From a virus, in IMG/VR virus record IMGVR_UViG_3300007900_000584, positions 1-51,890 of that record: DNA of 51,890 nt; one strand, 5' to 3'. A program made the translations under genes and the position numbers. How positions within the stretch are numbered: position 1 is the stretch's first letter; each line of letters starts with the position of its first letter. The notes beneath the pieces are model-generated. The model did not search any database. It was not told the origin of the DNA and was given only the letters and a program-made list of their open reading frames with translations. Positions 1 through 51,890 of the stretch are shown piece after piece.

Positions 1-1
1 A

Positions 2-229
2 TGCCATCAACCAAAGCTGATTAAGCTAATTGGTATAGGAGCAGCAGTAATTGTTAAGGGTACTAAAACACCGTGTCATGGTGGTAGAAGTAATGTAAAA
101 CCTAAAAATAGTGATAAACTAGGTAAAGGAAAAAATAAAGGAGAAAAGCCATTTTGGCGAGATGGTCCTGTTGATAAAAAAGTATTGGAAAATCCTAAGA
201 AGTATATTGAAAAGGGAGAAATAGATTGA
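2..229 (+). CDS. 3' end of an unknown basic protein (partial)
   Basis: The frame is open from the window edge to TGA at 227-229 and gives 75 residues without a visible start, so the gene begins upstream. The residues are rich in Lys and Gly (for example GKGKNKGEKPFWRDG) with a short hydrophobic patch, KLIGIGAAVIV, near the edge. The stop overlaps the TTG start of the next gene (TTGA), as in many pairs of this window, which supports it being real coding sequence. No family is recognised and no function is proposed. Confidence 0.55.
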   Translation, partial: CHQPKLIKLIGIGAAVIVKGTKTPCHGGRSNVKPKNSDKLGKGKNKGEKPFWRDGPVDKKVLENPKKYIEKGEID

Positions 230-561
230 CAGATAAAGCTGAAATTCGAACTGGTCAAATAAATGGTGACGACAGAACACTTAAGGGATTACAAAATGGT
301 GGTCTCGTGAATTTTAAGTGTGCTGATTGCAATAGAGAATTATTGGTGTTACAATTAACAACTATCGATGGGGATAATAGTCCAGAGATTTTAACACGGG
401 TTGCGGTTCAATGTGGGTCGTGTGGAGGTTGTTCATATATACAGCAAATTCATGGACAATTTTATCCAGGTGCCCCCAATGATCAAGTGGCATTTGATGT
501 GTCAGATGATGATATGGGTGCTCCAGAAGTAGATGTTTTATTTAAGGCGTGGGAAAAGTGA
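226..561 (+). CDS. Small zinc-ribbon-like protein of unknown function
   Basis: This 111-residue protein starts at TTG 226, preceded by AAGGGAG and overlapping the previous stop by four bases. Two cysteine pairs, CADC near residue 32 and CGSCGGC near residue 64, suggest a four-Cys zinc ribbon. The C-terminal third is acidic (VSDDDMGAPEVD). The likely start of the next gene overlaps its stop (GTGA), so the two are probably co-translated. Zinc binding is inferred from Cys spacing only; the partner or nucleic acid bound, if any, is unknown. Confidence 0.65.
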   Translation: MTDKAEIRTGQINGDDRTLKGLQNGGLVNFKCADCNRELLVLQLTTIDGDNSPEILTRVAVQCGSCGGCSYIQQIHGQFYPGAPNDQVAFDVSDDDMGAPEVDVLFKAWEK

Positions 562-866
562 AAGTAATTGTCGTTGACATAAATGGGACGCCACACGAAA
601 TGCAGCAAGGAGTAATGTTAGACTTTAATGTTTTTGCTAGATGGTCTGGTATTAGACATTTGGTGTTGGCTTCGAATGACGGCGACCTATTTAATCCCTT
701 AGACATCAATGATGATATAAATAAGCGAGACAGAGAACGTGGTGGCATGTTTTGGAGACTAAGAGTATGTAGTCGAGAATGTTATAACGACTATACAGCT
801 TTCTTACGAAGTAAAAATCGAACTTCATACCTCTTAGCACAAAGGAGATTTCGAAATGACCTTTGA
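558..866 (+). CDS. Unknown phage protein
   Basis: This is an unknown protein of about 102 residues. I place the start at GTG 558, which overlaps the upstream TGA and follows GGGAAAA; an in-frame GTG at 549 would add three residues. It contains a CSREC cysteine pair near residue 75, followed by a basic C-terminus (RSKNRTSYLLAQRRFRNDL), so binding to a metal or nucleic acid is possible but unproven. It sits in a run of small unknown genes ahead of the recombinase gene and overlaps the next gene by 11 bases. Confidence 0.6.
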   Translation: MKVIVVDINGTPHEMQQGVMLDFNVFARWSGIRHLVLASNDGDLFNPLDINDDINKRDRERGGMFWRLRVCSRECYNDYTAFLRSKNRTSYLLAQRRFRNDL

Positions 867-1212
867 TGAATTTAAAAAAGATTTTATTGATTGGCTGACA
901 GATTCGACAGTGAATCTTGGTCGTAGACAAACAAAAACGCGAGATCAGTTTTTGGAAACTGCGGCGAAAAGGTTTGACTTTTATAATGAATTTGGTTTTG
1001 ATTATGATAGTTCTGGAACTGTTCCAGAACAATCGTCTCAGCCACAAAAGACTAACCCGATGGATGATCGTCTTGTACGTATTAAGCCAAAAGATAGTCG
1101 TAAGGGTTTAGATATGGGCAAGGGTGTTCATGCGATGACTCCTTCCGAGTCACAGCGGGCAGATGAACAATTAAATCGTTCTCCATTTGCGGGGAAAAGT
1201 GATAAAAAGTAA
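856..1212 (+). CDS. Unknown phage protein
   Basis: This 118-residue protein starts at ATG 856 after a clear AAAGGAGAT ribosome binding site. The N-terminal half looks helical and acidic-aromatic (FDEFKKDFIDWLTD); the C-terminal half is polar and low in hydrophobics, so probably disordered. There is no signal peptide or membrane segment. No family is recognised. Its place in the string of small genes leading to recA suggests early or middle expression with replication genes, which is inference from order only. Confidence 0.65.
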   Translation: MTFDEFKKDFIDWLTDSTVNLGRRQTKTRDQFLETAAKRFDFYNEFGFDYDSSGTVPEQSSQPQKTNPMDDRLVRIKPKDSRKGLDMGKGVHAMTPSESQRADEQLNRSPFAGKSDKK

Positions 1213-1228
1213 TCGGAAAGGATAAAAA

Positions 1229-1654
1229 ATGAATGAAACTGTAAATGATCAAACTCTAGCGTTTGGTGTTACGAATAAAACACCAGCAGTGAAATTTTTA
1301 GTATCGTTATCTGATGGCCGTACTGTTGTTCAAGATGATCGATCTAATGAACGACACGCTTGGGCTAGATTGGAAAAATGGCTCAAGGCTAATCCAGGTG
1401 TTTCAATTACCGGTTTGCGGCTTCAGGGTCTAAAGAATGTTGATATTAAGATGCCTGCAAATCAAAAGGGTTATTTTTTCGGGCAAAAGCAACAAGCTGT
1501 TTGGGGAGGGCCTCAACAAAACTATATTGGAATAGGATATTATGATGGACAAGTCATTAACGTAGTTTGGCATCGACAGCCGTTATTCGACCACTCGTTC
1601 AGTGAAGAGCGCACCGTGGCTAACGCAGGGTTCTTTTTGATTCAGAATCCATAA
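1229..1654 (+). CDS. Unknown phage protein
   Basis: This 141-residue protein starts at ATG 1229 after GGAAAGGATAAAAA. It has alternating hydrophobic stretches (VKFLVSLSDGRTVVQD, GVSITGLRLQGLKNVDIKMP) that suggest a mostly beta fold, and a Gln/Gly-rich middle segment. Its stop and the ATG of the next gene share one base (TAATG), which implies translational coupling. No known motif or catalytic residue pattern is seen. It is cytosolic by absence of signal or membrane segments. Confidence 0.65.
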   Translation: MNETVNDQTLAFGVTNKTPAVKFLVSLSDGRTVVQDDRSNERHAWARLEKWLKANPGVSITGLRLQGLKNVDIKMPANQKGYFFGQKQQAVWGGPQQNYIGIGYYDGQVINVVWHRQPLFDHSFSEERTVANAGFFLIQNP

Positions 1655-2124
1655 TGGCAATAAGACATCAGCCTAAAAGTGATAAGCACCCATTTCAGTC
1701 GCCAACTACTCCTGGATTATATGTGGCGTTGCGGGACTATATTATCGAATTGGTATGTCTCAATATTGATAAAAAATTGGGGTCTCGCTTTTGGTCTGAC
1801 ACGAAGTACTGGGGTTCCAAATACCGCAGAGAGATTAAAGGAGTAGCAAATCTTGGTAAGGAATTGGATTTAACAGACACACTCACTCAAACGGCATTGA
1901 TTCAGGTAATTAAAGAATATTGCATCAAGGCATTAGTCGCCAAGAAAACTGTCGATCGGGTTGTCAGACTTACTCGTCGTCGCACTGAGTATTTGAGCCA
2001 ACAACGAATAGCATTGGCCCAAAAACCGCAACCCGTTGAGATTGATCCTCAAAAGAATGCCACCTTTATAGATTCGGGCGAAAAAAATATTTTGGCGAGA
2101 ATAAGAGAAGCGGAAAATGGCTAA
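1654..2124 (+). CDS. Unknown phage protein upstream of the recombinase
   Basis: This 156-residue protein starts at ATG 1654, overlapping the upstream stop by one base, and ends eight bases inside the recombinase gene. It is basic and largely helical in the second half, with an Arg cluster (VDRVVRLTRRRTEYLSQQR) that might contact nucleic acid. The tight overlap with the RecA-like gene suggests coordinated expression. No family is recognised; a recombination accessory role is only a guess from position. Confidence 0.65.
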   Translation: MAIRHQPKSDKHPFQSPTTPGLYVALRDYIIELVCLNIDKKLGSRFWSDTKYWGSKYRREIKGVANLGKELDLTDTLTQTALIQVIKEYCIKALVAKKTVDRVVRLTRRRTEYLSQQRIALAQKPQPVEIDPQKNATFIDSGEKNILARIREAENG

Positions 2125-3148
2125 GAGAAAACTTAAAATAGAAGACGAATCATTGGATGCTTTCCTCACCAGAATGCACGGTAAGGGCATTATCGCACCA
2201 GCAAGCGAAGCATTACCATTTAGATCAAGAGACGTACTTCCAACCCCACTTTCTTTAGACATAGCACTAAGCGGTGGTGTGCCAGACGGATGTATTTGTT
2301 TAATTACTGGAAAAGCAAAGAGCGGCAAGACCACGCTGTGTCTCGAATTGCTTAAAAATGCACAGCTATTAAACCGCCCAACGTTTTACATCAATATCGA
2401 AAAAAGATGTACACCATCTTTGTTAGCTACTATTCAAGGACTTGACCCAAATAAACTCAAAGTTGTTCCATCACAAATCGACAAACCATTATCAGCGGAA
2501 GATTACCTAAATATTGTTGAGCGTATAGCTAAAACCCAAGAAAAGGCCGTCGTAGTTATTGACAGTATCGCAGCCTTATCCACGATGACAGAACAAGAAG
2601 AACAAATTGGTTCCAATAAAGACATGGCCGGTCCAGCGAAATTGTTAGCCTCATTTTTCCGTCGTGCTCAGCAAATTGTTGATTCAAAAAATGTGATCCT
2701 AATTTTCATCTCACAAATGATGACCAATCGCCAACAGATGGGACCAAAATATACCGAAAAGGGCGGGATGGCAATACAATATGCCTGTTCTGTCTGGCTT
2801 AAAGTTATATATACAAAACAGTGGGAGAAAAATCCCGAGACAGGAGCGCCTGATGGTCACGACTTGTATATTACCGTACAATCGTCTGCTTTAGGACGAC
2901 CATTTTTGCCGTGTGTGTTACCACTTCGATATGGTACCGGAATAGATAACGTAAGGGATATTGTAACCAATGCCGAGAATTTGGGGTTAGTCGAGAAAGC
3001 GGGTGCTTGGTATTCTCTTCCCATGTTTGCTGACAAGGGTGATCCACCAAAATTTCAAGGTTTAGCTAAACTATCAAACTTTTTACAAGAAAATCCCGAT
3101 AAATTGAAACAACTGGAAACGGAAATAAAAGATACTGTACTTCCGTAG
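2117..3148 (+). CDS. recA: RecA/UvsX-like recombinase
   Basis: This 343-residue ATPase should form filaments on ssDNA and drive strand exchange in recombination-dependent replication and repair. The Walker A motif GKAKSGKTT is at residues 65-73 and the Walker B strand AVVVIDSIAAL is near 145-155, in the spacing of the RecA/RadA/UvsX family. The segment following Walker B (MTEQEEQIG, then a GPAKLLASFFRRAQQ helix) also follows the RecA core. Length is close to bacterial RecA (about 350) and T4 UvsX (about 390). It is followed by a deaminase-fold gene and, three genes later, by the replicative helicase. The exact subfamily cannot be settled by eye. Confidence 0.9.
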   Translation: MAKRKLKIEDESLDAFLTRMHGKGIIAPASEALPFRSRDVLPTPLSLDIALSGGVPDGCICLITGKAKSGKTTLCLELLKNAQLLNRPTFYINIEKRCTPSLLATIQGLDPNKLKVVPSQIDKPLSAEDYLNIVERIAKTQEKAVVVIDSIAALSTMTEQEEQIGSNKDMAGPAKLLASFFRRAQQIVDSKNVILIFISQMMTNRQQMGPKYTEKGGMAIQYACSVWLKVIYTKQWEKNPETGAPDGHDLYITVQSSALGRPFLPCVLPLRYGTGIDNVRDIVTNAENLGLVEKAGAWYSLPMFADKGDPPKFQGLAKLSNFLQENPDKLKQLETEIKDTVLP

Positions 3149-3161
3149 GAGGATAAAAGTA

Positions 3162-3773
3162 ATGGACATTAACTCACAACTAAAATGGCTTCCGCAACCG
3201 TTTGTTTTAACAACAGATGAAACGTGTCGCAGGATACTTGGAAGTGCATATGAGTATGCTAATTCAAATAGTCCAGACCCTAGTACAAAAAATGGAGCTG
3301 TTTTGGTAAATGACGATAAGGTAATTCACCGACATGAAATGTCTTCAAATGGACCAGATCGTCATACAACAATAAGGGGTGATGTCTTAGCCTATGGAGT
3401 TAATAAATTTCCCAATAGAATAAAAATTACAGAAGGTCGTTTGATAAATAAGAAGACCAAATATCAACTAATTGTTCATGCTGAGAATGGTGCTATTTTT
3501 AACGCAGCACGACATGGAAGGGCAGTAAATGGTAGTACGTTATATTGCCCATTCTACGCATGTTCAGAATGTGCTAAAGCTATTATACAGAGTGGTGTAA
3601 AGCGGGTGGTGGGTCACGCTCAACTTATGGCATTAGCTTCTGAACATACGGCTTGGACTGAATCTATTATTGAAGCTTGGCATATGATGCACGAGGCTGG
3701 AGTGCGATGCGAGTTGTATGATGGTGAAATTGGTATGACAACCAGGTTTAATGGTCGGGATATCGCGGTATAA
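3162..3773 (+). CDS. Cytidine/deoxycytidylate deaminase family protein
   Basis: This 203-residue protein has the zinc deaminase signature: PSTKNGAVLV near 40-49, HAE at 106-108 (zinc His and proton-shuttling Glu), and C134-x2-C137 in FYACSECAKAI. Phage members usually convert dCMP to dUMP to feed dTTP synthesis. The usual PCxxC is replaced here by PFYACSEC, which puts an extra FYA before the first Cys, so substrate choice may differ from standard dCMP deaminase. The start is ATG 3162 after AGGAGGATAAAAGTA. Family assignment is secure; the dCMP substrate is inference. Confidence 0.8.
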   Translation: MDINSQLKWLPQPFVLTTDETCRRILGSAYEYANSNSPDPSTKNGAVLVNDDKVIHRHEMSSNGPDRHTTIRGDVLAYGVNKFPNRIKITEGRLINKKTKYQLIVHAENGAIFNAARHGRAVNGSTLYCPFYACSECAKAIIQSGVKRVVGHAQLMALASEHTAWTESIIEAWHMMHEAGVRCELYDGEIGMTTRFNGRDIAV

Positions 3774-3774
3774 T

Positions 3775-4134
3775 ATGGAGGTACGACTTCTTAGTGGTGG
3801 AACGGCGAGATTACGTTTAAATAATAAGAAACTTCGGACAAGAGGTAAATCAAAATCAAAATTTCAATATGAAATTGGCCAACAATTGATAGCAAAATAT
3901 CCTCATGATATAATTTTTGAAGAAGTTCGTGTTCCCGGTGATGGTTTTATTTTGGACTTTTTTATCCCGTCATTGAATTTAGTAGTGGAGTGCCATGGGC
4001 GCCAACATACCGAACATGTGAAACATTTTCATAACACGAAGCAGCAATTTCATCATCAACAAAATGTCGATCAAAACAAAAGAGACTGGTGCGAGTTAAA
4101 TGGATTTAAGTTAGTCGAAATTTATGATGAGTAA
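3775..4134 (+). CDS. Small PD-(D/E)XK nuclease (VSR/DUF559-like)
   Basis: This protein has about 119 residues from ATG 3775, which lies just past the deaminase stop; an in-frame ATG at 3751 would add eight. The segment FILDFFIPSLNLVVECHGRQ matches the VSR/DUF559 nuclease core: Asp in a beta strand, then Glu in VVECHG followed by a Gln-His pair. The C-terminal WCELNGFKLVEIY strand is also typical. Such short free-standing nucleases in phages often act as homing endonucleases. The N-terminal basic patch could contact DNA. The recognition site is unknown, and a repair role is an alternative. Confidence 0.65.
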   Translation: MEVRLLSGGTARLRLNNKKLRTRGKSKSKFQYEIGQQLIAKYPHDIIFEEVRVPGDGFILDFFIPSLNLVVECHGRQHTEHVKHFHNTKQQFHHQQNVDQNKRDWCELNGFKLVEIYDE

Positions 4135-4534
4135 TTTAGCCGACGAAACACAAAAGTGGAAAGATCAGTTGGACAAATGGATTCAAGCTCTCGGCTTGCC
4201 TCAATATAAACCATCTAATAGTGAAGTCGAAACAATACTTGGATTTACACGAGAGGTGTTGCGAGAGCAATCGTCGGTAGATTTGTCGGAAGATGCGGTT
4301 ATTTTGGCACAATATGCTTTATTCTTACAACAAAAGGCGAATGAATGTCAAGCATTTATAAGGTGGTCAAATCAAGCGATAAATCATTTATTAAATGATG
4401 ACCGTTCAAAATTAATAGGACTGATTAGACAAGCAGAATTGAGGAAGGATCGCATAGCCTATCTTGCACGTAGAATTGAGTTGGTGGGGCAAAGCATTGG
4501 CAATCTTGTTAGAGCAAGATATAATGAAAGATAA
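4124..4534 (+). CDS. Small helical protein, possible UvsY-type recombination mediator
   Basis: This 136-residue, nearly all-helical soluble protein starts at ATG 4124 (or 4127) and overlaps the nuclease gene by 11 bases. The middle has LAQYALFLQQKANECQAFI; the end has a helix with ELRKDRIAYLARRIELVGQ followed by SIGNLVRARYNE. T4 UvsY has the same size (137) and ends in a similar helix pair, and it loads UvsX onto SSB-coated DNA. With a recombinase and replicative helicase as near neighbours, that role is plausible. I see no clear residue-level identity, so this is a hypothesis from size, helices and context. Confidence 0.5.
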   Translation: MMSNLADETQKWKDQLDKWIQALGLPQYKPSNSEVETILGFTREVLREQSSVDLSEDAVILAQYALFLQQKANECQAFIRWSNQAINHLLNDDRSKLIGLIRQAELRKDRIAYLARRIELVGQSIGNLVRARYNER

Positions 4535-4547
4535 AAGGAGACAATAA

Positions 4548-5090
4548 ATGAATCCACTAGAATACCTAGAAGAAGGGATACGCCAAGGAAATTGGGAAAC
4601 GGTTTGTGAGGGTTACGAACGACTCACTGGGAAGGCAATACCTTGTCCTCCTGGGTCTGCAACGGCTGAACTTGCATTGGGACAAATAGCTGATATAGTA
4701 TCTGCTGCTATAATTAATCAAGGTGAGATATTTATAGACCCCTCTAGGATAACAAAGAAGAAAGCTGGTCGTCCAAAAAAGAAGAGTAAAAAGAAAACCG
4801 ATAATGATGAAGAAGATGCTTCTTTGCTTTTGGACATAGATAGAAAAACTATAACACAAAGAGAAACAGGAGGAACGCAACTGATTACCAATGATCCTGA
4901 TCCAGATGAAATTGAATACAATAAGGTCCAATCTTTAAAATCAAAAACCGGTAAAGTTAAACTTAAGCGACAAACAACTCGGACATTTGATGTAAAATGC
5001 AATGAATGTGAAAAGACTTTCCAATCAAGTCGTAAGAGTGGAGAGTTTGGTCAAAAGTGTCCCAAGTGTCTCAAAGATAAGAAGAGGTAG
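4548..5090 (+). CDS. Protein with AT-hook-like patch and C-terminal zinc ribbon
   Basis: This 180-residue protein starts at ATG 4548 after AAAGGAGACAATAA. Residues near 65-78 carry a basic AT-hook-like patch (KKKAGRPKKKSKKK), followed by an acidic run DNDEEDASLLLD. The C-terminus is a four-Cys ribbon, CNECEKTF at about 150 and CPKC about 20 residues later. This layout suggests DNA or RNA binding near the replication genes. No named family is recognised; a role in transcription or replisome assembly is speculative. Confidence 0.6.
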   Translation: MNPLEYLEEGIRQGNWETVCEGYERLTGKAIPCPPGSATAELALGQIADIVSAAIINQGEIFIDPSRITKKKAGRPKKKSKKKTDNDEEDASLLLDIDRKTITQRETGGTQLITNDPDPDEIEYNKVQSLKSKTGKVKLKRQTTRTFDVKCNECEKTFQSSRKSGEFGQKCPKCLKDKKR

Positions 5091-5098
5091 ATTTTCTT

Positions 5099-5380
5099 AT
5101 GAATAAAGAACACGCAAAACCTGGGGATATAATCGAAGTCACGTGGCAAGATGAACACTGGTTGGGGAAAAAATTTATGGTTATAGAATGTCCAGCAGGC
5201 CCAAAGAAAGCTGGGATTGGTATTCAACCTGGCAATGCATGGTTTATGAGTGAAACTGGAAGCGAACAGTATTTTCAGCTAGGATATTACAAAATCGTAA
5301 AATTAGTCGTTCCGCATCGTGACGTAGACACCTTTTTGAAGCGTCAATTGAACGATAATCTTGCTAGTATTTTTGGGTAA
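5099..5380 (+). CDS. Unknown small protein upstream of helicase
   Basis: This 93-residue protein starts at ATG 5099 after GAAGAGGTAG. The N-terminal part (KPGDIIEVTWQDEHWLGKKFMVIECP) looks like a small beta barrel of SH3 type, judged only from alternation of hydrophobic residues and Gly/Pro turns. It ends 13 bases before the likely ATG of the helicase gene. No catalytic motif is visible. It could be a helicase accessory protein, but that rests on position alone. Confidence 0.6.
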   Translation: MNKEHAKPGDIIEVTWQDEHWLGKKFMVIECPAGPKKAGIGIQPGNAWFMSETGSEQYFQLGYYKIVKLVVPHRDVDTFLKRQLNDNLASIFG

Positions 5381-5393
5381 TAAAAGTGATATA

Positions 5394-6839
5394 ATGAGTA
5401 ACAAGTCAAACGCTATTTTACAAGACGCAGGCATGGAGAGAGCAATTCTAGCTGGAATTACCACCCATGGCGCCAACTGCTTCTTTGAAGTAGAAGATAT
5501 TCTCAGTGTTAAAGATTTCTATTGGGTATACAATCAAGAGTTGTTCAAGATTCTTATTCATTTAGTTCACACAGAAGATACTAAAACATTCGACATTCCC
5601 AGCATTCAAACAGCAGCTAAAATTTTAGGATATACTAATTTCACAGGTGGTGGTAAATATTCAGAGTATCTTGAAGCTATCATTAATGAAGCCAGTTCGT
5701 CGAAAGAAAATATTCGATCATTAGTTGTGGCAGTATATAAGCTTTCTCTGGCACGTCGCGGATATTTAGCGGCAGCTATGATTCAAGATAATCTCAAAAA
5801 GATCACTGGGGCAGAGGATGTCGATAGCATAATTGCTCAGGTTGAAGAACCTGTATTTGAATTCACCAGTCAGATTATGACCCAAAATGCCAGTGTGGTA
5901 TCTTTAGGACAGATATTTAAGAATGTAATGGAAACTCTATCAGAATCGCCACAAGATATAGTTGGATTGCCAACCGGTTTCCCAGCGTGGGACACGGCTA
6001 TTGGAGGGGGCTTAAGACCGGCTACAGTTAATGTTGTTGCGGCCAGAAGTAAGCAAGGAAAATCATTTTATTGTATGAATATTGCTAAAAATATGGCGGA
6101 AAATGGTATCCCGGTATTATATTTAGATACAGAGATGACTTCTGATATCCAGTTATATCGTCTTAGTTCTTTAGTCTCTGGCGTAGAACTTAATCACGTT
6201 GAAACAGGGCAGTTTGTTAATAACTCACACGAATCTGAAGCGATTTGGGGGTGTCAAGAACATATTGAAAATCTATCCATTGACCATTTTTCCGTAGCGG
6301 GATTACCTCCGCACGCTATTATGTCCATTGCCAGAAGATGGTTGTCTAAAACGGTGGGGTTTACAGGTACTGGCGCCGCCAAGCCCTGTTTGATTATATA
6401 CGATTATATTAAGCTGATGGATGATTCAGCTTTTAAGCATGGATTGCAAGAAACCCAATTACTGGGTTTTTTAACTACCGCCCTGCATAATTTCGCTGTT
6501 AAGTTTAAATTACCGGTTTTGGCCACTTCTCAAGTTAATAGAGATGGAGTTGAGCGCGAGGGTTCAGAATTTGTTTCGGGATCAGATAGGATTTTATGGC
6601 TTTGCAGTAGCTTGACATTTCTAAAGCCGAAAAGCCAAACTGAGTTGAATGAAGATCCACCGAATAATGGAACCAAAAAATTAATTGTAACAGACACGCG
6701 ATCTGGGGCTGGTATGGAGAGGGGTGAATATATCAATATTGTAAATAATTTGTCTGTGGGGAAATTAACAGAAGGGCCACTTTTTTCACAAGCTGTACAA
6801 CAATCATTTAAAAACGAGGCAATGGAGGGGAAAAATTGA
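5394..6839 (+). CDS. dnaB: DnaB-type replicative DNA helicase
   Basis: This RecA-fold hexameric helicase should unwind DNA at the phage fork together with the primase two genes downstream. From ATG 5394 it has 481 residues. Residues 1-110 match the DnaB N-terminal helical domain (MERAILAGITTHG, FYWVYNQELFKIL). GLPTGFPAWDTAIGGGL precedes Walker A ARSKQGKS at about 217-224, then VLYLDTEMT (motif 1a), the Walker B strand CLIIYDYIKLM, and ATSQVNRDG (motif 3). A TTG at 5361 would add 11 unlikely residues inside the preceding gene, so I chose the ATG. It lacks the long linker of cellular DnaB, as phage forms often do. Confidence 0.92.
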   Translation: MSNKSNAILQDAGMERAILAGITTHGANCFFEVEDILSVKDFYWVYNQELFKILIHLVHTEDTKTFDIPSIQTAAKILGYTNFTGGGKYSEYLEAIINEASSSKENIRSLVVAVYKLSLARRGYLAAAMIQDNLKKITGAEDVDSIIAQVEEPVFEFTSQIMTQNASVVSLGQIFKNVMETLSESPQDIVGLPTGFPAWDTAIGGGLRPATVNVVAARSKQGKSFYCMNIAKNMAENGIPVLYLDTEMTSDIQLYRLSSLVSGVELNHVETGQFVNNSHESEAIWGCQEHIENLSIDHFSVAGLPPHAIMSIARRWLSKTVGFTGTGAAKPCLIIYDYIKLMDDSAFKHGLQETQLLGFLTTALHNFAVKFKLPVLATSQVNRDGVEREGSEFVSGSDRILWLCSSLTFLKPKSQTELNEDPPNNGTKKLIVTDTRSGAGMERGEYINIVNNLSVGKLTEGPLFSQAVQQSFKNEAMEGKN

Positions 6840-7477
6840 TGCCGTCATTTATTAATTTAACTGGACAAAAGTTTGGACGACTTGAAGTATTAGAGCGGGA
6901 CGAAAATGATAAACAGAATAAACCTCTATGGTTGTGTCGATGTGATTGTAAAAATGAAGTAATTGTTTCCGGTGCTCATCTTAAAAGCGGGAATACTCAA
7001 AGTTGTGGTTGTTTACAAAGAGAAAAGGCAACGAAACATGGGCATAGGAAAAATGGAAAACAAACTGGATTTTATACAATATGGATTAATATGATTCAAC
7101 GCTGCACCAACCCGAAACATAAAAGTTATAAATATTATGGCGGTAGGGGCATTACAGTTTGTGATGAATGGTTAATATTTTCTAATTTTGAAAGAGATAT
7201 GGGGCCTAATTGGAAACCTGGGCTTACTATTGAGAGAAAAGATAAAAATGGTAATTATTGTGAAGAAAATTGTAAATGGGCCACCATGAAGGAGCAAACA
7301 AGAAACAAACGGAATAATTGCTATGTAACATATAAGGAAAAACGATGGCTTTTTGTAGAATTATGTGAAGAACATAACATGCCTTATGGTGTTGTATATC
7401 ATAGATATTATAATTATGGTTGGACTTTAGAAGCATCATTAACAACGCCAGTCGGGCAACGCAGGAAGAAATCATAA
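6839..7477 (+). CDS. HNH-family homing-type endonuclease (copy A)
   Basis: This 212-residue protein is inserted between helicase and primase genes. Order: LTGQKFGRLEVLER strand region, four-Cys knuckle (WLCRCDC ... SCGCL), central YGGRGITVC, nuclease core GLTIERKDKNGNY ... NCKWA ... QTRNKRNN, and a C-terminal HTH-like segment. The same layout recurs at 14493-15134 and 31843-32475, with a truncated copy at 39736. Start ATG 6839 overlaps the helicase TGA, with GGAGGGG upstream; its stop overlaps the primase ATG. Such genes usually spread by cutting relatives that lack them; the target is unknown. It is closest to the copy at 31843. Confidence 0.8.
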   Translation: MPSFINLTGQKFGRLEVLERDENDKQNKPLWLCRCDCKNEVIVSGAHLKSGNTQSCGCLQREKATKHGHRKNGKQTGFYTIWINMIQRCTNPKHKSYKYYGGRGITVCDEWLIFSNFERDMGPNWKPGLTIERKDKNGNYCEENCKWATMKEQTRNKRNNCYVTYKEKRWLFVELCEEHNMPYGVVYHRYYNYGWTLEASLTTPVGQRRKKS

Positions 7478-8637
7478 TGAGACGATTTAGTCCTAATGAA
7501 ATTTCTTTCATTCAAGATCGTGCTTGCGAGCGTATTGTAGAAATTTTTGACGCACTTGGTCTGGAATATGTTGAAAGACACGATTACTTACATTCGAAAT
7601 GTCCGGTGCATGATGGCGATAATGATCGAGCTTTATTTTGGGCTATTCGATCTTCGCACTGGGAGTGTAAAACTAGAGGATGTCATCTTGATCCCATTAG
7701 TGGCCCATCATCTAGTATATATGGGTTAGTCAGAGCAACGATGACTCGCAAGACAGAAAAGGAATGGGGCTTTCAACAAACGGTCAATTTTGTCGCGCAA
7801 ATTCTCGGATTAGAACAATGTCAGGTAGATGATATCTCTGCTCAAGATATAGAAATAGCAAAAATAGTCAAAAATCATCGGAAAAAACAATCGGCCATTC
7901 CAAGTCGAGGGATACCATTAGCAACAATGATTCCATATTTAAAATTTGACCAGGTCTATTATCCAAATCGTGGTGTTTCTCCGGAAATTATTGCTCGATA
8001 CAATATTTCGTTTTGTAACACTAAAGGCAAATCAATGTATAAACGAGCCTTCTTTCCGGTCTTGGATGTGACTGGGCGATATATCGTGGGATGGAGTGGA
8101 CGAAGCATTTACGATAAATGTCCCAAATGCAAAATGCATCATCATCCAGAACGAGCCTCGTGTCCTGATTCAAAGTATCGTGGTATGTACACGAAATGGA
8201 AACATTCAGAAAACTTTCCTGGAGAATCTGTTCTTTATAACATTTGGTACGCCAAGCCATTTATTAGTAAAACGGGAACTGCCATATTAGTTGAGGGCGC
8301 TGGAGATGTGTGGGCTTTAGAAGCAGCGGGTATTCGTAATAGCGTAGCGGTATTGGGTACCAATTTGAATAAAGTGCAAAGATTGCTTCTTCAAAATGCT
8401 GGGGCATTAACAATTATATGTGCATTTGATAATGACGAAGCGGGTCAAAAGGCTATGGTAAAATTGGAACGAGATTTGATTCATTATTTTCGGATATTTT
8501 GTGTTACTCCAGAAACTGTAAATGATGTTGGTGACATGTTGAGTAGTGATATTGCAGAAAAAATTGGTCCCATTTTGCAACAGGTATCTAAAGCAAAAAT
8601 GCTTTCAGTGGAGGAAAGAAATGTCGAAGCAGTTTGA
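7477..8637 (+). CDS. dnaG: DnaG-type DNA primase
   Basis: This 386-residue primase makes RNA primers for the fork. A CHC2-type zinc site uses C42, H45 and the C64/C69 pair (CPVHDG ... WECKTRGCH). The TOPRIM fold lies at about 265-345, with AILVEGAGDVWAL (catalytic Glu) and AFDNDEAGQKA (metal-binding DxD). A second CPKCMHHHPERASCP cluster near 218-232 may bind another zinc. It is shorter than bacterial DnaG (about 580) because the helicase-binding C-terminal domain is missing. The start is ATG 7477, which shares a base with the HNH stop and follows GGAAGAA. Confidence 0.88.
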   Translation: MRRFSPNEISFIQDRACERIVEIFDALGLEYVERHDYLHSKCPVHDGDNDRALFWAIRSSHWECKTRGCHLDPISGPSSSIYGLVRATMTRKTEKEWGFQQTVNFVAQILGLEQCQVDDISAQDIEIAKIVKNHRKKQSAIPSRGIPLATMIPYLKFDQVYYPNRGVSPEIIARYNISFCNTKGKSMYKRAFFPVLDVTGRYIVGWSGRSIYDKCPKCKMHHHPERASCPDSKYRGMYTKWKHSENFPGESVLYNIWYAKPFISKTGTAILVEGAGDVWALEAAGIRNSVAVLGTNLNKVQRLLLQNAGALTIICAFDNDEAGQKAMVKLERDLIHYFRIFCVTPETVNDVGDMLSSDIAEKIGPILQQVSKAKMLSVEERNVEAV

Positions 8638-9013
8638 AATTAAAGATTCTGGTGTAAGGGAAGATTTTGAGGGTGGTGCAGTGCGAGATACCGAAGAGGG
8701 GAAACCTAGATATGATCTTATTCCGCCGACTGCATTAAAGCGACTAGCTATTCATTATGCAAATGGTGCTAAAAAATACAATGAACATAATTGGACGAAA
8801 GGCATTCCCATATCTCGATGTATAGCTAGTTTAATGAGACATGTATTCCAATTTGTAGCAGGAGGTACCGACGAAGATCATGCTAGTGCAATCATCTTCA
8901 ATGTTATGTGTATAGTTCATTATCAAGAAATTGGTCGCACTGATTTGGATGATAGATTTGATTGGAAAACCGGGAAAAGAAATAATGCAAACCATTCCTC
9001 TGACACAGAATAA
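8621..9013 (+). CDS. dATP/dGTP diphosphohydrolase N-terminal family (DUF5664) protein
   Basis: This 130-residue protein matches the pattern of Pfam family dGTP_diPhyd_N (former DUF5664): GGAVRDTEEGKPRYDLIPPTAL, then LAIHYANGAKKYNEHNW, SRCIASLMRHV, and DEDHASAIIFN. Family members are thought to hydrolyse purine dNTPs or shape nucleotide pools. The start is ATG 8621 after GAGGAAAGA, inside the last codons of the primase gene. The C-terminal tail overlaps the start of the following HNH gene. The name of the family is known; activity here is inferred. No PurZ or DatZ gene is present in this window. Confidence 0.8.
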   Translation: MSKQFEIKDSGVREDFEGGAVRDTEEGKPRYDLIPPTALKRLAIHYANGAKKYNEHNWTKGIPISRCIASLMRHVFQFVAGGTDEDHASAIIFNVMCIVHYQEIGRTDLDDRFDWKTGKRNNANHSSDTE

Positions 9014-9308
9014 ATTTGCCCTTGTAGATGATGAGGATATTCATCTAATTGAAAATTATAAATGGTGTGCCCATAAGGGTTCATCTACATATTATGCTGT
9101 TACCCATATTGTTGAAAATGGAATTAGAAAAATGTTAGGAATGCACAATGCAATTATGGGATATAATAAAATAGATCATATTAATCATAATGGTTTAGAT
9201 AATAGGAAAATCAATCTTCGTCAATGTACATCATCTCAAAATAGTGCCAATAGCAGAAAGCAAAAAAAATACAATATCTCAGTTCAAGGGTGTAGAAAAA
9301 ATAGGTAA
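8985..9308 (+). CDS. HNH part of a frameshifted HNH-AP2 endonuclease
   Basis: This frame gives 107 residues from ATG 8985 (after GGGAAAAGAAA), inside the tail of the DUF5664 gene. It has the HNH pattern YKWCAHKG ... LGMHNAIMG ... DHINHNGLDNRKINLR. The protein family continues into an AP2 DNA-binding domain, but that domain is in the next frame, starting after an A8 run at 9262-9269. After the run this frame reads a short unrelated tail to TGA-like termination at 9306-9308. One base fewer in the A run would join the two. It may be a broken gene, an A-run sequencing error, or a slippage product. Confidence 0.7.
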   Translation: MQTIPLTQNKFALVDDEDIHLIENYKWCAHKGSSTYYAVTHIVENGIRKMLGMHNAIMGYNKIDHINHNGLDNRKINLRQCTSSQNSANSRKQKKYNISVQGCRKNR

Positions 9309-9639
9309 TTATTGGAGGGCTAAAATAATGAAAAATGGTAGATCATATAATGCAGGACATTTTGACCTAGAAAAGAACGCGGCTTTAGCTTATGATAGAA
9401 AGGCAGAAGAATTGTTTGGAGAATTTGCTGTTTTAAATTTCCCGATGAAAAAAGACATACCCATTCCCAGAACTAGGCAATCACCCAGGAAACCAATAAA
9501 ATTATCGTTGAAACAAGTAATTATCATTAAAAAATTATTATTACAAAATATTACAATACAATATGTTGCTAAAAAGTTTAATGTGAGTGTCCAAACAATA
9601 CGTGATATAAAGCGTGGAAGACGATGGGGTAATGTATAG
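9244..9639 (+). CDS. AP2 and HTH part of a frameshifted HNH-AP2 endonuclease
   Basis: This frame continues the HNH gene after the A8 run. FKGVEKIGNYWRAKI, then AGHFDLEKNAALAYDRKAEELFGEFAVLNFP, is a textbook AP2 DNA-binding domain of phage homing endonucleases. The C-terminus adds a helix-turn-helix: QNITIQYVAKKFNVSVQTI, ending RRWGNV. That end resembles the C-terminus of the NUMOD4-HNH protein at 29583-30134. The listed start (GTG 9244) is only the first possible start in this frame, and no ribosome binding site precedes it. The part after 9270 is the natural extent. It ends one base into the next gene. Confidence 0.65.
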   Translation: MPIAESKKNTISQFKGVEKIGNYWRAKIMKNGRSYNAGHFDLEKNAALAYDRKAEELFGEFAVLNFPMKKDIPIPRTRQSPRKPIKLSLKQVIIIKKLLLQNITIQYVAKKFNVSVQTIRDIKRGRRWGNV

Positions 9640-10586
9640 TGAGAATAGTAAAGTGTAGTGCTAGTGCAATTAATTTATATAATCATTGTTGCTTTTCATA
9701 TTATTTAAAATATATTTTGAATTTAGAGGCAAGGGCGGGTAAAGCGGCCCTTCAAGGGAGTATTTTGCACCTGGCGTTGGAGTGGATGGCAAAATTACGG
9801 AAGCGTGGTAAAACAAATGTTGATCCTATGTGGTTGTTGGATCGTGCTTGGGATGAACTTACAATTAAATCGCCAGAAATCGAAATTCGTAAAGTAACGA
9901 CCCGTAGACACAAAATGAGCGGTAAGCTTAAGGAAGCTGCTGACTACAAAAAGTGTCGAGTTGCATTAGAAACTGTATTGGCCGATCCCTTTTACAATCC
10001 TTACAACTTGAAAGTATTAGATAGTGAGCAATGGTTTGCACTTGAGGTGCCCGGCGAAGAATGGGAGTGTACTGATCAAGATGGTAAATTGCATCAATTT
10101 ACTGTGCGGGGTTTCATTGATCTTGTGCAGGAATTGGATAAAGATACCATCGAAATTGCTGACTGGAAAACGGGAAAAAGGACAAGTTTTTATTCGCAAG
10201 AGCCGATAGATGAAGAAGTTCTTATGAGAGATATCCAAGCAAGGCTTTATCATCTAGCGGCTTATTTTCTGTATCCGAAATATAAAAATATATTGATCAC
10301 GTTCTATTTTACGAGTGACGGGGGTCCAATTACTATAGCTTTGTCACCAGATGATTTAGCAATAACTATTTCGACTCTTCATCGTTTTTTCACGACCGTT
10401 AAGCGTGATACACTGTTGTTAAGAAATCGAAGCTGGAAGTGTAAAATGTGCAACTTCAACAAAAATGATGTTTGTTCTCGGATATGGTCTGATTTATGCA
10501 CCCTTGGGAGTTTGTATGTTGAAGATCGTTATTCTGATTTAGATTACAAAGAACAATTGGCTATTGGGAAACCAAAGGAGATTTAA
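9639..10586 (+). CDS. RecB/Cas4-like PD-(D/E)XK exonuclease with Cys cluster
   Basis: This 315-residue nuclease starts at GTG 9639. GSILHLALEWMAKL (His motif) lies near 43-56, the core VRGFIDLV with IEIADWKTGK near 160-180 supplies Asp, Asp-x-Lys, and the QARLYHLAAY helix follows; this is the order of the PDDEXK_1/RecB family. An N-terminal Cys (NHCCFSYYLKY) and a C-terminal CKMCNFNKNDVC are placed as in Cas4/AddB nucleases that hold an Fe-S cluster. It likely resects DNA ends to feed the recombinase. The Fe-S cluster is inferred from Cys spacing. Confidence 0.82.
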   Translation: MRIVKCSASAINLYNHCCFSYYLKYILNLEARAGKAALQGSILHLALEWMAKLRKRGKTNVDPMWLLDRAWDELTIKSPEIEIRKVTTRRHKMSGKLKEAADYKKCRVALETVLADPFYNPYNLKVLDSEQWFALEVPGEEWECTDQDGKLHQFTVRGFIDLVQELDKDTIEIADWKTGKRTSFYSQEPIDEEVLMRDIQARLYHLAAYFLYPKYKNILITFYFTSDGGPITIALSPDDLAITISTLHRFFTTVKRDTLLLRNRSWKCKMCNFNKNDVCSRIWSDLCTLGSLYVEDRYSDLDYKEQLAIGKPKEI

Positions 10587-10587
10587 G

Positions 10588-11064
10588 ATGTTGACGATTA
10601 TGTGCGGACTTCCTGGCTCTGGCAAATCTACTTATTTATTTTATAGAGCACCAGCAACTTTACTATTGGCAGCAGACGATCTTAGCACAATAATTTTATG
10701 TCCAGATGAATTTCGGTTGGCTCTTACCGGTAAAGATTTTCACGAAGAAGCAGAAGATTCGGTGTCGTCTCATGTAAAAATTGCGGCCAGAGTGTTGTTG
10801 AAACGTGGACATCACGTCATTATCGATGAAGTAAATTTGACAATTGCAAAACGTAAAGAATGGGTAACAATTGCTAAAGATACCGGAGTTTATATTCACT
10901 GCTTGTGGCAGAATGTTCCATTTGAAGTTTCTATAGAGCGGAATAAAAATCGTTCAAGAATCGTTCCAGATGCAGTTATGACACAAATGATGGCAGATTT
11001 TGTCCCGCCAACAATATCTGAAGGTTTTACCAGCGTTCAAAGACTATCTGATAAATTAAAATAA
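10588..11064 (+). CDS. P-loop kinase, polynucleotide-kinase-like (AAA_33)
   Basis: This 158-residue protein starts at ATG 10588 after AAGGAGATTTAAG. Walker A GLPGSGKST is at residues 7-15; DEFRLALTGKDF and a VIIDEVNLTIAKR strand fit the AAA_33 kinase fold of T4 Pnk and zeta-like proteins. There is no HAD phosphatase domain, so if it is a polynucleotide kinase it has 5'-kinase activity only. It lies between an end-processing nuclease and the polymerase, consistent with DNA or RNA end repair. Nucleoside or sugar kinase activity cannot be excluded. Confidence 0.7.
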   Translation: MLTIMCGLPGSGKSTYLFYRAPATLLLAADDLSTIILCPDEFRLALTGKDFHEEAEDSVSSHVKIAARVLLKRGHHVIIDEVNLTIAKRKEWVTIAKDTGVYIHCLWQNVPFEVSIERNKNRSRIVPDAVMTQMMADFVPPTISEGFTSVQRLSDKLK

Positions 11065-11076
11065 GGAAGAAAACGA

Positions 11077-11385
11077 TTGAACACAACATTGAAACTAACC
11101 AAACAACAACGAAAAGCCCTAGAGTTTCTGCGAGATGATGAAGAATACGGAGATATGGTTTATGAGCCTGGGAATGGTTGGTGGCTTGGAATTTGTAAAA
11201 CCAATGGCAAGCTGGCATTTAGTTTAATACGGCTGTGTTTGGTAACGAGGGGGCAATATTCTAATAATGATCAATATGAACGATGGGAAATTAATGAAAG
11301 TGGCATTAGAGCTTTAAGAGGGAAACCTCCTTATCGTATGGGAGATGGTACATACATAGACAATTTACGTGAAATATCAGAGTGA
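11077..11385 (+). CDS. Unknown small protein, possible winged helix
   Basis: This 102-residue protein starts at TTG 11077 after ATAAGGAAGAAAA. The opening LKLTKQQRKALEFLRDDEEYG resembles the first helices of a winged-helix domain, and WEINESGIRALR looks like its end. The fold guess is weak. It lies 6 bases before the DNA polymerase gene and is probably co-translated with it. No signal peptide or membrane segment is present. Confidence 0.55.
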   Translation: MNTTLKLTKQQRKALEFLRDDEEYGDMVYEPGNGWWLGICKTNGKLAFSLIRLCLVTRGQYSNNDQYERWEINESGIRALRGKPPYRMGDGTYIDNLREISE

Positions 11386-11391
11386 GAAAAG

Positions 11392-13737
11392 ATGATAGAT
11401 AACACTGAAACATATATTCCCCTCCATCAGCACAGTTTTTTTTCGTTATTGGATGGATTATCTTCTCCAAAAGATATTGTGGATCGCTGTGTTGAGTTGG
11501 GATTACCTGCTTGCGGGATAACAGACCATGGGAATATTGCCGCGATGAAAGCATTCTACGATGAATGTAAAAAGGCAAAAATTAAATGTATCTTGGGAGT
11601 GGAATTATATATTTGTGAAGGAAATCCCACTATTAAAAATAATGATAACAATAAGCGTTATCACTTAATTGTATTGGCTAAAAATGATCAGGGAGTCGGA
11701 GATTTAATGGCACTAGTATCGGAAACTAATAAGCCAGAGCACTTCTATAGAAAGCCAAGGATTGATTTGAAAGGTATTGCACGGTTTGCCAAGCGTGGTA
11801 ATTTAATTTTCTTGTCGGCCTGTATTGAGGGCGCGTTACCAGCGTCTTTATTTTCTGATTTCAAAGAAGCTATCATGGCAGGTCGAAACGGCAACGCAGC
11901 AGGTTCGAGAGAATATCTCAAGCCAAACTGGAAAGAGATCGGCAGGGCTATTATTGCGGAGCATGTAGCCATATTTGGGAAAGATAATTACTATTTAGAA
12001 ATACAAATTTCTGGCATGGGGATACAGATAGTCGTAGCAGAATGTCTCCGCGAATTAAGCAAAGAAACTGGAATTCCTGTTGTACCAACGACCGACTCCC
12101 ATTATTGCAGAAAAGAAGATGCTGAAGACCAGAGGCTTCTGTTATATGCAAGTTTACACACGACCAAAGAAGCACAAGATTATAAAATTTCAACTGGTCA
12201 AGATGTCATGGATTTTTTCGTTTCGGATAGCTACTATATCTGGTCTTACAAAGAAATGCGGGAAAAATTTACCGAAGCTGAACTTCAAACCACAGTAGAC
12301 ATAGCCAATCAAATTGAATACTCATCATTAGGTCATAGTCCTTATCTGCCTATCTTTACCAACGACGAGTCAAAGCAACTCGGGCTTAATTCAGACAAAT
12401 ATCTAGAGCATCTCTGCATAGAAGGTGCCAAAACAAAATTATCACATCTGAATCCGACACAAAAGAAAATATATCTAGCGAGACTGCAAGAAGAATTAAT
12501 TGTTATTCAAGAAGCCAATCTTGCAGATTATTTTCTAATTGTCTGGGATGCTTGTCAGTTTGTAGATGAGAATAAGGGACCAAGGGGCAAAGGCCGTGGT
12601 TCTGGTGCTGGGTCATTAGTAAACTATCTAACCGGAATTACAGGTATTGATCCCATCAAATATGGACTTTATTTTAGCCGCTTCTATAATTTAGGCCGTA
12701 ATGTCCTCCCACACTTTGATGTCGGGCAAGTAGACTTTATGTCGTGGGTATCAGACAATTTTGAATTACTCCACACACGCGATGTTGACGTAGAACGCAA
12801 AGCGGTATCTCAACATCTAGCAAAACGAATGAGGCAGCATAAAATCGAATTCACAGATATGATGAGAAAAGAAGTTGAGTGGATTGATGAAAAAAATCCA
12901 AAAATGTGGATATATTTATCTGACATGATTAAAAGAAAGCCCGCAGAAAATCCTTCAAATTCCCATTTGGCATATGGGTTGGGTATGACATTGGCAGGTC
13001 GATATGAACTTGATATAAATCGTGCAGTTAAAACTCACGAAGGCCATATTAGTCTCCCTGATATTGACACTGATATTGGTGTAGTTTTCCGCGATAAAGT
13101 AATAGCATATCTTAAGAAACGATGGGGTGAGAAATATGTAGCCCAAATGATTACTTTCGGAAGACTTCAAGGGAAAGCTGCTCTTAAAGAAGTATTTCGT
13201 GCTCACCCAGATACGGTAAAACATTTAATGAAGGTTAGGGCTCTTAAAGAAGGTAAAGATCATAATGATATTCACATGACCCCTCATGATTTATGCAATA
13301 GTATTACCCAGCATATCCCAGATGAAGCCACCATTGCCGACGAGTTGCGACAAGCGAGAAAAGAGCAGGGTGATGATTATGGAATTTTGCAGTGGGCCGT
13401 TCATAATATCGAATTAGTTCAAGAGGCTTATGAGCGGTTTAAGCCTTTGTTCGACCAAGCTATTAGAATAGAAGGAACAAAAAAGTCACAATCGAAGCAC
13501 GCTGCTGGTGTAGTTATTGCAGATAGGCCAATTGAAGAATTAGTACCTCTTGCATATGACGCAAAGAACAAAGATCGTGTTGTTGGAGTAGAAATGGGTA
13601 ATGCCGAGGCGATGGGATGCGTCAAATTTGATTTTCTTGGAATTGTGGCGCTCGATAAGCTTTGGGAAGCTCAACGATTAATAAATGATGAAACAGAAGA
13701 TGTCGTTTTAGATGAAGCTTTTGTGAATGGTGAATGA
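11392..13737 (+). CDS. dnaE: DNA polymerase III alpha subunit, N-terminal part (PHP and palm)
   Basis: This 781-residue protein is the first part of a C-family replicative polymerase. The PHP domain opens with LHQHSFFSLLDG at 11-22 and GITDHGN near 44. The palm holds D557 and D559 in PDIDTDI and D747 in VKFDFLGI, the three catalytic Asp of the family; KSQSKHAAGVVI lies between. About 120 extra residues (about 437-555) sit between YFSRFYNLGRN and the PDIDTDI strand, where E. coli DnaE has almost none. The protein stops shortly after the palm, and fingers and C-terminal domains are encoded at 26006-27949. Its TGA overlaps the next ATG. Confidence 0.9.
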   Translation: MIDNTETYIPLHQHSFFSLLDGLSSPKDIVDRCVELGLPACGITDHGNIAAMKAFYDECKKAKIKCILGVELYICEGNPTIKNNDNNKRYHLIVLAKNDQGVGDLMALVSETNKPEHFYRKPRIDLKGIARFAKRGNLIFLSACIEGALPASLFSDFKEAIMAGRNGNAAGSREYLKPNWKEIGRAIIAEHVAIFGKDNYYLEIQISGMGIQIVVAECLRELSKETGIPVVPTTDSHYCRKEDAEDQRLLLYASLHTTKEAQDYKISTGQDVMDFFVSDSYYIWSYKEMREKFTEAELQTTVDIANQIEYSSLGHSPYLPIFTNDESKQLGLNSDKYLEHLCIEGAKTKLSHLNPTQKKIYLARLQEELIVIQEANLADYFLIVWDACQFVDENKGPRGKGRGSGAGSLVNYLTGITGIDPIKYGLYFSRFYNLGRNVLPHFDVGQVDFMSWVSDNFELLHTRDVDVERKAVSQHLAKRMRQHKIEFTDMMRKEVEWIDEKNPKMWIYLSDMIKRKPAENPSNSHLAYGLGMTLAGRYELDINRAVKTHEGHISLPDIDTDIGVVFRDKVIAYLKKRWGEKYVAQMITFGRLQGKAALKEVFRAHPDTVKHLMKVRALKEGKDHNDIHMTPHDLCNSITQHIPDEATIADELRQARKEQGDDYGILQWAVHNIELVQEAYERFKPLFDQAIRIEGTKKSQSKHAAGVVIADRPIEELVPLAYDAKNKDRVVGVEMGNAEAMGCVKFDFLGIVALDKLWEAQRLINDETEDVVLDEAFVNGE

Positions 13738-14474
13738 TGCATAATAAAGTAACCCTAATTATAAAAACATTTGAACGGCCACAATGTATTAACCGACTTG
13801 TGTATAGTATAAAAATGATGTATCCCAACCTTCGAGTAATCGTTGCTGATGACAGCCGCGAGTTTCGCCCAATTGCTGGGGTTGAGCACTGGCAAATGCC
13901 TTATGATAGTGGCGTATCTGCTGGTCGCAATTTAGCTTTAAGCAAGGTAGACACCCCATATGTTGTTACTCTTGACGACGATTTTTGTTTCTGTTCTAGA
14001 ACTAAATTAGAAAAATGGTTTGAAATACTAGAAGATAATACAGAAATTGACATCATAGGCTCAAATGTAGATGGTCACCCCAATTATCACAGTTCATTGC
14101 ATATAGAAAATGATGCACTAATTTTTAGACCAATTCCACGAGGACGACTCGGCAATTTTAATTTATGGGATATTGTTCTTCAGTTTTGGATGGGCCGCAC
14201 TGACAAGATCAAAGAAGTTGGTGGCTGGGATGACCGATTTAAAACATGTGATCATATCCCATTTTTCTGTCGTGCTTTAGGAAGATTAAATATTGCTTAT
14301 ACTTCAGATGTCTCTGTTGGACATATGCCAATTAAAAGTCAAGCTTATTTTAACCATAGGAATAAAAGGATGCAATATTATTTGAATATGTTAATGGATG
14401 ATTTAAAGGTAAACCAAGTAACTGATAGGAATGGAAGAATAATTTATACACGAGATGGAAATACTTTGCAATAA
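13734..14474 (+). CDS. GT2-fold glycosyltransferase (B4GALNT-like)
   Basis: This 246-residue GT-A enzyme opens the island between the polymerase parts. KVTLIIKTFERP starts the Rossmann strand, VIVADDS and the SAGRNLALSKV helix follow, and VTLDDDF at about 81-87 is the metal-binding DXD site. These three motifs in this order recall the GalNAc/galactosyltransferases of B4GALNT type. It should transfer an activated sugar to an unknown acceptor. ATG 13734 overlaps the polymerase stop (ATGA), so translation is coupled. It lacks membrane segments. Donor and acceptor are unknown. Confidence 0.8.
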   Translation: MMHNKVTLIIKTFERPQCINRLVYSIKMMYPNLRVIVADDSREFRPIAGVEHWQMPYDSGVSAGRNLALSKVDTPYVVTLDDDFCFCSRTKLEKWFEILEDNTEIDIIGSNVDGHPNYHSSLHIENDALIFRPIPRGRLGNFNLWDIVLQFWMGRTDKIKEVGGWDDRFKTCDHIPFFCRALGRLNIAYTSDVSVGHMPIKSQAYFNHRNKRMQYYLNMLMDDLKVNQVTDRNGRIIYTRDGNTLQ

Positions 14475-14492
14475 AAAACAGAAAGGATATTA

Positions 14493-15134
14493 ATTGGAAA
14501 AGCACTAGAACTTACTGGTAAAAAATTTGGACGATTATTTGTTATTGGAAAGATTGGGAAAAATAATCGAGGTAACTATTTATGGTTATGCATATGTGAT
14601 TGCGGGAATGAAACAGTAGTAGTTGGAACTAATTTGAAAAGTGGCAATACAAAAAGTTGTAAATGTTTACAAAAGGATATAAATATAAAACAATCTACGC
14701 TTCATGGACATCGTAGTGTTGGCAATACTACTGAGACATATAGGTCGTGGCAAATGATGAAAAATAGGTGTCTTAATCGAAAAGATGTTCAATGGAAAGA
14801 TTATGGTGGTCGTGGAATCAAAGTTTGCAAAAGATGGATGAAATTTGAAAATTTCCTCGAAGATATGGGAGAAAGACCAAAGGGTTGTTCTTTGGATAGA
14901 AAAAATAATAATAAAAACTATTGTAAATCTAATTGTCGGTGGACTACACCAAAACAACAAGCCAGAAATAAAAGAAATAATTATTTCATCAATTTAAAGG
15001 GTAAACAAATAACACTAGCTGAATTGGCAGAGCAAACAGGAATAAATCGTTCTACACTAAAATACAGGATTGATAAATTAAAATGGCCAATAGAAAAAGC
15101 TATAACGAAGCCGGTGCAACGACATGACAAATAA
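14493..15134 (+). CDS. HNH-family homing-type endonuclease with apparent ATT start (copy B)
   Basis: The frame encodes the full family: LTGKKFGRLFVIG, Cys knuckle WLCICDC ... SCKCL, YGGRGIKVC, CSLDRKNNNKNY ... NCRWTT ... ARNKRNN and a C-terminal HTH-like end. The first ATG/GTG/TTG in frame (TTG 14634) would cut off 47 conserved residues. Read from ATT 14493 the product is 213 residues, against 212 and 210 for the copies at 6839 and 31843, and AGAAAGGA lies five bases upstream. The same frame is closed by the preceding gene's TAA (14472-14474). So initiation at ATT, read-through, or a dead gene with a lost start are the options. Confidence 0.65.
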   Translation: MGKALELTGKKFGRLFVIGKIGKNNRGNYLWLCICDCGNETVVVGTNLKSGNTKSCKCLQKDINIKQSTLHGHRSVGNTTETYRSWQMMKNRCLNRKDVQWKDYGGRGIKVCKRWMKFENFLEDMGERPKGCSLDRKNNNKNYCKSNCRWTTPKQQARNKRNNYFINLKGKQITLAELAEQTGINRSTLKYRIDKLKWPIEKAITKPVQRHDK

Positions 15135-15930
15135 AAATACACTAGGATGTTTGCCCTGGGTTGGGGAATTTGGTTGGGAGTTGTGTTGGTGGAATCCCAT
15201 GGCAAGATATTATGCCAAGCAATATGATCATACAACCGTAGCAGCACCAGCGAGTTCTCGCTATCTGTATGAATTTGCAGATACTTTTATTCCACTCCAA
15301 ACCAAGGGCATTACCTTTTGGAGAGGTGAATTAAAGGGTGATCCTCCAGTTATTTCGGCAGACTCATATCTTAATCCAGCAAAAGAATTTGCCAAATATC
15401 CGAACGAGCCTGAGAGAGTTTCGACTCCAAGAAAGTGGAGATCATTAGCTCCTGAAAATCCGATTTATCAAGCAGATATTTTGTGTGCTTTTAGGTCGGT
15501 TAAATATATTAAAAACAGGAAGATTCCAGGGAAGGAATATCCTGTGGATAAATGCCAAGACTTAGTTAGTATGTTAATAGATTTAGGATTAACCGTAGCG
15601 TGTTATGGAGGAACAGACAATTACTGTCCAAATGGTGCAATAGATTTAAGGGGTCAGCCATTGGAAGGACAATGTAGTGCAATTGTTGCGGCTAAGTGCG
15701 TGGTTGGACCAAGTAGTGGACCTATTCATCTTGCAAGTTTGTGTGGGTGTCCACATGTAACCTGGATTGCATCAATTCATCATACATTAGAAAAACGATA
15801 CACCAAACTTTGGAATCCTTTTGAAACTCCGGTACGATTTATTGACCACAGTAGGATTCCACAACCAAGTGAGGTTATACGACATATTATGGATTTAGTA
15901 AACATAACTAAAAGAAAGGAATTGATATGA
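15124..15930 (+). CDS. GT9-like (GT-B) glycosyltransferase
   Basis: This 268-residue protein has an N-terminal GEFGWELCWWNPMARYYA motif, the acceptor-side loop of a GT-B fold, and a C-terminal VVGPSSGPIHLASLCGCPHVTW that matches the donor-site signature of GT9 heptosyltransferase-type enzymes (GxxSGPxHLA). It likely adds a heptose-like or other sugar to a growing glycan. ATG 15124 overlaps the HNH stop by 11 bases; its own stop overlaps the next ATG (ATGA). No membrane segment is present. The donor sugar is inferred from family only. Confidence 0.75.
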   Translation: MTNKNTLGCLPWVGEFGWELCWWNPMARYYAKQYDHTTVAAPASSRYLYEFADTFIPLQTKGITFWRGELKGDPPVISADSYLNPAKEFAKYPNEPERVSTPRKWRSLAPENPIYQADILCAFRSVKYIKNRKIPGKEYPVDKCQDLVSMLIDLGLTVACYGGTDNYCPNGAIDLRGQPLEGQCSAIVAAKCVVGPSSGPIHLASLCGCPHVTWIASIHHTLEKRYTKLWNPFETPVRFIDHSRIPQPSEVIRHIMDLVNITKRKELI

Positions 15931-17561
15931 TTAAATTGCCCTCTCATTATTCTCATGATAGATGCTATTGGGCGCATATGGTTACATTAAGATGCAATGG
16001 AAAATGTCCCTTTTGTATTTTAAATGGAAGGGGACAAAGAATAGCACAGCAAGAAATGAGCGGAAAAGAAATTTTAGATTGGTGGAATAATGTAAAGCAT
16101 AAGCCAGGACAAAAATTGTCTATTATTGGGGGGGAGCCCACTTTACATCCAGATATTGTTGAAATCATTAACAATTTAAAAAATTACAACATTACAATTA
16201 CTACAAACTGTAAGGGTCCGTTTTACAAAGATGCGAATTTCAATAAGAAATTTAAAGTTCATTCGACTTCAACTCTTAGAATAAATACTACTTTTCATCC
16301 CCATCATATCACAGCCGAGGAATATATAAGAGTTATAAAGAAGTGGAGAGAAACTTCCTATTTTGTAGATCAAACATCTTTTGTATATGCGCCAGGGGTG
16401 ATAGAACAATATGGAGATGCGATTAGAAAGGTTAGTGCTCATATTGCTATGACCGAAGGCTCATTCTTGGGATTTTATGATAACAAAAATGGTTTTCATG
16501 CTCCTTTTGATCCAAAAAACTTAATGCCAGATGAAAGTTATCACGACATAAAAAGAGTGGGTGAAAGATGTGGATTAACAGATTTCGATGCTTACAGGCA
16601 TATATGTGGACAGGCAACGGGGAAAGAGGCCAAATGTTGGCATCCCAGAAGAAGTCTAATCATCGGACCAAATGGCGGTTATTATCATTGTCACTATAAG
16701 ATGTATTATGATATTGATCCAGTTTGTAACGTTAAGGATTTTCGGCCTGTGCCAGATAAAGCTGTCTCATGTCGTCATTATGGCCTGTGTAATTGGTGTG
16801 ATGTTCCGAGGGTTGGATGTGCTAAAAACAAAACAGCGAAACCCCAAGTATTAAGTAAGCTTTATGATAAAAAAGAGAGAGAACTGCCCGAAATCAATGG
16901 GTTATTTACCAATATTCAAAATTTTGGGGAACAACACTCCCTAGAGTGTAACAAGTTGAAGTGGTTTGAATATGCTTATAGTCTATTATATTCAGGACAC
17001 AGAATCAGAGGGAAAACCCTGGATGTTGGTAGTGCCCGATCTGTATTCCCATATTACCTTGCTCACAAGGGGTATGACGTAACCACAATAGATGTAGCTG
17101 AGGGACCATATCGGGACGAGATTGGTAAAAGGTTTGGTGTTAAAAGTGTTATCGGAGACCTAAGAGAGTTTCAACCAGAATTGGAAGGTCAATTTGATTT
17201 TATTACTAACCTAAGCGTTATTGAACACATTGATAATGATACAAAAGCCGTCATAAACCTTGTTCGTTATCTAAAACCCGGTGGAGTCATGGCAATTTCT
17301 ACTGATTTTTATGATAAATATATAGAGTATCCAGATGCGAATCGAAAGATTGTTACTGACAGGCCCGTTGGGTCACACACTGATTCCCGAGTTTATACGC
17401 CAGAAACATTTGAACAACGAATCTTGCAACCTCTGGAAGTGCTCGGAGTAGAAAGGGTGGGTGTTACCAATTTTAATAATGTAGATATCTCCGACAGGAC
17501 AGAAAGGGCCGTTAGAGGACTTTATACTTTCGGAATTTCCATTGTTAGGAGAAAAATATGA
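15927..17561 (+). CDS. Radical SAM/SPASM-like protein fused to a SAM methyltransferase
   Basis: This 544-residue protein has two enzymes in one chain. The radical SAM cluster motif is CNGKCPFC near 24-31 (CX3CX2C), followed by IIGGEPTLHPDI, the SAM-binding GGE motif. Residues 228-310 hold many Cys (CGQATGKEAKCW, YHCHYKMY, CRHYGLCNWC, GCAKN), as in a SPASM-like auxiliary cluster region. From about 365 there is a class I methyltransferase: TLDVGSARSVFPYYL, TIDVAEG, DFITNLSVIEHI. It may modify a sugar or peptide by radical chemistry and methylation. The substrate is unknown. Confidence 0.82.
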   Translation: MIKLPSHYSHDRCYWAHMVTLRCNGKCPFCILNGRGQRIAQQEMSGKEILDWWNNVKHKPGQKLSIIGGEPTLHPDIVEIINNLKNYNITITTNCKGPFYKDANFNKKFKVHSTSTLRINTTFHPHHITAEEYIRVIKKWRETSYFVDQTSFVYAPGVIEQYGDAIRKVSAHIAMTEGSFLGFYDNKNGFHAPFDPKNLMPDESYHDIKRVGERCGLTDFDAYRHICGQATGKEAKCWHPRRSLIIGPNGGYYHCHYKMYYDIDPVCNVKDFRPVPDKAVSCRHYGLCNWCDVPRVGCAKNKTAKPQVLSKLYDKKERELPEINGLFTNIQNFGEQHSLECNKLKWFEYAYSLLYSGHRIRGKTLDVGSARSVFPYYLAHKGYDVTTIDVAEGPYRDEIGKRFGVKSVIGDLREFQPELEGQFDFITNLSVIEHIDNDTKAVINLVRYLKPGGVMAISTDFYDKYIEYPDANRKIVTDRPVGSHTDSRVYTPETFEQRILQPLEVLGVERVGVTNFNNVDISDRTERAVRGLYTFGISIVRRKI

Positions 17562-18535
17562 AAAATAAATTAGCATTTAATCATGCCAGAGTCTTAGTCA
17601 TAGGCGATCTCATGCTTGATGTCTATCGGTATGGAAGTACGTCTCGCATTTCACCAGAAGCCCCCGTACCCGTTGTCAAAGTATCTAGAGAAAGTATTGC
17701 TGCTGGTGGTGCCGCTAATGTAGCAGTTAATTTACAAAAATTAGGATGTTTCGTAGAACTTTTAGGGTACATAGGCGAGGACAACAATGGACGTCAACTG
17801 AGGGCGGAATTGCAACAACATGGGATTATACACACCAATCTGGTGGAGTCATTTTCCCACACTATATCTAAAACCCGTATTATTGTGGATGATCAATATA
17901 CTCTAAGATGTGACGATGATTCCACGATGAGAACACGGATACACAGAAAACATCACGAAGGCGAGTTGGTGCGAGCGTTATCAGAATTAGGCGATAAACA
18001 ACGATTTGATATTGTTATTGTATCAGATTATGCTAAAGGAACAATTACAGATACAATTATGGATACTATAAAGGCATCTTTTCCTTGTAAGATTTTATGT
18101 GATATAAAACCAACTAATGCCCATCTGTTTAACGATGTATTTTGTGTCGTACCAAATCTTCAAGAAGCACTTGAACTTGTGAATGCGCAAAACAATTATA
18201 CATATTCAACATTGGCCAGAGAAATCAAGAATAGATTTGGTTTACAGGCAGTAGTTATTACTTTGTCTGAACATGGTATTTTTTTGCTAGATCAGCATGA
18301 CAATACATATTCTTTTGAAGCCCATGTTGTTGATTATAACCAACGCAATGCCGTATTGGATGTTACAGGTGCAGGGGATACGGTTATCAGTGCATTGGCA
18401 GCATGTTTGGCGATCGGGTATGATTTAAAAGAAAGTGTTAGACTAAGTAACCTGGCGGCTGGTGTTGTCGTTGGTAAAACAGGAACGGCTGTGTGTTCTG
18501 CTAAGGAATTACAGAATGAAAACCTACGGATGTAG
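17558..18535 (+). CDS. hldE: PfkB sugar kinase, HldE/RfaE kinase-domain-like
   Basis: This 325-residue kinase follows the D-glycero-beta-D-manno-heptose-7-phosphate kinase domain of HldE closely: VLVIGDLMLDVYRYG, TSRISPEAPVPVVKV (residues about 28-42), GGAANVAVNLQKLG, and the catalytic DVTGAGDTVIS near 268-278. Length equals the HldE kinase domain; the C-terminal nucleotidyltransferase domain is absent. It should phosphorylate heptose-7-phosphate at C1, a step in making nucleotide-heptose. The adenylyl or guanylyl transfer must come from elsewhere. ATG 17558 overlaps the previous stop. Family is clear; exact sugar is inferred. Confidence 0.82.
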   Translation: MKNKLAFNHARVLVIGDLMLDVYRYGSTSRISPEAPVPVVKVSRESIAAGGAANVAVNLQKLGCFVELLGYIGEDNNGRQLRAELQQHGIIHTNLVESFSHTISKTRIIVDDQYTLRCDDDSTMRTRIHRKHHEGELVRALSELGDKQRFDIVIVSDYAKGTITDTIMDTIKASFPCKILCDIKPTNAHLFNDVFCVVPNLQEALELVNAQNNYTYSTLAREIKNRFGLQAVVITLSEHGIFLLDQHDNTYSFEAHVVDYNQRNAVLDVTGAGDTVISALAACLAIGYDLKESVRLSNLAAGVVVGKTGTAVCSAKELQNENLRM

Positions 18536-19199
18536 TGGCACATTGGGGGATACATATGTTACTCTGTGTATTCTTTATCATGTTGCCAAACAAGAGCCGA
18601 TTATATGTAAGCATTACACAATACATAGAAATTGGCACGGATTAATTAAACAAATTTACTCATTGATGCCAAACATACAAGTCGAATTTGTAAGTCAAAG
18701 GGATACTACAAATCCAAGAATATATTCATCTTTTGTACCCCATAGGAAATTCGGTATGACCTTATCTTCCACCGACGATTGGTGTATTTTCCCGAAGTTT
18801 ATTTTTCCTGAACTATCGCGTTTACCAGAACATTATGTCGTATTAAATCCACAATCTGGCCGACCAGACCAGGGTCGAATGTTAAATAAAAGAATAATTG
18901 ATAGAATAGTTAAAGATTCACAGTATCCAGTTGTTGTTCTAGGTACAAGTCAAATATCGAAACAAATAAAAGGTAGTAATGTTATTAATTTAACCAATCA
19001 AATCTCTTTGCTAGAAGCTATGGGTGTGATTAGCCGAGCCCAGCATGTAACAACATTCCAGGGATTAATGAGTCTTGTTGCCGCAAGTCAGCGGGTACAA
19101 AGTAGTGTGTACATACGCAATATTGGAGACCCGTGTTATACTGAACGAGTTGCACCAGAGTGGATACCATATCACAAGATACAGGAGGAAAAACCATGA
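18516..19199 (+). CDS. Divergent GT9-like glycosyltransferase
   Basis: From ATG 18516 (after CTAAGGAATTACAGA, inside the kinase tail) it has 227 residues. CSGTLGDTYVTLCILYHVA at the N-terminus resembles the GD-containing first loop of GT9 enzymes, and SLLEAMGVISRAQHVTTFQGLMSLVAA matches the LxExxxxIxxAxxxxTxxGxxxLA helix-loop of the donor domain. The protein is short for a two-domain GT-B enzyme (usually over 300), so it may have a minimal fold or act with a partner. ATGA overlap joins it to the following methyltransferase. Confidence 0.6.
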   Translation: MKTYGCSGTLGDTYVTLCILYHVAKQEPIICKHYTIHRNWHGLIKQIYSLMPNIQVEFVSQRDTTNPRIYSSFVPHRKFGMTLSSTDDWCIFPKFIFPELSRLPEHYVVLNPQSGRPDQGRMLNKRIIDRIVKDSQYPVVVLGTSQISKQIKGSNVINLTNQISLLEAMGVISRAQHVTTFQGLMSLVAASQRVQSSVYIRNIGDPCYTERVAPEWIPYHKIQEEKP

Positions 19200-19762
19200 G
19201 TCATGAAACAAGTAAAGGTTATAATCGCCGATTATTTGCGGGATATTTTGAACATTATCTAAAAGGTCATGGGATTGACATTGGATGTGGTACTGATATA
19301 CTTCAAATTTTGGATGGAGATGTTGTACCATACGACAAAGTGTTCCAAAGCCAAGATCACGAAGCACAAACTATGTATGAAATTAAGGACAACACTTATG
19401 ATTTTGTATATTCATCTAATTGCTTAGAACATATTAGCAGCCCAACAGAGGCATTGCATTCGTGGATACGTATTGTCAAGCGAGGAGGAATTGTTTTTTT
19501 TACTGTTCCCGACGAAACATTATACGAGCACGACAAATGGCCTAGCACCTTTAATAAAGCTCATCTGTGGTCTTTTACTACCAAAAATGATAGTAAACTT
19601 CCCAAATCTATTCATATTCAGTCATGGTTGAAACGGTTTGGTGTTGAAGTATTGTCGATTGAAATAATAGATACAGGCTACGATCATTCACTAGGGAATG
19701 TTGATCAAACTCAAATGGGGGCAGAAGCTTTTATTGAAGTTATTCTAAGGAAATATATATGA
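19196..19762 (+). CDS. Class I SAM-dependent methyltransferase
   Basis: This 188-residue protein starts at ATG 19196, four bases into the preceding stop, after ACAGGAGGAAAAACC. GIDIGCGTD near 26-34 is SAM-binding motif I, DFVYSSNCLEHI is motif IV, and RIVKRGGIVFFTVPDE is motif V/VI of the Methyltransf_11 type. It probably methylates a sugar or a small precursor in the island's pathway. There is no DNA-methylase target domain and no NPPY or PC motif, so a base methylase is unlikely. Confidence 0.82.
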   Translation: MSHETSKGYNRRLFAGYFEHYLKGHGIDIGCGTDILQILDGDVVPYDKVFQSQDHEAQTMYEIKDNTYDFVYSSNCLEHISSPTEALHSWIRIVKRGGIVFFTVPDETLYEHDKWPSTFNKAHLWSFTTKNDSKLPKSIHIQSWLKRFGVEVLSIEIIDTGYDHSLGNVDQTQMGAEAFIEVILRKYI

Positions 19763-20607
19763 AACCCAAAATCATTGGATTAATTGGTGTGTGGTATGCT
19801 GAAAAATGGATTGCAGCAGCTTTAGAGCAGGCATTACAATATTGTGATGAAGTAATAGTGGCAATTGGTGCCAATTCTAAATTTCTTGCCAAATTAGAAG
19901 ATAAGACACAAGAAATAGTATCTAAGTATCAAGATAGGATTACATTAATTAAGGCATCAACAGGACAAGCATATTCTCAAAGCAGAGCCGATACATTAAA
20001 TAGGATGTTGGCAGTTAGTAAATTTCGAAAAGTAGGAAATTGGGTATGGATATTAGATGCTGATGAATTTTATTTTGATTGTGCTTATCAAAAAATACGT
20101 GAAGCAATTGATTCTGGCTTATACCACCACATACGTGTAGAAGAAAAATTCTTTTTTATTAATATGACTAGATATTTATTAAACAGTCATGGTAGATTAT
20201 TCCGCATATCACAGCCAAATAACCAATTTCAACCAACACAACATTGGAATGGTAATATGACAAAATGTTTTATACTAAGACGAGACACAGCCCAACAAGG
20301 TATGTTCCACTACAGCCTTTTAACCGATGTAAGATATCGTCGCCTTATGTGGGAAACAGAACATCAATATCAACAACCACGTAAGCTCCAGTGGCTATCA
20401 GAAGTATACATTCCGTATGAATTAGATAATGAAGAAATTTGGATAGCTAAAAATCAAAAGCTTTTTGGATGTAAATCACCTTTTCTTGCACCGCTAGTAG
20501 AAGTCGAACCTGATAAAAATGGTAAACTTTTTGTTTACAATGGTAAACATCCTCCACATATAGAAACTACAGAACTAACTACAATCAAAGATTTCCGAAA
20601 GATATAA
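19759..20607 (+). CDS. GT2-like glycosyltransferase
   Basis: This 282-residue protein begins KIIGLIGVWYAEKWIAAALEQALQYCDEVIVAIGANS, the start of a GT-A fold, and has VWILDADEFYF at about 96-106 carrying the DXD metal site. The region SQSRADTLNRML before it is typical for the GT2 family working without a membrane anchor. Start ATG 19759 overlaps the methyltransferase stop. It belongs to the coupled gene string and likely adds one residue of the same glycan. Donor and acceptor are not predictable. Confidence 0.75.
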   Translation: MKPKIIGLIGVWYAEKWIAAALEQALQYCDEVIVAIGANSKFLAKLEDKTQEIVSKYQDRITLIKASTGQAYSQSRADTLNRMLAVSKFRKVGNWVWILDADEFYFDCAYQKIREAIDSGLYHHIRVEEKFFFINMTRYLLNSHGRLFRISQPNNQFQPTQHWNGNMTKCFILRRDTAQQGMFHYSLLTDVRYRRLMWETEHQYQQPRKLQWLSEVYIPYELDNEEIWIAKNQKLFGCKSPFLAPLVEVEPDKNGKLFVYNGKHPPHIETTELTTIKDFRKI

Positions 20608-20610
20608 GCA

Positions 20611-21369
20611 ATGTCCAAAAAGGCACTAATTTTATATTGGCACGGGTTAGGAGACGTTATTCTTCTGACACCGATTTTGCGATATCTTTACAAACAAGGA
20701 TATACTATTCACTTAATGTGTCGATCGGAGGTTTGTAATTCTAATTTACTAGGAAATTGCCAATATGTAAGCAATTTGATCAATGTTGCCAATCCTTGGC
20801 GGTCTAGCGTGGGATTCGATTGTCAAAAGAAAATAAATGTTGTTAAATTTAAACAATTATCCAAAAGATATAATTTATCTGTTTGTTGTTTACACGAATC
20901 TATAATACAGGGATGTAAGATTGCAACCAACTGGAGTGAATGTGGTTTAACAGTCAACAATAATCAACTAGAAGTTTTTATACCCCCAGATACTGAAGCA
21001 AGGGCGATGGAACTTATTGCGTATCGCTATCCAGATGGGTATATTCACAGACACACACAAATAGAATTTCACACAACTCATAATTGGGATTGTACAGATT
21101 GGATTAAAAAAAATCTACCTGACTTACCAATTATTGATACAGGGTTGGGTGGTGACTATTATTGTATTGATCCAGACATTAATTTCTCCTTTGTTTTAGC
21201 TCGGGAGGCAAAACATAGAGTATTATCTTCATCAGTCTTTGTTCATGCGTGTGAGGCTATGGGAGTAAAAATGGATGTAATCAACTACGGCAGACCAGAT
21301 CGGAAAGTGTGGCCCAAAAACCAAAGTTTAGTGGTAAAAATTCGTGAAGCTGAAAGGTGGATAAAATGA
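20611..21369 (+). CDS. GT9-like (heptosyltransferase-type) glycosyltransferase
   Basis: This 252-residue protein opens with ALILYWHGLGDVILLTPILRYLYKQGY, the classic GD-x-IL-xTP loop of ADP-heptose:LPS heptosyltransferases. The C-terminal half keeps SSSVFVHACEAMGVKMDVIN in place of the SGPxHLAxAxGxP donor loop, so it is divergent there. With the HldE-like kinase in the same island, a heptose-like donor is plausible. Start ATG 20611 follows ATAAGCA with no strong ribosome binding site. It overlaps the next gene by four bases. Confidence 0.72.
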   Translation: MSKKALILYWHGLGDVILLTPILRYLYKQGYTIHLMCRSEVCNSNLLGNCQYVSNLINVANPWRSSVGFDCQKKINVVKFKQLSKRYNLSVCCLHESIIQGCKIATNWSECGLTVNNNQLEVFIPPDTEARAMELIAYRYPDGYIHRHTQIEFHTTHNWDCTDWIKKNLPDLPIIDTGLGGDYYCIDPDINFSFVLAREAKHRVLSSSVFVHACEAMGVKMDVINYGRPDRKVWPKNQSLVVKIREAERWIK

Positions 21370-21953
21370 GTTATCATCCAAACTACTTTCAGCAAGGTGT
21401 CGCAGTTAGAAATGATTGTCAACAGAGACTTGATGCGATTAAAGGACATGTAAAAGGTGGTAGTTTATTAGACGTAGGATGTAGCGAGGGGTTCTATTCT
21501 TTCGGCCTTGCGGATCGTTGTGGACCCATCTTGGCTATAGACAAAGAATTGTCATTAGTACAAAAATGCTGGAAAATAAAAAAAACCTATAAGGTTAACA
21601 TCGATTTCCAACATATGGGGGTGGATAGATTACTGCGATCGACAGAAACGTGGGATACTTGTTTATATCTGAGTATCCATCATCATATTGTAGCTCAGTT
21701 GGGAATGGAAATAGCGGGAGATATTTTGAGAACCCTGTCTCGGAAATGTAGTTGTATGTTCTTTGATATGGGACAAAAGAACGAACAGAATTGTACTATG
21801 CACAAATGGTGGCAATTATTGCCACGAAATATAGATCAAGAAGTATGGTTGCGAAAATATTTAAAAGCCAACACAATATATACAAATATTCAGTTTATCG
21901 GCAGTTCTCGGATACATAATGTCCGGAGGTTATTGTGGAAACTGACCAAGTAG
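21366..21953 (+). CDS. Class I SAM-dependent methyltransferase
   Basis: From ATG 21366 (after AAAGGTGGATAAA; a GTG at 21357 is less likely) it has 195 residues. SLLDVGCSEGFYSFGLADRCG gives motif I, ILAIDKELS motif II, and TCLYLSIHHHI motif IV. It is the second of three plain methyltransferases in the island. The tail is basic (RRLLWKLTK). The target may be a sugar hydroxyl or a lipid-like carrier; nothing in the sequence decides this. Confidence 0.78.
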   Translation: MSYHPNYFQQGVAVRNDCQQRLDAIKGHVKGGSLLDVGCSEGFYSFGLADRCGPILAIDKELSLVQKCWKIKKTYKVNIDFQHMGVDRLLRSTETWDTCLYLSIHHHIVAQLGMEIAGDILRTLSRKCSCMFFDMGQKNEQNCTMHKWWQLLPRNIDQEVWLRKYLKANTIYTNIQFIGSSRIHNVRRLLWKLTK

Positions 21954-22555
21954 TTTTTGACAACAGGGTTTATGTTGTGCGACAAAAATTCTATCGCACT
22001 ATCGGCAGCTTCCAGCAACGGTTGGTTTCGGCCAGGGGAGACAAGGTAGAACGCAGAAGAACCTTTTATGTGGTAGAACGTGATCAGCAATTGTTCTGGG
22101 TCAAAGAATATACAGAACCCGCCCCCTATCACGATATCTATTACGAATTCACAGAGACTCAAAGATTGTATTCCGCAACTTATGTGGGACGAAACGAGAT
22201 ACAAACGGTTCAGATGTTTGGCGTCGAAAATGGCAGACTACTTATGGAATACTGTGATGGCTATGTCAAACTTCACGAAATGTCGTTGACACCACCGCAG
22301 CAAGCTACGGTTGGTCAATTGATAGCAAAATGGATTCAAGAACATCCAGAGGTGCATAATTACGACATGTGCGGGAATAACATACTAATCAAAATCAATG
22401 GCGGAATATCTATTAGATTGATAGATTTTGAGTATTCCATCAAGATGAGCCGCCAGCGGTGGGAACATACACGTAATGCCAAATGTTGGTATAACAAAGC
22501 TGGAACGATACCATTCTTAGGGTCTGGTTACGACAGTCGCAAGAAAGGAAAATGA
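21935..22555 (+). CDS. Small protein-kinase-fold protein (LPS-kinase-like)
   Basis: This 206-residue protein starts at GTG 21935 after CCGGAGGTTATT. VHNYDMCGNNILI near 141-153 has the HxxDxxxxN catalytic loop, followed by IRLIDFEYS with DFE in the place of DFG. FWVKEY near 50 may supply the ATP-anchoring Lys. Small kinases of this type (WaaP/RfaP, KdkA) phosphorylate sugars of the LPS core. In a glycan island next to GT9 genes, sugar phosphorylation is the best guess; a protein substrate cannot be ruled out. Confidence 0.65.
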   Translation: METDQVVFDNRVYVVRQKFYRTIGSFQQRLVSARGDKVERRRTFYVVERDQQLFWVKEYTEPAPYHDIYYEFTETQRLYSATYVGRNEIQTVQMFGVENGRLLMEYCDGYVKLHEMSLTPPQQATVGQLIAKWIQEHPEVHNYDMCGNNILIKINGGISIRLIDFEYSIKMSRQRWEHTRNAKCWYNKAGTIPFLGSGYDSRKKGK

Positions 22556-22556
22556 G

Positions 22557-23255
22557 ATGAAGTGTAGATTCTGTGAAGGCGACCTATCTGGTCCAGTAGT
22601 TGACCAATTCTTCGCGTGCAAGGTCTGTCAAGTACATTGGAATACTGAGGTACCGTCCAAAGCTGTTTTGCAACAATCATTGGCTAATATGATGCTTACT
22701 GCCTGTACTAATCCTAAAACCAGAAAATGTCGTCTTGATCAAGCTTTCGAGCAGTTAGACCTTATCGAACCGCACGTTACTACAGGTAAGCTTTACGATG
22801 TAGGAGCAGCAGCCGGTTTTGTTATGCACGTTGCCCAATCGAAGGGTTGGAAGGTATATGGTAATGAATTGAGTATGCGGGCGGTTGCGTGGGCGAAACA
22901 GCATTATGGTCTTGATATTTTTCATGGGTTTTTAGAAGATGATCCAGCCGCAATTGATAATCAATTTGATCTGGTTGTATTTTGGAACACATTAGAACAC
23001 GTAAGAAACCCACTTGAAGAAATGAGCCAGGCGACGAGTATGTTGAAACCAAATGGTCATATCCATATCGAAGTACCCATTAAGAATTCGCTAGAATTGA
23101 CTCGTTTTAGTCCAGCAGGACACATGACAGAATTTGAATACAAAGCATTGGACATACTCCGAGATAGGTGTGGCCTAGAAGAAGTGGCTAAATGGAAACT
23201 GACAGGTAACCAAGGACAACGATATGTTCGTGTATTATGGCAGAAACCACACTAA
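22557..23255 (+). CDS. Methyltransferase with N-terminal zinc ribbon
   Basis: This 232-residue protein starts with a ribbon (CRFC at 3-6, CKVCQ at 22-26) followed by a class I methyltransferase: KLYDVGAAAGFVMHVA near 80-95, VYGNELS, LVVFWNTLEHV, and MLKPNGHIHIEVP. The order zinc ribbon then methyltransferase is common in sugar methyltransferases (Methyltransf_23 type). Start ATG 22557 follows GAAAGGAAAATGAG. It probably methylates an island sugar; the substrate is unknown. Confidence 0.8.
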   Translation: MKCRFCEGDLSGPVVDQFFACKVCQVHWNTEVPSKAVLQQSLANMMLTACTNPKTRKCRLDQAFEQLDLIEPHVTTGKLYDVGAAAGFVMHVAQSKGWKVYGNELSMRAVAWAKQHYGLDIFHGFLEDDPAAIDNQFDLVVFWNTLEHVRNPLEEMSQATSMLKPNGHIHIEVPIKNSLELTRFSPAGHMTEFEYKALDILRDRCGLEEVAKWKLTGNQGQRYVRVLWQKPH

Positions 23256-23276
23256 CGAATAGAAAGGTTTAATTCC

Positions 23277-24119
23277 ATGTCTCAAACAATTATTGTAGGA
23301 AGTATGAATGGTAAAATATATACCTACGATACAGCGACACAAAAACTAAAGATATATTGTCAGCCAGACAACAGAGGGGTGATGGGACTTGCCAGATATG
23401 AAAATCACCTCTTTGCTTCATCCAGGGAATTAATAGTAAGGCAAGAATACCCACACATTAATACTAAGTCTATACGTAAAAAATTTCAAATAGATTCTCC
23501 ACAATTTCACCAGTTATTGTTGCATCACAAGAAATTATACATAACGTGTACTGCAATTAATGAAATATGGGTTTTTGATTATGATTTGACCCTATTAGAA
23601 AGAAAACGTATTGCGCCGCCCAACCGAAATAGTCCTGTCGCACTTAAGAGAAACTATAATCATGCTAATAGTATATGTTATCACAATGGATTATTTTATG
23701 TGGGACTTAACTGGTTAACTTCTACACAGTATGGGAAAAGTGGGGTGTGCGTTTTAAATCAAGACCTTCAAGAACAAAATCGTTTCGAATATGGGTGGGA
23801 GTCACATGGATTTACTTTTGTAGATAACAAACCGTATGCATTATGTGCAACCTCCGGGACTGACAAGAATATATCACATCCACGTCGTGCTGGTTTAATG
23901 GTTGATGGGCAGTTGGTTTTTGAACATCCTACAGATATATTTTGCAAAGCATTTATTGTAGATAAAGATTATATTTATGTAGTCGGTGGCGATGTGGCAA
24001 TCAGAGATCAAAGAAATGATGCTAACGGGGTAATATATACTTTAGATAGAAATTTCCAATTATTAAATACGGTTAAGTTTATAAATGCAGGACAACTTTG
24101 TGGAATAGCAATAATATGA
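23277..24119 (+). CDS. Beta-propeller protein of unknown function
   Basis: This 280-residue protein has repeating strand pairs such as GSMNGKIYTYDTATQKL, NHLFASSRELIVR, KKLYITCTAINEIWVFD, NGLFYVGLNWLTS, KPYALCATSG and DYIYVVGGDVAIRD, which look like blades of a five- to seven-bladed propeller. There is no signal peptide. Start ATG 23277 follows AGAAAGGTTTAATTCC. In a sugar island it could be a lyase-like or scaffold protein; no catalytic residues can be assigned. Similar propellers occur in glycan loci as unknown proteins. Confidence 0.6.
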   Translation: MSQTIIVGSMNGKIYTYDTATQKLKIYCQPDNRGVMGLARYENHLFASSRELIVRQEYPHINTKSIRKKFQIDSPQFHQLLLHHKKLYITCTAINEIWVFDYDLTLLERKRIAPPNRNSPVALKRNYNHANSICYHNGLFYVGLNWLTSTQYGKSGVCVLNQDLQEQNRFEYGWESHGFTFVDNKPYALCATSGTDKNISHPRRAGLMVDGQLVFEHPTDIFCKAFIVDKDYIYVVGGDVAIRDQRNDANGVIYTLDRNFQLLNTVKFINAGQLCGIAII

Positions 24120-25030
24120 AAGTTGTATATATTGACAAATTTAATTATTTTTTTTCAAGTGGTAATTATATAACAGCCGCCCTTAATAATATTGGAATAC
24201 AGGTAGTAAAAGTTCCTCTAGAAACCCCTTTAGATAAAATTAAACAAATTATAATAAGTCATAAATCAGACTTTGTATTATATGGAAAAGGTGCAAACTA
24301 TTTTGAGTCATTAATCCCATGGCTGCGTCAACGGAATATACTAGCTGTACACTGGAGTTTTGATCGACTTTTTTATCTAGACAGACCACAAACTATTATC
24401 AATAGAAGAAAAATCTACTTATCCAACTTTGTATTTACCACAGATGGTGGATGCAATCAACAATGGAAGAAAGAATTTGGAGTTGATCATATTACATTAC
24501 GGCAGGGTTTACATGCGCCAGATCATCAATGGGTTGATCCAACACCAAAAGATTTTGATATTATTTTTATAGGAAGTGTTTACAATACATACAGAAAAAA
24601 TCTCGTCAATTTTCTAACTAAAATTTATGGAAGTAGATTTAAAGTTTTTGGAGCCTCTGAAAATCCAAAAGACCAAATTCGGGGAATGGATTTAAATGTG
24701 TTATTGAGATCGGTAAAGATAGCCGTTGGGGATTCATTGCCTGGAGATTATTATTGGAGTAATCGTTTATATGAACAGCGCGGTCGTGGAGGATTCCTAT
24801 TACATCCCGAAACAGTTGGTATGGATCAGGAATTCGAAATTGGAAAAGAGTTGATTTTATTTCCAAGACACGACATGGACGCACTAAGGAAGACAATAGA
24901 CTATTATGTGGAGCACGACGAAAAAAGAGAGCGGATCAGACGATGCGGTTTTGATCGGTGTCCAACGTATGATGATCGTGTGTGTTTGATGTTGCGGCAT
25001 GTACGCGAACAAACAGGGAAAAGCATATGA
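24116..25030 (+). CDS. CgeB-like glycosyltransferase
   Basis: This 304-residue GT-B protein starts at ATG 24116 (ATGA overlap with the propeller). The C-terminal half is typical of the CgeB/GT4-like group: DIIFIGSVYNTYRKNLVNFL, then YWSNRLYEQRGRGGFLLHP with the donor-binding Glu region, ELILFPRHDMDALRKTIDYYV and the final ERIRRCG helix. It should use a nucleotide sugar; the acceptor is unknown. It is soluble and overlaps the next gene by four bases. Confidence 0.75.
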   Translation: MKVVYIDKFNYFFSSGNYITAALNNIGIQVVKVPLETPLDKIKQIIISHKSDFVLYGKGANYFESLIPWLRQRNILAVHWSFDRLFYLDRPQTIINRRKIYLSNFVFTTDGGCNQQWKKEFGVDHITLRQGLHAPDHQWVDPTPKDFDIIFIGSVYNTYRKNLVNFLTKIYGSRFKVFGASENPKDQIRGMDLNVLLRSVKIAVGDSLPGDYYWSNRLYEQRGRGGFLLHPETVGMDQEFEIGKELILFPRHDMDALRKTIDYYVEHDEKRERIRRCGFDRCPTYDDRVCLMLRHVREQTGKSI

Positions 25031-25971
25031 AAATACGTATCTTATCAATTCATAGGTCTACTCCGTTACGAATGGACGCTATTATTAAAACACTTATAAG
25101 AAATGGCCATTCTCTGGTAGACGAACTAGGTGGCGATAGCGAAGCAGATGTATGGTTTGTAGATTGTATATGGCCTCACAAAATAAAACAGTCAATTATT
25201 GAAGAAATGATCGCTTTTAAGGGGCAAATAATATTAATATCACTAGGGGATTTGAATATATTCAAGCTTGATGGATTACCAAATGAATTAATAAACAAGA
25301 TCACAGCTTTTGTTAAGATACAATGGGATCATGATTTAACCATTTATGACCCAAGAATAGTGGCTAAGATGATTACAGTCCACCCCTTCTTAATCGGTGG
25401 TTTGCCACAACCAATAATCAAAAAACCGAAAGTATGTTTCTTTGGATTGCCGACGGGGGCAGAAGATGCTAAAAATAACCTAAGAATACAAGCCTGTCGT
25501 ATTCTCAAAGATCAGCCATGGTTTGTCGGCGGTATTGTTGGACAGGAACCAGGAGCAAACCCAAGAGATATAGCAGGAATAGAAATTGGTCACCGTCCAC
25601 GAAATTTTTATCTCAACACAATTAATCAATCTTTAGTATCTCTATGTATGCCTGGCAATAGTCCATTGACTTATCGTATGTTTGAAAGTTTAGGTGTCGG
25701 TTCGGCTGTTGTCTCATGTTCTCTGGAAGATGTTGGGTGGCTTAATTATATGGAGCCAGGTGTTCACTACTTTGTTGTCAAGCCTGATTTATCAGACCTA
25801 TTAGAAGTTTGCAAACGAGCTATTAATAATAACGCACAAGCCCATAAAATTGCAGCAGCGGGATATGCCTTATATCAGGATTATTATGCTATACAGCAAG
25901 ATGGTGGCTTGTCTGATAATATTTGGCAAGATATTAAAGCTCAATTTATTAATATTGGCATAGAATTTTAA
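25027..25971 (+). CDS. GT-B-like glycosyltransferase, last gene of the island
   Basis: From ATG 25027 (ATGA overlap) it has 314 residues. The C-terminal half TYRMFESLGVGSAVVSCSLEDVGWLNYMEP, then LSDLLEVCKRAINNN, is the usual donor-domain pattern of GT4/CgeB-like enzymes (E in the FESLGVG helix). The N-terminal half is divergent. It is the last gene before the second polymerase part, and 34 bases separate it from that gene, the widest gap in the island. Confidence 0.68.
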   Translation: MKIRILSIHRSTPLRMDAIIKTLIRNGHSLVDELGGDSEADVWFVDCIWPHKIKQSIIEEMIAFKGQIILISLGDLNIFKLDGLPNELINKITAFVKIQWDHDLTIYDPRIVAKMITVHPFLIGGLPQPIIKKPKVCFFGLPTGAEDAKNNLRIQACRILKDQPWFVGGIVGQEPGANPRDIAGIEIGHRPRNFYLNTINQSLVSLCMPGNSPLTYRMFESLGVGSAVVSCSLEDVGWLNYMEPGVHYFVVKPDLSDLLEVCKRAINNNAQAHKIAAAGYALYQDYYAIQQDGGLSDNIWQDIKAQFINIGIEF

Positions 25972-25993
25972 GAAACAACAATTAAGTTTATAG

Positions 25994-26006
25994 GTATAAT
26001 AAGATA
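25994..26006 (+). promoter_or_regulatory. Candidate -10 type promoter for the second polymerase gene
   Basis: The 13-base string GTATAATAAGATA occurs here and again at 27978-27990, both in short intergenic gaps. It contains a perfect -10 hexamer TATAAT at 25995-26000. No good TTGACA box is found 16-18 bases upstream. A start of transcription 6 bases past the hexamer would fall on the A of ATG 26006, giving a leaderless message, and no convincing ribosome binding site precedes that ATG. This is inference from sequence only. Confidence 0.4.
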
Positions 26007-27949
26007 TGATTAAATTTGCTAAATGTCAATGTCAAGTTGAGAAGGGTAATTTTAATATTAATGAAATTTCTCTTAACTGCCCCGCAGTTTGGTCCCTCAT
26101 ATCAAGTGGTCATACAGTCGGAGTTTTCCAGCTTGAAAAGAGTCTGGGTCAAGAGTGGGCGAAAAGAGTATTACCCGATAGTGTTGAAGAGCTTGCCGCA
26201 TTAATATCATTGATTCGACCAGGACCCCTTGAGGCTGGTTTAAGCCAGACCTTCGTAGATGTTAAGTTTGGCCGGAAACAGCCGTCTTATTTACATCCAT
26301 CTTTAAAGCCTATTTTAGAATCTACATATGCCCAAATGACGTACCAAGAACAAGCACTGCGCATTGCTACCGATCTTGCTGGATTTAATCCTGATGAAGC
26401 GGATACGCTTAGGTCGGCAATCGGTAAAAAATTGGCAGAAAAAATGGCATCTTTGAAGAATAAATTTATAACCGGATGTCAAAAACACAGTAATATTGAT
26501 CAAGAGGTAGCTGAAGAAATATTTGGGTGGATTGAGAAGTGTCAACGCTATTCCTTCAACTTGTCGCACGCAATTTCTTATGCAATGATTTCTTATCAAA
26601 CATGTTGGTTAAAGTGTCACTTTCCTCAAGAATTTTTCACAAGTTATTTGACTTATTCTCAATATAAGAGTGATCCCAAAGAAGAAATTTATAAATTGGT
26701 ACAAGATGCTAGACTATTCGGTGTTGACATTCTCCCCCCAGATATTAGGCGTGGTAATATCCACTTTCAAATGATCAAAAAGGGCGTAGCATTTGGCTTG
26801 GCGCACATTAGGGGTGTTGGAACGTCAGCTATCCAAAAGATCGTCACAGCAGCCACAGGAACGCCAGGAATCGACCTTCTAACCAAGGCTGTACACCAAA
26901 TAAGCGATGCTGGCTTCGCCACTGTACTACCCGATATTCCTGGTGTAGTAGATGAAATATCAAAACCAAAAATTAATCATAATTGTTTAAAAACATGGGC
27001 GGATTTTCTGGCAGCGGTTCCAGACTTCCATAGAAACGTAGGTATTGCCCTAATTAAGTCTGGTGCTTGTGATTGTTACGATATAGGACGTAACGAAATG
27101 GTGCGCGAGCTTGAAGTGATATTGGGAACTAGTGATTATGATTCAACTGGTAAGAAAATTGCTGTTAAGGGACTAACAAGTAAAGAGAAAATTTACTTTT
27201 TTAATGAATTACAACAAGGTGAGATGACTACGCCGGAAATTCTGTTGCAGATGGCTCAACCTCCGGGAAGCAAGACGAAAAAGATCAGTGTGATGTCTAA
27301 AACAGAATTAGTTAAAGCAGCGACAGAATATTTAGATCAGGTTGATACCGCTTTTAACGGGATAGTTGATGGTGACAGCAAATTTGTATATACATCTTCT
27401 GACGAAAAAGAAGTCTGGTTAAATAATTTAAAGAGTCGCACCAAAAAAGATATTATGGAATTAATGTTGCAAAATGGTTACAAAGATATAGTGGTTAAGC
27501 CGCCATGTTCGAGTGACGCCCGACGCAAAATTGTGGGGTCCAAAGCTGCATTGCTGGAAGATTCGCTGACGGATACTAATATGGCTAATGCGGTCGCAGA
27601 AAAGTATTTTCTCGGCATAGCTCTATCTTGTTCCGAAGTAGACGATGCGGATGGTAGTTTGGCTACGCATACATGTTTAGAAATTGCCAAAGCACCGAAC
27701 AATGAAGCCATTACGGCTTGCGTAATTATTGATAAAGTTAGGCATACGAAAACTAAACGAGGGCGCAATCCAGGCCAATCCATGGCCTTTTTGACGATTT
27801 CGGATTCAACATATTCAATTGATGCTGTAGTATTTCCTGATGTGTTTGGGAAACTGAAAGCATTTTGTAAGGAAGATTTAATTGGCTTGATTTACGGAGA
27901 GAAGAAAAATGGTAGTTTTATTGTTCGAGACATACAAAAATTAATGTGA
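26006..27949 (+). CDS. dnaE: DNA polymerase III alpha subunit, C-terminal part (fingers, HhH, OB)
   Basis: This 647-residue protein continues the polymerase ended at 13737. After about 25 unmatched residues it enters the DnaE fingers: VWSLISSGHTVGVFQLEKS, LAALISLIRPGPLEAG, MTYQEQALRIATDLAGF, and YSFNLSHAISYAMISYQTCWLK. A helix-hairpin-helix (HIRGVGTSAIQKIV) follows near 270, and an OB fold (VIIDKVRHTK ... AFLTISD ... AVVFPDVF) ends the chain. It has no catalytic Asp triad of its own, so it needs the N-terminal protein. Start ATG 26006. The two parts total 1428 residues against about 1160 for E. coli DnaE. Confidence 0.9.
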   Translation: MIKFAKCQCQVEKGNFNINEISLNCPAVWSLISSGHTVGVFQLEKSLGQEWAKRVLPDSVEELAALISLIRPGPLEAGLSQTFVDVKFGRKQPSYLHPSLKPILESTYAQMTYQEQALRIATDLAGFNPDEADTLRSAIGKKLAEKMASLKNKFITGCQKHSNIDQEVAEEIFGWIEKCQRYSFNLSHAISYAMISYQTCWLKCHFPQEFFTSYLTYSQYKSDPKEEIYKLVQDARLFGVDILPPDIRRGNIHFQMIKKGVAFGLAHIRGVGTSAIQKIVTAATGTPGIDLLTKAVHQISDAGFATVLPDIPGVVDEISKPKINHNCLKTWADFLAAVPDFHRNVGIALIKSGACDCYDIGRNEMVRELEVILGTSDYDSTGKKIAVKGLTSKEKIYFFNELQQGEMTTPEILLQMAQPPGSKTKKISVMSKTELVKAATEYLDQVDTAFNGIVDGDSKFVYTSSDEKEVWLNNLKSRTKKDIMELMLQNGYKDIVVKPPCSSDARRKIVGSKAALLEDSLTDTNMANAVAEKYFLGIALSCSEVDDADGSLATHTCLEIAKAPNNEAITACVIIDKVRHTKTKRGRNPGQSMAFLTISDSTYSIDAVVFPDVFGKLKAFCKEDLIGLIYGEKKNGSFIVRDIQKLM

Positions 27950-27977
27950 TTTTGTGGAACAAGTATGAGACTTTGAT

Positions 27978-27990
27978 GTATAATAAGATA
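27978..27990 (+). promoter_or_regulatory. Candidate -10 type promoter ahead of the SSB/sigma gene group
   Basis: This is the second copy of the 13-mer GTATAATAAGATA, with TATAAT at 27979-27984. It lies in the 78-base gap after the polymerase gene, and would give a leader of about 35 bases that contains the AAAAGGAAATT ribosome binding site of the gene at 28028. No -35 TTGACA is seen. The identical string before two consecutive genes is the main support. Confidence 0.45.
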
Positions 27991-28027
27991 ACCACATTCG
28001 TTGATTCAGAAGGAACAAAAGGAAATT

Positions 28028-28447
28028 ATGATGATTGACGTTGTAACCGGAAAGCAAATATATATAGAGGGTAATCGTATAAATATTTCTGTAAAACAAA
28101 TTAACATTGTTCGTTCTATGTTGGACCATAATGCTATACCACATTATCTAGAAGATGATGCCATTTCAATAGATGGTGGACCAGAAATGACTAATATTGT
28201 TATTCACAATAGTGTTGATTTAATTTTGATTCAAAAATTTCTAGATGAGCAAAAGAAAAACGGTGGTGCTCCACTGGTATACAGTAGTAATAAAAATAAA
28301 TTATCATACGTAAAAGTATGTGGTAAACAGATTGGTGTCGGTCGTAGGGAAGTAATCAATAAAGGTATTGATATAGTGTTAGCTAATTCTGAAAATGTTG
28401 ATTGGGAAAAACATGACTTGTTGATTCAAGTTGTTACAAAGGATTGA
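28028..28447 (+). CDS. Unknown phage protein
   Basis: From ATG 28028 (or 28031), after AAAAGGAAATT, it has 139 residues. It mixes short beta and helical segments (DVVTGKQIYIEGNRINISVKQ, VDLILIQKFLDEQKKNGG) and contains no Cys cluster or nucleotide-binding motif. The preceding promoter candidate suggests it heads a transcription unit with SSB and the sigma-like factor. Function unknown. Confidence 0.6.
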   Translation: MMIDVVTGKQIYIEGNRINISVKQINIVRSMLDHNAIPHYLEDDAISIDGGPEMTNIVIHNSVDLILIQKFLDEQKKNGGAPLVYSSNKNKLSYVKVCGKQIGVGRREVINKGIDIVLANSENVDWEKHDLLIQVVTKD

Positions 28448-28554
28448 GATTTTTTATTGGAATTGGGAAAGAAGATATCTTTTTGACTTACAACGATCAT
28501 GATTTATGTAAAGATGTACAGGAAAAGTTGGAACCAAAGGCAAAACGATTTTGA
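28444..28554 (+). CDS. Possible 36-residue ORF
   Basis: A short open frame from TTG 28444 (overlapping the previous TGA as TTGA) to TGA 28552-28554 fills most of the 120-base gap before ssb. The residues are polar (IGIGKEDIFLTYNDHDLCKDV) with a basic end. The ribosome binding site AAAGG is only one base from the start, which argues against translation. It is kept as a weak candidate because genes here otherwise leave little space. Confidence 0.2.
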   Translation: MRFFIGIGKEDIFLTYNDHDLCKDVQEKLEPKAKRF

Positions 28555-28568
28555 GAAAGGTGAAGAAA

Positions 28569-28988
28569 ATGGCAGAATTGATGGTAACTGGGATTGGGAT
28601 TGCTACGACAGACCCAGAATTGCGACATGTTGGGGAAGGCAAGACGGCAGTGTGTACGGTTAATTTGGCTTTTAATCGGAGTTTCCGTCGCCAAAACAGT
28701 GAGAAGTGGGAAACAGAGACGTGTTTTGTCAGGGGTCAGGTTTGGGGTGCTCGTGCTGAGAGAATGGCTGAGTTGGTAAAGAAGGGCCAGCCAATGTACG
28801 TTACGGGCTATATGAAGCAAGATTCATGGGAAGACAAAGAGGGCAATAAGAGGTTTTCATATTCAATTAATCTCCGTGATTTTCAGTTGTGTGTAAAGAA
28901 CGGGAAGAAGAAAAATGAGACTAAGCCTGAGAATGCGACAGAAGCTCCTGCTCCCTCTCCGGTAGATGATGAGAGTCTTCCATTTTAA
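28569..28988 (+). CDS. ssb: Single-stranded DNA-binding protein
   Basis: This 139-residue SSB starts at ATG 28569 after GAAAGGTGAAGAAA. It has the OB-fold order MVTGIGIATTDPELRHVGEGK, VCTVNLAFNRSFRR, TCFVRGQVWGARAERMAELVKKGQPMYVTG, and SYSINLRDFQL, then an acidic-Pro linker ending DDESLPF, a variant of the bacterial SSB tip DDDIPF that recruits partner proteins. It should coat ssDNA at the fork and in recombination. Its place after the polymerase C-terminal part fits the replication role. Confidence 0.92.
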   Translation: MAELMVTGIGIATTDPELRHVGEGKTAVCTVNLAFNRSFRRQNSEKWETETCFVRGQVWGARAERMAELVKKGQPMYVTGYMKQDSWEDKEGNKRFSYSINLRDFQLCVKNGKKKNETKPENATEAPAPSPVDDESLPF

Positions 28989-29005
28989 TAGGAAGTGATT
29001 AGTGA

Positions 29006-29599
29006 ATGAGTCGTCATCAATCATTAGATATATTCATCGCCCGCCTGGCCAAAAGAATGGCGAGAGTTTATCCTAGCAATTGTGCCGATGAATTAGATTA
29101 TATCCAAACAGGATATCTAAAATTGGCTGAAATTAATAATGATAAATTTAAGAAGCGTGATTTTTTGGCATACGCAATTGTTACGATAGCTCGTGCCATG
29201 AGAGAAACTGCTTTAGGAGCAATGTGTATTGTGTCGGCTCCTCACAGAATTAAAATGCTTGCTTATAGAGCTAAGATGCTTTTGGCTATGGGCAAGACAG
29301 ACAAAGAGGTGTGTGGGGAATTGCAGATTACGGGCAGTACGCTGGCCAGTTTGCGGTCATTGATTACGACTGAATCTTTTCATAAACTATTTAATGAACA
29401 AATATATGACCCTGAGCCATTTTCTGTATTAGATGACCTTTTATCTTCTGACGGTTTGACAGAGCAAGATAGGATTTTTATGCGAACACAACTTAATGAC
29501 TCGGTCGAGAACCTGGAATTAAGTAGAAAACAACGATGGCGAGTGGCTAAGAATATTCGTCCGAAATTGGTGAGGGGTGGATATGGTGAAACAAATTAG
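29006..29599 (+). CDS. Sigma-70-like transcription factor
   Basis: This 197-residue protein resembles a reduced sigma-70 factor. DELDYIQTGYLKLAEI, then FKKRDFLAYAIVTIARAMRET, matches region 2 (core binding and -10 recognition), IVSAPHRIKMLAYRAKMLL looks like the region 3 entry, and the final helices (GLTEQDRIFM ... ELSRKQRWRVAKNI) resemble region 4. It may direct host RNA polymerase to late promoters as T4 gp55 does. Start ATG 29006 follows AGGAAGTGATTAGTGA. The next gene's start lies inside its end. Confidence 0.6.
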   Translation: MSRHQSLDIFIARLAKRMARVYPSNCADELDYIQTGYLKLAEINNDKFKKRDFLAYAIVTIARAMRETALGAMCIVSAPHRIKMLAYRAKMLLAMGKTDKEVCGELQITGSTLASLRSLITTESFHKLFNEQIYDPEPFSVLDDLLSSDGLTEQDRIFMRTQLNDSVENLELSRKQRWRVAKNIRPKLVRGGYGETN

Positions 29600-30134
29600 A
29601 GTCAAAGAAATTTGGAAAGATGTAGTGGGATATGAAGGATTATATCAAGTTTCTAATTTTGGAAGAATTAAAAGTTTTCATAAATATAAAGGTACTGATG
29701 AAAGAATATTATCGCCAACCCCGATGAAAACCGGGCACTTTCAGGTTTATTTATGTAAAAATAAAATAAAAAAGCATCATTTAGTACATCGATTAATGAT
29801 GGAAGCTTTTGTTGGTCCATGTCCTGACGAGATGGAATGTTGTCACAATGATGGAAATCCTACCAATAATTATTTAACTAATATTAGGTACGATACACAT
29901 AAAGCAAATAGTGATGATATGAAAATATACGGTACATCATGCGCAAGGAAAATTTTACCGAAAGGGAGTATTAACGGTTTCAGTAAGTTAATTGAAGATG
30001 ATGTGATAAAGATTAATGTGTTATTAAATGAAGGAAGATTAACCCAGAGAGAAATTGCCAAAATTTTTAATGTAGAAAGGTCTACCATTACACTCATTCA
30101 TAATAAAAAAACATGGAGACATGTTGATGTATAA
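29583..30134 (+). CDS. NUMOD4-HNH homing endonuclease with C-terminal HTH
   Basis: From ATG 29583 (after GTGAGGGGTGGAT) it has 183 residues. IWKDVVGYEGLYQVSNFGRIKS is a NUMOD4 motif; VHRLMMEAFVGPCPDEMECCHNDGNPTNNYLTNI is the HNH core; EGRLTQREIAKIFNVERSTI near the end is a helix-turn-helix. Such free-standing enzymes cut relatives lacking the gene. It sits between the sigma-like gene and a large GT4 gene and overlaps both, so it is well integrated. The C-terminal HTH resembles that of the HNH-AP2 protein at 9244-9639. Confidence 0.85.
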   Translation: MVKQIRVKEIWKDVVGYEGLYQVSNFGRIKSFHKYKGTDERILSPTPMKTGHFQVYLCKNKIKKHHLVHRLMMEAFVGPCPDEMECCHNDGNPTNNYLTNIRYDTHKANSDDMKIYGTSCARKILPKGSINGFSKLIEDDVIKINVLLNEGRLTQREIAKIFNVERSTITLIHNKKTWRHVDV

Positions 30135-31833
30135 AAGAAGGGTATTGTTTACTGGCGAAGCTTCGTACCTTTCTACTGGGTTTAGCACATATGCGAACGA
30201 AGTTCTTAAAAGACTATATAAATCTGATGGCCTAATCGTTGCAGAACAAGGATCGTATGCCCATGATGATGATCCGCGATGCCAGCAAGTACCGTGGAAA
30301 TTTTATCCAGTCGCTCCCGCTCGTAGCAATCAACAAGCTATGCAACAATACATGTCTAGCCCCGCCAACCAATTCGGAGCGTGGAGGTTCGATGATATAT
30401 GTTTAGATTTCAAACCTGATATAGTTTTGTCGATAACCGATTGGTGGATGTCTGAATATGTAGAAAGATCACCGTTAAGACACAATTTTTCTTGGATTCA
30501 AATGCCGACCATTGATGGAGAACCCCAAAGAGAGTTGTGGTTAGATACATATAAACGAAGTGACGGGATTTTGACTTATTCAGATTACGGTATGAATTTG
30601 CTTAAGAAAACTGGCAGAAAAGGAACTAATCTTATTACCAAAGCATCTCCCGGTGTCGATCTAGAAGTATTCAAACCACCCAATGACAAGAGGGCACATA
30701 AAGCAAAGTTAGGAATTGATCCGAATTCATTAATTGTCGGTACCGTAATGCGAAATCAAAAAAGAAAATTGTATTACGATCTTATAGAAGCGTTCTCAAT
30801 GTGGCTCCACAAATCTAAGTCCAAAGGTCATCTTGAATTGGCCAAACGAACATTCCTTTATCTTCACACCAGTTATCCAGATGTCGGATATGATATCGGT
30901 AAAGCCATTCGGGATTTTAAGGTTGGCAATAAAGTTATTATGACATATCTATGTAGCAATTGTCAAACTGCCTACCCGTCATTTTTTGCTGGTGAGTTGA
31001 TGATTTGTCGTAAATGTGGCAAACTTGCAGCACACCCTCCTAATGCTAGTCATTCATGTCCGAGAAATGTTTTAGCTGATATAATGAAAACATTTGATCT
31101 TTACGTTCAGATGTCTATTGCGGAGGGCTTCGGGATGCCGTGCGTAGATGCTATTTCGTGTGGAGTACCTGTAGCGGCGGTTGACTATTCCGCAATGCAG
31201 GATCACTTGAAATGTCCGACTAGTATTCCGATTGATGTTGAGCGTTTTTTCTGGGAAGCGATTATTGAAACTGAACAACGCCGTGCTCTTCCTAGTAATG
31301 CTGATTTGGCATCAAAATTGGATCGATTTTTGAAACAAAGTGAATCTCAAAGAATTGAACGATCAAAGCAAACTAGACAATATGCTATAGAGTTAAGAGA
31401 TACATATGGTCAGGATCAGAAAATGCCACGGTACAGTTGGGACAGAACAGCGGCCATCTGGGGGCACGTTATTCGTGAAGCAAAAATCAAAGACCCAAAG
31501 ACGACATGGCTCTGTCCAACATCCCGTGTGTACAATCCAAATCTAGTTCCGCCGAGTAATAACATGGATAATAGTCAATTTGTTAACTGGGTAATCGGAA
31601 AAGTTTGGAATCGTCCCGATATGCTCCATACTCATTTCGCAGGCGAATGGCTGCAAGCTCTAAATAGCGGTTCTCGAACAATGGGGGATAAAAAAATTCA
31701 TTTTGATCGGAAGATGTTGGTTGAACATTTTATGGGAATGGTTCAGCAGTCTAATGCTGTGGAGCAGAACCGGCTTGCTATGCTAAATAATCAAAACCCC
31801 GGTACAATGAATGTGAATGTAACGGTGATGTAG
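30127..31833 (+). CDS. Large GT4-like glycosyltransferase with internal zinc ribbon
   Basis: From ATG 30127 (GGAG eight bases upstream; ATG 30121 is less well placed) it has 568 residues. The N-terminal VLFTGEASYLSTGFSTYA and the C-terminal donor domain (YVQMSIAEGFGMPCVDAISCGVPVAAVD) define a GT4 enzyme. Between them, near 276-300, lies a four-Cys ribbon (CSNC ... CRKCG), unusual for the family. About 120 extra residues follow the catalytic domains. The substrate is unknown. It opens the second sugar island. Confidence 0.75.
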   Translation: MYKRRVLFTGEASYLSTGFSTYANEVLKRLYKSDGLIVAEQGSYAHDDDPRCQQVPWKFYPVAPARSNQQAMQQYMSSPANQFGAWRFDDICLDFKPDIVLSITDWWMSEYVERSPLRHNFSWIQMPTIDGEPQRELWLDTYKRSDGILTYSDYGMNLLKKTGRKGTNLITKASPGVDLEVFKPPNDKRAHKAKLGIDPNSLIVGTVMRNQKRKLYYDLIEAFSMWLHKSKSKGHLELAKRTFLYLHTSYPDVGYDIGKAIRDFKVGNKVIMTYLCSNCQTAYPSFFAGELMICRKCGKLAAHPPNASHSCPRNVLADIMKTFDLYVQMSIAEGFGMPCVDAISCGVPVAAVDYSAMQDHLKCPTSIPIDVERFFWEAIIETEQRRALPSNADLASKLDRFLKQSESQRIERSKQTRQYAIELRDTYGQDQKMPRYSWDRTAAIWGHVIREAKIKDPKTTWLCPTSRVYNPNLVPPSNNMDNSQFVNWVIGKVWNRPDMLHTHFAGEWLQALNSGSRTMGDKKIHFDRKMLVEHFMGMVQQSNAVEQNRLAMLNNQNPGTMNVNVTVM

Positions 31834-31842
31834 GGAAATAAC

Positions 31843-32475
31843 ATGAATAAATTTATGGATTTAATTGGGCAAAAATTCGGACGACTCAAAGTATTGAAAC
31901 GAGTTGAAAACAATAAATGGGGACATATTTGTTGGTTGTGCCAGTGTGACTGTAGTGATAAAAAGAAAATAATTGTTAGTAGCAACAACCTTAGACGTGA
32001 TCATACTAAAAGTTGCGGGTGTTTACAAAAAGAAAAGGTGACAAAACATGGTTATTGTAAAACTGGATTTTATAGATCATGGCGAGACATGATTCAACGA
32101 TGCACTAATCCCCACCATAAATATTGGGGAGATTATGGTGGTCGCGGAATAAAAGTTTGTAAACGATGGATGGAATTTGAAAACTTCCTTAAAGATATGC
32201 TGGAAGGTTGGAAATCCGGACTTACACTCGAACGGATAGACAACGAATTAGGATATTACAAAGATAATTGCGAATGGATAATATCAGGGCGACAAGTTAG
32301 AAATAGGCGGAACAGTTGTTATGAAGAATATAACGGAGAAAATCGGCTTTTTGTAGAATTATGCGAAGAATACAATATGCCTCGTGGTATTGTATATGAT
32401 AGATTCTATAGACTCGACTGGACCTTAAAAGAAGCGTTAATTATACCAATAGGTTCAAGGAGAAAACAGCCATGA
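31843..32475 (+). CDS. HNH-family homing-type endonuclease (copy C)
   Basis: This 210-residue protein starts at ATG 31843 after GTAGGGAAATAAC. It repeats the layout of copies A and B: DLIGQKFGRLKVLKR, WLCQCDC ... SCGCL, YGGRGIKVC, GLTLERIDNELGY ... NCEWI ... QVRNRRNS, then an HTH-like end with LFVELCEEYNMP. That last stretch is nearly the same as in copy A (LFVELCEEHNMP). It lies between two GT4 genes and overlaps the second by four bases, so insertion spared both neighbours. Confidence 0.8.
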   Translation: MNKFMDLIGQKFGRLKVLKRVENNKWGHICWLCQCDCSDKKKIIVSSNNLRRDHTKSCGCLQKEKVTKHGYCKTGFYRSWRDMIQRCTNPHHKYWGDYGGRGIKVCKRWMEFENFLKDMLEGWKSGLTLERIDNELGYYKDNCEWIISGRQVRNRRNSCYEEYNGENRLFVELCEEYNMPRGIVYDRFYRLDWTLKEALIIPIGSRRKQP

Positions 32476-33647
32476 AGGCATGTTATATCGGGGTTTATCG
32501 TGATGGATCGGGTTATAGCAATCAGGCCGTTCATAATATGCTTGCCCTTGAAGCTGGCGGAATTGATGTTGTTGCCCGTGCTGTTAAATTATCTAAATCT
32601 AAGAATGATGAGTTAGCAGCAAGGGTGGAACATCTGGAAAATAAAGATACTGATAATGTTGACGTAGTGATCCAGCATGTTCTTCCCCATCTATTCGAGT
32701 ACAAACATGGCGTTAAGAATATTGGAATGTTCTGTTGGGAGACTACGAATTTTCTAAGATCAAACTGGGGTCACTGTTGCAATCTGATGGAGGAAATATG
32801 GGTACCGTCGATTCAAAACGCCCAGGCCGTTAAAGATAGCAATGTTACTACACCAGTTAAAATATTTCCGTGCGCATGTGATATTTCTCGATTTGATAAT
32901 CCGTCTCCTCCACTAGAAATAGCTCAGCTTAAAGACAAGTGTGTATTTTATACTGTTGGAGAGATGAGTCGTAGGAAAAACGTCGTAGCCATTTTACGAG
33001 CGTTCTATTCAGCATTTAGTCTCAGAGACGATGTTGTCTTAGTCATCAAAGCAAATATTCCAGGTAAAACATCTGAAGAAACGACCAACATATTAAGAAC
33101 CACTATTGAAGATGTTAAGAAGTCATTACACACATATGCGAGACATCCGCATTATCCGCCTGTAGTGTGTATTACGGACTTTTTACCAGATCAAAAACTC
33201 GACCAACTTCATGGTGCGTGTGATGTTTTCGTGTCGGCGAGCCATTGTGAAGCGGTTGGATTAGGGGCGTTTGACGCTCTTGGATTCGGGAATCCTGTAA
33301 TTTTGAGCAATTGGGGCTATTTTCCAGAATTAACTTATTCGCAAGCTGAGAAATATTGGGAACCCAAAACACAAACATTTAAGCATCCTGGAGAGATTGG
33401 TTGTGGGTGGCTAGTGGGTGGTCAGATGACGCCGTGCTTCGGAGAAACAAGTTCGTTCCCAGATTTATATACCGGAGCGGAAAAGTGGTTTGATCCAGAT
33501 ATTTGTCACATGGTCGAATGTATGAAACAAGCATACAGTGAGTGGCAAGACAAAAAATTGCATATTAGAGGCGAAGCAGCGAAGAAACGTGCAAATGAAT
33601 TCAGTTACAATAAAATTGGAATAATTGGTCAAGACTTAATTGGATAA
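32472..33647 (+). CDS. GT4-like glycosyltransferase
   Basis: This 391-residue GT-B enzyme starts at ATG 32472, overlapping the HNH stop, with AAGGAG upstream. The middle KCVFYTVGEMSRRKNV strand-helix starts the donor domain; VFVSASHCEAVGLGAFDALGFGNPVILSN carries the ExG and Glu donor residues. It resembles phage glycosyltransferases that work on soluble acceptors. A 50-base stretch at its 3' end (33570-33619) is repeated at 34561-34610, where it closes a gene remnant. Confidence 0.8.
   Translation: MKACYIGVYRDGSGYSNQAVHNMLALEAGGIDVVARAVKLSKSKNDELAARVEHLENKDTDNVDVVIQHVLPHLFEYKHGVKNIGMFCWETTNFLRSNWGHCCNLMEEIWVPSIQNAQAVKDSNVTTPVKIFPCACDISRFDNPSPPLEIAQLKDKCVFYTVGEMSRRKNVVAILRAFYSAFSLRDDVVLVIKANIPGKTSEETTNILRTTIEDVKKSLHTYARHPHYPPVVCITDFLPDQKLDQLHGACDVFVSASHCEAVGLGAFDALGFGNPVILSNWGYFPELTYSQAEKYWEPKTQTFKHPGEIGCGWLVGGQMTPCFGETSSFPDLYTGAEKWFDPDICHMVECMKQAYSEWQDKKLHIRGEAAKKRANEFSYNKIGIIGQDLIG
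33570..33619 (+). repeat. 50-base direct repeat, copy 1 (inside GT4 gene)
   Basis: These bases at the end of the GT4 gene match 34561-34610 at 49 of 50 positions, the sole difference being A to C in the codon GCA/GCC. The repeat encodes GEAAKKRANEFSYNKIG in both places and in the same frame. It therefore looks like homology between two gene copies rather than a functional site. Confidence 0.9.
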
Positions 33648-33656
33648 GCATAGAAT

Positions 33657-34493
33657 ATGAAAGTTGAAACCTGTACAATCAATTGTATGGACAAGCGTGT
33701 CGGTCAATTTACTGTTTGTGGCCCGCCCTCTGACACAAGTGTTATGCCCCAAATGCGACAGGGTATTTATGAACCCAATATCCAAAGATTATTCTGTAGC
33801 TTGGTCAAACCCGGTATGACAGTTTGTGATATTGGTGCAAATTTTGGTCAACATACGATAATATTGTCAAAATTGGTTGGTCCAACTGGACGGGTGATTG
33901 CTATAGAAGCAAGTCCCATCAATATCGAGTATATTAACAGAACCATTGCCGCAAACAATTGTGAGAATATTAAAGTTATAGAACGTGGTGTTTGGTCTCA
34001 TGAAACAGAATTGACCTTTAGTCATGTTGTGGATGCTGAAGCCACTTCGTTTTGTTCTAATAAGGATAATATCAGGGATATAGAACCAAATCCAAGTTGC
34101 AAATATCAAACCATCCAAGCATCACCCCTAGACAATTTGGTAATTGATAATATTGATTTTACCAAAATTGATATTGAGGGTTCTGAATTGTTTGCAATGC
34201 ACGGTGCTCAACAGCTTCTAAAATCACGGTCTCCCATCCTGATGGAACTTAATTCTTTTACATCCAGAACTTTTATGGGCGTCGAGATCACAGATATAAT
34301 TGACTATATGGAATCTCGCAAATATCTCTATATGTATATGTGGCACCAAAGTCAGTGGTTACACATTACGAAAGATTCGCTTATGAATCTATTTATTCGT
34401 GGTGCTGTACTGGTTGATGTACTTTTTTCAACTCAACAATATGTACCAGGGCAGCTTTCTGGTTTTCTAGGAATGTATGATTTATGGGGTTAA
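33657..34493 (+). CDS. FkbM-family methyltransferase
   Basis: This 278-residue SAM enzyme has MTVCDIGANFGQHTIIL near 55-70 (motif I), VIAIEASPINIEYI (motif II), IKVIERGVWSHE, and the FkbM-typical IDFTKIDIEGSELFAMHGA with the catalytic-site Asp-Glu pair. Family members O-methylate sugars or polyketide-like acceptors. It lies among glycosyltransferase genes, so a glycan substrate is likely. Start ATG 33657 follows GATAAGCATAGAAT with a weak ribosome binding site. Confidence 0.85.
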   Translation: MKVETCTINCMDKRVGQFTVCGPPSDTSVMPQMRQGIYEPNIQRLFCSLVKPGMTVCDIGANFGQHTIILSKLVGPTGRVIAIEASPINIEYINRTIAANNCENIKVIERGVWSHETELTFSHVVDAEATSFCSNKDNIRDIEPNPSCKYQTIQASPLDNLVIDNIDFTKIDIEGSELFAMHGAQQLLKSRSPILMELNSFTSRTFMGVEITDIIDYMESRKYLYMYMWHQSQWLHITKDSLMNLFIRGAVLVDVLFSTQQYVPGQLSGFLGMYDLWG

Positions 34494-34506
34494 ATGTAGA
34501 AAACAA

Positions 34507-34635
34507 ACGACAGCACCACTTTCTACTATACTAAGAAGTATCGATAGGGACAAAATTAGTGGCGAAGCCGCGAAGAAACGTGCAAATGAATTCAGTTACA
34601 ATAAAATTGGCCCAATAGCTAAGGAATTACTGTGA
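34507..34635 (+). pseudogene. Deletion remnant of a glycosyltransferase gene
   Basis: The frame ACG 34507 to TGA 34635 reads 42 codons. The first 16 (TTAPLSTILRSIDRDK) match the start of the gene at 34755 (MAAPLSSVLRSINRDT), with ACG in place of ATG. The last 25 (GEAAKKRANEFSYNKIG, then PIAKELL) match the end of the GT4 gene at 32472-33647. So it joins the two ends of a lost third glycosyltransferase, in frame, with everything between deleted. It may still be translated from another start, but that is unlikely. Confidence 0.75.
34561..34610 (+). repeat. 50-base direct repeat, copy 2 (inside the gene remnant)
   Basis: This stretch matches 33570-33619 at 49 of 50 bases and lies inside the remnant at 34507-34635. 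The near identity contrasts with the more diverged 5' part of the remnant, which suggests that the 3' end was copied or kept similar more recently. Confidence 0.9.
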
Positions 34636-34733
34636 TAAATACAATAATTGTTACAATCGTTTCTATCTATGCAATCGCTGCATGTGTTTCTGTGTTTTTG
34701 ACTTATCCAGGTCCACCATTCGATGAAGCATAA
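34632..34733 (+). CDS. 33-residue single-pass membrane peptide
   Basis: A GTG at 34632 overlaps the remnant's TGA (GTGA) and has CTAAGGAATTACT as ribosome binding site. The frame to TAA 34731-34733 gives 33 residues: a hydrophobic stretch INTIIVTIVSIYAIAACVS, then a short polar tail with YPGPPFDEA. It would be one membrane helix with the tail outside or inside the cell. It is too short for family matching. Similar tiny membrane genes follow at 37034 and 37199. Confidence 0.5.
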   Translation: MINTIIVTIVSIYAIAACVSVFLTYPGPPFDEA

Positions 34734-34754
34734 TTGATGGATTAGGAGAATCTT

Positions 34755-35774
34755 ATGGCAGCACCACTTTCGTCTGTATTAAGAAGTATCAATAGAGATA
34801 CAGGCCGTCCATTGAATATTTTATACAGCAATAATCACGAAGGCTACAGTGCAACTTTAGCAAGAACAGGCCATAACTTTTATGTCCTGCGACATCCAAA
34901 ATTCCATCCGTGGAATACGGAAGAAAGGCCCATGCCACCCAACTTCATCACCCTGAGTGGTCAAGATATCCCAAGTCAATTAAAAACCGATATTGCTTTT
35001 GATCTAGTGCTCTCTCAAAATAGGATAGAACACCATCCCATTATGGCGCAGTTAGCCAGACAACTTAATTGCCCGCTACTCCAGGCCGAGCACACACTGC
35101 CGTGGATTACATGGGATGAAAAAACCATAAAACAAATTGGAGATTTACCATGCGATCACAACATATTCATGACCGATTTCTCAGTTGGCGCGTGGTTTCA
35201 AGACATTAATGATCCGAACATTTCGGTTATAAAACATGGTATACAAACAAATTTTTGGGATGGTTGGACCGGTGGTGACGGTAAGGTCATGACAGCCGTA
35301 TGGAATTATCCCCAAAGAAATCCAATATGTGGGTTTGATTTATACAAAGAAGTTACTGAGGGTCTAAAAACAAATCCATGGGGTGATAGCCCAGGCTTCT
35401 CGAAAAATGCAGATAACGTAAACCACTTACGTACCCTTTATCGTCATGCTTCGGTGTTCCTCAACACAACACTATGGTCTACAACTCCATTTAGTTTGCT
35501 TGAAGCGATGTCCGTTGGATGCCCAATTGTAACAACAGCTACTACGGCTATACCCGAATTCATAGAAAATGGAGTCAATGGATTCATCACGAACGATCCG
35601 AAAGTAATGCGCAAATATCTAGAAGACCTAATTGAAGATAAGGATATGGCTCTTGAAATAGGTGCGGCTGGAAGAGAAACAGTTATCCAACAATTTGGAG
35701 AAAAAAGATTTCTTCACGAATGGAACGAAGTATTCTATAAGGTGGCCACATGTCCTACAGGAAGATGGTCATAG
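34755..35774 (+). CDS. GT4-like glycosyltransferase
   Basis: This 339-residue protein starts at ATG 34755 after AGGAGAATCTT. It begins MAAPLSSVLRSINRDTGRPLNILYS. The C-terminal domain has ASVFLNTTLWSTTPFSLLEAMSVGCPIVTTATTAIPEFI, the GT4 donor pattern with Glu in the LLEAM helix. The N-terminal acceptor domain is divergent. Its 5' end is related to the start of the remnant just upstream, so a third related gene once stood there. Donor and acceptor are unknown. Confidence 0.8.
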   Translation: MAAPLSSVLRSINRDTGRPLNILYSNNHEGYSATLARTGHNFYVLRHPKFHPWNTEERPMPPNFITLSGQDIPSQLKTDIAFDLVLSQNRIEHHPIMAQLARQLNCPLLQAEHTLPWITWDEKTIKQIGDLPCDHNIFMTDFSVGAWFQDINDPNISVIKHGIQTNFWDGWTGGDGKVMTAVWNYPQRNPICGFDLYKEVTEGLKTNPWGDSPGFSKNADNVNHLRTLYRHASVFLNTTLWSTTPFSLLEAMSVGCPIVTTATTAIPEFIENGVNGFITNDPKVMRKYLEDLIEDKDMALEIGAAGRETVIQQFGEKRFLHEWNEVFYKVATCPTGRWS

Positions 35775-35784
35775 GGAGAAAATT

Positions 35785-36255
35785 ATGCGATTAAACCTCG
35801 GCTGTGGCAATGATATCAGAACAGGATATCTCAATATTGATCGTTTACCACCAAATCAAACACCACAGGATGTATATAGACAAGGAGATATTAACTCGCT
35901 AGATTGGTTAACTGAAGATAATAAAATTGAAGAAATTATAGCATTAGATTGTTTAGAATATTTACCAACCAATATGATCCAGCCCGCCCTATTAAATTGG
36001 GCAAACAAACTAACCGCTGGTGGAATATTAAAAATTTTGGTGCCAGATTGCCATGCTGTTGCTAAAGCATTTTCACAAGGACAATTAAATCTACAGGAAT
36101 ATCTCAAAATAATGTTCGGCACTCAACAGAATAATGATAACAGATTATCTGCTATAGACACGGTTACACTATTAAGTATATTACAAGAAATTGGATTGAC
36201 CATTTCACTAAAGAGATATGAGGGCGTGGCCGTTTATGTGGAGGCAACAAAATGA
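35785..36255 (+). CDS. Small class I methyltransferase
   Basis: From ATG 35785 (after ATAGGGAGAAAATT) it has 156 residues. RLNLGCGNDIRTGYLNID is SAM motif I, EIIALDCLEYLP motif IV, and LTAGGILKILVPDCHA motif V. The final strand region ISLKRYEGVAVYVEATK is also typical. It is short but complete for the Methyltransf_11 type. It sits in the second sugar island and overlaps the next ATG by four bases. Confidence 0.78.
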   Translation: MRLNLGCGNDIRTGYLNIDRLPPNQTPQDVYRQGDINSLDWLTEDNKIEEIIALDCLEYLPTNMIQPALLNWANKLTAGGILKILVPDCHAVAKAFSQGQLNLQEYLKIMFGTQQNNDNRLSAIDTVTLLSILQEIGLTISLKRYEGVAVYVEATK

Positions 36256-37037
36256 TCACTACGGGTTGTGAGGGATGTTGCTTCGCACAACAAAGCGATA
36301 AAGGGCGTGGCTGTGCCCTTGGTCAAATGTGCGTAACTAAGGATGGGGAAATGTTCGCCCCTGGTTACTGCCGGATATGTCGGAGTCATAAGTGGCGAGA
36401 AAAACAGGGAACCGTAAATTTAGCAGAATTATATTCACAAGTAATCGATGAATGTGCTCTTAAATTTGATTTATTAGTATTTTTTGATGAAAGAATAAAT
36501 ACGATTGAGGATTTAGAGCGTACACTTAATTCTGATTGGTACATTAGATATTGCCGCAAGGTTATTATCGCAGACATTACAGGTTTTGGGAAAGAACGAA
36601 AAAATTTGGCTTTACAATATTTAAAAAATCACGAACCTCCAATTCTTACAACAGTTAATAGTAGCGTAATCTACGAACCGATAGATCAGCGTGAGGAAAC
36701 TATACGCAGAATCTCAAGCCAGGTAAAATCGCCATTCTTTGTTGCGATCCCGGCTGGTGTAGTAATTGATGAGGAAGATTTTGATTCGTTTGCCGAACAT
36801 GTTCAGTATATGCCCAGTCGGGTAATCCATTGGGCTTTTCCAATTAGAATCGGCGAAACAATTATTGTACATAACAAGTTGCATTATGGATTGTTTATCA
36901 CTAAACCATATAAGACACTGACAAAATCTCCAGAAGTTCAATCATTTACCGAACAAGTAAGGAAAGAAGAAATAGAAACTGATATGAAACTTTCGTGGCT
37001 TTATCAAGATTGTTTGATAACTAAGGGGAAAAAATGA
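36252..37037 (+). CDS. Cys-rich N-terminal domain protein, possible GT2-like core
   Basis: This 261-residue protein starts with a dense Cys region in its first 43 residues: CEGCCF at 6-11, CALGQMC at 21-27, and CRICRSHKW at 40-48, enough for one or two zinc or Fe-S sites. The remainder (FDLLVFFDERINTIEDL, VIIADITG, SPFFVAIPAGVVIDEEDF) resembles the strand order of a GT2 fold but has no clear DXD. Start ATG 36252 overlaps the methyltransferase stop. Function unknown; a sugar-island accessory role is inferred. Confidence 0.55.
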   Translation: MITTGCEGCCFAQQSDKGRGCALGQMCVTKDGEMFAPGYCRICRSHKWREKQGTVNLAELYSQVIDECALKFDLLVFFDERINTIEDLERTLNSDWYIRYCRKVIIADITGFGKERKNLALQYLKNHEPPILTTVNSSVIYEPIDQREETIRRISSQVKSPFFVAIPAGVVIDEEDFDSFAEHVQYMPSRVIHWAFPIRIGETIIVHNKLHYGLFITKPYKTLTKSPEVQSFTEQVRKEEIETDMKLSWLYQDCLITKGKK

Positions 37038-37156
37038 CAATCTTTTTAATTGTAATTGGAATAATGGCGATATGTAGTATAATAACATGTGTATTAGATG
37101 CTGCGTATTTTTGTCGAACCGGTGATGCTTCAACTATTCTGAAACATATATCATGA
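37034..37156 (+). CDS. 40-residue membrane peptide
   Basis: ATG 37034 overlaps the previous TGA (ATGA) and follows CTAAGGGGAAAAA. The frame to TGA 37154-37156 gives 40 residues with one clear membrane helix, IFLIVIGIMAICSIITCVL, then a short polar tail (DAAYFCRTGDAS). The good ribosome binding site and overlap support expression. Function unknown. Confidence 0.6.
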   Translation: MTIFLIVIGIMAICSIITCVLDAAYFCRTGDASTILKHIS

Positions 37157-37185
37157 CTTAAATCACCATAAGTATGGTTTTAAGT
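37156..37185 (+). other. Hairpin directly before a ribosome binding site
   Basis: Bases 37156-37162 (ACTTAAA) pair with 37179-37185 (TTTAAGT), and inside them CCATA (37166-37170) pairs with TATGG (37173-37177). The helix ends at the base before GGAGG (37186-37190) of the next gene. It could mask that site, act as a processing signal or protect a 5' end. No T-run follows, so it is not a terminator. Confidence 0.5.
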
Positions 37186-37198
37186 GGAGGTAATTTTT

Positions 37199-37420
37199 AT
37201 GATTATAATTGGAATAGTTTTTTGGATTGTATGTGGTATATTGACTTATGGGCTTCACTTTGCTTATCTCCAGCGAAGATTGTTAGATTGGCAAGAGTTG
37301 GCCGACAAGAGTTATACTGAAGATCGGTCTTCATCAATGGTTCTTGGTATGGGTGGCCCGATAAGCTTAATGGGGCTTTTAATTTCAAAGCAATGCTGTT
37401 ACGGTTTTAAATGGAAGTGA
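37199..37420 (+). CDS. Small membrane protein
   Basis: From ATG 37199 (after AAGTGGAGGTAATTTTT) it has 73 residues. A first membrane helix, IIIGIVFWIVCGILTYGL, is followed by a polar segment (RRLLDWQELADKSYTEDRSS) and a second hydrophobic stretch (MVLGMGGPISLMGLLIS). It probably sits in the inner membrane. A role in lysis, exclusion of other phages or anchoring glycan enzymes is possible; nothing selects among these. Confidence 0.6.
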   Translation: MIIIGIVFWIVCGILTYGLHFAYLQRRLLDWQELADKSYTEDRSSSMVLGMGGPISLMGLLISKQCCYGFKWK

Positions 37421-37427
37421 GTACAAA

Positions 37428-38186
37428 ATGCAAGATAAAGAAAAGGTAAGTATCATAATTGCTACTCACAATAACGCCAAGACAGTCAAACGTGCTGTAG
37501 AATCGGTAACCAAGGGCGTCCGTCCTGCGGATTGGGTTATAGTAGGAGATAATGATAGCTCCGATGGTACTTATGACACGTTATGTGATTTATTGGGTGC
37601 CAAACAGGTAACTATTGATGACAAAACTGGTTTACCTCCCGAATTTGATGGTGAGCTAAATGGAGTTCCTATCAAAATTTTCCGAAAGCAATTAAGCACT
37701 ATTGGACACACAACTAATATTGCATTACAGATGCATTGGCAAGGAATAAGTATCTTCGGTTTTATGGACCCCACAAGTTTTTATGCACCAGATAAAATTT
37801 CACAAGCTATCAGAGTTTTCCATCAACACCCTAGTGTGGCTTGTGTGGTGAGCGACTGTGATAATCATCATTCAGACGGTAGAACAGAGAGAGTTTTTCG
37901 AAATTCTTTTGACGCACAACGGTTGTTAGCCAACTATGAATACGATCGCAACTTTCTAGTTCGTACACAAATTTTCCCAAAATTGAAACAGGGATTCAAT
38001 GAACAAATGCAAATTCGAGAGGATTATGAATTTTTGCTGAGAGTGTCTGAAGTAGGTTTGATTTACCACATACCCGCCCCACTTCATCATAACACTATTA
38101 TTGAATCAGATGAAGCACTTAAACAATCTATTATACAGCACGAAATGGGAGCCCGACAGTTAACAACCCAGCGACGGAGTTCTTAA
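37428..38186 (+). CDS. GT2 glycosyltransferase with altered metal site
   Basis: This 252-residue protein begins VSIIIATHNNAKTVKRAVESV and GDNDSSDGT, the standard GT2 nucleotide-binding start. Where the DXD metal site is expected it has GFMDPTSFY, so the second Asp is missing. The later GFNEQMQIREDYEFLLRV segment keeps the ED acid pair of the acceptor site. It may still work with a changed site or may be inactive. Start ATG 37428; the ribosome binding site is GGAAGTG. Confidence 0.78.
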   Translation: MQDKEKVSIIIATHNNAKTVKRAVESVTKGVRPADWVIVGDNDSSDGTYDTLCDLLGAKQVTIDDKTGLPPEFDGELNGVPIKIFRKQLSTIGHTTNIALQMHWQGISIFGFMDPTSFYAPDKISQAIRVFHQHPSVACVVSDCDNHHSDGRTERVFRNSFDAQRLLANYEYDRNFLVRTQIFPKLKQGFNEQMQIREDYEFLLRVSEVGLIYHIPAPLHHNTIIESDEALKQSIIQHEMGARQLTTQRRSS

Positions 38187-38187
38187 A

Positions 38188-38775
38188 ATGGCAAAAAAGA
38201 AAAAAAATGTTAAACACACCGAAGCCGTTTGTCGTAAAGTTGATGCAGCGGCAGAAATGTCCAAGCTCGGTCTTAAACTTGAAGACGATTTAGCAATTAT
38301 TGGATTTGTATTTAATCATCTGGCCATCTCTCACCTAACATATCTAGGACTTAATTCAATAAATCAGGTATGTAGAACTTATGCCGGTCTCGACTTTTGC
38401 ATTTTCACCCAACACCTTATGGCGTCATGCATCCCCCCGCTATGTCCAGTTTTTAGCGTATCAGATTTATCAAGGTGGCATTATTACCCATTAATAACAA
38501 CCAGTATTGGAACCACTATTGAAGCATTGGCCAGCAACGCCCCCGTAATTTATCATTATGTTTTTGATTTAGAATTCATTGACAAACCGCATTTTGAATC
38601 ATCTGATTTGAAGTTGGCATTTTGTGATCCAAGAGTACGTGTAATTGTGAGACATGAATCACATAAAGACGTGGTTGAGACAGAATTTGGTATTAAGGTA
38701 TGTGGAATAATACCGGATTGTAACGTTGAAGAACTAGCAAAATTAGTTTTAACGGAGATGAAGAATGGAAACTGA
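38188..38775 (+). CDS. Unknown protein, last of the second sugar island
   Basis: This 195-residue protein starts at ATG 38188, one base after the preceding stop, with a strongly basic first 10 residues (AKKKKNVKH). The middle, LITTSIGTTIEALASNAPVIYHYV, resembles a GT-B donor-domain helix-loop (GxxxxEALAxxxPVI), and the end VEELAKLVLTEM resembles the usual last helix. A reduced glycosyltransferase is a fair guess but no full fold is visible. Confidence 0.5.
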   Translation: MAKKKKNVKHTEAVCRKVDAAAEMSKLGLKLEDDLAIIGFVFNHLAISHLTYLGLNSINQVCRTYAGLDFCIFTQHLMASCIPPLCPVFSVSDLSRWHYYPLITTSIGTTIEALASNAPVIYHYVFDLEFIDKPHFESSDLKLAFCDPRVRVIVRHESHKDVVETEFGIKVCGIIPDCNVEELAKLVLTEMKNGN

Positions 38776-39760
38776 GACGAAGCCTCCCACCAGAATGAGT
38801 AAAGTAGAGCTTTATGCTGCATTGTCCGCAGCAGGATATACCGAAGAGCAATTAGCAGATGATCAAGGTAAAAAGCTTAAACAGCCAATATTGAGAGAAA
38901 TGTATCAATCTCACAGACAAGGTGAAGAAGGGCTTGCTGTATTATCCAAGGTGGAAGAAGATGATGATGATGATGATGATGTTGGTATTGAAGTTAAGCC
39001 CGACACAAAAGGGGAGGGTGAAAATAAGACCATCGTTCAGACAGCCGATGTTGTAATTCCTTATGAAATGGTGTCACAGGTAGATGGTGAAACCGACGAA
39101 TCAGAGCTAGATGAACCTGATTTACCGACAGTTAATGATCCTGGGTGGACTCAGTACGTTCTGGGTAAATTTCAAGAGGATGAAGTTGACGGCAAAAACC
39201 CCCGCGTTGAAGGTCTTCGGAGAGTGGCGGGAGAACTTGTTGGTGAATTGGTTGAAGAAGGTTGTGACTTGGTTGCTGTGCCATCTGAAGATAATGCATT
39301 TCGCGCTTGTACAAAAGCGTGGGGCGTATTCGTAACACCAGAGGGAAGAACAAAAAGGTTTGAAGCTTTGGCCGATGCGCATAGTGATAATTGTCACGAA
39401 GATTACGCAACTTATTTAGTGGCGATGGCAGACACTAGAGCCAAGGGTCGCATGTTCAGGAACGCATTACATTTACGTAGAGTGGTTTCCGCCGAAGAGG
39501 TGAACAAAACCATGGCCTCGACGGCTGATACGCAAGCTGGTGGGCCAATTCATGCCGGTCAAATTAGTATGATCAGCTTAATTGCAGAACGTCATGGTTT
39601 TAAGATTGCAGACGTACTTGATGGTTTAGGTATTGAGTATAAGATTAACGAACAAACTGGCGACGTTAATTTGCAGTCGCTTCGTTATGAGGATGCTTTG
39701 GCGGCAGCGAAAAAGATGCGAGAGATGAAAGAGGCGTGGGTTCTCCCAAAAATTTTATAA
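38765..39760 (+). CDS. Rad52/ERF-like ssDNA annealing protein (putative)
   Basis: This 331-residue protein has a SAP-like N-terminus (SKVELYAALSAAGYTEEQL), an acidic linker with seven Asp encoded by a GAT repeat near 38960, then a core: NPRVEGLRRVAGELVGELV, ATYLVAMADTRAKGRMFRNALHLR and SAEEV. The A-x-TRAKGR-x-x-RxAL pattern, followed by a C-terminal AGQISMISLIAERHGFK domain, is typical of phage annealing proteins of the Rad52/ERF group. It would pair complementary ssDNA in recombination. The last residues (WVLPKIL) overlap an HNH remnant and may not be native. Confidence 0.55.
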   Translation: METETKPPTRMSKVELYAALSAAGYTEEQLADDQGKKLKQPILREMYQSHRQGEEGLAVLSKVEEDDDDDDDVGIEVKPDTKGEGENKTIVQTADVVIPYEMVSQVDGETDESELDEPDLPTVNDPGWTQYVLGKFQEDEVDGKNPRVEGLRRVAGELVGELVEEGCDLVAVPSEDNAFRACTKAWGVFVTPEGRTKRFEALADAHSDNCHEDYATYLVAMADTRAKGRMFRNALHLRRVVSAEEVNKTMASTADTQAGGPIHAGQISMISLIAERHGFKIADVLDGLGIEYKINEQTGDVNLQSLRYEDALAAAKKMREMKEAWVLPKIL

Positions 39761-40182
39761 AGGATATGAAAAAGAAATGGAAACCCGGACTTACACTTGA
39801 ACGCAGGGAAAATAAAAAAGGATATTATCCCGATAATTGTTATTGGGCTACTAGAGAACAACAAATGAGAAATACACGGAATAATCGTCTAATTCCATGT
39901 TTTGGTAAACTCCAGTGTATTGCAGTATGGTCCGAAGAAACAGGAATTCCTCAATATGTTATTAGAGGGCGATTAAAGCATGGCTGGTCTTCGGAACGGG
40001 CGTTAACAGAACCGGTGAGAAGATATAAAAAAGGAGAAAATGATGGCAGAAACATATCCTCAAAACTTTGTACTCTACAAGGCAAAACCCGACGGAGGGG
40101 GCGCAGCAAGTCAGTGGTCCCTCGGTTCAGAAAAGGATTCAGTTTTCATCGAGATGTCACAACAAAAGAATGGCAAGGATGA
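39736..40182 (+). pseudogene. Truncated HNH-family gene (copy D remnant)
   Basis: The frame from GTG 39736 matches only the second half of copies A-C: NFIKDM, GLTLERRENKKGYYPDNCYW, QQMRNTRNN and the HTH-like end GWSSERALTEPVRR. The first half (Cys knuckle, YGGRG) is missing, and the 5' edge coincides with the last 25 bases of the annealing gene. The usual stop after the EPV motif is absent, so the frame runs on into the next gene to 40182. Homology ends near 40030. The gene looks dead. Confidence 0.7.
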
Positions 40183-40522
40183 CAATAATAATTACCGTTT
40201 TGATTGGGAAAACAAAATAAGGTTTAAGTTAGGCGAGGCCGACATTGGAGAACTTTTGGCAGTTCTCACAGGCTTACAAGCTGGCGCTGGCCCTTTTGAT
40301 GCGTCTAAAAATAAACACAAGGGCCTCTATCACTCCACTCAAAAGGGTTCCAATGCAATTCTATACTTTTGGAAGGATGAATCTGGAAGGTTTCATCTGT
40401 ACCTAAGTGTTAAGAAGGGGGAAGAGCAAACCGTTGTAAAACATGCAATCAGCAAGGGCGAGGCGTGCGTTCTCTCTACGCTTTTGCGTCGGGCCATTGA
40501 GATCATGTATCGTTGGCACTAA
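40043..40522 (+). CDS. Possible PC4/Whirly-like ssDNA-binding protein
   Basis: From ATG 40043 (or 40040) after AAAAGGAGAAAATG it has 159 residues. The middle holds KIRFKLGEADIGELLAVLTG, the end GRFHLYLSVKKGEEQ and ISKGEACVLSTLLRRAIEIM; strand-strand-helix of this type is seen in PC4/Whirly-like ssDNA-binding proteins. It follows the annealing gene, which supports a joint role. No sequence signature is decisive. Its stop overlaps the stop of the gene on the other strand. Confidence 0.5.
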   Translation: MAETYPQNFVLYKAKPDGGGAASQWSLGSEKDSVFIEMSQQKNGKDDNNNYRFDWENKIRFKLGEADIGELLAVLTGLQAGAGPFDASKNKHKGLYHSTQKGSNAILYFWKDESGRFHLYLSVKKGEEQTVVKHAISKGEACVLSTLLRRAIEIMYRWH

Positions 40523-40839
40523 TCGGAGCTTGATTTCTTTTGGAAATCTCTTTCCATCCGTTCCATAATTGCCTGCAATACTCGTACATCTGTTTGTAAA
40601 ACACTAACCAATGATGTAAGTTCTCGAATACTTTTGTGTAAATCAGTTATTTGTGCTGCTAGGATTGTGGCATAACGGTCCATTTCTTTATCTACTGATG
40701 CGATTTCAGTAGTATTCTGGATTAATGTGTCATTAATTCGTTGTCTTTCGGCACCCATGGAATAAGCGGTACCAGCAACCCCACCAACTACTCCTATAAT
40801 CAATCCTAGAAAACTACAAGCGGCTTGTTTTTTGGTCAC
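40519..40839 (-). CDS. Membrane-anchored coiled-coil protein
   Basis: From GTG 40839 (ribosome binding site GGGGTAATAAGG) it has 106 residues; a TTG at 40884 would add 15 and overlap the upstream gene. One membrane helix, FLGLIIGVVGGVAGTAYSM, lies near the N-terminus, and residues after about 35 form a long heptad-like stretch (LHKSIRELTSLVSVLQTDVRVLQAIMERME). Such proteins often belong to phage lysis or exclusion functions; no direct evidence here. It ends on the four-base overlap with the + strand gene. Confidence 0.6.
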   Translation of the reverse strand: MTKKQAACSFLGLIIGVVGGVAGTAYSMGAERQRINDTLIQNTTEIASVDKEMDRYATILAAQITDLHKSIRELTSLVSVLQTDVRVLQAIMERMERDFQKKSSSD

Positions 40840-40844
40840 CCTTA

Positions 40845-41159
40845 TTACCCCAATTCTACTTGTTCTAGTATGTCTCTTTGCCAATTACTTCTGGTGATAA
40901 TTAGAAAATTTAATTTATGTTTTTTATAAAATGCTATTTTTCTTTTTAGTTTGTCGTCGTTTCGTACTTCCATCAAGCCATCATATTCAACCCATAAGTC
41001 ATATTCAGGTAAATAAAAATCTGATATACTACGACTTTTGTGTGGTAAATGTTTGTGTGGTTTGTATTCTATATCGTTAGCCAAAAGCCAATCTGCTACC
41101 TTGGCTTCAGATAGCGAATCATATATTTCACCGTCTAATCCTATTGCTTTTTGCCACAT
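40845..41159 (-). CDS. Small PD-(D/E)XK nuclease (homing type)
   Basis: This 104-residue protein starts at ATG 41159. SLSEAKVADWLLANDIEYKPH is the usual first helix, then ISDFYLPEYDLWVEYDGL supplies Asp and Glu of the catalytic site, and KIAFYKKHKLNFLIITRSNW ends the fold. Such tiny nucleases occur as homing enzymes in other phages. A terminator separates it from the virion genes upstream. The gene ends five bases before the likely start of the coiled-coil protein. Confidence 0.7.
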   Translation of the reverse strand: MWQKAIGLDGEIYDSLSEAKVADWLLANDIEYKPHKHLPHKSRSISDFYLPEYDLWVEYDGLMEVRNDDKLKRKIAFYKKHKLNFLIITRSNWQRDILEQVELG

Positions 41160-41172
41160 TGATTTTCTCTGG

Positions 41173-41215
41173 AAAAAAATAAGGGGCTATGATCGTCGGA
41201 CAATCAACACCCCTT
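41173..41215 (-). terminator. Rho-independent terminator after the virion genes
   Basis: Read on the - strand, AAGGGG pairs with CCCCTT (41210-41215 with 41181-41186), an inner TGAT pairs with ATCA, and the stem is followed by A and seven T (41173-41179). It lies just past the stop of the virion gene at 41244, so it should end that unit before the nuclease gene. Confidence 0.75.
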
Positions 41216-41243
41216 TGTTCATAACTTCTTATCCTACAATAGT

Positions 41244-41879
41244 TTACAAATACTCCAACTGGGTATAAATTCCGTAAGCCTGCTTTGACCCAATACTCAA
41301 CGGAGTAGCCGATAGGCAAACGTACCAGTCGTGACGATCATCTTCGGTACTTGTGCCATCTGGACTTAAACCACTCTCACCAGCACTGTATAGCAATGCC
41401 ACTACAACGCCAGAGCCGGAAGGTGCTACCCATCCAGGGTGACTTGCCGGTGCTAATGCGGTACCGCTCGAACTAACGCCAGAACCACCATTGCAAACCT
41501 GAAGCACCTGAGTTGTTACGCCTGTAGCGCCAGCGGTAATATCGCTGCGATCGAAAATGCGAAGCTCAGCATTCTGAGTCTTCACAGCACTATCAAACGT
41601 AAACCGAATATTTAGTGTTCCAGAATTGATGGGAACTGCCGAAGGTTGTACCGATACATCACCATTAATGATCGTACCAGATGGAGTCTCAAACTTACAG
41701 TTGGTAGCTTCTGGCCCTTCTACTGAACCAGTACTCGTAGTAATAAAGGTGCTATCCTGATACTGCCCGACTTGAACCGAAGCTCCGAAAGTTGCACCAA
41801 AGAATCCTAGACCGGATGTGCTCATATCTACCCACGTTCCGCCACCTTGTCCTGCATAAAAATCAATTGCTGCTGCCAT
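41244..41879 (-). CDS. Virion-type structural protein (paralogue 1)
   Basis: This 211-residue protein starts at ATG 41879 after a perfect AAAGGAGGTGA; a GTG at 41888 lies inside that site and is unlikely. It is rich in Gly, Ser and Thr with GLGFFGATFGASVQVGQYQDSTF at the start and an end of HDWYVCLSATPLSIGSK ... LEYL, a beta-rich profile. The gene upstream, 41970-42605, has the same length (211) and shares these end motifs. It is probably a decoration, fibre or baseplate protein. Confidence 0.7.
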   Translation of the reverse strand: MAAAIDFYAGQGGGTWVDMSTSGLGFFGATFGASVQVGQYQDSTFITTSTGSVEGPEATNCKFETPSGTIINGDVSVQPSAVPINSGTLNIRFTFDSAVKTQNAELRIFDRSDITAGATGVTTQVLQVCNGGSGVSSSGTALAPASHPGWVAPSGSGVVVALLYSAGESGLSPDGTSTEDDRHDWYVCLSATPLSIGSKQAYGIYTQLEYL

Positions 41880-41911
41880 GTCTTTCACCTCCTTTCGTTA
41901 ATTTATCTACT

Positions 41912-41919
41912 CTATTATA
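41912..41919 (-). promoter_or_regulatory. Candidate -10 box upstream of the last virion gene
   Basis: On the - strand the gap before the 41879 gene reads GGTGTATAATAGAG, with TATAAT and an almost extended TG just before it. No convincing TTGACA is found at the usual distance. It would give a leader of about 30 bases carrying the strong ribosome binding site. This could let the protein be made in excess of its upstream partners. Confidence 0.35.
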
Positions 41920-41969
41920 CACCAATGGTTGAAAATCGAATATTTAATTTAACTTTATTTTTTAAAACG

Positions 41970-42605
41970 CTACAAATATTCACACTCCCAGCTAATACCA
42001 AATTGCTTGTCTCCGAGTTGAGTTGGTGTACAGGTCATAGCAATATACCAGTCATGCTGGGTGCTAAGCTCCTCAAAACCAGCTTCCCTTGTCCCATTGA
42101 GCCCTGGAGAATTAACTACAGAAATATAATTGGAACCAGATGCACTTACATTTGACCAAGATGCATCGCTATAAGTACTTTCAACTGTTTGTAAACGGCT
42201 TTGGTGACGTATTTCCGCTACATAAAATGTTAAATTTTCAGCAGGCTTCTCTTTATTTGCTAAACTATCAGTAAAACTTCCATCAAAAACCCACAACTTA
42301 GCAAATTGACAATAAATAGCTGAACCATGAGTAAACCGTATATTAATCGTAGCTAATTCATTAGGCAGGTTTTGTAAGAAAATACCGGAACTTTTTTGTC
42401 CATGAATTACTCCAGATACCCCATTATATTTATTATTATTACATTCAAACCCCTGCACTGTTCCACTTGCATTTGTTACGAATGTATGACCATTATAACC
42501 GCCAATAATCACTGGTGCGCCGAATCCCTCGTCTCCAAAAAATCCCAAACCAAAACCTGTTGATATTAAGGTGTCTTCACCTGTATATAATTCCAGTAAT
42601 GCCAT
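41970..42605 (-). CDS. Virion-type structural protein (paralogue 2)
   Basis: This 211-residue protein starts at ATG 42605 after AAAAGGAGGAATT. It shares GLGFFGDEGFGAPVIIGGYNGHTF and an end of HDWYIAMTCTPTQLGDK ... CEYL with the following gene, with the same spacing, so the two arose by tandem duplication and then diverged strongly in the middle. It is Gly/Asn/Ser rich and has no signal peptide. A virion surface or fibre role is inferred from neighbours and composition. Confidence 0.7.
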   Translation of the reverse strand: MALLELYTGEDTLISTGFGLGFFGDEGFGAPVIIGGYNGHTFVTNASGTVQGFECNNNKYNGVSGVIHGQKSSGIFLQNLPNELATINIRFTHGSAIYCQFAKLWVFDGSFTDSLANKEKPAENLTFYVAEIRHQSRLQTVESTYSDASWSNVSASGSNYISVVNSPGLNGTREAGFEELSTQHDWYIAMTCTPTQLGDKQFGISWECEYL

Positions 42606-42620
42606 AATTCCTCCTTTTAT

Positions 42621-44360
42621 TTATTCATCATCACCAAGTGCTACTTCATACTCAATAGGATCGAACTTAGTTCCTGTTACAGTAAAAATTATTCTTATAT
42701 TTGCTTTTTCCATGTCTAAGGGTACCTTATCTGGGTCGCCAGAATAACGTTGTTCAATAGTCCCAGGTGTTTCAGATTCTTCGGTAACCCAATGATCTTC
42801 GGCGACCAATGGTGGAGTGTCTTGACCAATAGTGTGACTATTTCTGCCAAAAATTCGCATTCTAATACTATTACATCCAGGAGCCAAAGTAAAAGTTTTG
42901 GAAAATGAAGTAACCAAATCGCTTTGATCTAAGTAATCAAATCCTGTATCAGAATCCCCCCCAGTCGTTTGTTGTGATATATTTTCATAAAAACTATCTC
43001 CATCATTAATTAGCCCTACATCTAACCATGTCCTATCCCATGTATACTGATTTGTCATTGACATAATTATATTTGCAGTCTTTCTAAGAAACTGTAGATT
43101 TCCGTAGGTTTTTTCTACTATGTCCCCCGGTGGAGGCCATTTAAACAGTCTTCGTTTGGACCACAAATGATATTCCGTCACATTTGTTACGATACTTCTT
43201 ACGATAACTCTGCCATCAATGGTAACAGTCCCTGGTTCTGGATCATCACTGGATGGCACATCTGAAACATTAATTATTAAATCTGATATCATAATTGATG
43301 CTGCGTGAAAATTACGGGGAGTCTGGTCATCTAGAGAATGTACGGTACCGTCTGGATTAAGTAGAGGAATATGATCGTCCAACCAATATGTTGCGCCTAC
43401 GGTGTGAATCGGAACGATATTAATAACAGAATTTAATTCAGTCAAAGATCGGTACTCATTTTGTCCATTTTGACCGTCATGATAATTATCTTCTCCAGTT
43501 AATACTTTAAGCGACTCGGATGACGATAAGGTTTTACAGTGATGCATAAAAACACCCTCTTCGGAAAGGTTGTGATGCTCTAAGTCGTCTATACTTGGAA
43601 ATTCTCCGTATTGGTCTTGGTGAGAATAATTATCAAAATAATGAGGACTATCAAGTCTAAATTCGAAACTAGCTTTACTTGCTAGAGAGGCAGCGGCTGA
43701 GCCCAAAGATTCAATTATTGTGCGTAAATACTGAGGCATTCCGAGATACGAAAATATTGATTTATTGGCAAATAAACGATTTAACTGTTCGGCATTGACG
43801 GAGTTTAATGTCGGAACATGTCCGACTTCCTGGGTATTGAACGAGATAAGCGGTCTAGGATCAGGTTCAATTGTTCCATCACCCCAATTCATAAAACCAT
43901 CAAGCCAATCAGATGGAATTTCACAGAGTGAAGGATATATGTCGTTTATTTCTAGTGTAGTCGCTGATCCAGTTGCGTCCATACAAGGTATCGATATATT
44001 AACAGCCGGGCCGATACCTCCACCGCCACCTCCACCAGTATGTATTGCTCGAAGAATATTAATACCATATGACATTCTTGCAAACGTGTCCAAAAGACCC
44101 AAAATATGTCCAGGATTTTTATAATCAATGCCGGGGTTGCCAACCCCCAAGCCGGGATAGAGTATGTCCGGCATATATTCTGAAGCTGTAGGATTGGTAT
44201 ATAAATAAGGATTAAAACCCGGATACACTAAGGTGGTTGGATTCGGGTATAATAAACCTTGGTATCCACCACAAAAAATACCACATTCTGGTTGAAACGG
44301 ATTATATCCGTTAAGAACCAAACTCATTAATTTATTGTCTGGTAAACTAGTTGCTGCCAT
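42621..44360 (-). CDS. Large virion protein with poly-Gly hinge
   Basis: From ATG 44360 (TTAGGAAAAATTTA upstream; earlier in-frame starts would overlap the previous gene) it has 579 residues. The first 100 residues are Pro/Tyr/Asn rich (LYPNPTTLVYPGFNPYLYT). A run of seven Gly near 113-119 may be a hinge. The rest is beta-type with many Asp/Ser turns. No family is recognised. It lies in the virion gene string, so tail or baseplate location is likely. Confidence 0.65.
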   Translation of the reverse strand: MAATSLPDNKLMSLVLNGYNPFQPECGIFCGGYQGLLYPNPTTLVYPGFNPYLYTNPTASEYMPDILYPGLGVGNPGIDYKNPGHILGLLDTFARMSYGINILRAIHTGGGGGGGIGPAVNISIPCMDATGSATTLEINDIYPSLCEIPSDWLDGFMNWGDGTIEPDPRPLISFNTQEVGHVPTLNSVNAEQLNRLFANKSIFSYLGMPQYLRTIIESLGSAAASLASKASFEFRLDSPHYFDNYSHQDQYGEFPSIDDLEHHNLSEEGVFMHHCKTLSSSESLKVLTGEDNYHDGQNGQNEYRSLTELNSVINIVPIHTVGATYWLDDHIPLLNPDGTVHSLDDQTPRNFHAASIMISDLIINVSDVPSSDDPEPGTVTIDGRVIVRSIVTNVTEYHLWSKRRLFKWPPPGDIVEKTYGNLQFLRKTANIIMSMTNQYTWDRTWLDVGLINDGDSFYENISQQTTGGDSDTGFDYLDQSDLVTSFSKTFTLAPGCNSIRMRIFGRNSHTIGQDTPPLVAEDHWVTEESETPGTIEQRYSGDPDKVPLDMEKANIRIIFTVTGTKFDPIEYEVALGDDE

Positions 44361-44370
44361 TAAATTTTTC

Positions 44371-46758
44371 CTAACCCGGTAACGGTGGTGGTGAAAATAC
44401 TTGTGGTGTTTGTTCAATATACGGTATATAGGGACTACTTTCTTGTTCACTAAAAATACTAACTGTAACATGAGTACCAACCGGCAAAAGCCCCGGACTA
44501 TTTAACGGTTCGGCTAGATTTCGTACATTGAACCATACTGCTGCTCCGAAAGCTGCTGAAATGTCGGCCAGCCAAGGACTAAGATCAAGATGGCTTGTTC
44601 GTGTTATGGAATAAAAAGGACCGCTACCCTTTCCTGTAATAATACCCATACCACCCTCTGGATGTCCCCAAATATATTCCGTTGCGTCTTCGGATAATCC
44701 AAATTCTTCTTCTGGAATTGGTTCTGGTTCGGGCTCTTTTTCTTCATCTGCATCTTTCATTGGACATTCTTGGCTTGTTTCTTTTTCAATTTTTACTTTT
44801 TCTCGTTGTCTATCCACCGCCTTTTGTCGTTTAAATTCACCAAGCTCTCTGGTGAATAAATCCATAACATATCGGGTAGTTATACCATTATTATCAAATC
44901 TGATAAAAATTTCAGTAATACTACCACCAAGGCCCACGGCCTGTCCAATATTGACTTGGGGAATTCCAGCAACTTCAAGTTGTCCTGTGTTTATAACTGG
45001 TAAATTAGGAAGTGTATCTATTTCATTCATAGCCGTTTCTGACAATTGTTCCATAGCTGTTTCATGCAACATTCCACGAATACCGAACACCCAAGGTACC
45101 AGAGACCTGTCAATAGAGACTTCAGAACGTCCTGGTAGTGGGGTCCGATCAGGTGCCAATGAAGTATTACTCCATGGACCATAATGAATACCCCGGTCTT
45201 TTAGTGGAATCCACGCCTGTGATAATTCATCTCCACAAGTAAGTCTACTCCGATCTATTTCTCCAGTTTCTGAGTCCATAAAGAATCGTGTTAAATTGGT
45301 CGGTAGAGTTATGATAACATAGCGACCATATTGCTCTATTTTACATTGCATATAAGATTCGTCATATGCTGATATCAAGTTGCTAGAGTTTTGGACTGTT
45401 TGTGACCACGCTATGTAATGAACTTCTACTGGCGATGCTACCGTACCAGAACCAGTTAAGAAAATTTGAGGTAAACGTACAAACGATCCCCAACGACCAT
45501 CTTTAGTAGTTATTTTCATTAATGTATTTTGATCAAAATTTCTCGTTCCAATTGGATATCCGTCTCCTTCCCACCAACCGATAGAATTGATTTCAGGATA
45601 AAATGGTAAATCCTCTCCCGATTCAGACAACATATTTTTGCTTAAAACAAAATAAAATTTTCTACCCCAAAAGTTATCCACATAACGTTTTAATACTGTT
45701 AATTGATTCAGGTCCATATTGTCGTCTAAGTCACCATTTAGAGCATTTTCCATCTCTTCTATTGTTGTATTAATACGACGGCTAGTAGGTTCACCAGGCA
45801 TTAAATAGGACGGGGATAAAAGTGGTTCTTCACTTTCATCGAACCCCCAGAATGGCTTAATTCCTACTCCATAAATCGTAGAAAGTGTTTGTTTCATACC
45901 TCCCCAAATTACTACGTTAGTAACCGTATCGTTCAATTCATACCCATCTTTGCGACGAAGTACCCGGCCACCATGCAGTGCAACTAATTCATCCATTTCC
46001 AGAGCATTGGGATTATCGATACCATCTAAACGTCTTATTACTTTAATTTGAATAACAATAGTATCGTCTACGACACTTTTGCGATGAGATTCTACCCACC
46101 ATTCGGCGCCAACGGCATTACAAAATTCTGTAATAGTCGATACAAGAGACCTGATTTTACCTTCAATATAATAAGTGCCAACACCTTCACCACGAGAATT
46201 AGTTAGATCACGAAGTTCACTCATATCAACTTCAAATACGTCATTCCCATAATTAATTGTGGTATTTTCTATATGTGAAATAAATCTACCAAATGTAGCA
46301 CCTTCTTCGTGTATCTCTTCCATTCCAGGAATTGTTCGACGAATTCGTGTTGTTGTAGTACAGCCATCTGCTGAAAGTTGTACTGTAGAATGTTCGGCAG
46401 TCGTATCTTCTATTCCTGCAAGATCAAAAGATAAATTAACAATTTTCATTGAATCTAATACCATACGACAATCAATCAAGCGGACCACATAAATACCTGT
46501 TCCATTGGGATCAATAGTCGTCTTTTCCCATGATTGAACAATCCCTAAAATACTAAGTTCACCAAATGTAACTCGCTGAATAGACCTAATATCGCCTTGA
46601 TCCAGTGTAAAATCCTGATCATTCTCTTCGACGATAGTGACTGTGAATACAGTAGGTTGACTGTTAAAACCCATTTGCGCAGTAATATTTTTAAAAGAAC
46701 AACCAAATACTTTAGTGGTTCTAGCACCTAGTTCATCATCATATATTATTGTAGCCAT
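44371..46758 (-). CDS. Large virion protein, possible baseplate or tail component
   Basis: This 795-residue protein starts at ATG 46758, sharing one base with the stop upstream (TAATG). Its first 150 residues are beta-rich (PTVFTVTIVEENDQDFTL, SILGIVQSWEKTTIDPNG, GIYVVRLIDCR) and resemble the strand pattern of baseplate hub proteins, though no motif confirms this. Near residue 670-690 is an acidic Pro/Glu stretch (EEKEPEPEPIPEEE), likely a flexible linker. The final 100 residues end in a Pro-rich tail. Confidence 0.6.
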   Translation of the reverse strand: MATIIYDDELGARTTKVFGCSFKNITAQMGFNSQPTVFTVTIVEENDQDFTLDQGDIRSIQRVTFGELSILGIVQSWEKTTIDPNGTGIYVVRLIDCRMVLDSMKIVNLSFDLAGIEDTTAEHSTVQLSADGCTTTTRIRRTIPGMEEIHEEGATFGRFISHIENTTINYGNDVFEVDMSELRDLTNSRGEGVGTYYIEGKIRSLVSTITEFCNAVGAEWWVESHRKSVVDDTIVIQIKVIRRLDGIDNPNALEMDELVALHGGRVLRRKDGYELNDTVTNVVIWGGMKQTLSTIYGVGIKPFWGFDESEEPLLSPSYLMPGEPTSRRINTTIEEMENALNGDLDDNMDLNQLTVLKRYVDNFWGRKFYFVLSKNMLSESGEDLPFYPEINSIGWWEGDGYPIGTRNFDQNTLMKITTKDGRWGSFVRLPQIFLTGSGTVASPVEVHYIAWSQTVQNSSNLISAYDESYMQCKIEQYGRYVIITLPTNLTRFFMDSETGEIDRSRLTCGDELSQAWIPLKDRGIHYGPWSNTSLAPDRTPLPGRSEVSIDRSLVPWVFGIRGMLHETAMEQLSETAMNEIDTLPNLPVINTGQLEVAGIPQVNIGQAVGLGGSITEIFIRFDNNGITTRYVMDLFTRELGEFKRQKAVDRQREKVKIEKETSQECPMKDADEEKEPEPEPIPEEEFGLSEDATEYIWGHPEGGMGIITGKGSGPFYSITRTSHLDLSPWLADISAAFGAAVWFNVRNLAEPLNSPGLLPVGTHVTVSIFSEQESSPYIPYIEQTPQVFSPPPLPG

Positions 46759-48503
46759 TACAATCCATCCTCCGTTACTGTATGCACCCTAACCCTAGAA
46801 TATTTACCAGTTAAGGGGCTCCATGTTTCACGATCATTGTCCAAAATATATGAACCGGGATACCATGGGCTGACCATTGGACCATATGGAACACCACCAG
46901 CATCATCCATAGTATCAGCAATAGTATCTGTGTTCGGTTTAGTTGAGCCATGACCTTCTGAACGATAATTGACTGTAATTTGTTTGGCAGTAGCTGTATT
47001 AATTCGTTGAATAATAGGTCCAGCGATACGGCCAGGAATAGAAATTCTGGCAGCAATAATTTGTGGATAAGCAACATCAACCGTCATATCAACATTATTG
47101 TCATCTTTGTCAGTCCATGTCCACGATGTTCGGGATGTTCCTCTTGTTTCATTTAAGGCACTCGACTTAACCGTATGGGCACCTGTAAAAGTAACACCAC
47201 CAGGTTTTTGTGAACCAATCAATACTAATGCCAATGCAAGCGCGTCGGTATCTGAAGGAATATTAGAACGAGCGTTATTGAGTCGTTCTGTTTTGGTATC
47301 CCCTTTACCTTCAATATCTACATTAAGAACCAAAGTATAAACACCGTCACCAGAATTATAAGAAAGAGTAGCCTCATTACTTTGAATATAATCAGCCTCT
47401 TCTCCGGCAGACCAGTCAAAGCCAAACGTAACAATAGCATCCTTTTCACTAACAGTAATATTTTTTTGAGTGGGAGATGCAGGAATTGTATAATCTTCAA
47501 GTAATGTGCCCAAAGCTGTTTCCGTAGCTTCTTTAGCTTCTAGATTAGTTGGTACAGCAGCTTTAGCATTGTTTACCGCAGACGAACCTCCGGTGCGTTC
47601 TTGATTTTGAAGTCCATAAATAGTTCCATTGTAATTAACATCAACGGCATCATCTTCTGTACGATGAATTACAGTAAACGATTTCTCTACATACGTAGCC
47701 GCTGTTTCACCCAATTCAGCTTCTCTGATTATCCAAGTTTCTGTAACAGCGTAACTACCATCCCGTTCTGCAATATTAGTACTCTTCGTATAGCTACCAT
47801 TCACCCAATTCTCAAAACCCGTAGCATATGTTACAAAATCGTTATCCGGCACGCCAACAATTCGAGTAACACACCAGCCCTTAGCATTTAACCAGGCCGG
47901 AATTTCAACATCATTAGCTTCACCAAAAGTCAACGCGCCCTTAGCACTAACATTATGGCTAATCTCATACACTTTTCCGTCGTGCCCCAAAACTTCATTA
48001 AATTGCCATTCTTCCGACACATTTTGAATTCCAGAAGCTTCAAAAACGTCATCATCAGTTGCGCCCATCAAATATTCAGATTTAAGTTCGATATGATATT
48101 CACAACGATCAGCCCATTGCCCTTCCGGAAAGCTAATCGAAACGATTTTTGGACGACATTTAATCGGTGTTTCAGGTACACCTTGCCATTCAAGTAGTTT
48201 ACCATCTTCTCGGAATAACCAAAGTAGAGCCTCTTGCTTGCGCTCTAGTCGGACAAATGGTGTGTTATCGCCAACATAAGTTTCATCTGGTGGATAACTG
48301 CTAAGTGAAGTCCAAAAGGCATTTGATGGACCCCCAGAATAGTCTCCACTAGGAGAACCACGAAACGGCAAAAGTGTTCCAACTAATGAAATATCATACA
48401 CTGTACCATGTTTTGTTCCGTCGCCAGCAGCCTGGTAAGCTTTGGTTATCGTAACAAGTGGGGCTGGAACAATTCGTTTTTCATTGTATATAACAGAAGC
48501 CAT
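46758..48503 (-). CDS. Large virion protein, unknown
   Basis: From ATG 48503 (GGAG seven bases upstream) it has 581 residues; ATG 48515, overlapping the previous stop, is possible and adds four. The N-terminal 200 residues contain ERKQEALLWLFREDGKLLEWQG and PKIVSISFPEGQWADRCEYHIEL. From about 200 there are long Thr/Ser-rich beta stretches with repeats of the type NNAKAAVPTNLEA and NNARSNIPSDTDA, likely two copies of one domain. No family is recognised. Confidence 0.65.
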   Translation of the reverse strand: MASVIYNEKRIVPAPLVTITKAYQAAGDGTKHGTVYDISLVGTLLPFRGSPSGDYSGGPSNAFWTSLSSYPPDETYVGDNTPFVRLERKQEALLWLFREDGKLLEWQGVPETPIKCRPKIVSISFPEGQWADRCEYHIELKSEYLMGATDDDVFEASGIQNVSEEWQFNEVLGHDGKVYEISHNVSAKGALTFGEANDVEIPAWLNAKGWCVTRIVGVPDNDFVTYATGFENWVNGSYTKSTNIAERDGSYAVTETWIIREAELGETAATYVEKSFTVIHRTEDDAVDVNYNGTIYGLQNQERTGGSSAVNNAKAAVPTNLEAKEATETALGTLLEDYTIPASPTQKNITVSEKDAIVTFGFDWSAGEEADYIQSNEATLSYNSGDGVYTLVLNVDIEGKGDTKTERLNNARSNIPSDTDALALALVLIGSQKPGGVTFTGAHTVKSSALNETRGTSRTSWTWTDKDDNNVDMTVDVAYPQIIAARISIPGRIAGPIIQRINTATAKQITVNYRSEGHGSTKPNTDTIADTMDDAGGVPYGPMVSPWYPGSYILDNDRETWSPLTGKYSRVRVHTVTEDGL

Positions 48504-48514
48504 TTTATTCTCCA

Positions 48515-51500
48515 TTAATATCCGTGTGTATACAGTTTTCTGGGAGTATTATACACATTTAAAGCACCTACAAACAAGGAAAGTCCACTTGGACCATTGC
48601 TGATAACACCAGAAACGCCCATCAAATAAAGTGGGGTTATACCTGTTTCTTGTCCAAAAAACCCTGCTACAAAAAGATTGCCAGACACAGAAATATAGGT
48701 CGGAGCGGAACCGGATATGTACAAATCGGCCATTCTAAATTGTCCAGGATCGCATTTTAAGAATAATGTCCATGGATCGGAATTAAATGGTATGAATCCA
48801 ATTCTCGATGGATCATCAGGATTAACACTACAAACCAGATTAATTGAATCATTAATTTCATTACCATGCGGATTTTCTCCAGAGGCATGACCATAAGTAT
48901 ATAGGTTGCATGTTGCTGGCGTAGTAAAATCGGCTTTTAAGAACATTGTCCATGCATTGTCATTTGTTAAATTACCCGATGGGGCTTTTAAGAGTAGGGT
49001 CCAAGATTCAGTTCCACCAGCAGTATATGGATAATCGACATCGGCGGCTTCTATGTAGAGCGATGTACTACTAGATTGTTGATTAACACCAGATAGTGAT
49101 CCTTGTATAAATAGATTAGCTGTATTATTAACGCCATCGCTTTCGGTTTTTAGATAAAAGGTCCAACTTGTTTCTATATACGGAGGTCCAATAAGTAAAG
49201 TGCATGATTCATTACAATCAAGATGTCCCCATGTAAAAAGATTACCACTTGCACAATGTGTTGTGTATCCCAAGGCAAATAAATCAAGCGACTCAGAAAT
49301 ACCCGCCCGAGTATATAAATATATTTCACCAGAATGTGGGGTAGGACACTTAAGAAATAAATTTCCAGAACCATAAGAGATTTCATGTCCATCGCCAATA
49401 TTAAGAGGCAAACCAGATGGATAATTACCACTTGTATTAAAAGCATCATGACTATTAACAAATAAATTCTTTGATCCATTTTGAGAGTTATGTCCGCCAA
49501 TGAATAAACTACCGGATGATTGATGTGTGATGAACCCATGGATCACCAAAGATCGTTGGCCACTTTCTGGAATAATGCCACTACCTTGCGTATAACATAA
49601 TAAGCCAGATGGATAATCTATGCTAAATCCGGCATCGGTTCGGCATATATTCGCACCATACGTATATAATGAAATACCAGATGGGTATTGATCACCAGTA
49701 CTAACAAATCCCGGAGCACCAGAAATGAATAAATTAAATGGTATGTATAAATCCAGACCCAACGGTTCGAAGGAGTCAAAATCAGTGACTTGCGTTATGT
49801 CAGAACCATTTAAATTAGCACTATATATATTACCTAATAAATAATCTGAATAATATATACGACGACCAAACAAGTCTAATTTAATACAAAATGGAAAATC
49901 GACGAGAATTCCTGAAATTATAACTTCTGAATCTGTACCGTCTACATTAGACCTACGAATAGTCTTATATTTAGAATCTGCCCAATATATTTTTTGATTT
50001 TCAACATCTATATCTATACCAACTAAAACAGACGCAGCAGGTTCTACCGATACTGTTTCTATGTTGTTACCTGTCAGATCAGCTTTTTTAATTTTATTGT
50101 TATTCCATTCCGTCCAATATATTTTATCATTAACTTCATCAATACACATATAGTATGGTGTAGTTACATCTGGATCACTAACTATCGTTACTTGATTGTT
50201 ACCGTCAAAGTCACATTTTCCTATAGAACCACTAAGTGGACCGATTTCACAGTAAAAGATTAAACCACTGGAGTGGTGAACTTCAATACATGTCGGATTT
50301 TTTAGACCAGTAACCATTACTTGATAGTTATTACCATCAATATCTGATCTTGCAATAATATCATCGGATTGTCGTGTAAAATACAGTCGATCGTTTTCAG
50401 TGTCTATTGCTAAATCAAGCGAAGCATTACCGGCATTGATTATATCTCTAGGATTTAATCCACCTAAATTACACACGCTTAAATTATCTGAAATATTATC
50501 AATAAAATATAATGATCCACAGTTTACTGACTTATGGCCATGAATAAACAAATCACCACTAGTACTAATAAACCCTGGAATACCAGAAATAAATAAATCG
50601 CAAGACGCCAAAAGGGGTTCAGATACTTTTAGGAATAGGTTGCCACTTGCGGTAAACTCATTGGGGCCATTGATATACAAATCACATTGGGCGCAAGGAC
50701 GACCCTCAATAAAACAATTGAGAGAACTAATATGTGGAAAGGGTTCTTCAGAATTTGTAAAATTGGTCCAATAACCAGCGGCGATAAAGTCTGGATCATC
50801 AGAAATATCTTCTGACATATATTCAAGATATCCACTCGAATCAATATTCACACACATACTACCCCAGTTAATGCCTGGAGTAGTTCCGTCTGGTTCTGAT
50901 TCGTCTAAATCTACAACTCGCTCTAACGCAGAGAATATTCGTCGTACACCCAGTTTATTTGAATCATTACTGTTCGCATGACCAAGGGCAAATTGGACGA
51001 CAACACTATTAGGTATGCCGAAAGCTCCTACGTTTAAGGATTGCCAGTCATTATCACCAGTGGGATTTGGAAATAAAGTGAGTTGTTCTACGTAATCTCC
51101 AGGAGGTGTGGTAAAATAACCAAGTAAATGGAAAAGACAATCAGTAGTATCCCCAGCATAGAGATCGATAGCAGCAGTATCACCGCTAGTCGAAACTGAT
51201 AATGTAAGACCAACATGACCATCAGTCTTCTCGGCTTCTTTAATGTGAAACTTTCGTTCTAATGTCGAACCACTAGTTCTAACTCCGATTTCATAACCAG
51301 TATCAAGGGACTTATTTAACAATGCAATATCAACGACTTGGTTACCGCTAACACCATATTGATCTAATGCATAACCTTCCCACCCACTCGGAGAAGTAGG
51401 ACTAAAACTTTCAAATTTTTCCACATAATCACACCCAACCAACCATCCCACAATATAGAAATTTGGAGCAATATTAGATGGATAATTAGAATCATAATAA

Positions 51501-51793
51501 GAAGAATAATATTCGATATAACCACTTGTATCTGCTTGTACTAGAATTGTATATAAATGTTCGCCAGCACCTTCTGATTCCGCGACCAAAATTCGTCTAT
51601 CTAAACTCGAATATGTTTTACGAACTCCCGCAGATTGATTTGCGACATTGTTAGGAATACCAATAGCTATTTCGACTACAGCACTTGGGGGTACACCATA
51701 TTGTGATAAATCGTGAGCAATCCATTGATCATCACTAGCATCATCTGGACAAACCCAGCCATCAAAAGTTTCTACATAATGCCGAAACGCCAT
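48515..51793 (-). CDS. 1092-residue fibre-like virion protein with YWTD propeller
   Basis: The start is ATG 51793 after AGGCGGTAAACT. Residues about 3-352 hold three tandem copies of a domain of about 115 residues (QYGVPPSAVVEIAIG, QYGVSGNQVVDIAL, AFGIPNSVVVQFALG, each followed by GVR and LER/LDR). About 445-690 is a propeller with LDL-receptor-type blades: RLYFTRQSDD, KIYWTEWNNNKIKKADL, KIYWADSKYKTIRRSN, RIYYSDY. The rest is a series of short LFxxG-type repeats (DLFISG, SLYTYG, NLFTWGH, DLYISG). It is likely a tail fibre or host-contact protein. No signal peptide is present. Confidence 0.75.
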   Translation of the reverse strand: MAFRHYVETFDGWVCPDDASDDQWIAHDLSQYGVPPSAVVEIAIGIPNNVANQSAGVRKTYSSLDRRILVAESEGAGEHLYTILVQADTSGYIEYYSSYYDSNYPSNIAPNFYIVGWLVGCDYVEKFESFSPTSPSGWEGYALDQYGVSGNQVVDIALLNKSLDTGYEIGVRTSGSTLERKFHIKEAEKTDGHVGLTLSVSTSGDTAAIDLYAGDTTDCLFHLLGYFTTPPGDYVEQLTLFPNPTGDNDWQSLNVGAFGIPNSVVVQFALGHANSNDSNKLGVRRIFSALERVVDLDESEPDGTTPGINWGSMCVNIDSSGYLEYMSEDISDDPDFIAAGYWTNFTNSEEPFPHISSLNCFIEGRPCAQCDLYINGPNEFTASGNLFLKVSEPLLASCDLFISGIPGFISTSGDLFIHGHKSVNCGSLYFIDNISDNLSVCNLGGLNPRDIINAGNASLDLAIDTENDRLYFTRQSDDIIARSDIDGNNYQVMVTGLKNPTCIEVHHSSGLIFYCEIGPLSGSIGKCDFDGNNQVTIVSDPDVTTPYYMCIDEVNDKIYWTEWNNNKIKKADLTGNNIETVSVEPAASVLVGIDIDVENQKIYWADSKYKTIRRSNVDGTDSEVIISGILVDFPFCIKLDLFGRRIYYSDYLLGNIYSANLNGSDITQVTDFDSFEPLGLDLYIPFNLFISGAPGFVSTGDQYPSGISLYTYGANICRTDAGFSIDYPSGLLCYTQGSGIIPESGQRSLVIHGFITHQSSGSLFIGGHNSQNGSKNLFVNSHDAFNTSGNYPSGLPLNIGDGHEISYGSGNLFLKCPTPHSGEIYLYTRAGISESLDLFALGYTTHCASGNLFTWGHLDCNESCTLLIGPPYIETSWTFYLKTESDGVNNTANLFIQGSLSGVNQQSSSTSLYIEAADVDYPYTAGGTESWTLLLKAPSGNLTNDNAWTMFLKADFTTPATCNLYTYGHASGENPHGNEINDSINLVCSVNPDDPSRIGFIPFNSDPWTLFLKCDPGQFRMADLYISGSAPTYISVSGNLFVAGFFGQETGITPLYLMGVSGVISNGPSGLSLFVGALNVYNTPRKLYTHGY

Positions 51794-51803
51794 AGTTTAC
51801 CGC

Positions 51804-51890
51804 CTATTTTATTGCATTTTCAAAAGTATTGGCTGCTTCTGAATTGCCAGCGGTGCGAGCTAACTGCTGGAGTACGGCATTAATTTCAGC
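51804..51890 (-). CDS. 3' end of a - strand gene (partial)
   Basis: The - strand frame is open from the window edge to TAG at 51804-51806, giving the last 28 residues of a protein that begins beyond the window. They are Ala/Asn rich and likely helical (QQLARTAGNSEAANTFENA). It ends 10 bases before the start of the fibre-like gene and is probably part of the same virion gene string. No function can be given. Confidence 0.5.
   Translation of the reverse strand, partial: AEINAVLQQLARTAGNSEAANTFENAIK

Follow-up and report, generated by a model that had tools for sequence, protein, structure and literature searches.

The window analyzed here is an entire IMG/VR record, a genomic fragment of 51.9 kb, in which two parts of a C-family DNA polymerase (dnaE-N and dnaE-C) lie apart, with a block of other genes between them (Table 1). 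The locus raises the question of whether these two genes together provide one replicative polymerase, and of how the break and the intervening block came about.

Table 1. Position of the polymerase genes, the intervening cassette and flanking features in the window.
Feature	Position	Strand	Description	Basis
RecA/UvsX-like recombinase	2117-3148	+	flanking replication module	Pfam RecA 2e-25
DnaB-like helicase	5361-6839	+	flanking replication module	Pfam
TOPRIM primase	7420-8637	+	flanking replication module	Pfam
PD-(D/E)XK nuclease	9639-10586	+	upstream of dnaE-N	Pfam
dnaE-N	11392-13737	+	781 aa; PHP + palm/thumb, C-family DNA polymerase	Pfam, alignments, AlphaFold2
Type A variable cassette between halves	13734-25971	+	15 ORFs: mainly glycosyltransferases, methyltransferases, radical SAM, PfkB sugar kinase	
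HNH endonuclease gene in gap	14634-15134	+		PHROG_3377 E=4e-51
Promoter-like leader of dnaE-C	25958-26005	+	GAAACA-N17-TATAAT-5 nt-ATG; TATAAT at 25995-26000	conserved
dnaE-C	26006-27949	+	647 aa; fingers + HhH + OB region	Pfam, alignments, AlphaFold2
Second copy of dnaE-C leader element	27948-27985	+	immediately after dnaE-C	
Single-stranded DNA-binding protein	28551-28988	+	downstream of dnaE-C	Pfam SSB 7e-23
Glycosyltransferases beyond dnaE-C	30121-31833; 32472-33647; 34755-35774			

A replicative polymerase encoded by two genes

Sequences of dnaE-N matched the PHP (E=1e-37) and DNA_pol3_alpha palm (1e-62) families, and the catalytic residues D557, D559 and D747, invariant across 21 aligned sequences, were all located in this gene; the coordinates, frames and domains given for both genes by an earlier sequence-only reading were correct. 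The fingers, HhH and OB domains which that reading had placed in dnaE-C were recovered in part by Pfam (fingers, 7e-45; HHH_6, 3e-11), and the OB match, although below cut-off, agreed with the fold search, giving after the palm the order fingers, tandem HhH and OB, as in C-family DnaE. AlphaFold2 models of dnaE-N and dnaE-C (pLDDT 87 and 83, respectively), compared with PDB structures, showed that each half folds like the corresponding part of Taq, Mtb or E. coli DnaE, with approximately 650 columns of dnaE-C aligned to DnaE, including its C-terminal region. Mapped on E. coli DnaE, homology to dnaE-N stopped at residue 573 and homology to dnaE-C resumed at residue 584; the break lies in the linker joining palm and fingers.

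The identical break and gene order were found in 16 close relatives from separate contigs (gaps of 5.0-10.6 kb), which rules out chance or an assembly chimaera, the latter having been named beforehand as a possible refutation. DnaE was not a single continuous chain in the window or in any relative with both ends present. The other anticipated objection, a complete polymerase elsewhere, found no support either: PolA, PolB or a second DnaE were not found in the 11 long relatives searched (113-181 kb), and PF00136 (PolB) was absent from 12 records; because the window covers only 51.9 kb of its phage, the exclusion of a further polymerase there depends on these relatives.

Both halves were present in every long relative and were under strong purifying selection (pN 0.15-0.23 vs. 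pS 0.78-0.91). Distances for the two halves were correlated (r=0.94; 0.85 without outgroups), a correlation that shared descent alone would also give. Helicase, primase, RecA and SSB genes surround the polymerase halves (Table 1), and a Terminase_6C search found no packaging genes. That one or both proteins are no longer polymerases, being products of decaying genes in phages replicated by the host, could be argued from an in-frame stop inside the dnaE-N match in two relatives (G009 and G017) and from the loss of PHP ligands in another (L081), but seems scarcely credible given this selection, retention and genetic context, and given that catalytic and PHP residues were invariant within the window's lineage. 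The nine PHP metal ligands of dnaE-N (H12, H14, D21, H46, E71, H91, C144, D235 and H237) formed in the window and its relatives the pattern HHDHEHCDH, that of a DnaE1-type site.

In this group of large, uncultured phages, the replicative polymerase would thus be a C-family DnaE made as two proteins, one with PHP, palm and all catalytic Asp residues and the other with fingers, HhH and OB, most likely binding non-covalently to give one active enzyme. The parts are complementary, each supplying what the other lacks, as had been proposed; it is their joining into one polymerase that we infer. The best reading overall (probability of about 0.8) is a replicase of two subunits that most likely assemble, with a site of cassette exchange in the gap between their genes.

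The break and the start of dnaE-C

The dnaE-C protein begins with an extension that is new relative to fused DnaEs and carries a CxC...C motif (C7, C9 and C25), present in 18/18 dnaE-C sequences of the window's group and in none of 75 parsed fused DnaEs; speculatively, it may bind metal or contribute to subunit contact. A promoter-like box was predicted 4-5 nt ahead of the ATG, within a leader conserved among the 16 records examined (13 distinct sequences), while TATAAT did not occur within 20 nt upstream of any of 173 cassette genes. The gene thus appears to have a promoter-like element of its own, in which case it could be expressed independently of the cassette.

These features bear on the possibility that the halves are, or once were, joined covalently, either by a split intein, for which cyanobacterial DnaE is the precedent, or by an intron spliced in cis or in trans, the polymerase gene of phage G being reported to contain introns. 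Other sites in these genes often carry inteins (in dnaE-N at C75; in dnaE-C after LRPGPLE, after LRK and between SFNK and SHAV), a stand-alone, degenerate intein-like ORF was found in the gap of one relative (L083), and two DnaE pieces of phage G abut exactly at E. coli 551/552, where an intron has been reported (PMC7824862). However, in the 17 dnaE-N and 14 dnaE-C proteins read, neither an N-intein following dnaE-N nor a C-intein ending in HN ahead of dnaE-C was present at the junctions, and intein motifs were absent from the end of the former and the start of the latter. The dnaE-C gene is also equipped with a conserved start, extension and leader of its own. Group I or II introns were not detected by Rfam in the window and three relatives, a weak test because the phage G control was likewise negative. 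Splicing is considered improbable. With no intein half at the break, no other polymerase family found in the 11 long relatives and purifying selection on both halves, the reading as a genuine replicative DnaE encoded by two complementary genes is supported.

A free-standing homing endonuclease might also have broken the gene ("fractured genes"). An HNH gene lies in the gap of the window, homologues occur in the gaps of six other loci (G001, G008, G013, G014, L084 and L177), and homing or HNH endonucleases separate DnaE pieces in phage G and Arthrobacter phage Wollypog. Nevertheless, most gaps have no HNH gene, and the window holds three in 52 kb, so that one in a 12-kb gap is close to the background rate and enrichment in the gap was rejected. 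An origin of the break through such an endonuclease is unlikely, if somewhat less so than splicing.

Age of the split and exchange of the cassette

Among the 15 ORFs of the gap, 10 had glycosyltransferase, methyltransferase, radical-SAM or PfkB Pfam matches and one was the HNH endonuclease, the rest having no or weak family assignment. The description of the gap as a glycan island holds for its content, mostly sugar- and SAM-related genes, but not for its limits, since glycosyltransferases continue past dnaE-C (Table 1).

A total of 77 distinct split DnaEs was found, and that of the window fell within a single split clade (SH 1.0 with 122 taxa; UFBoot 93 with 54 taxa, IQ-TREE). In most members of this clade the gap held only a DnaQ-like exonuclease gene, in approximately 1 kb; exonuclease genes were detected in 61 of 104 gapped loci, none of them in the window's lineage. 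This phylogeny shows that the split arose a single time, in the common ancestor of a large phage clade and before any glycan genes. Most of the clade keeps one DnaQ-like proofreading exonuclease gene in the gap, whereas the window's lineage lacks it and has whole glycan/methyltransferase sets there.

The sequence-only reading had instead attributed the split to a gene cassette. Insertion of the island into one intact dnaE in the window's lineage would agree with a cassette that begins at the stop codon of dnaE-N (13734 overlapping 13737) and finishes just ahead of dnaE-C. It is contradicted by the tree, which dates the split before the cassette, and by relatives outside the lineage with the identical break and no cassette: two whose gap of about 1 kb carries an exonuclease gene (L102 and L091), one with a 141-bp gap between matches and overlapping ORFs of the two halves (L081), and one with two small ORFs (L080). 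This origin is therefore very improbable. The split predates the island, the sugar genes having been added later and then exchanged.

Four cassette types, all glycan/methyltransferase, were distinguished in the window's lineage, with zero genes common to all. A type-D cassette was nested among type-B polymerases with a support of 95 in the trees of both halves; at least one cassette was thus swapped while the polymerase halves stayed. Whole cassettes have passed from phage to phage, probably through recombination in the conserved polymerase halves to their left and right. The gap shows that two essential genes can border a place where glycan genes are exchanged, which might allow phages to replace surface or DNA-modification traits.

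By analogy with known DnaE1 biology, the intact PHP site could proofread in place of the missing exonuclease. A coupling between PHP loss and the exonuclease was not supported, as there was no clear trade-off and the exonuclease clade mostly retains the site with a Cys to His change. More tentatively, the data may reflect a deep phage clade with an obligate heteromeric C-family polymerase, formed by a palm subunit and a fingers subunit with a derived Cys/metal motif, with a proofreading exonuclease gene commonly encoded between them, in which one branch uses both genes as fixed recombination anchors for glycan cassettes, leaving the replisome intact. If the chains assemble, this would be a natural palm/fingers two-subunit replicase kept through deep divergence (approximately 31-38% identity at the lowest), and a system for studying what holds the fingers in a C-family polymerase and which of the two, PHP or the gap-encoded exonuclease, proofreads.

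Comparison with known split polymerases

No isolate close to the window was found in INPHARED, where all DnaE matches were below 60% identity and a large minus-strand protein had no match. Bacteroides phage DAC19 was rejected as an isolate relative, because its exonuclease alone matches and no DnaE lies nearby.

Split DnaEs are already known from phage G, P1201, phiT1, Microbacterium EF phages and jumbo group 2.2, and the arrangement is unusual only in part. Cyanobacterial DnaE is likewise spread over two genes, but is joined by trans-splicing intein halves, which the window lacks. Two annotated DnaE genes are also found in Microbacterium cluster EF (PMC7302621), Arthrobacter Wollypog, Rhodococcus Trina and Cellulophaga phi13:1, although there the cut lies in the N-terminal half or the palm, and the genes are adjacent or separated by small genes and HNH. 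In T4-like jumbo phages of group 2.2, PolIII alpha is split between two genes that lie far apart, and its parts are expected to reassemble (Iyer et al. 2021, PMC7824862); that enzyme is described as minimal, with catalytic and template-binding parts only, and is accompanied by PolB (PMC7824862), whereas the enzyme of the window has PHP, HhH and OB, and its relatives yielded neither PolA nor PolB. Bacillus phage G, whose gp339 ranked first among the viral fold matches to dnaE-C, also has separate DnaE genes (gp329, gp331 and gp339), the last two of which are set apart by some 5 kb of unrelated genes; it differs in having three pieces, other cut sites, one of them nearby (E. coli about 400/415 and 551/552), a homing endonuclease between, and reported introns (PMC7824862). 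The same palm/fingers linker is cut in the two-gene DnaEs of Corynebacterium phage P1201 (gp59/gp58; E. coli 586/589) and Rossellomorea phage phiT1 (gp20/gp18; E. coli 574/584), but in these isolates the genes overlap or have one 49-aa ORF between them in place of a cassette, the CxC...C motif is absent, and the tree does not place either of them in the clade of the window.

Two complementary genes for one DnaE

The window is the whole of an IMG/VR virus record (51,890 bp). Its dnaE-N aligned by BLAST to residues 6-573 of E. coli DnaE, and its dnaE-C to residues 584-852 and 990-1053; the two genes thus jointly span one DnaE, with the break at the palm-fingers linker. The catalytic residues D557, D559 and D747 were invariant across 21 sequences, AlphaFold2 models of the separate halves (pLDDT of 87 for dnaE-N and 83 for dnaE-C) matched the DnaE folds of Taq, M. 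tuberculosis and E. coli along almost their entire length, and strong purifying selection was detected in both halves (pN 0.15-0.23 and pS 0.78-0.91, window vs. relatives).

A search of viral contigs for relatives of both genes (50-79% identical) retrieved 17 further records of 28-181 kb, 16 of which carried both genes in the order and orientation of the window, with gaps of 5.0-10.6 kb. One of these 16 (G016) had the pair split over its two contig ends, and in the remaining record (G011) dnaE-C was the sole gene of the pair, lying 2.4 kb from where the contig begins. Every dnaE-N protein stopped 24-42 residues beyond the point at which the KFDFLG-type motif begins, and every dnaE-C protein started with M-I-x-F-x-x-C-x-C...LxCPA.W..(GVFQLE) or a close variant. 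The sequence-only reading had described a DnaE in two complementary genes, an observation borne out by the domains, the coverage of E. coli DnaE and the 16 records with the same order; the possibility that the arrangement was an assembly join or chimaera was contradicted by that conserved order and orientation. In 11 other records of 113-181 kb there was a single DnaE each, and neither PolA nor PolB. The N and C distances were correlated (r = 0.94, falling to 0.85 when outgroups were left out; Mantel p = 0.0002). Partners that assemble into one polymerase would show such a correlation, but so would genes that are simply co-inherited.

Age of the split and turnover of the cassettes

Distant relatives were gathered by profile-based scans. 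Where a locus had both palm and fingers, the two were split at the palm-fingers place in 77 distinct cases and fused in others. In a palm and fingers tree of 122 taxa, including DnaEs from E. coli and MAGs, the window and 48 other split sequences formed one clade (SH support of 1.0), and an IQ-TREE analysis of 54 taxa gave the window's split clade a UFBoot value of 93. Phages P1201, phiT1 and G, and three grouped loci (L181, L183 and L184; 97), fell outside this clade in the latter tree, indicating repeated breakage of the same linker. Gaps were small in three neighbouring loci: in L081 the hits were 141 bp apart and the ORFs overlapped, while by eye L080 contained a macro-domain-like and a uracil-DNA-glycosylase-like ORF, and L083 a nucleotide-kinase-like and an intein-like ORF. 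Together with the tree, these small gaps indicate that the arrival of the sugar genes came after the polymerase had been divided in two. The earlier interpretation was half right: splitting of the polymerase by a glycan cassette was not supported; rather, the two-gene DnaE is of ancient origin, and the gap became a cassette site later.

Clustering of the gap ORFs from the window and close relatives resulted in four gene sets, with no family common to all. G013 (type D) was nested among type-B polymerases (support of 95 in both the N and C trees), and the window (type A) paired with G002 (type B) in both trees, showing that cassettes move, probably by recombination, while N and C stay. Replication genes on both sides of the pair place the cassette inside a replication module.

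Several in-frame inteins, at four different sites, interrupt dnaE-N and dnaE-C of relatives (L073, L074, L072, L077 and L078, from G013, G014, G012, G016 and G017), none of them at the palm-fingers break. The intein-like ORF of L083, stand-alone and directly upstream of dnaE-C, resembled by eye the intein between SFNK and SHAVSY in G014 and G016; it lacked the terminal Asn, and has the appearance of an intein that has decayed away from its gene.

Exonuclease and proofreading

A DnaQ-like exonuclease was located between the halves in 61 of 104 gapped loci, recognized by DEDDh motifs (by eye), Pfam RNase_T (1e-9) and PHROG 'DNA polymerase exonuclease subunit', and was usually the sole sizeable gene in a gap of ~1 kb. 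Palm gene, exonuclease and fingers gene are a three-gene replicase module in a large phage group. The exonuclease was missing from the gap in the window's sub-branch; either an ancestral exonuclease was lost here, or the sister branch gained one. The split DnaE, with ~1 kb between the halves, was also present on a contig assigned to a Flavobacteriales MAG (L226, NZWA01000066.1); the exonuclease-type phages may thus have Bacteroidota hosts, unless the contig was mis-binned.

The window's lineage has kept each of the nine ligands that are known from active PHP domains of DnaE. An RNase_T exonuclease was found in only two of 12 records (G001 and G008), and a bacterial beta-clamp domain in none of them. 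Given the intact ligands and the scarce exonuclease, proofreading by PHP, as in M. tuberculosis DnaE1, may reasonably be inferred for this lineage.

The start of dnaE-C

The 45 bp preceding dnaE-C were conserved across 13 distinct sequences although the upstream genes were unrelated, and comprised a GTGGAACA-like box, ~17 nt and a perfect TATAAT, with the ATG 4-5 nt on; none of 173 cassette genes had a TATAAT in the 20 nt ahead of it. The window and loci L006, L007 and L018 have a second copy of the element after dnaE-C; few occur elsewhere, and genomes have 0-6 copies each at <=1 mismatch. The element resembles a promoter whose message would be leaderless or almost so; a generic sigma-70 scan here gave no excess over shuffles. 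The N-terminal extension of dnaE-C carried CxC and a third Cys in 18/18 sequences of the window's lineage, 46/50 exonuclease-type sequences and 0/75 parsed fused DnaEs (20 sequences unparsed); the motif was missing in L081 and in independent splits.

Features of the split DnaE loci
Feature	Location	Description
dnaE-N	window 11392-13737	781 aa; PHP + palm
dnaE-C	window 26006-27949	647 aa; fingers + HhH + weak OB match
Replication genes		RecA, DnaB, primase, PD-(D/E)XK before N; SSB after C
Promoter-like element, ~45 bp	window 25958-26005, 27948-27985	lineage-specific; both sides of dnaE-C
HNH-type endonuclease genes	window 6836-7477, 14634-15134, 29577-30134	between helicase and primase genes; in polymerase gap; after SSB
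Large genes	window 41244-51793, minus strand	up to 1092 aa
Type A cassette	window, G001, G007-G009, G015	GT2, GT1, radical SAM, PfkB, methyltransferases
Type B cassette	G002-G004, G010, G014	KbaZ-like, cupin isomerase, TylF methyltransferase, capsule-type GT
Type C cassette	G005, G006, G012	GT/methyltransferase set
Type D cassette	G013, G017, L149	GT/methyltransferase set
DnaQ-like DEDDh exonuclease	L102:4560-5252, L091:9151-9918, L082:8251-8946, ~58 further loci	exactly between palm and fingers genes
Intein-like ORF	L083:9425-9976	
Bacillus phage G DnaE (L307)	239245-250008	gp329, gp331, gp339; intein-like insert in gp329; gp339 preceded by ~5 kb of other genes

Relation to known split polymerases

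The five scanned genes of the large minus-strand set had no match in PHROG, and the largest had none in INPHARED either; the window's phage group has no close sequenced isolate. None of the open-access papers searched described the deep clade with the palm-fingers split, an exonuclease gene flanked by the two halves, the Cys motif or glycan-cassette exchange in the gap; absence from a mostly open-access literature does not prove novelty. As a kind, split PolIII alpha is not new, being described for jumbo group 2.2 (PMC7824862) and Microbacterium cluster EF (PMC7302621). Annotated DnaE pairs occur in P1201, phiT1, Trina, Wollypog and phi13:1, and in phage G the DnaE is in three pieces.
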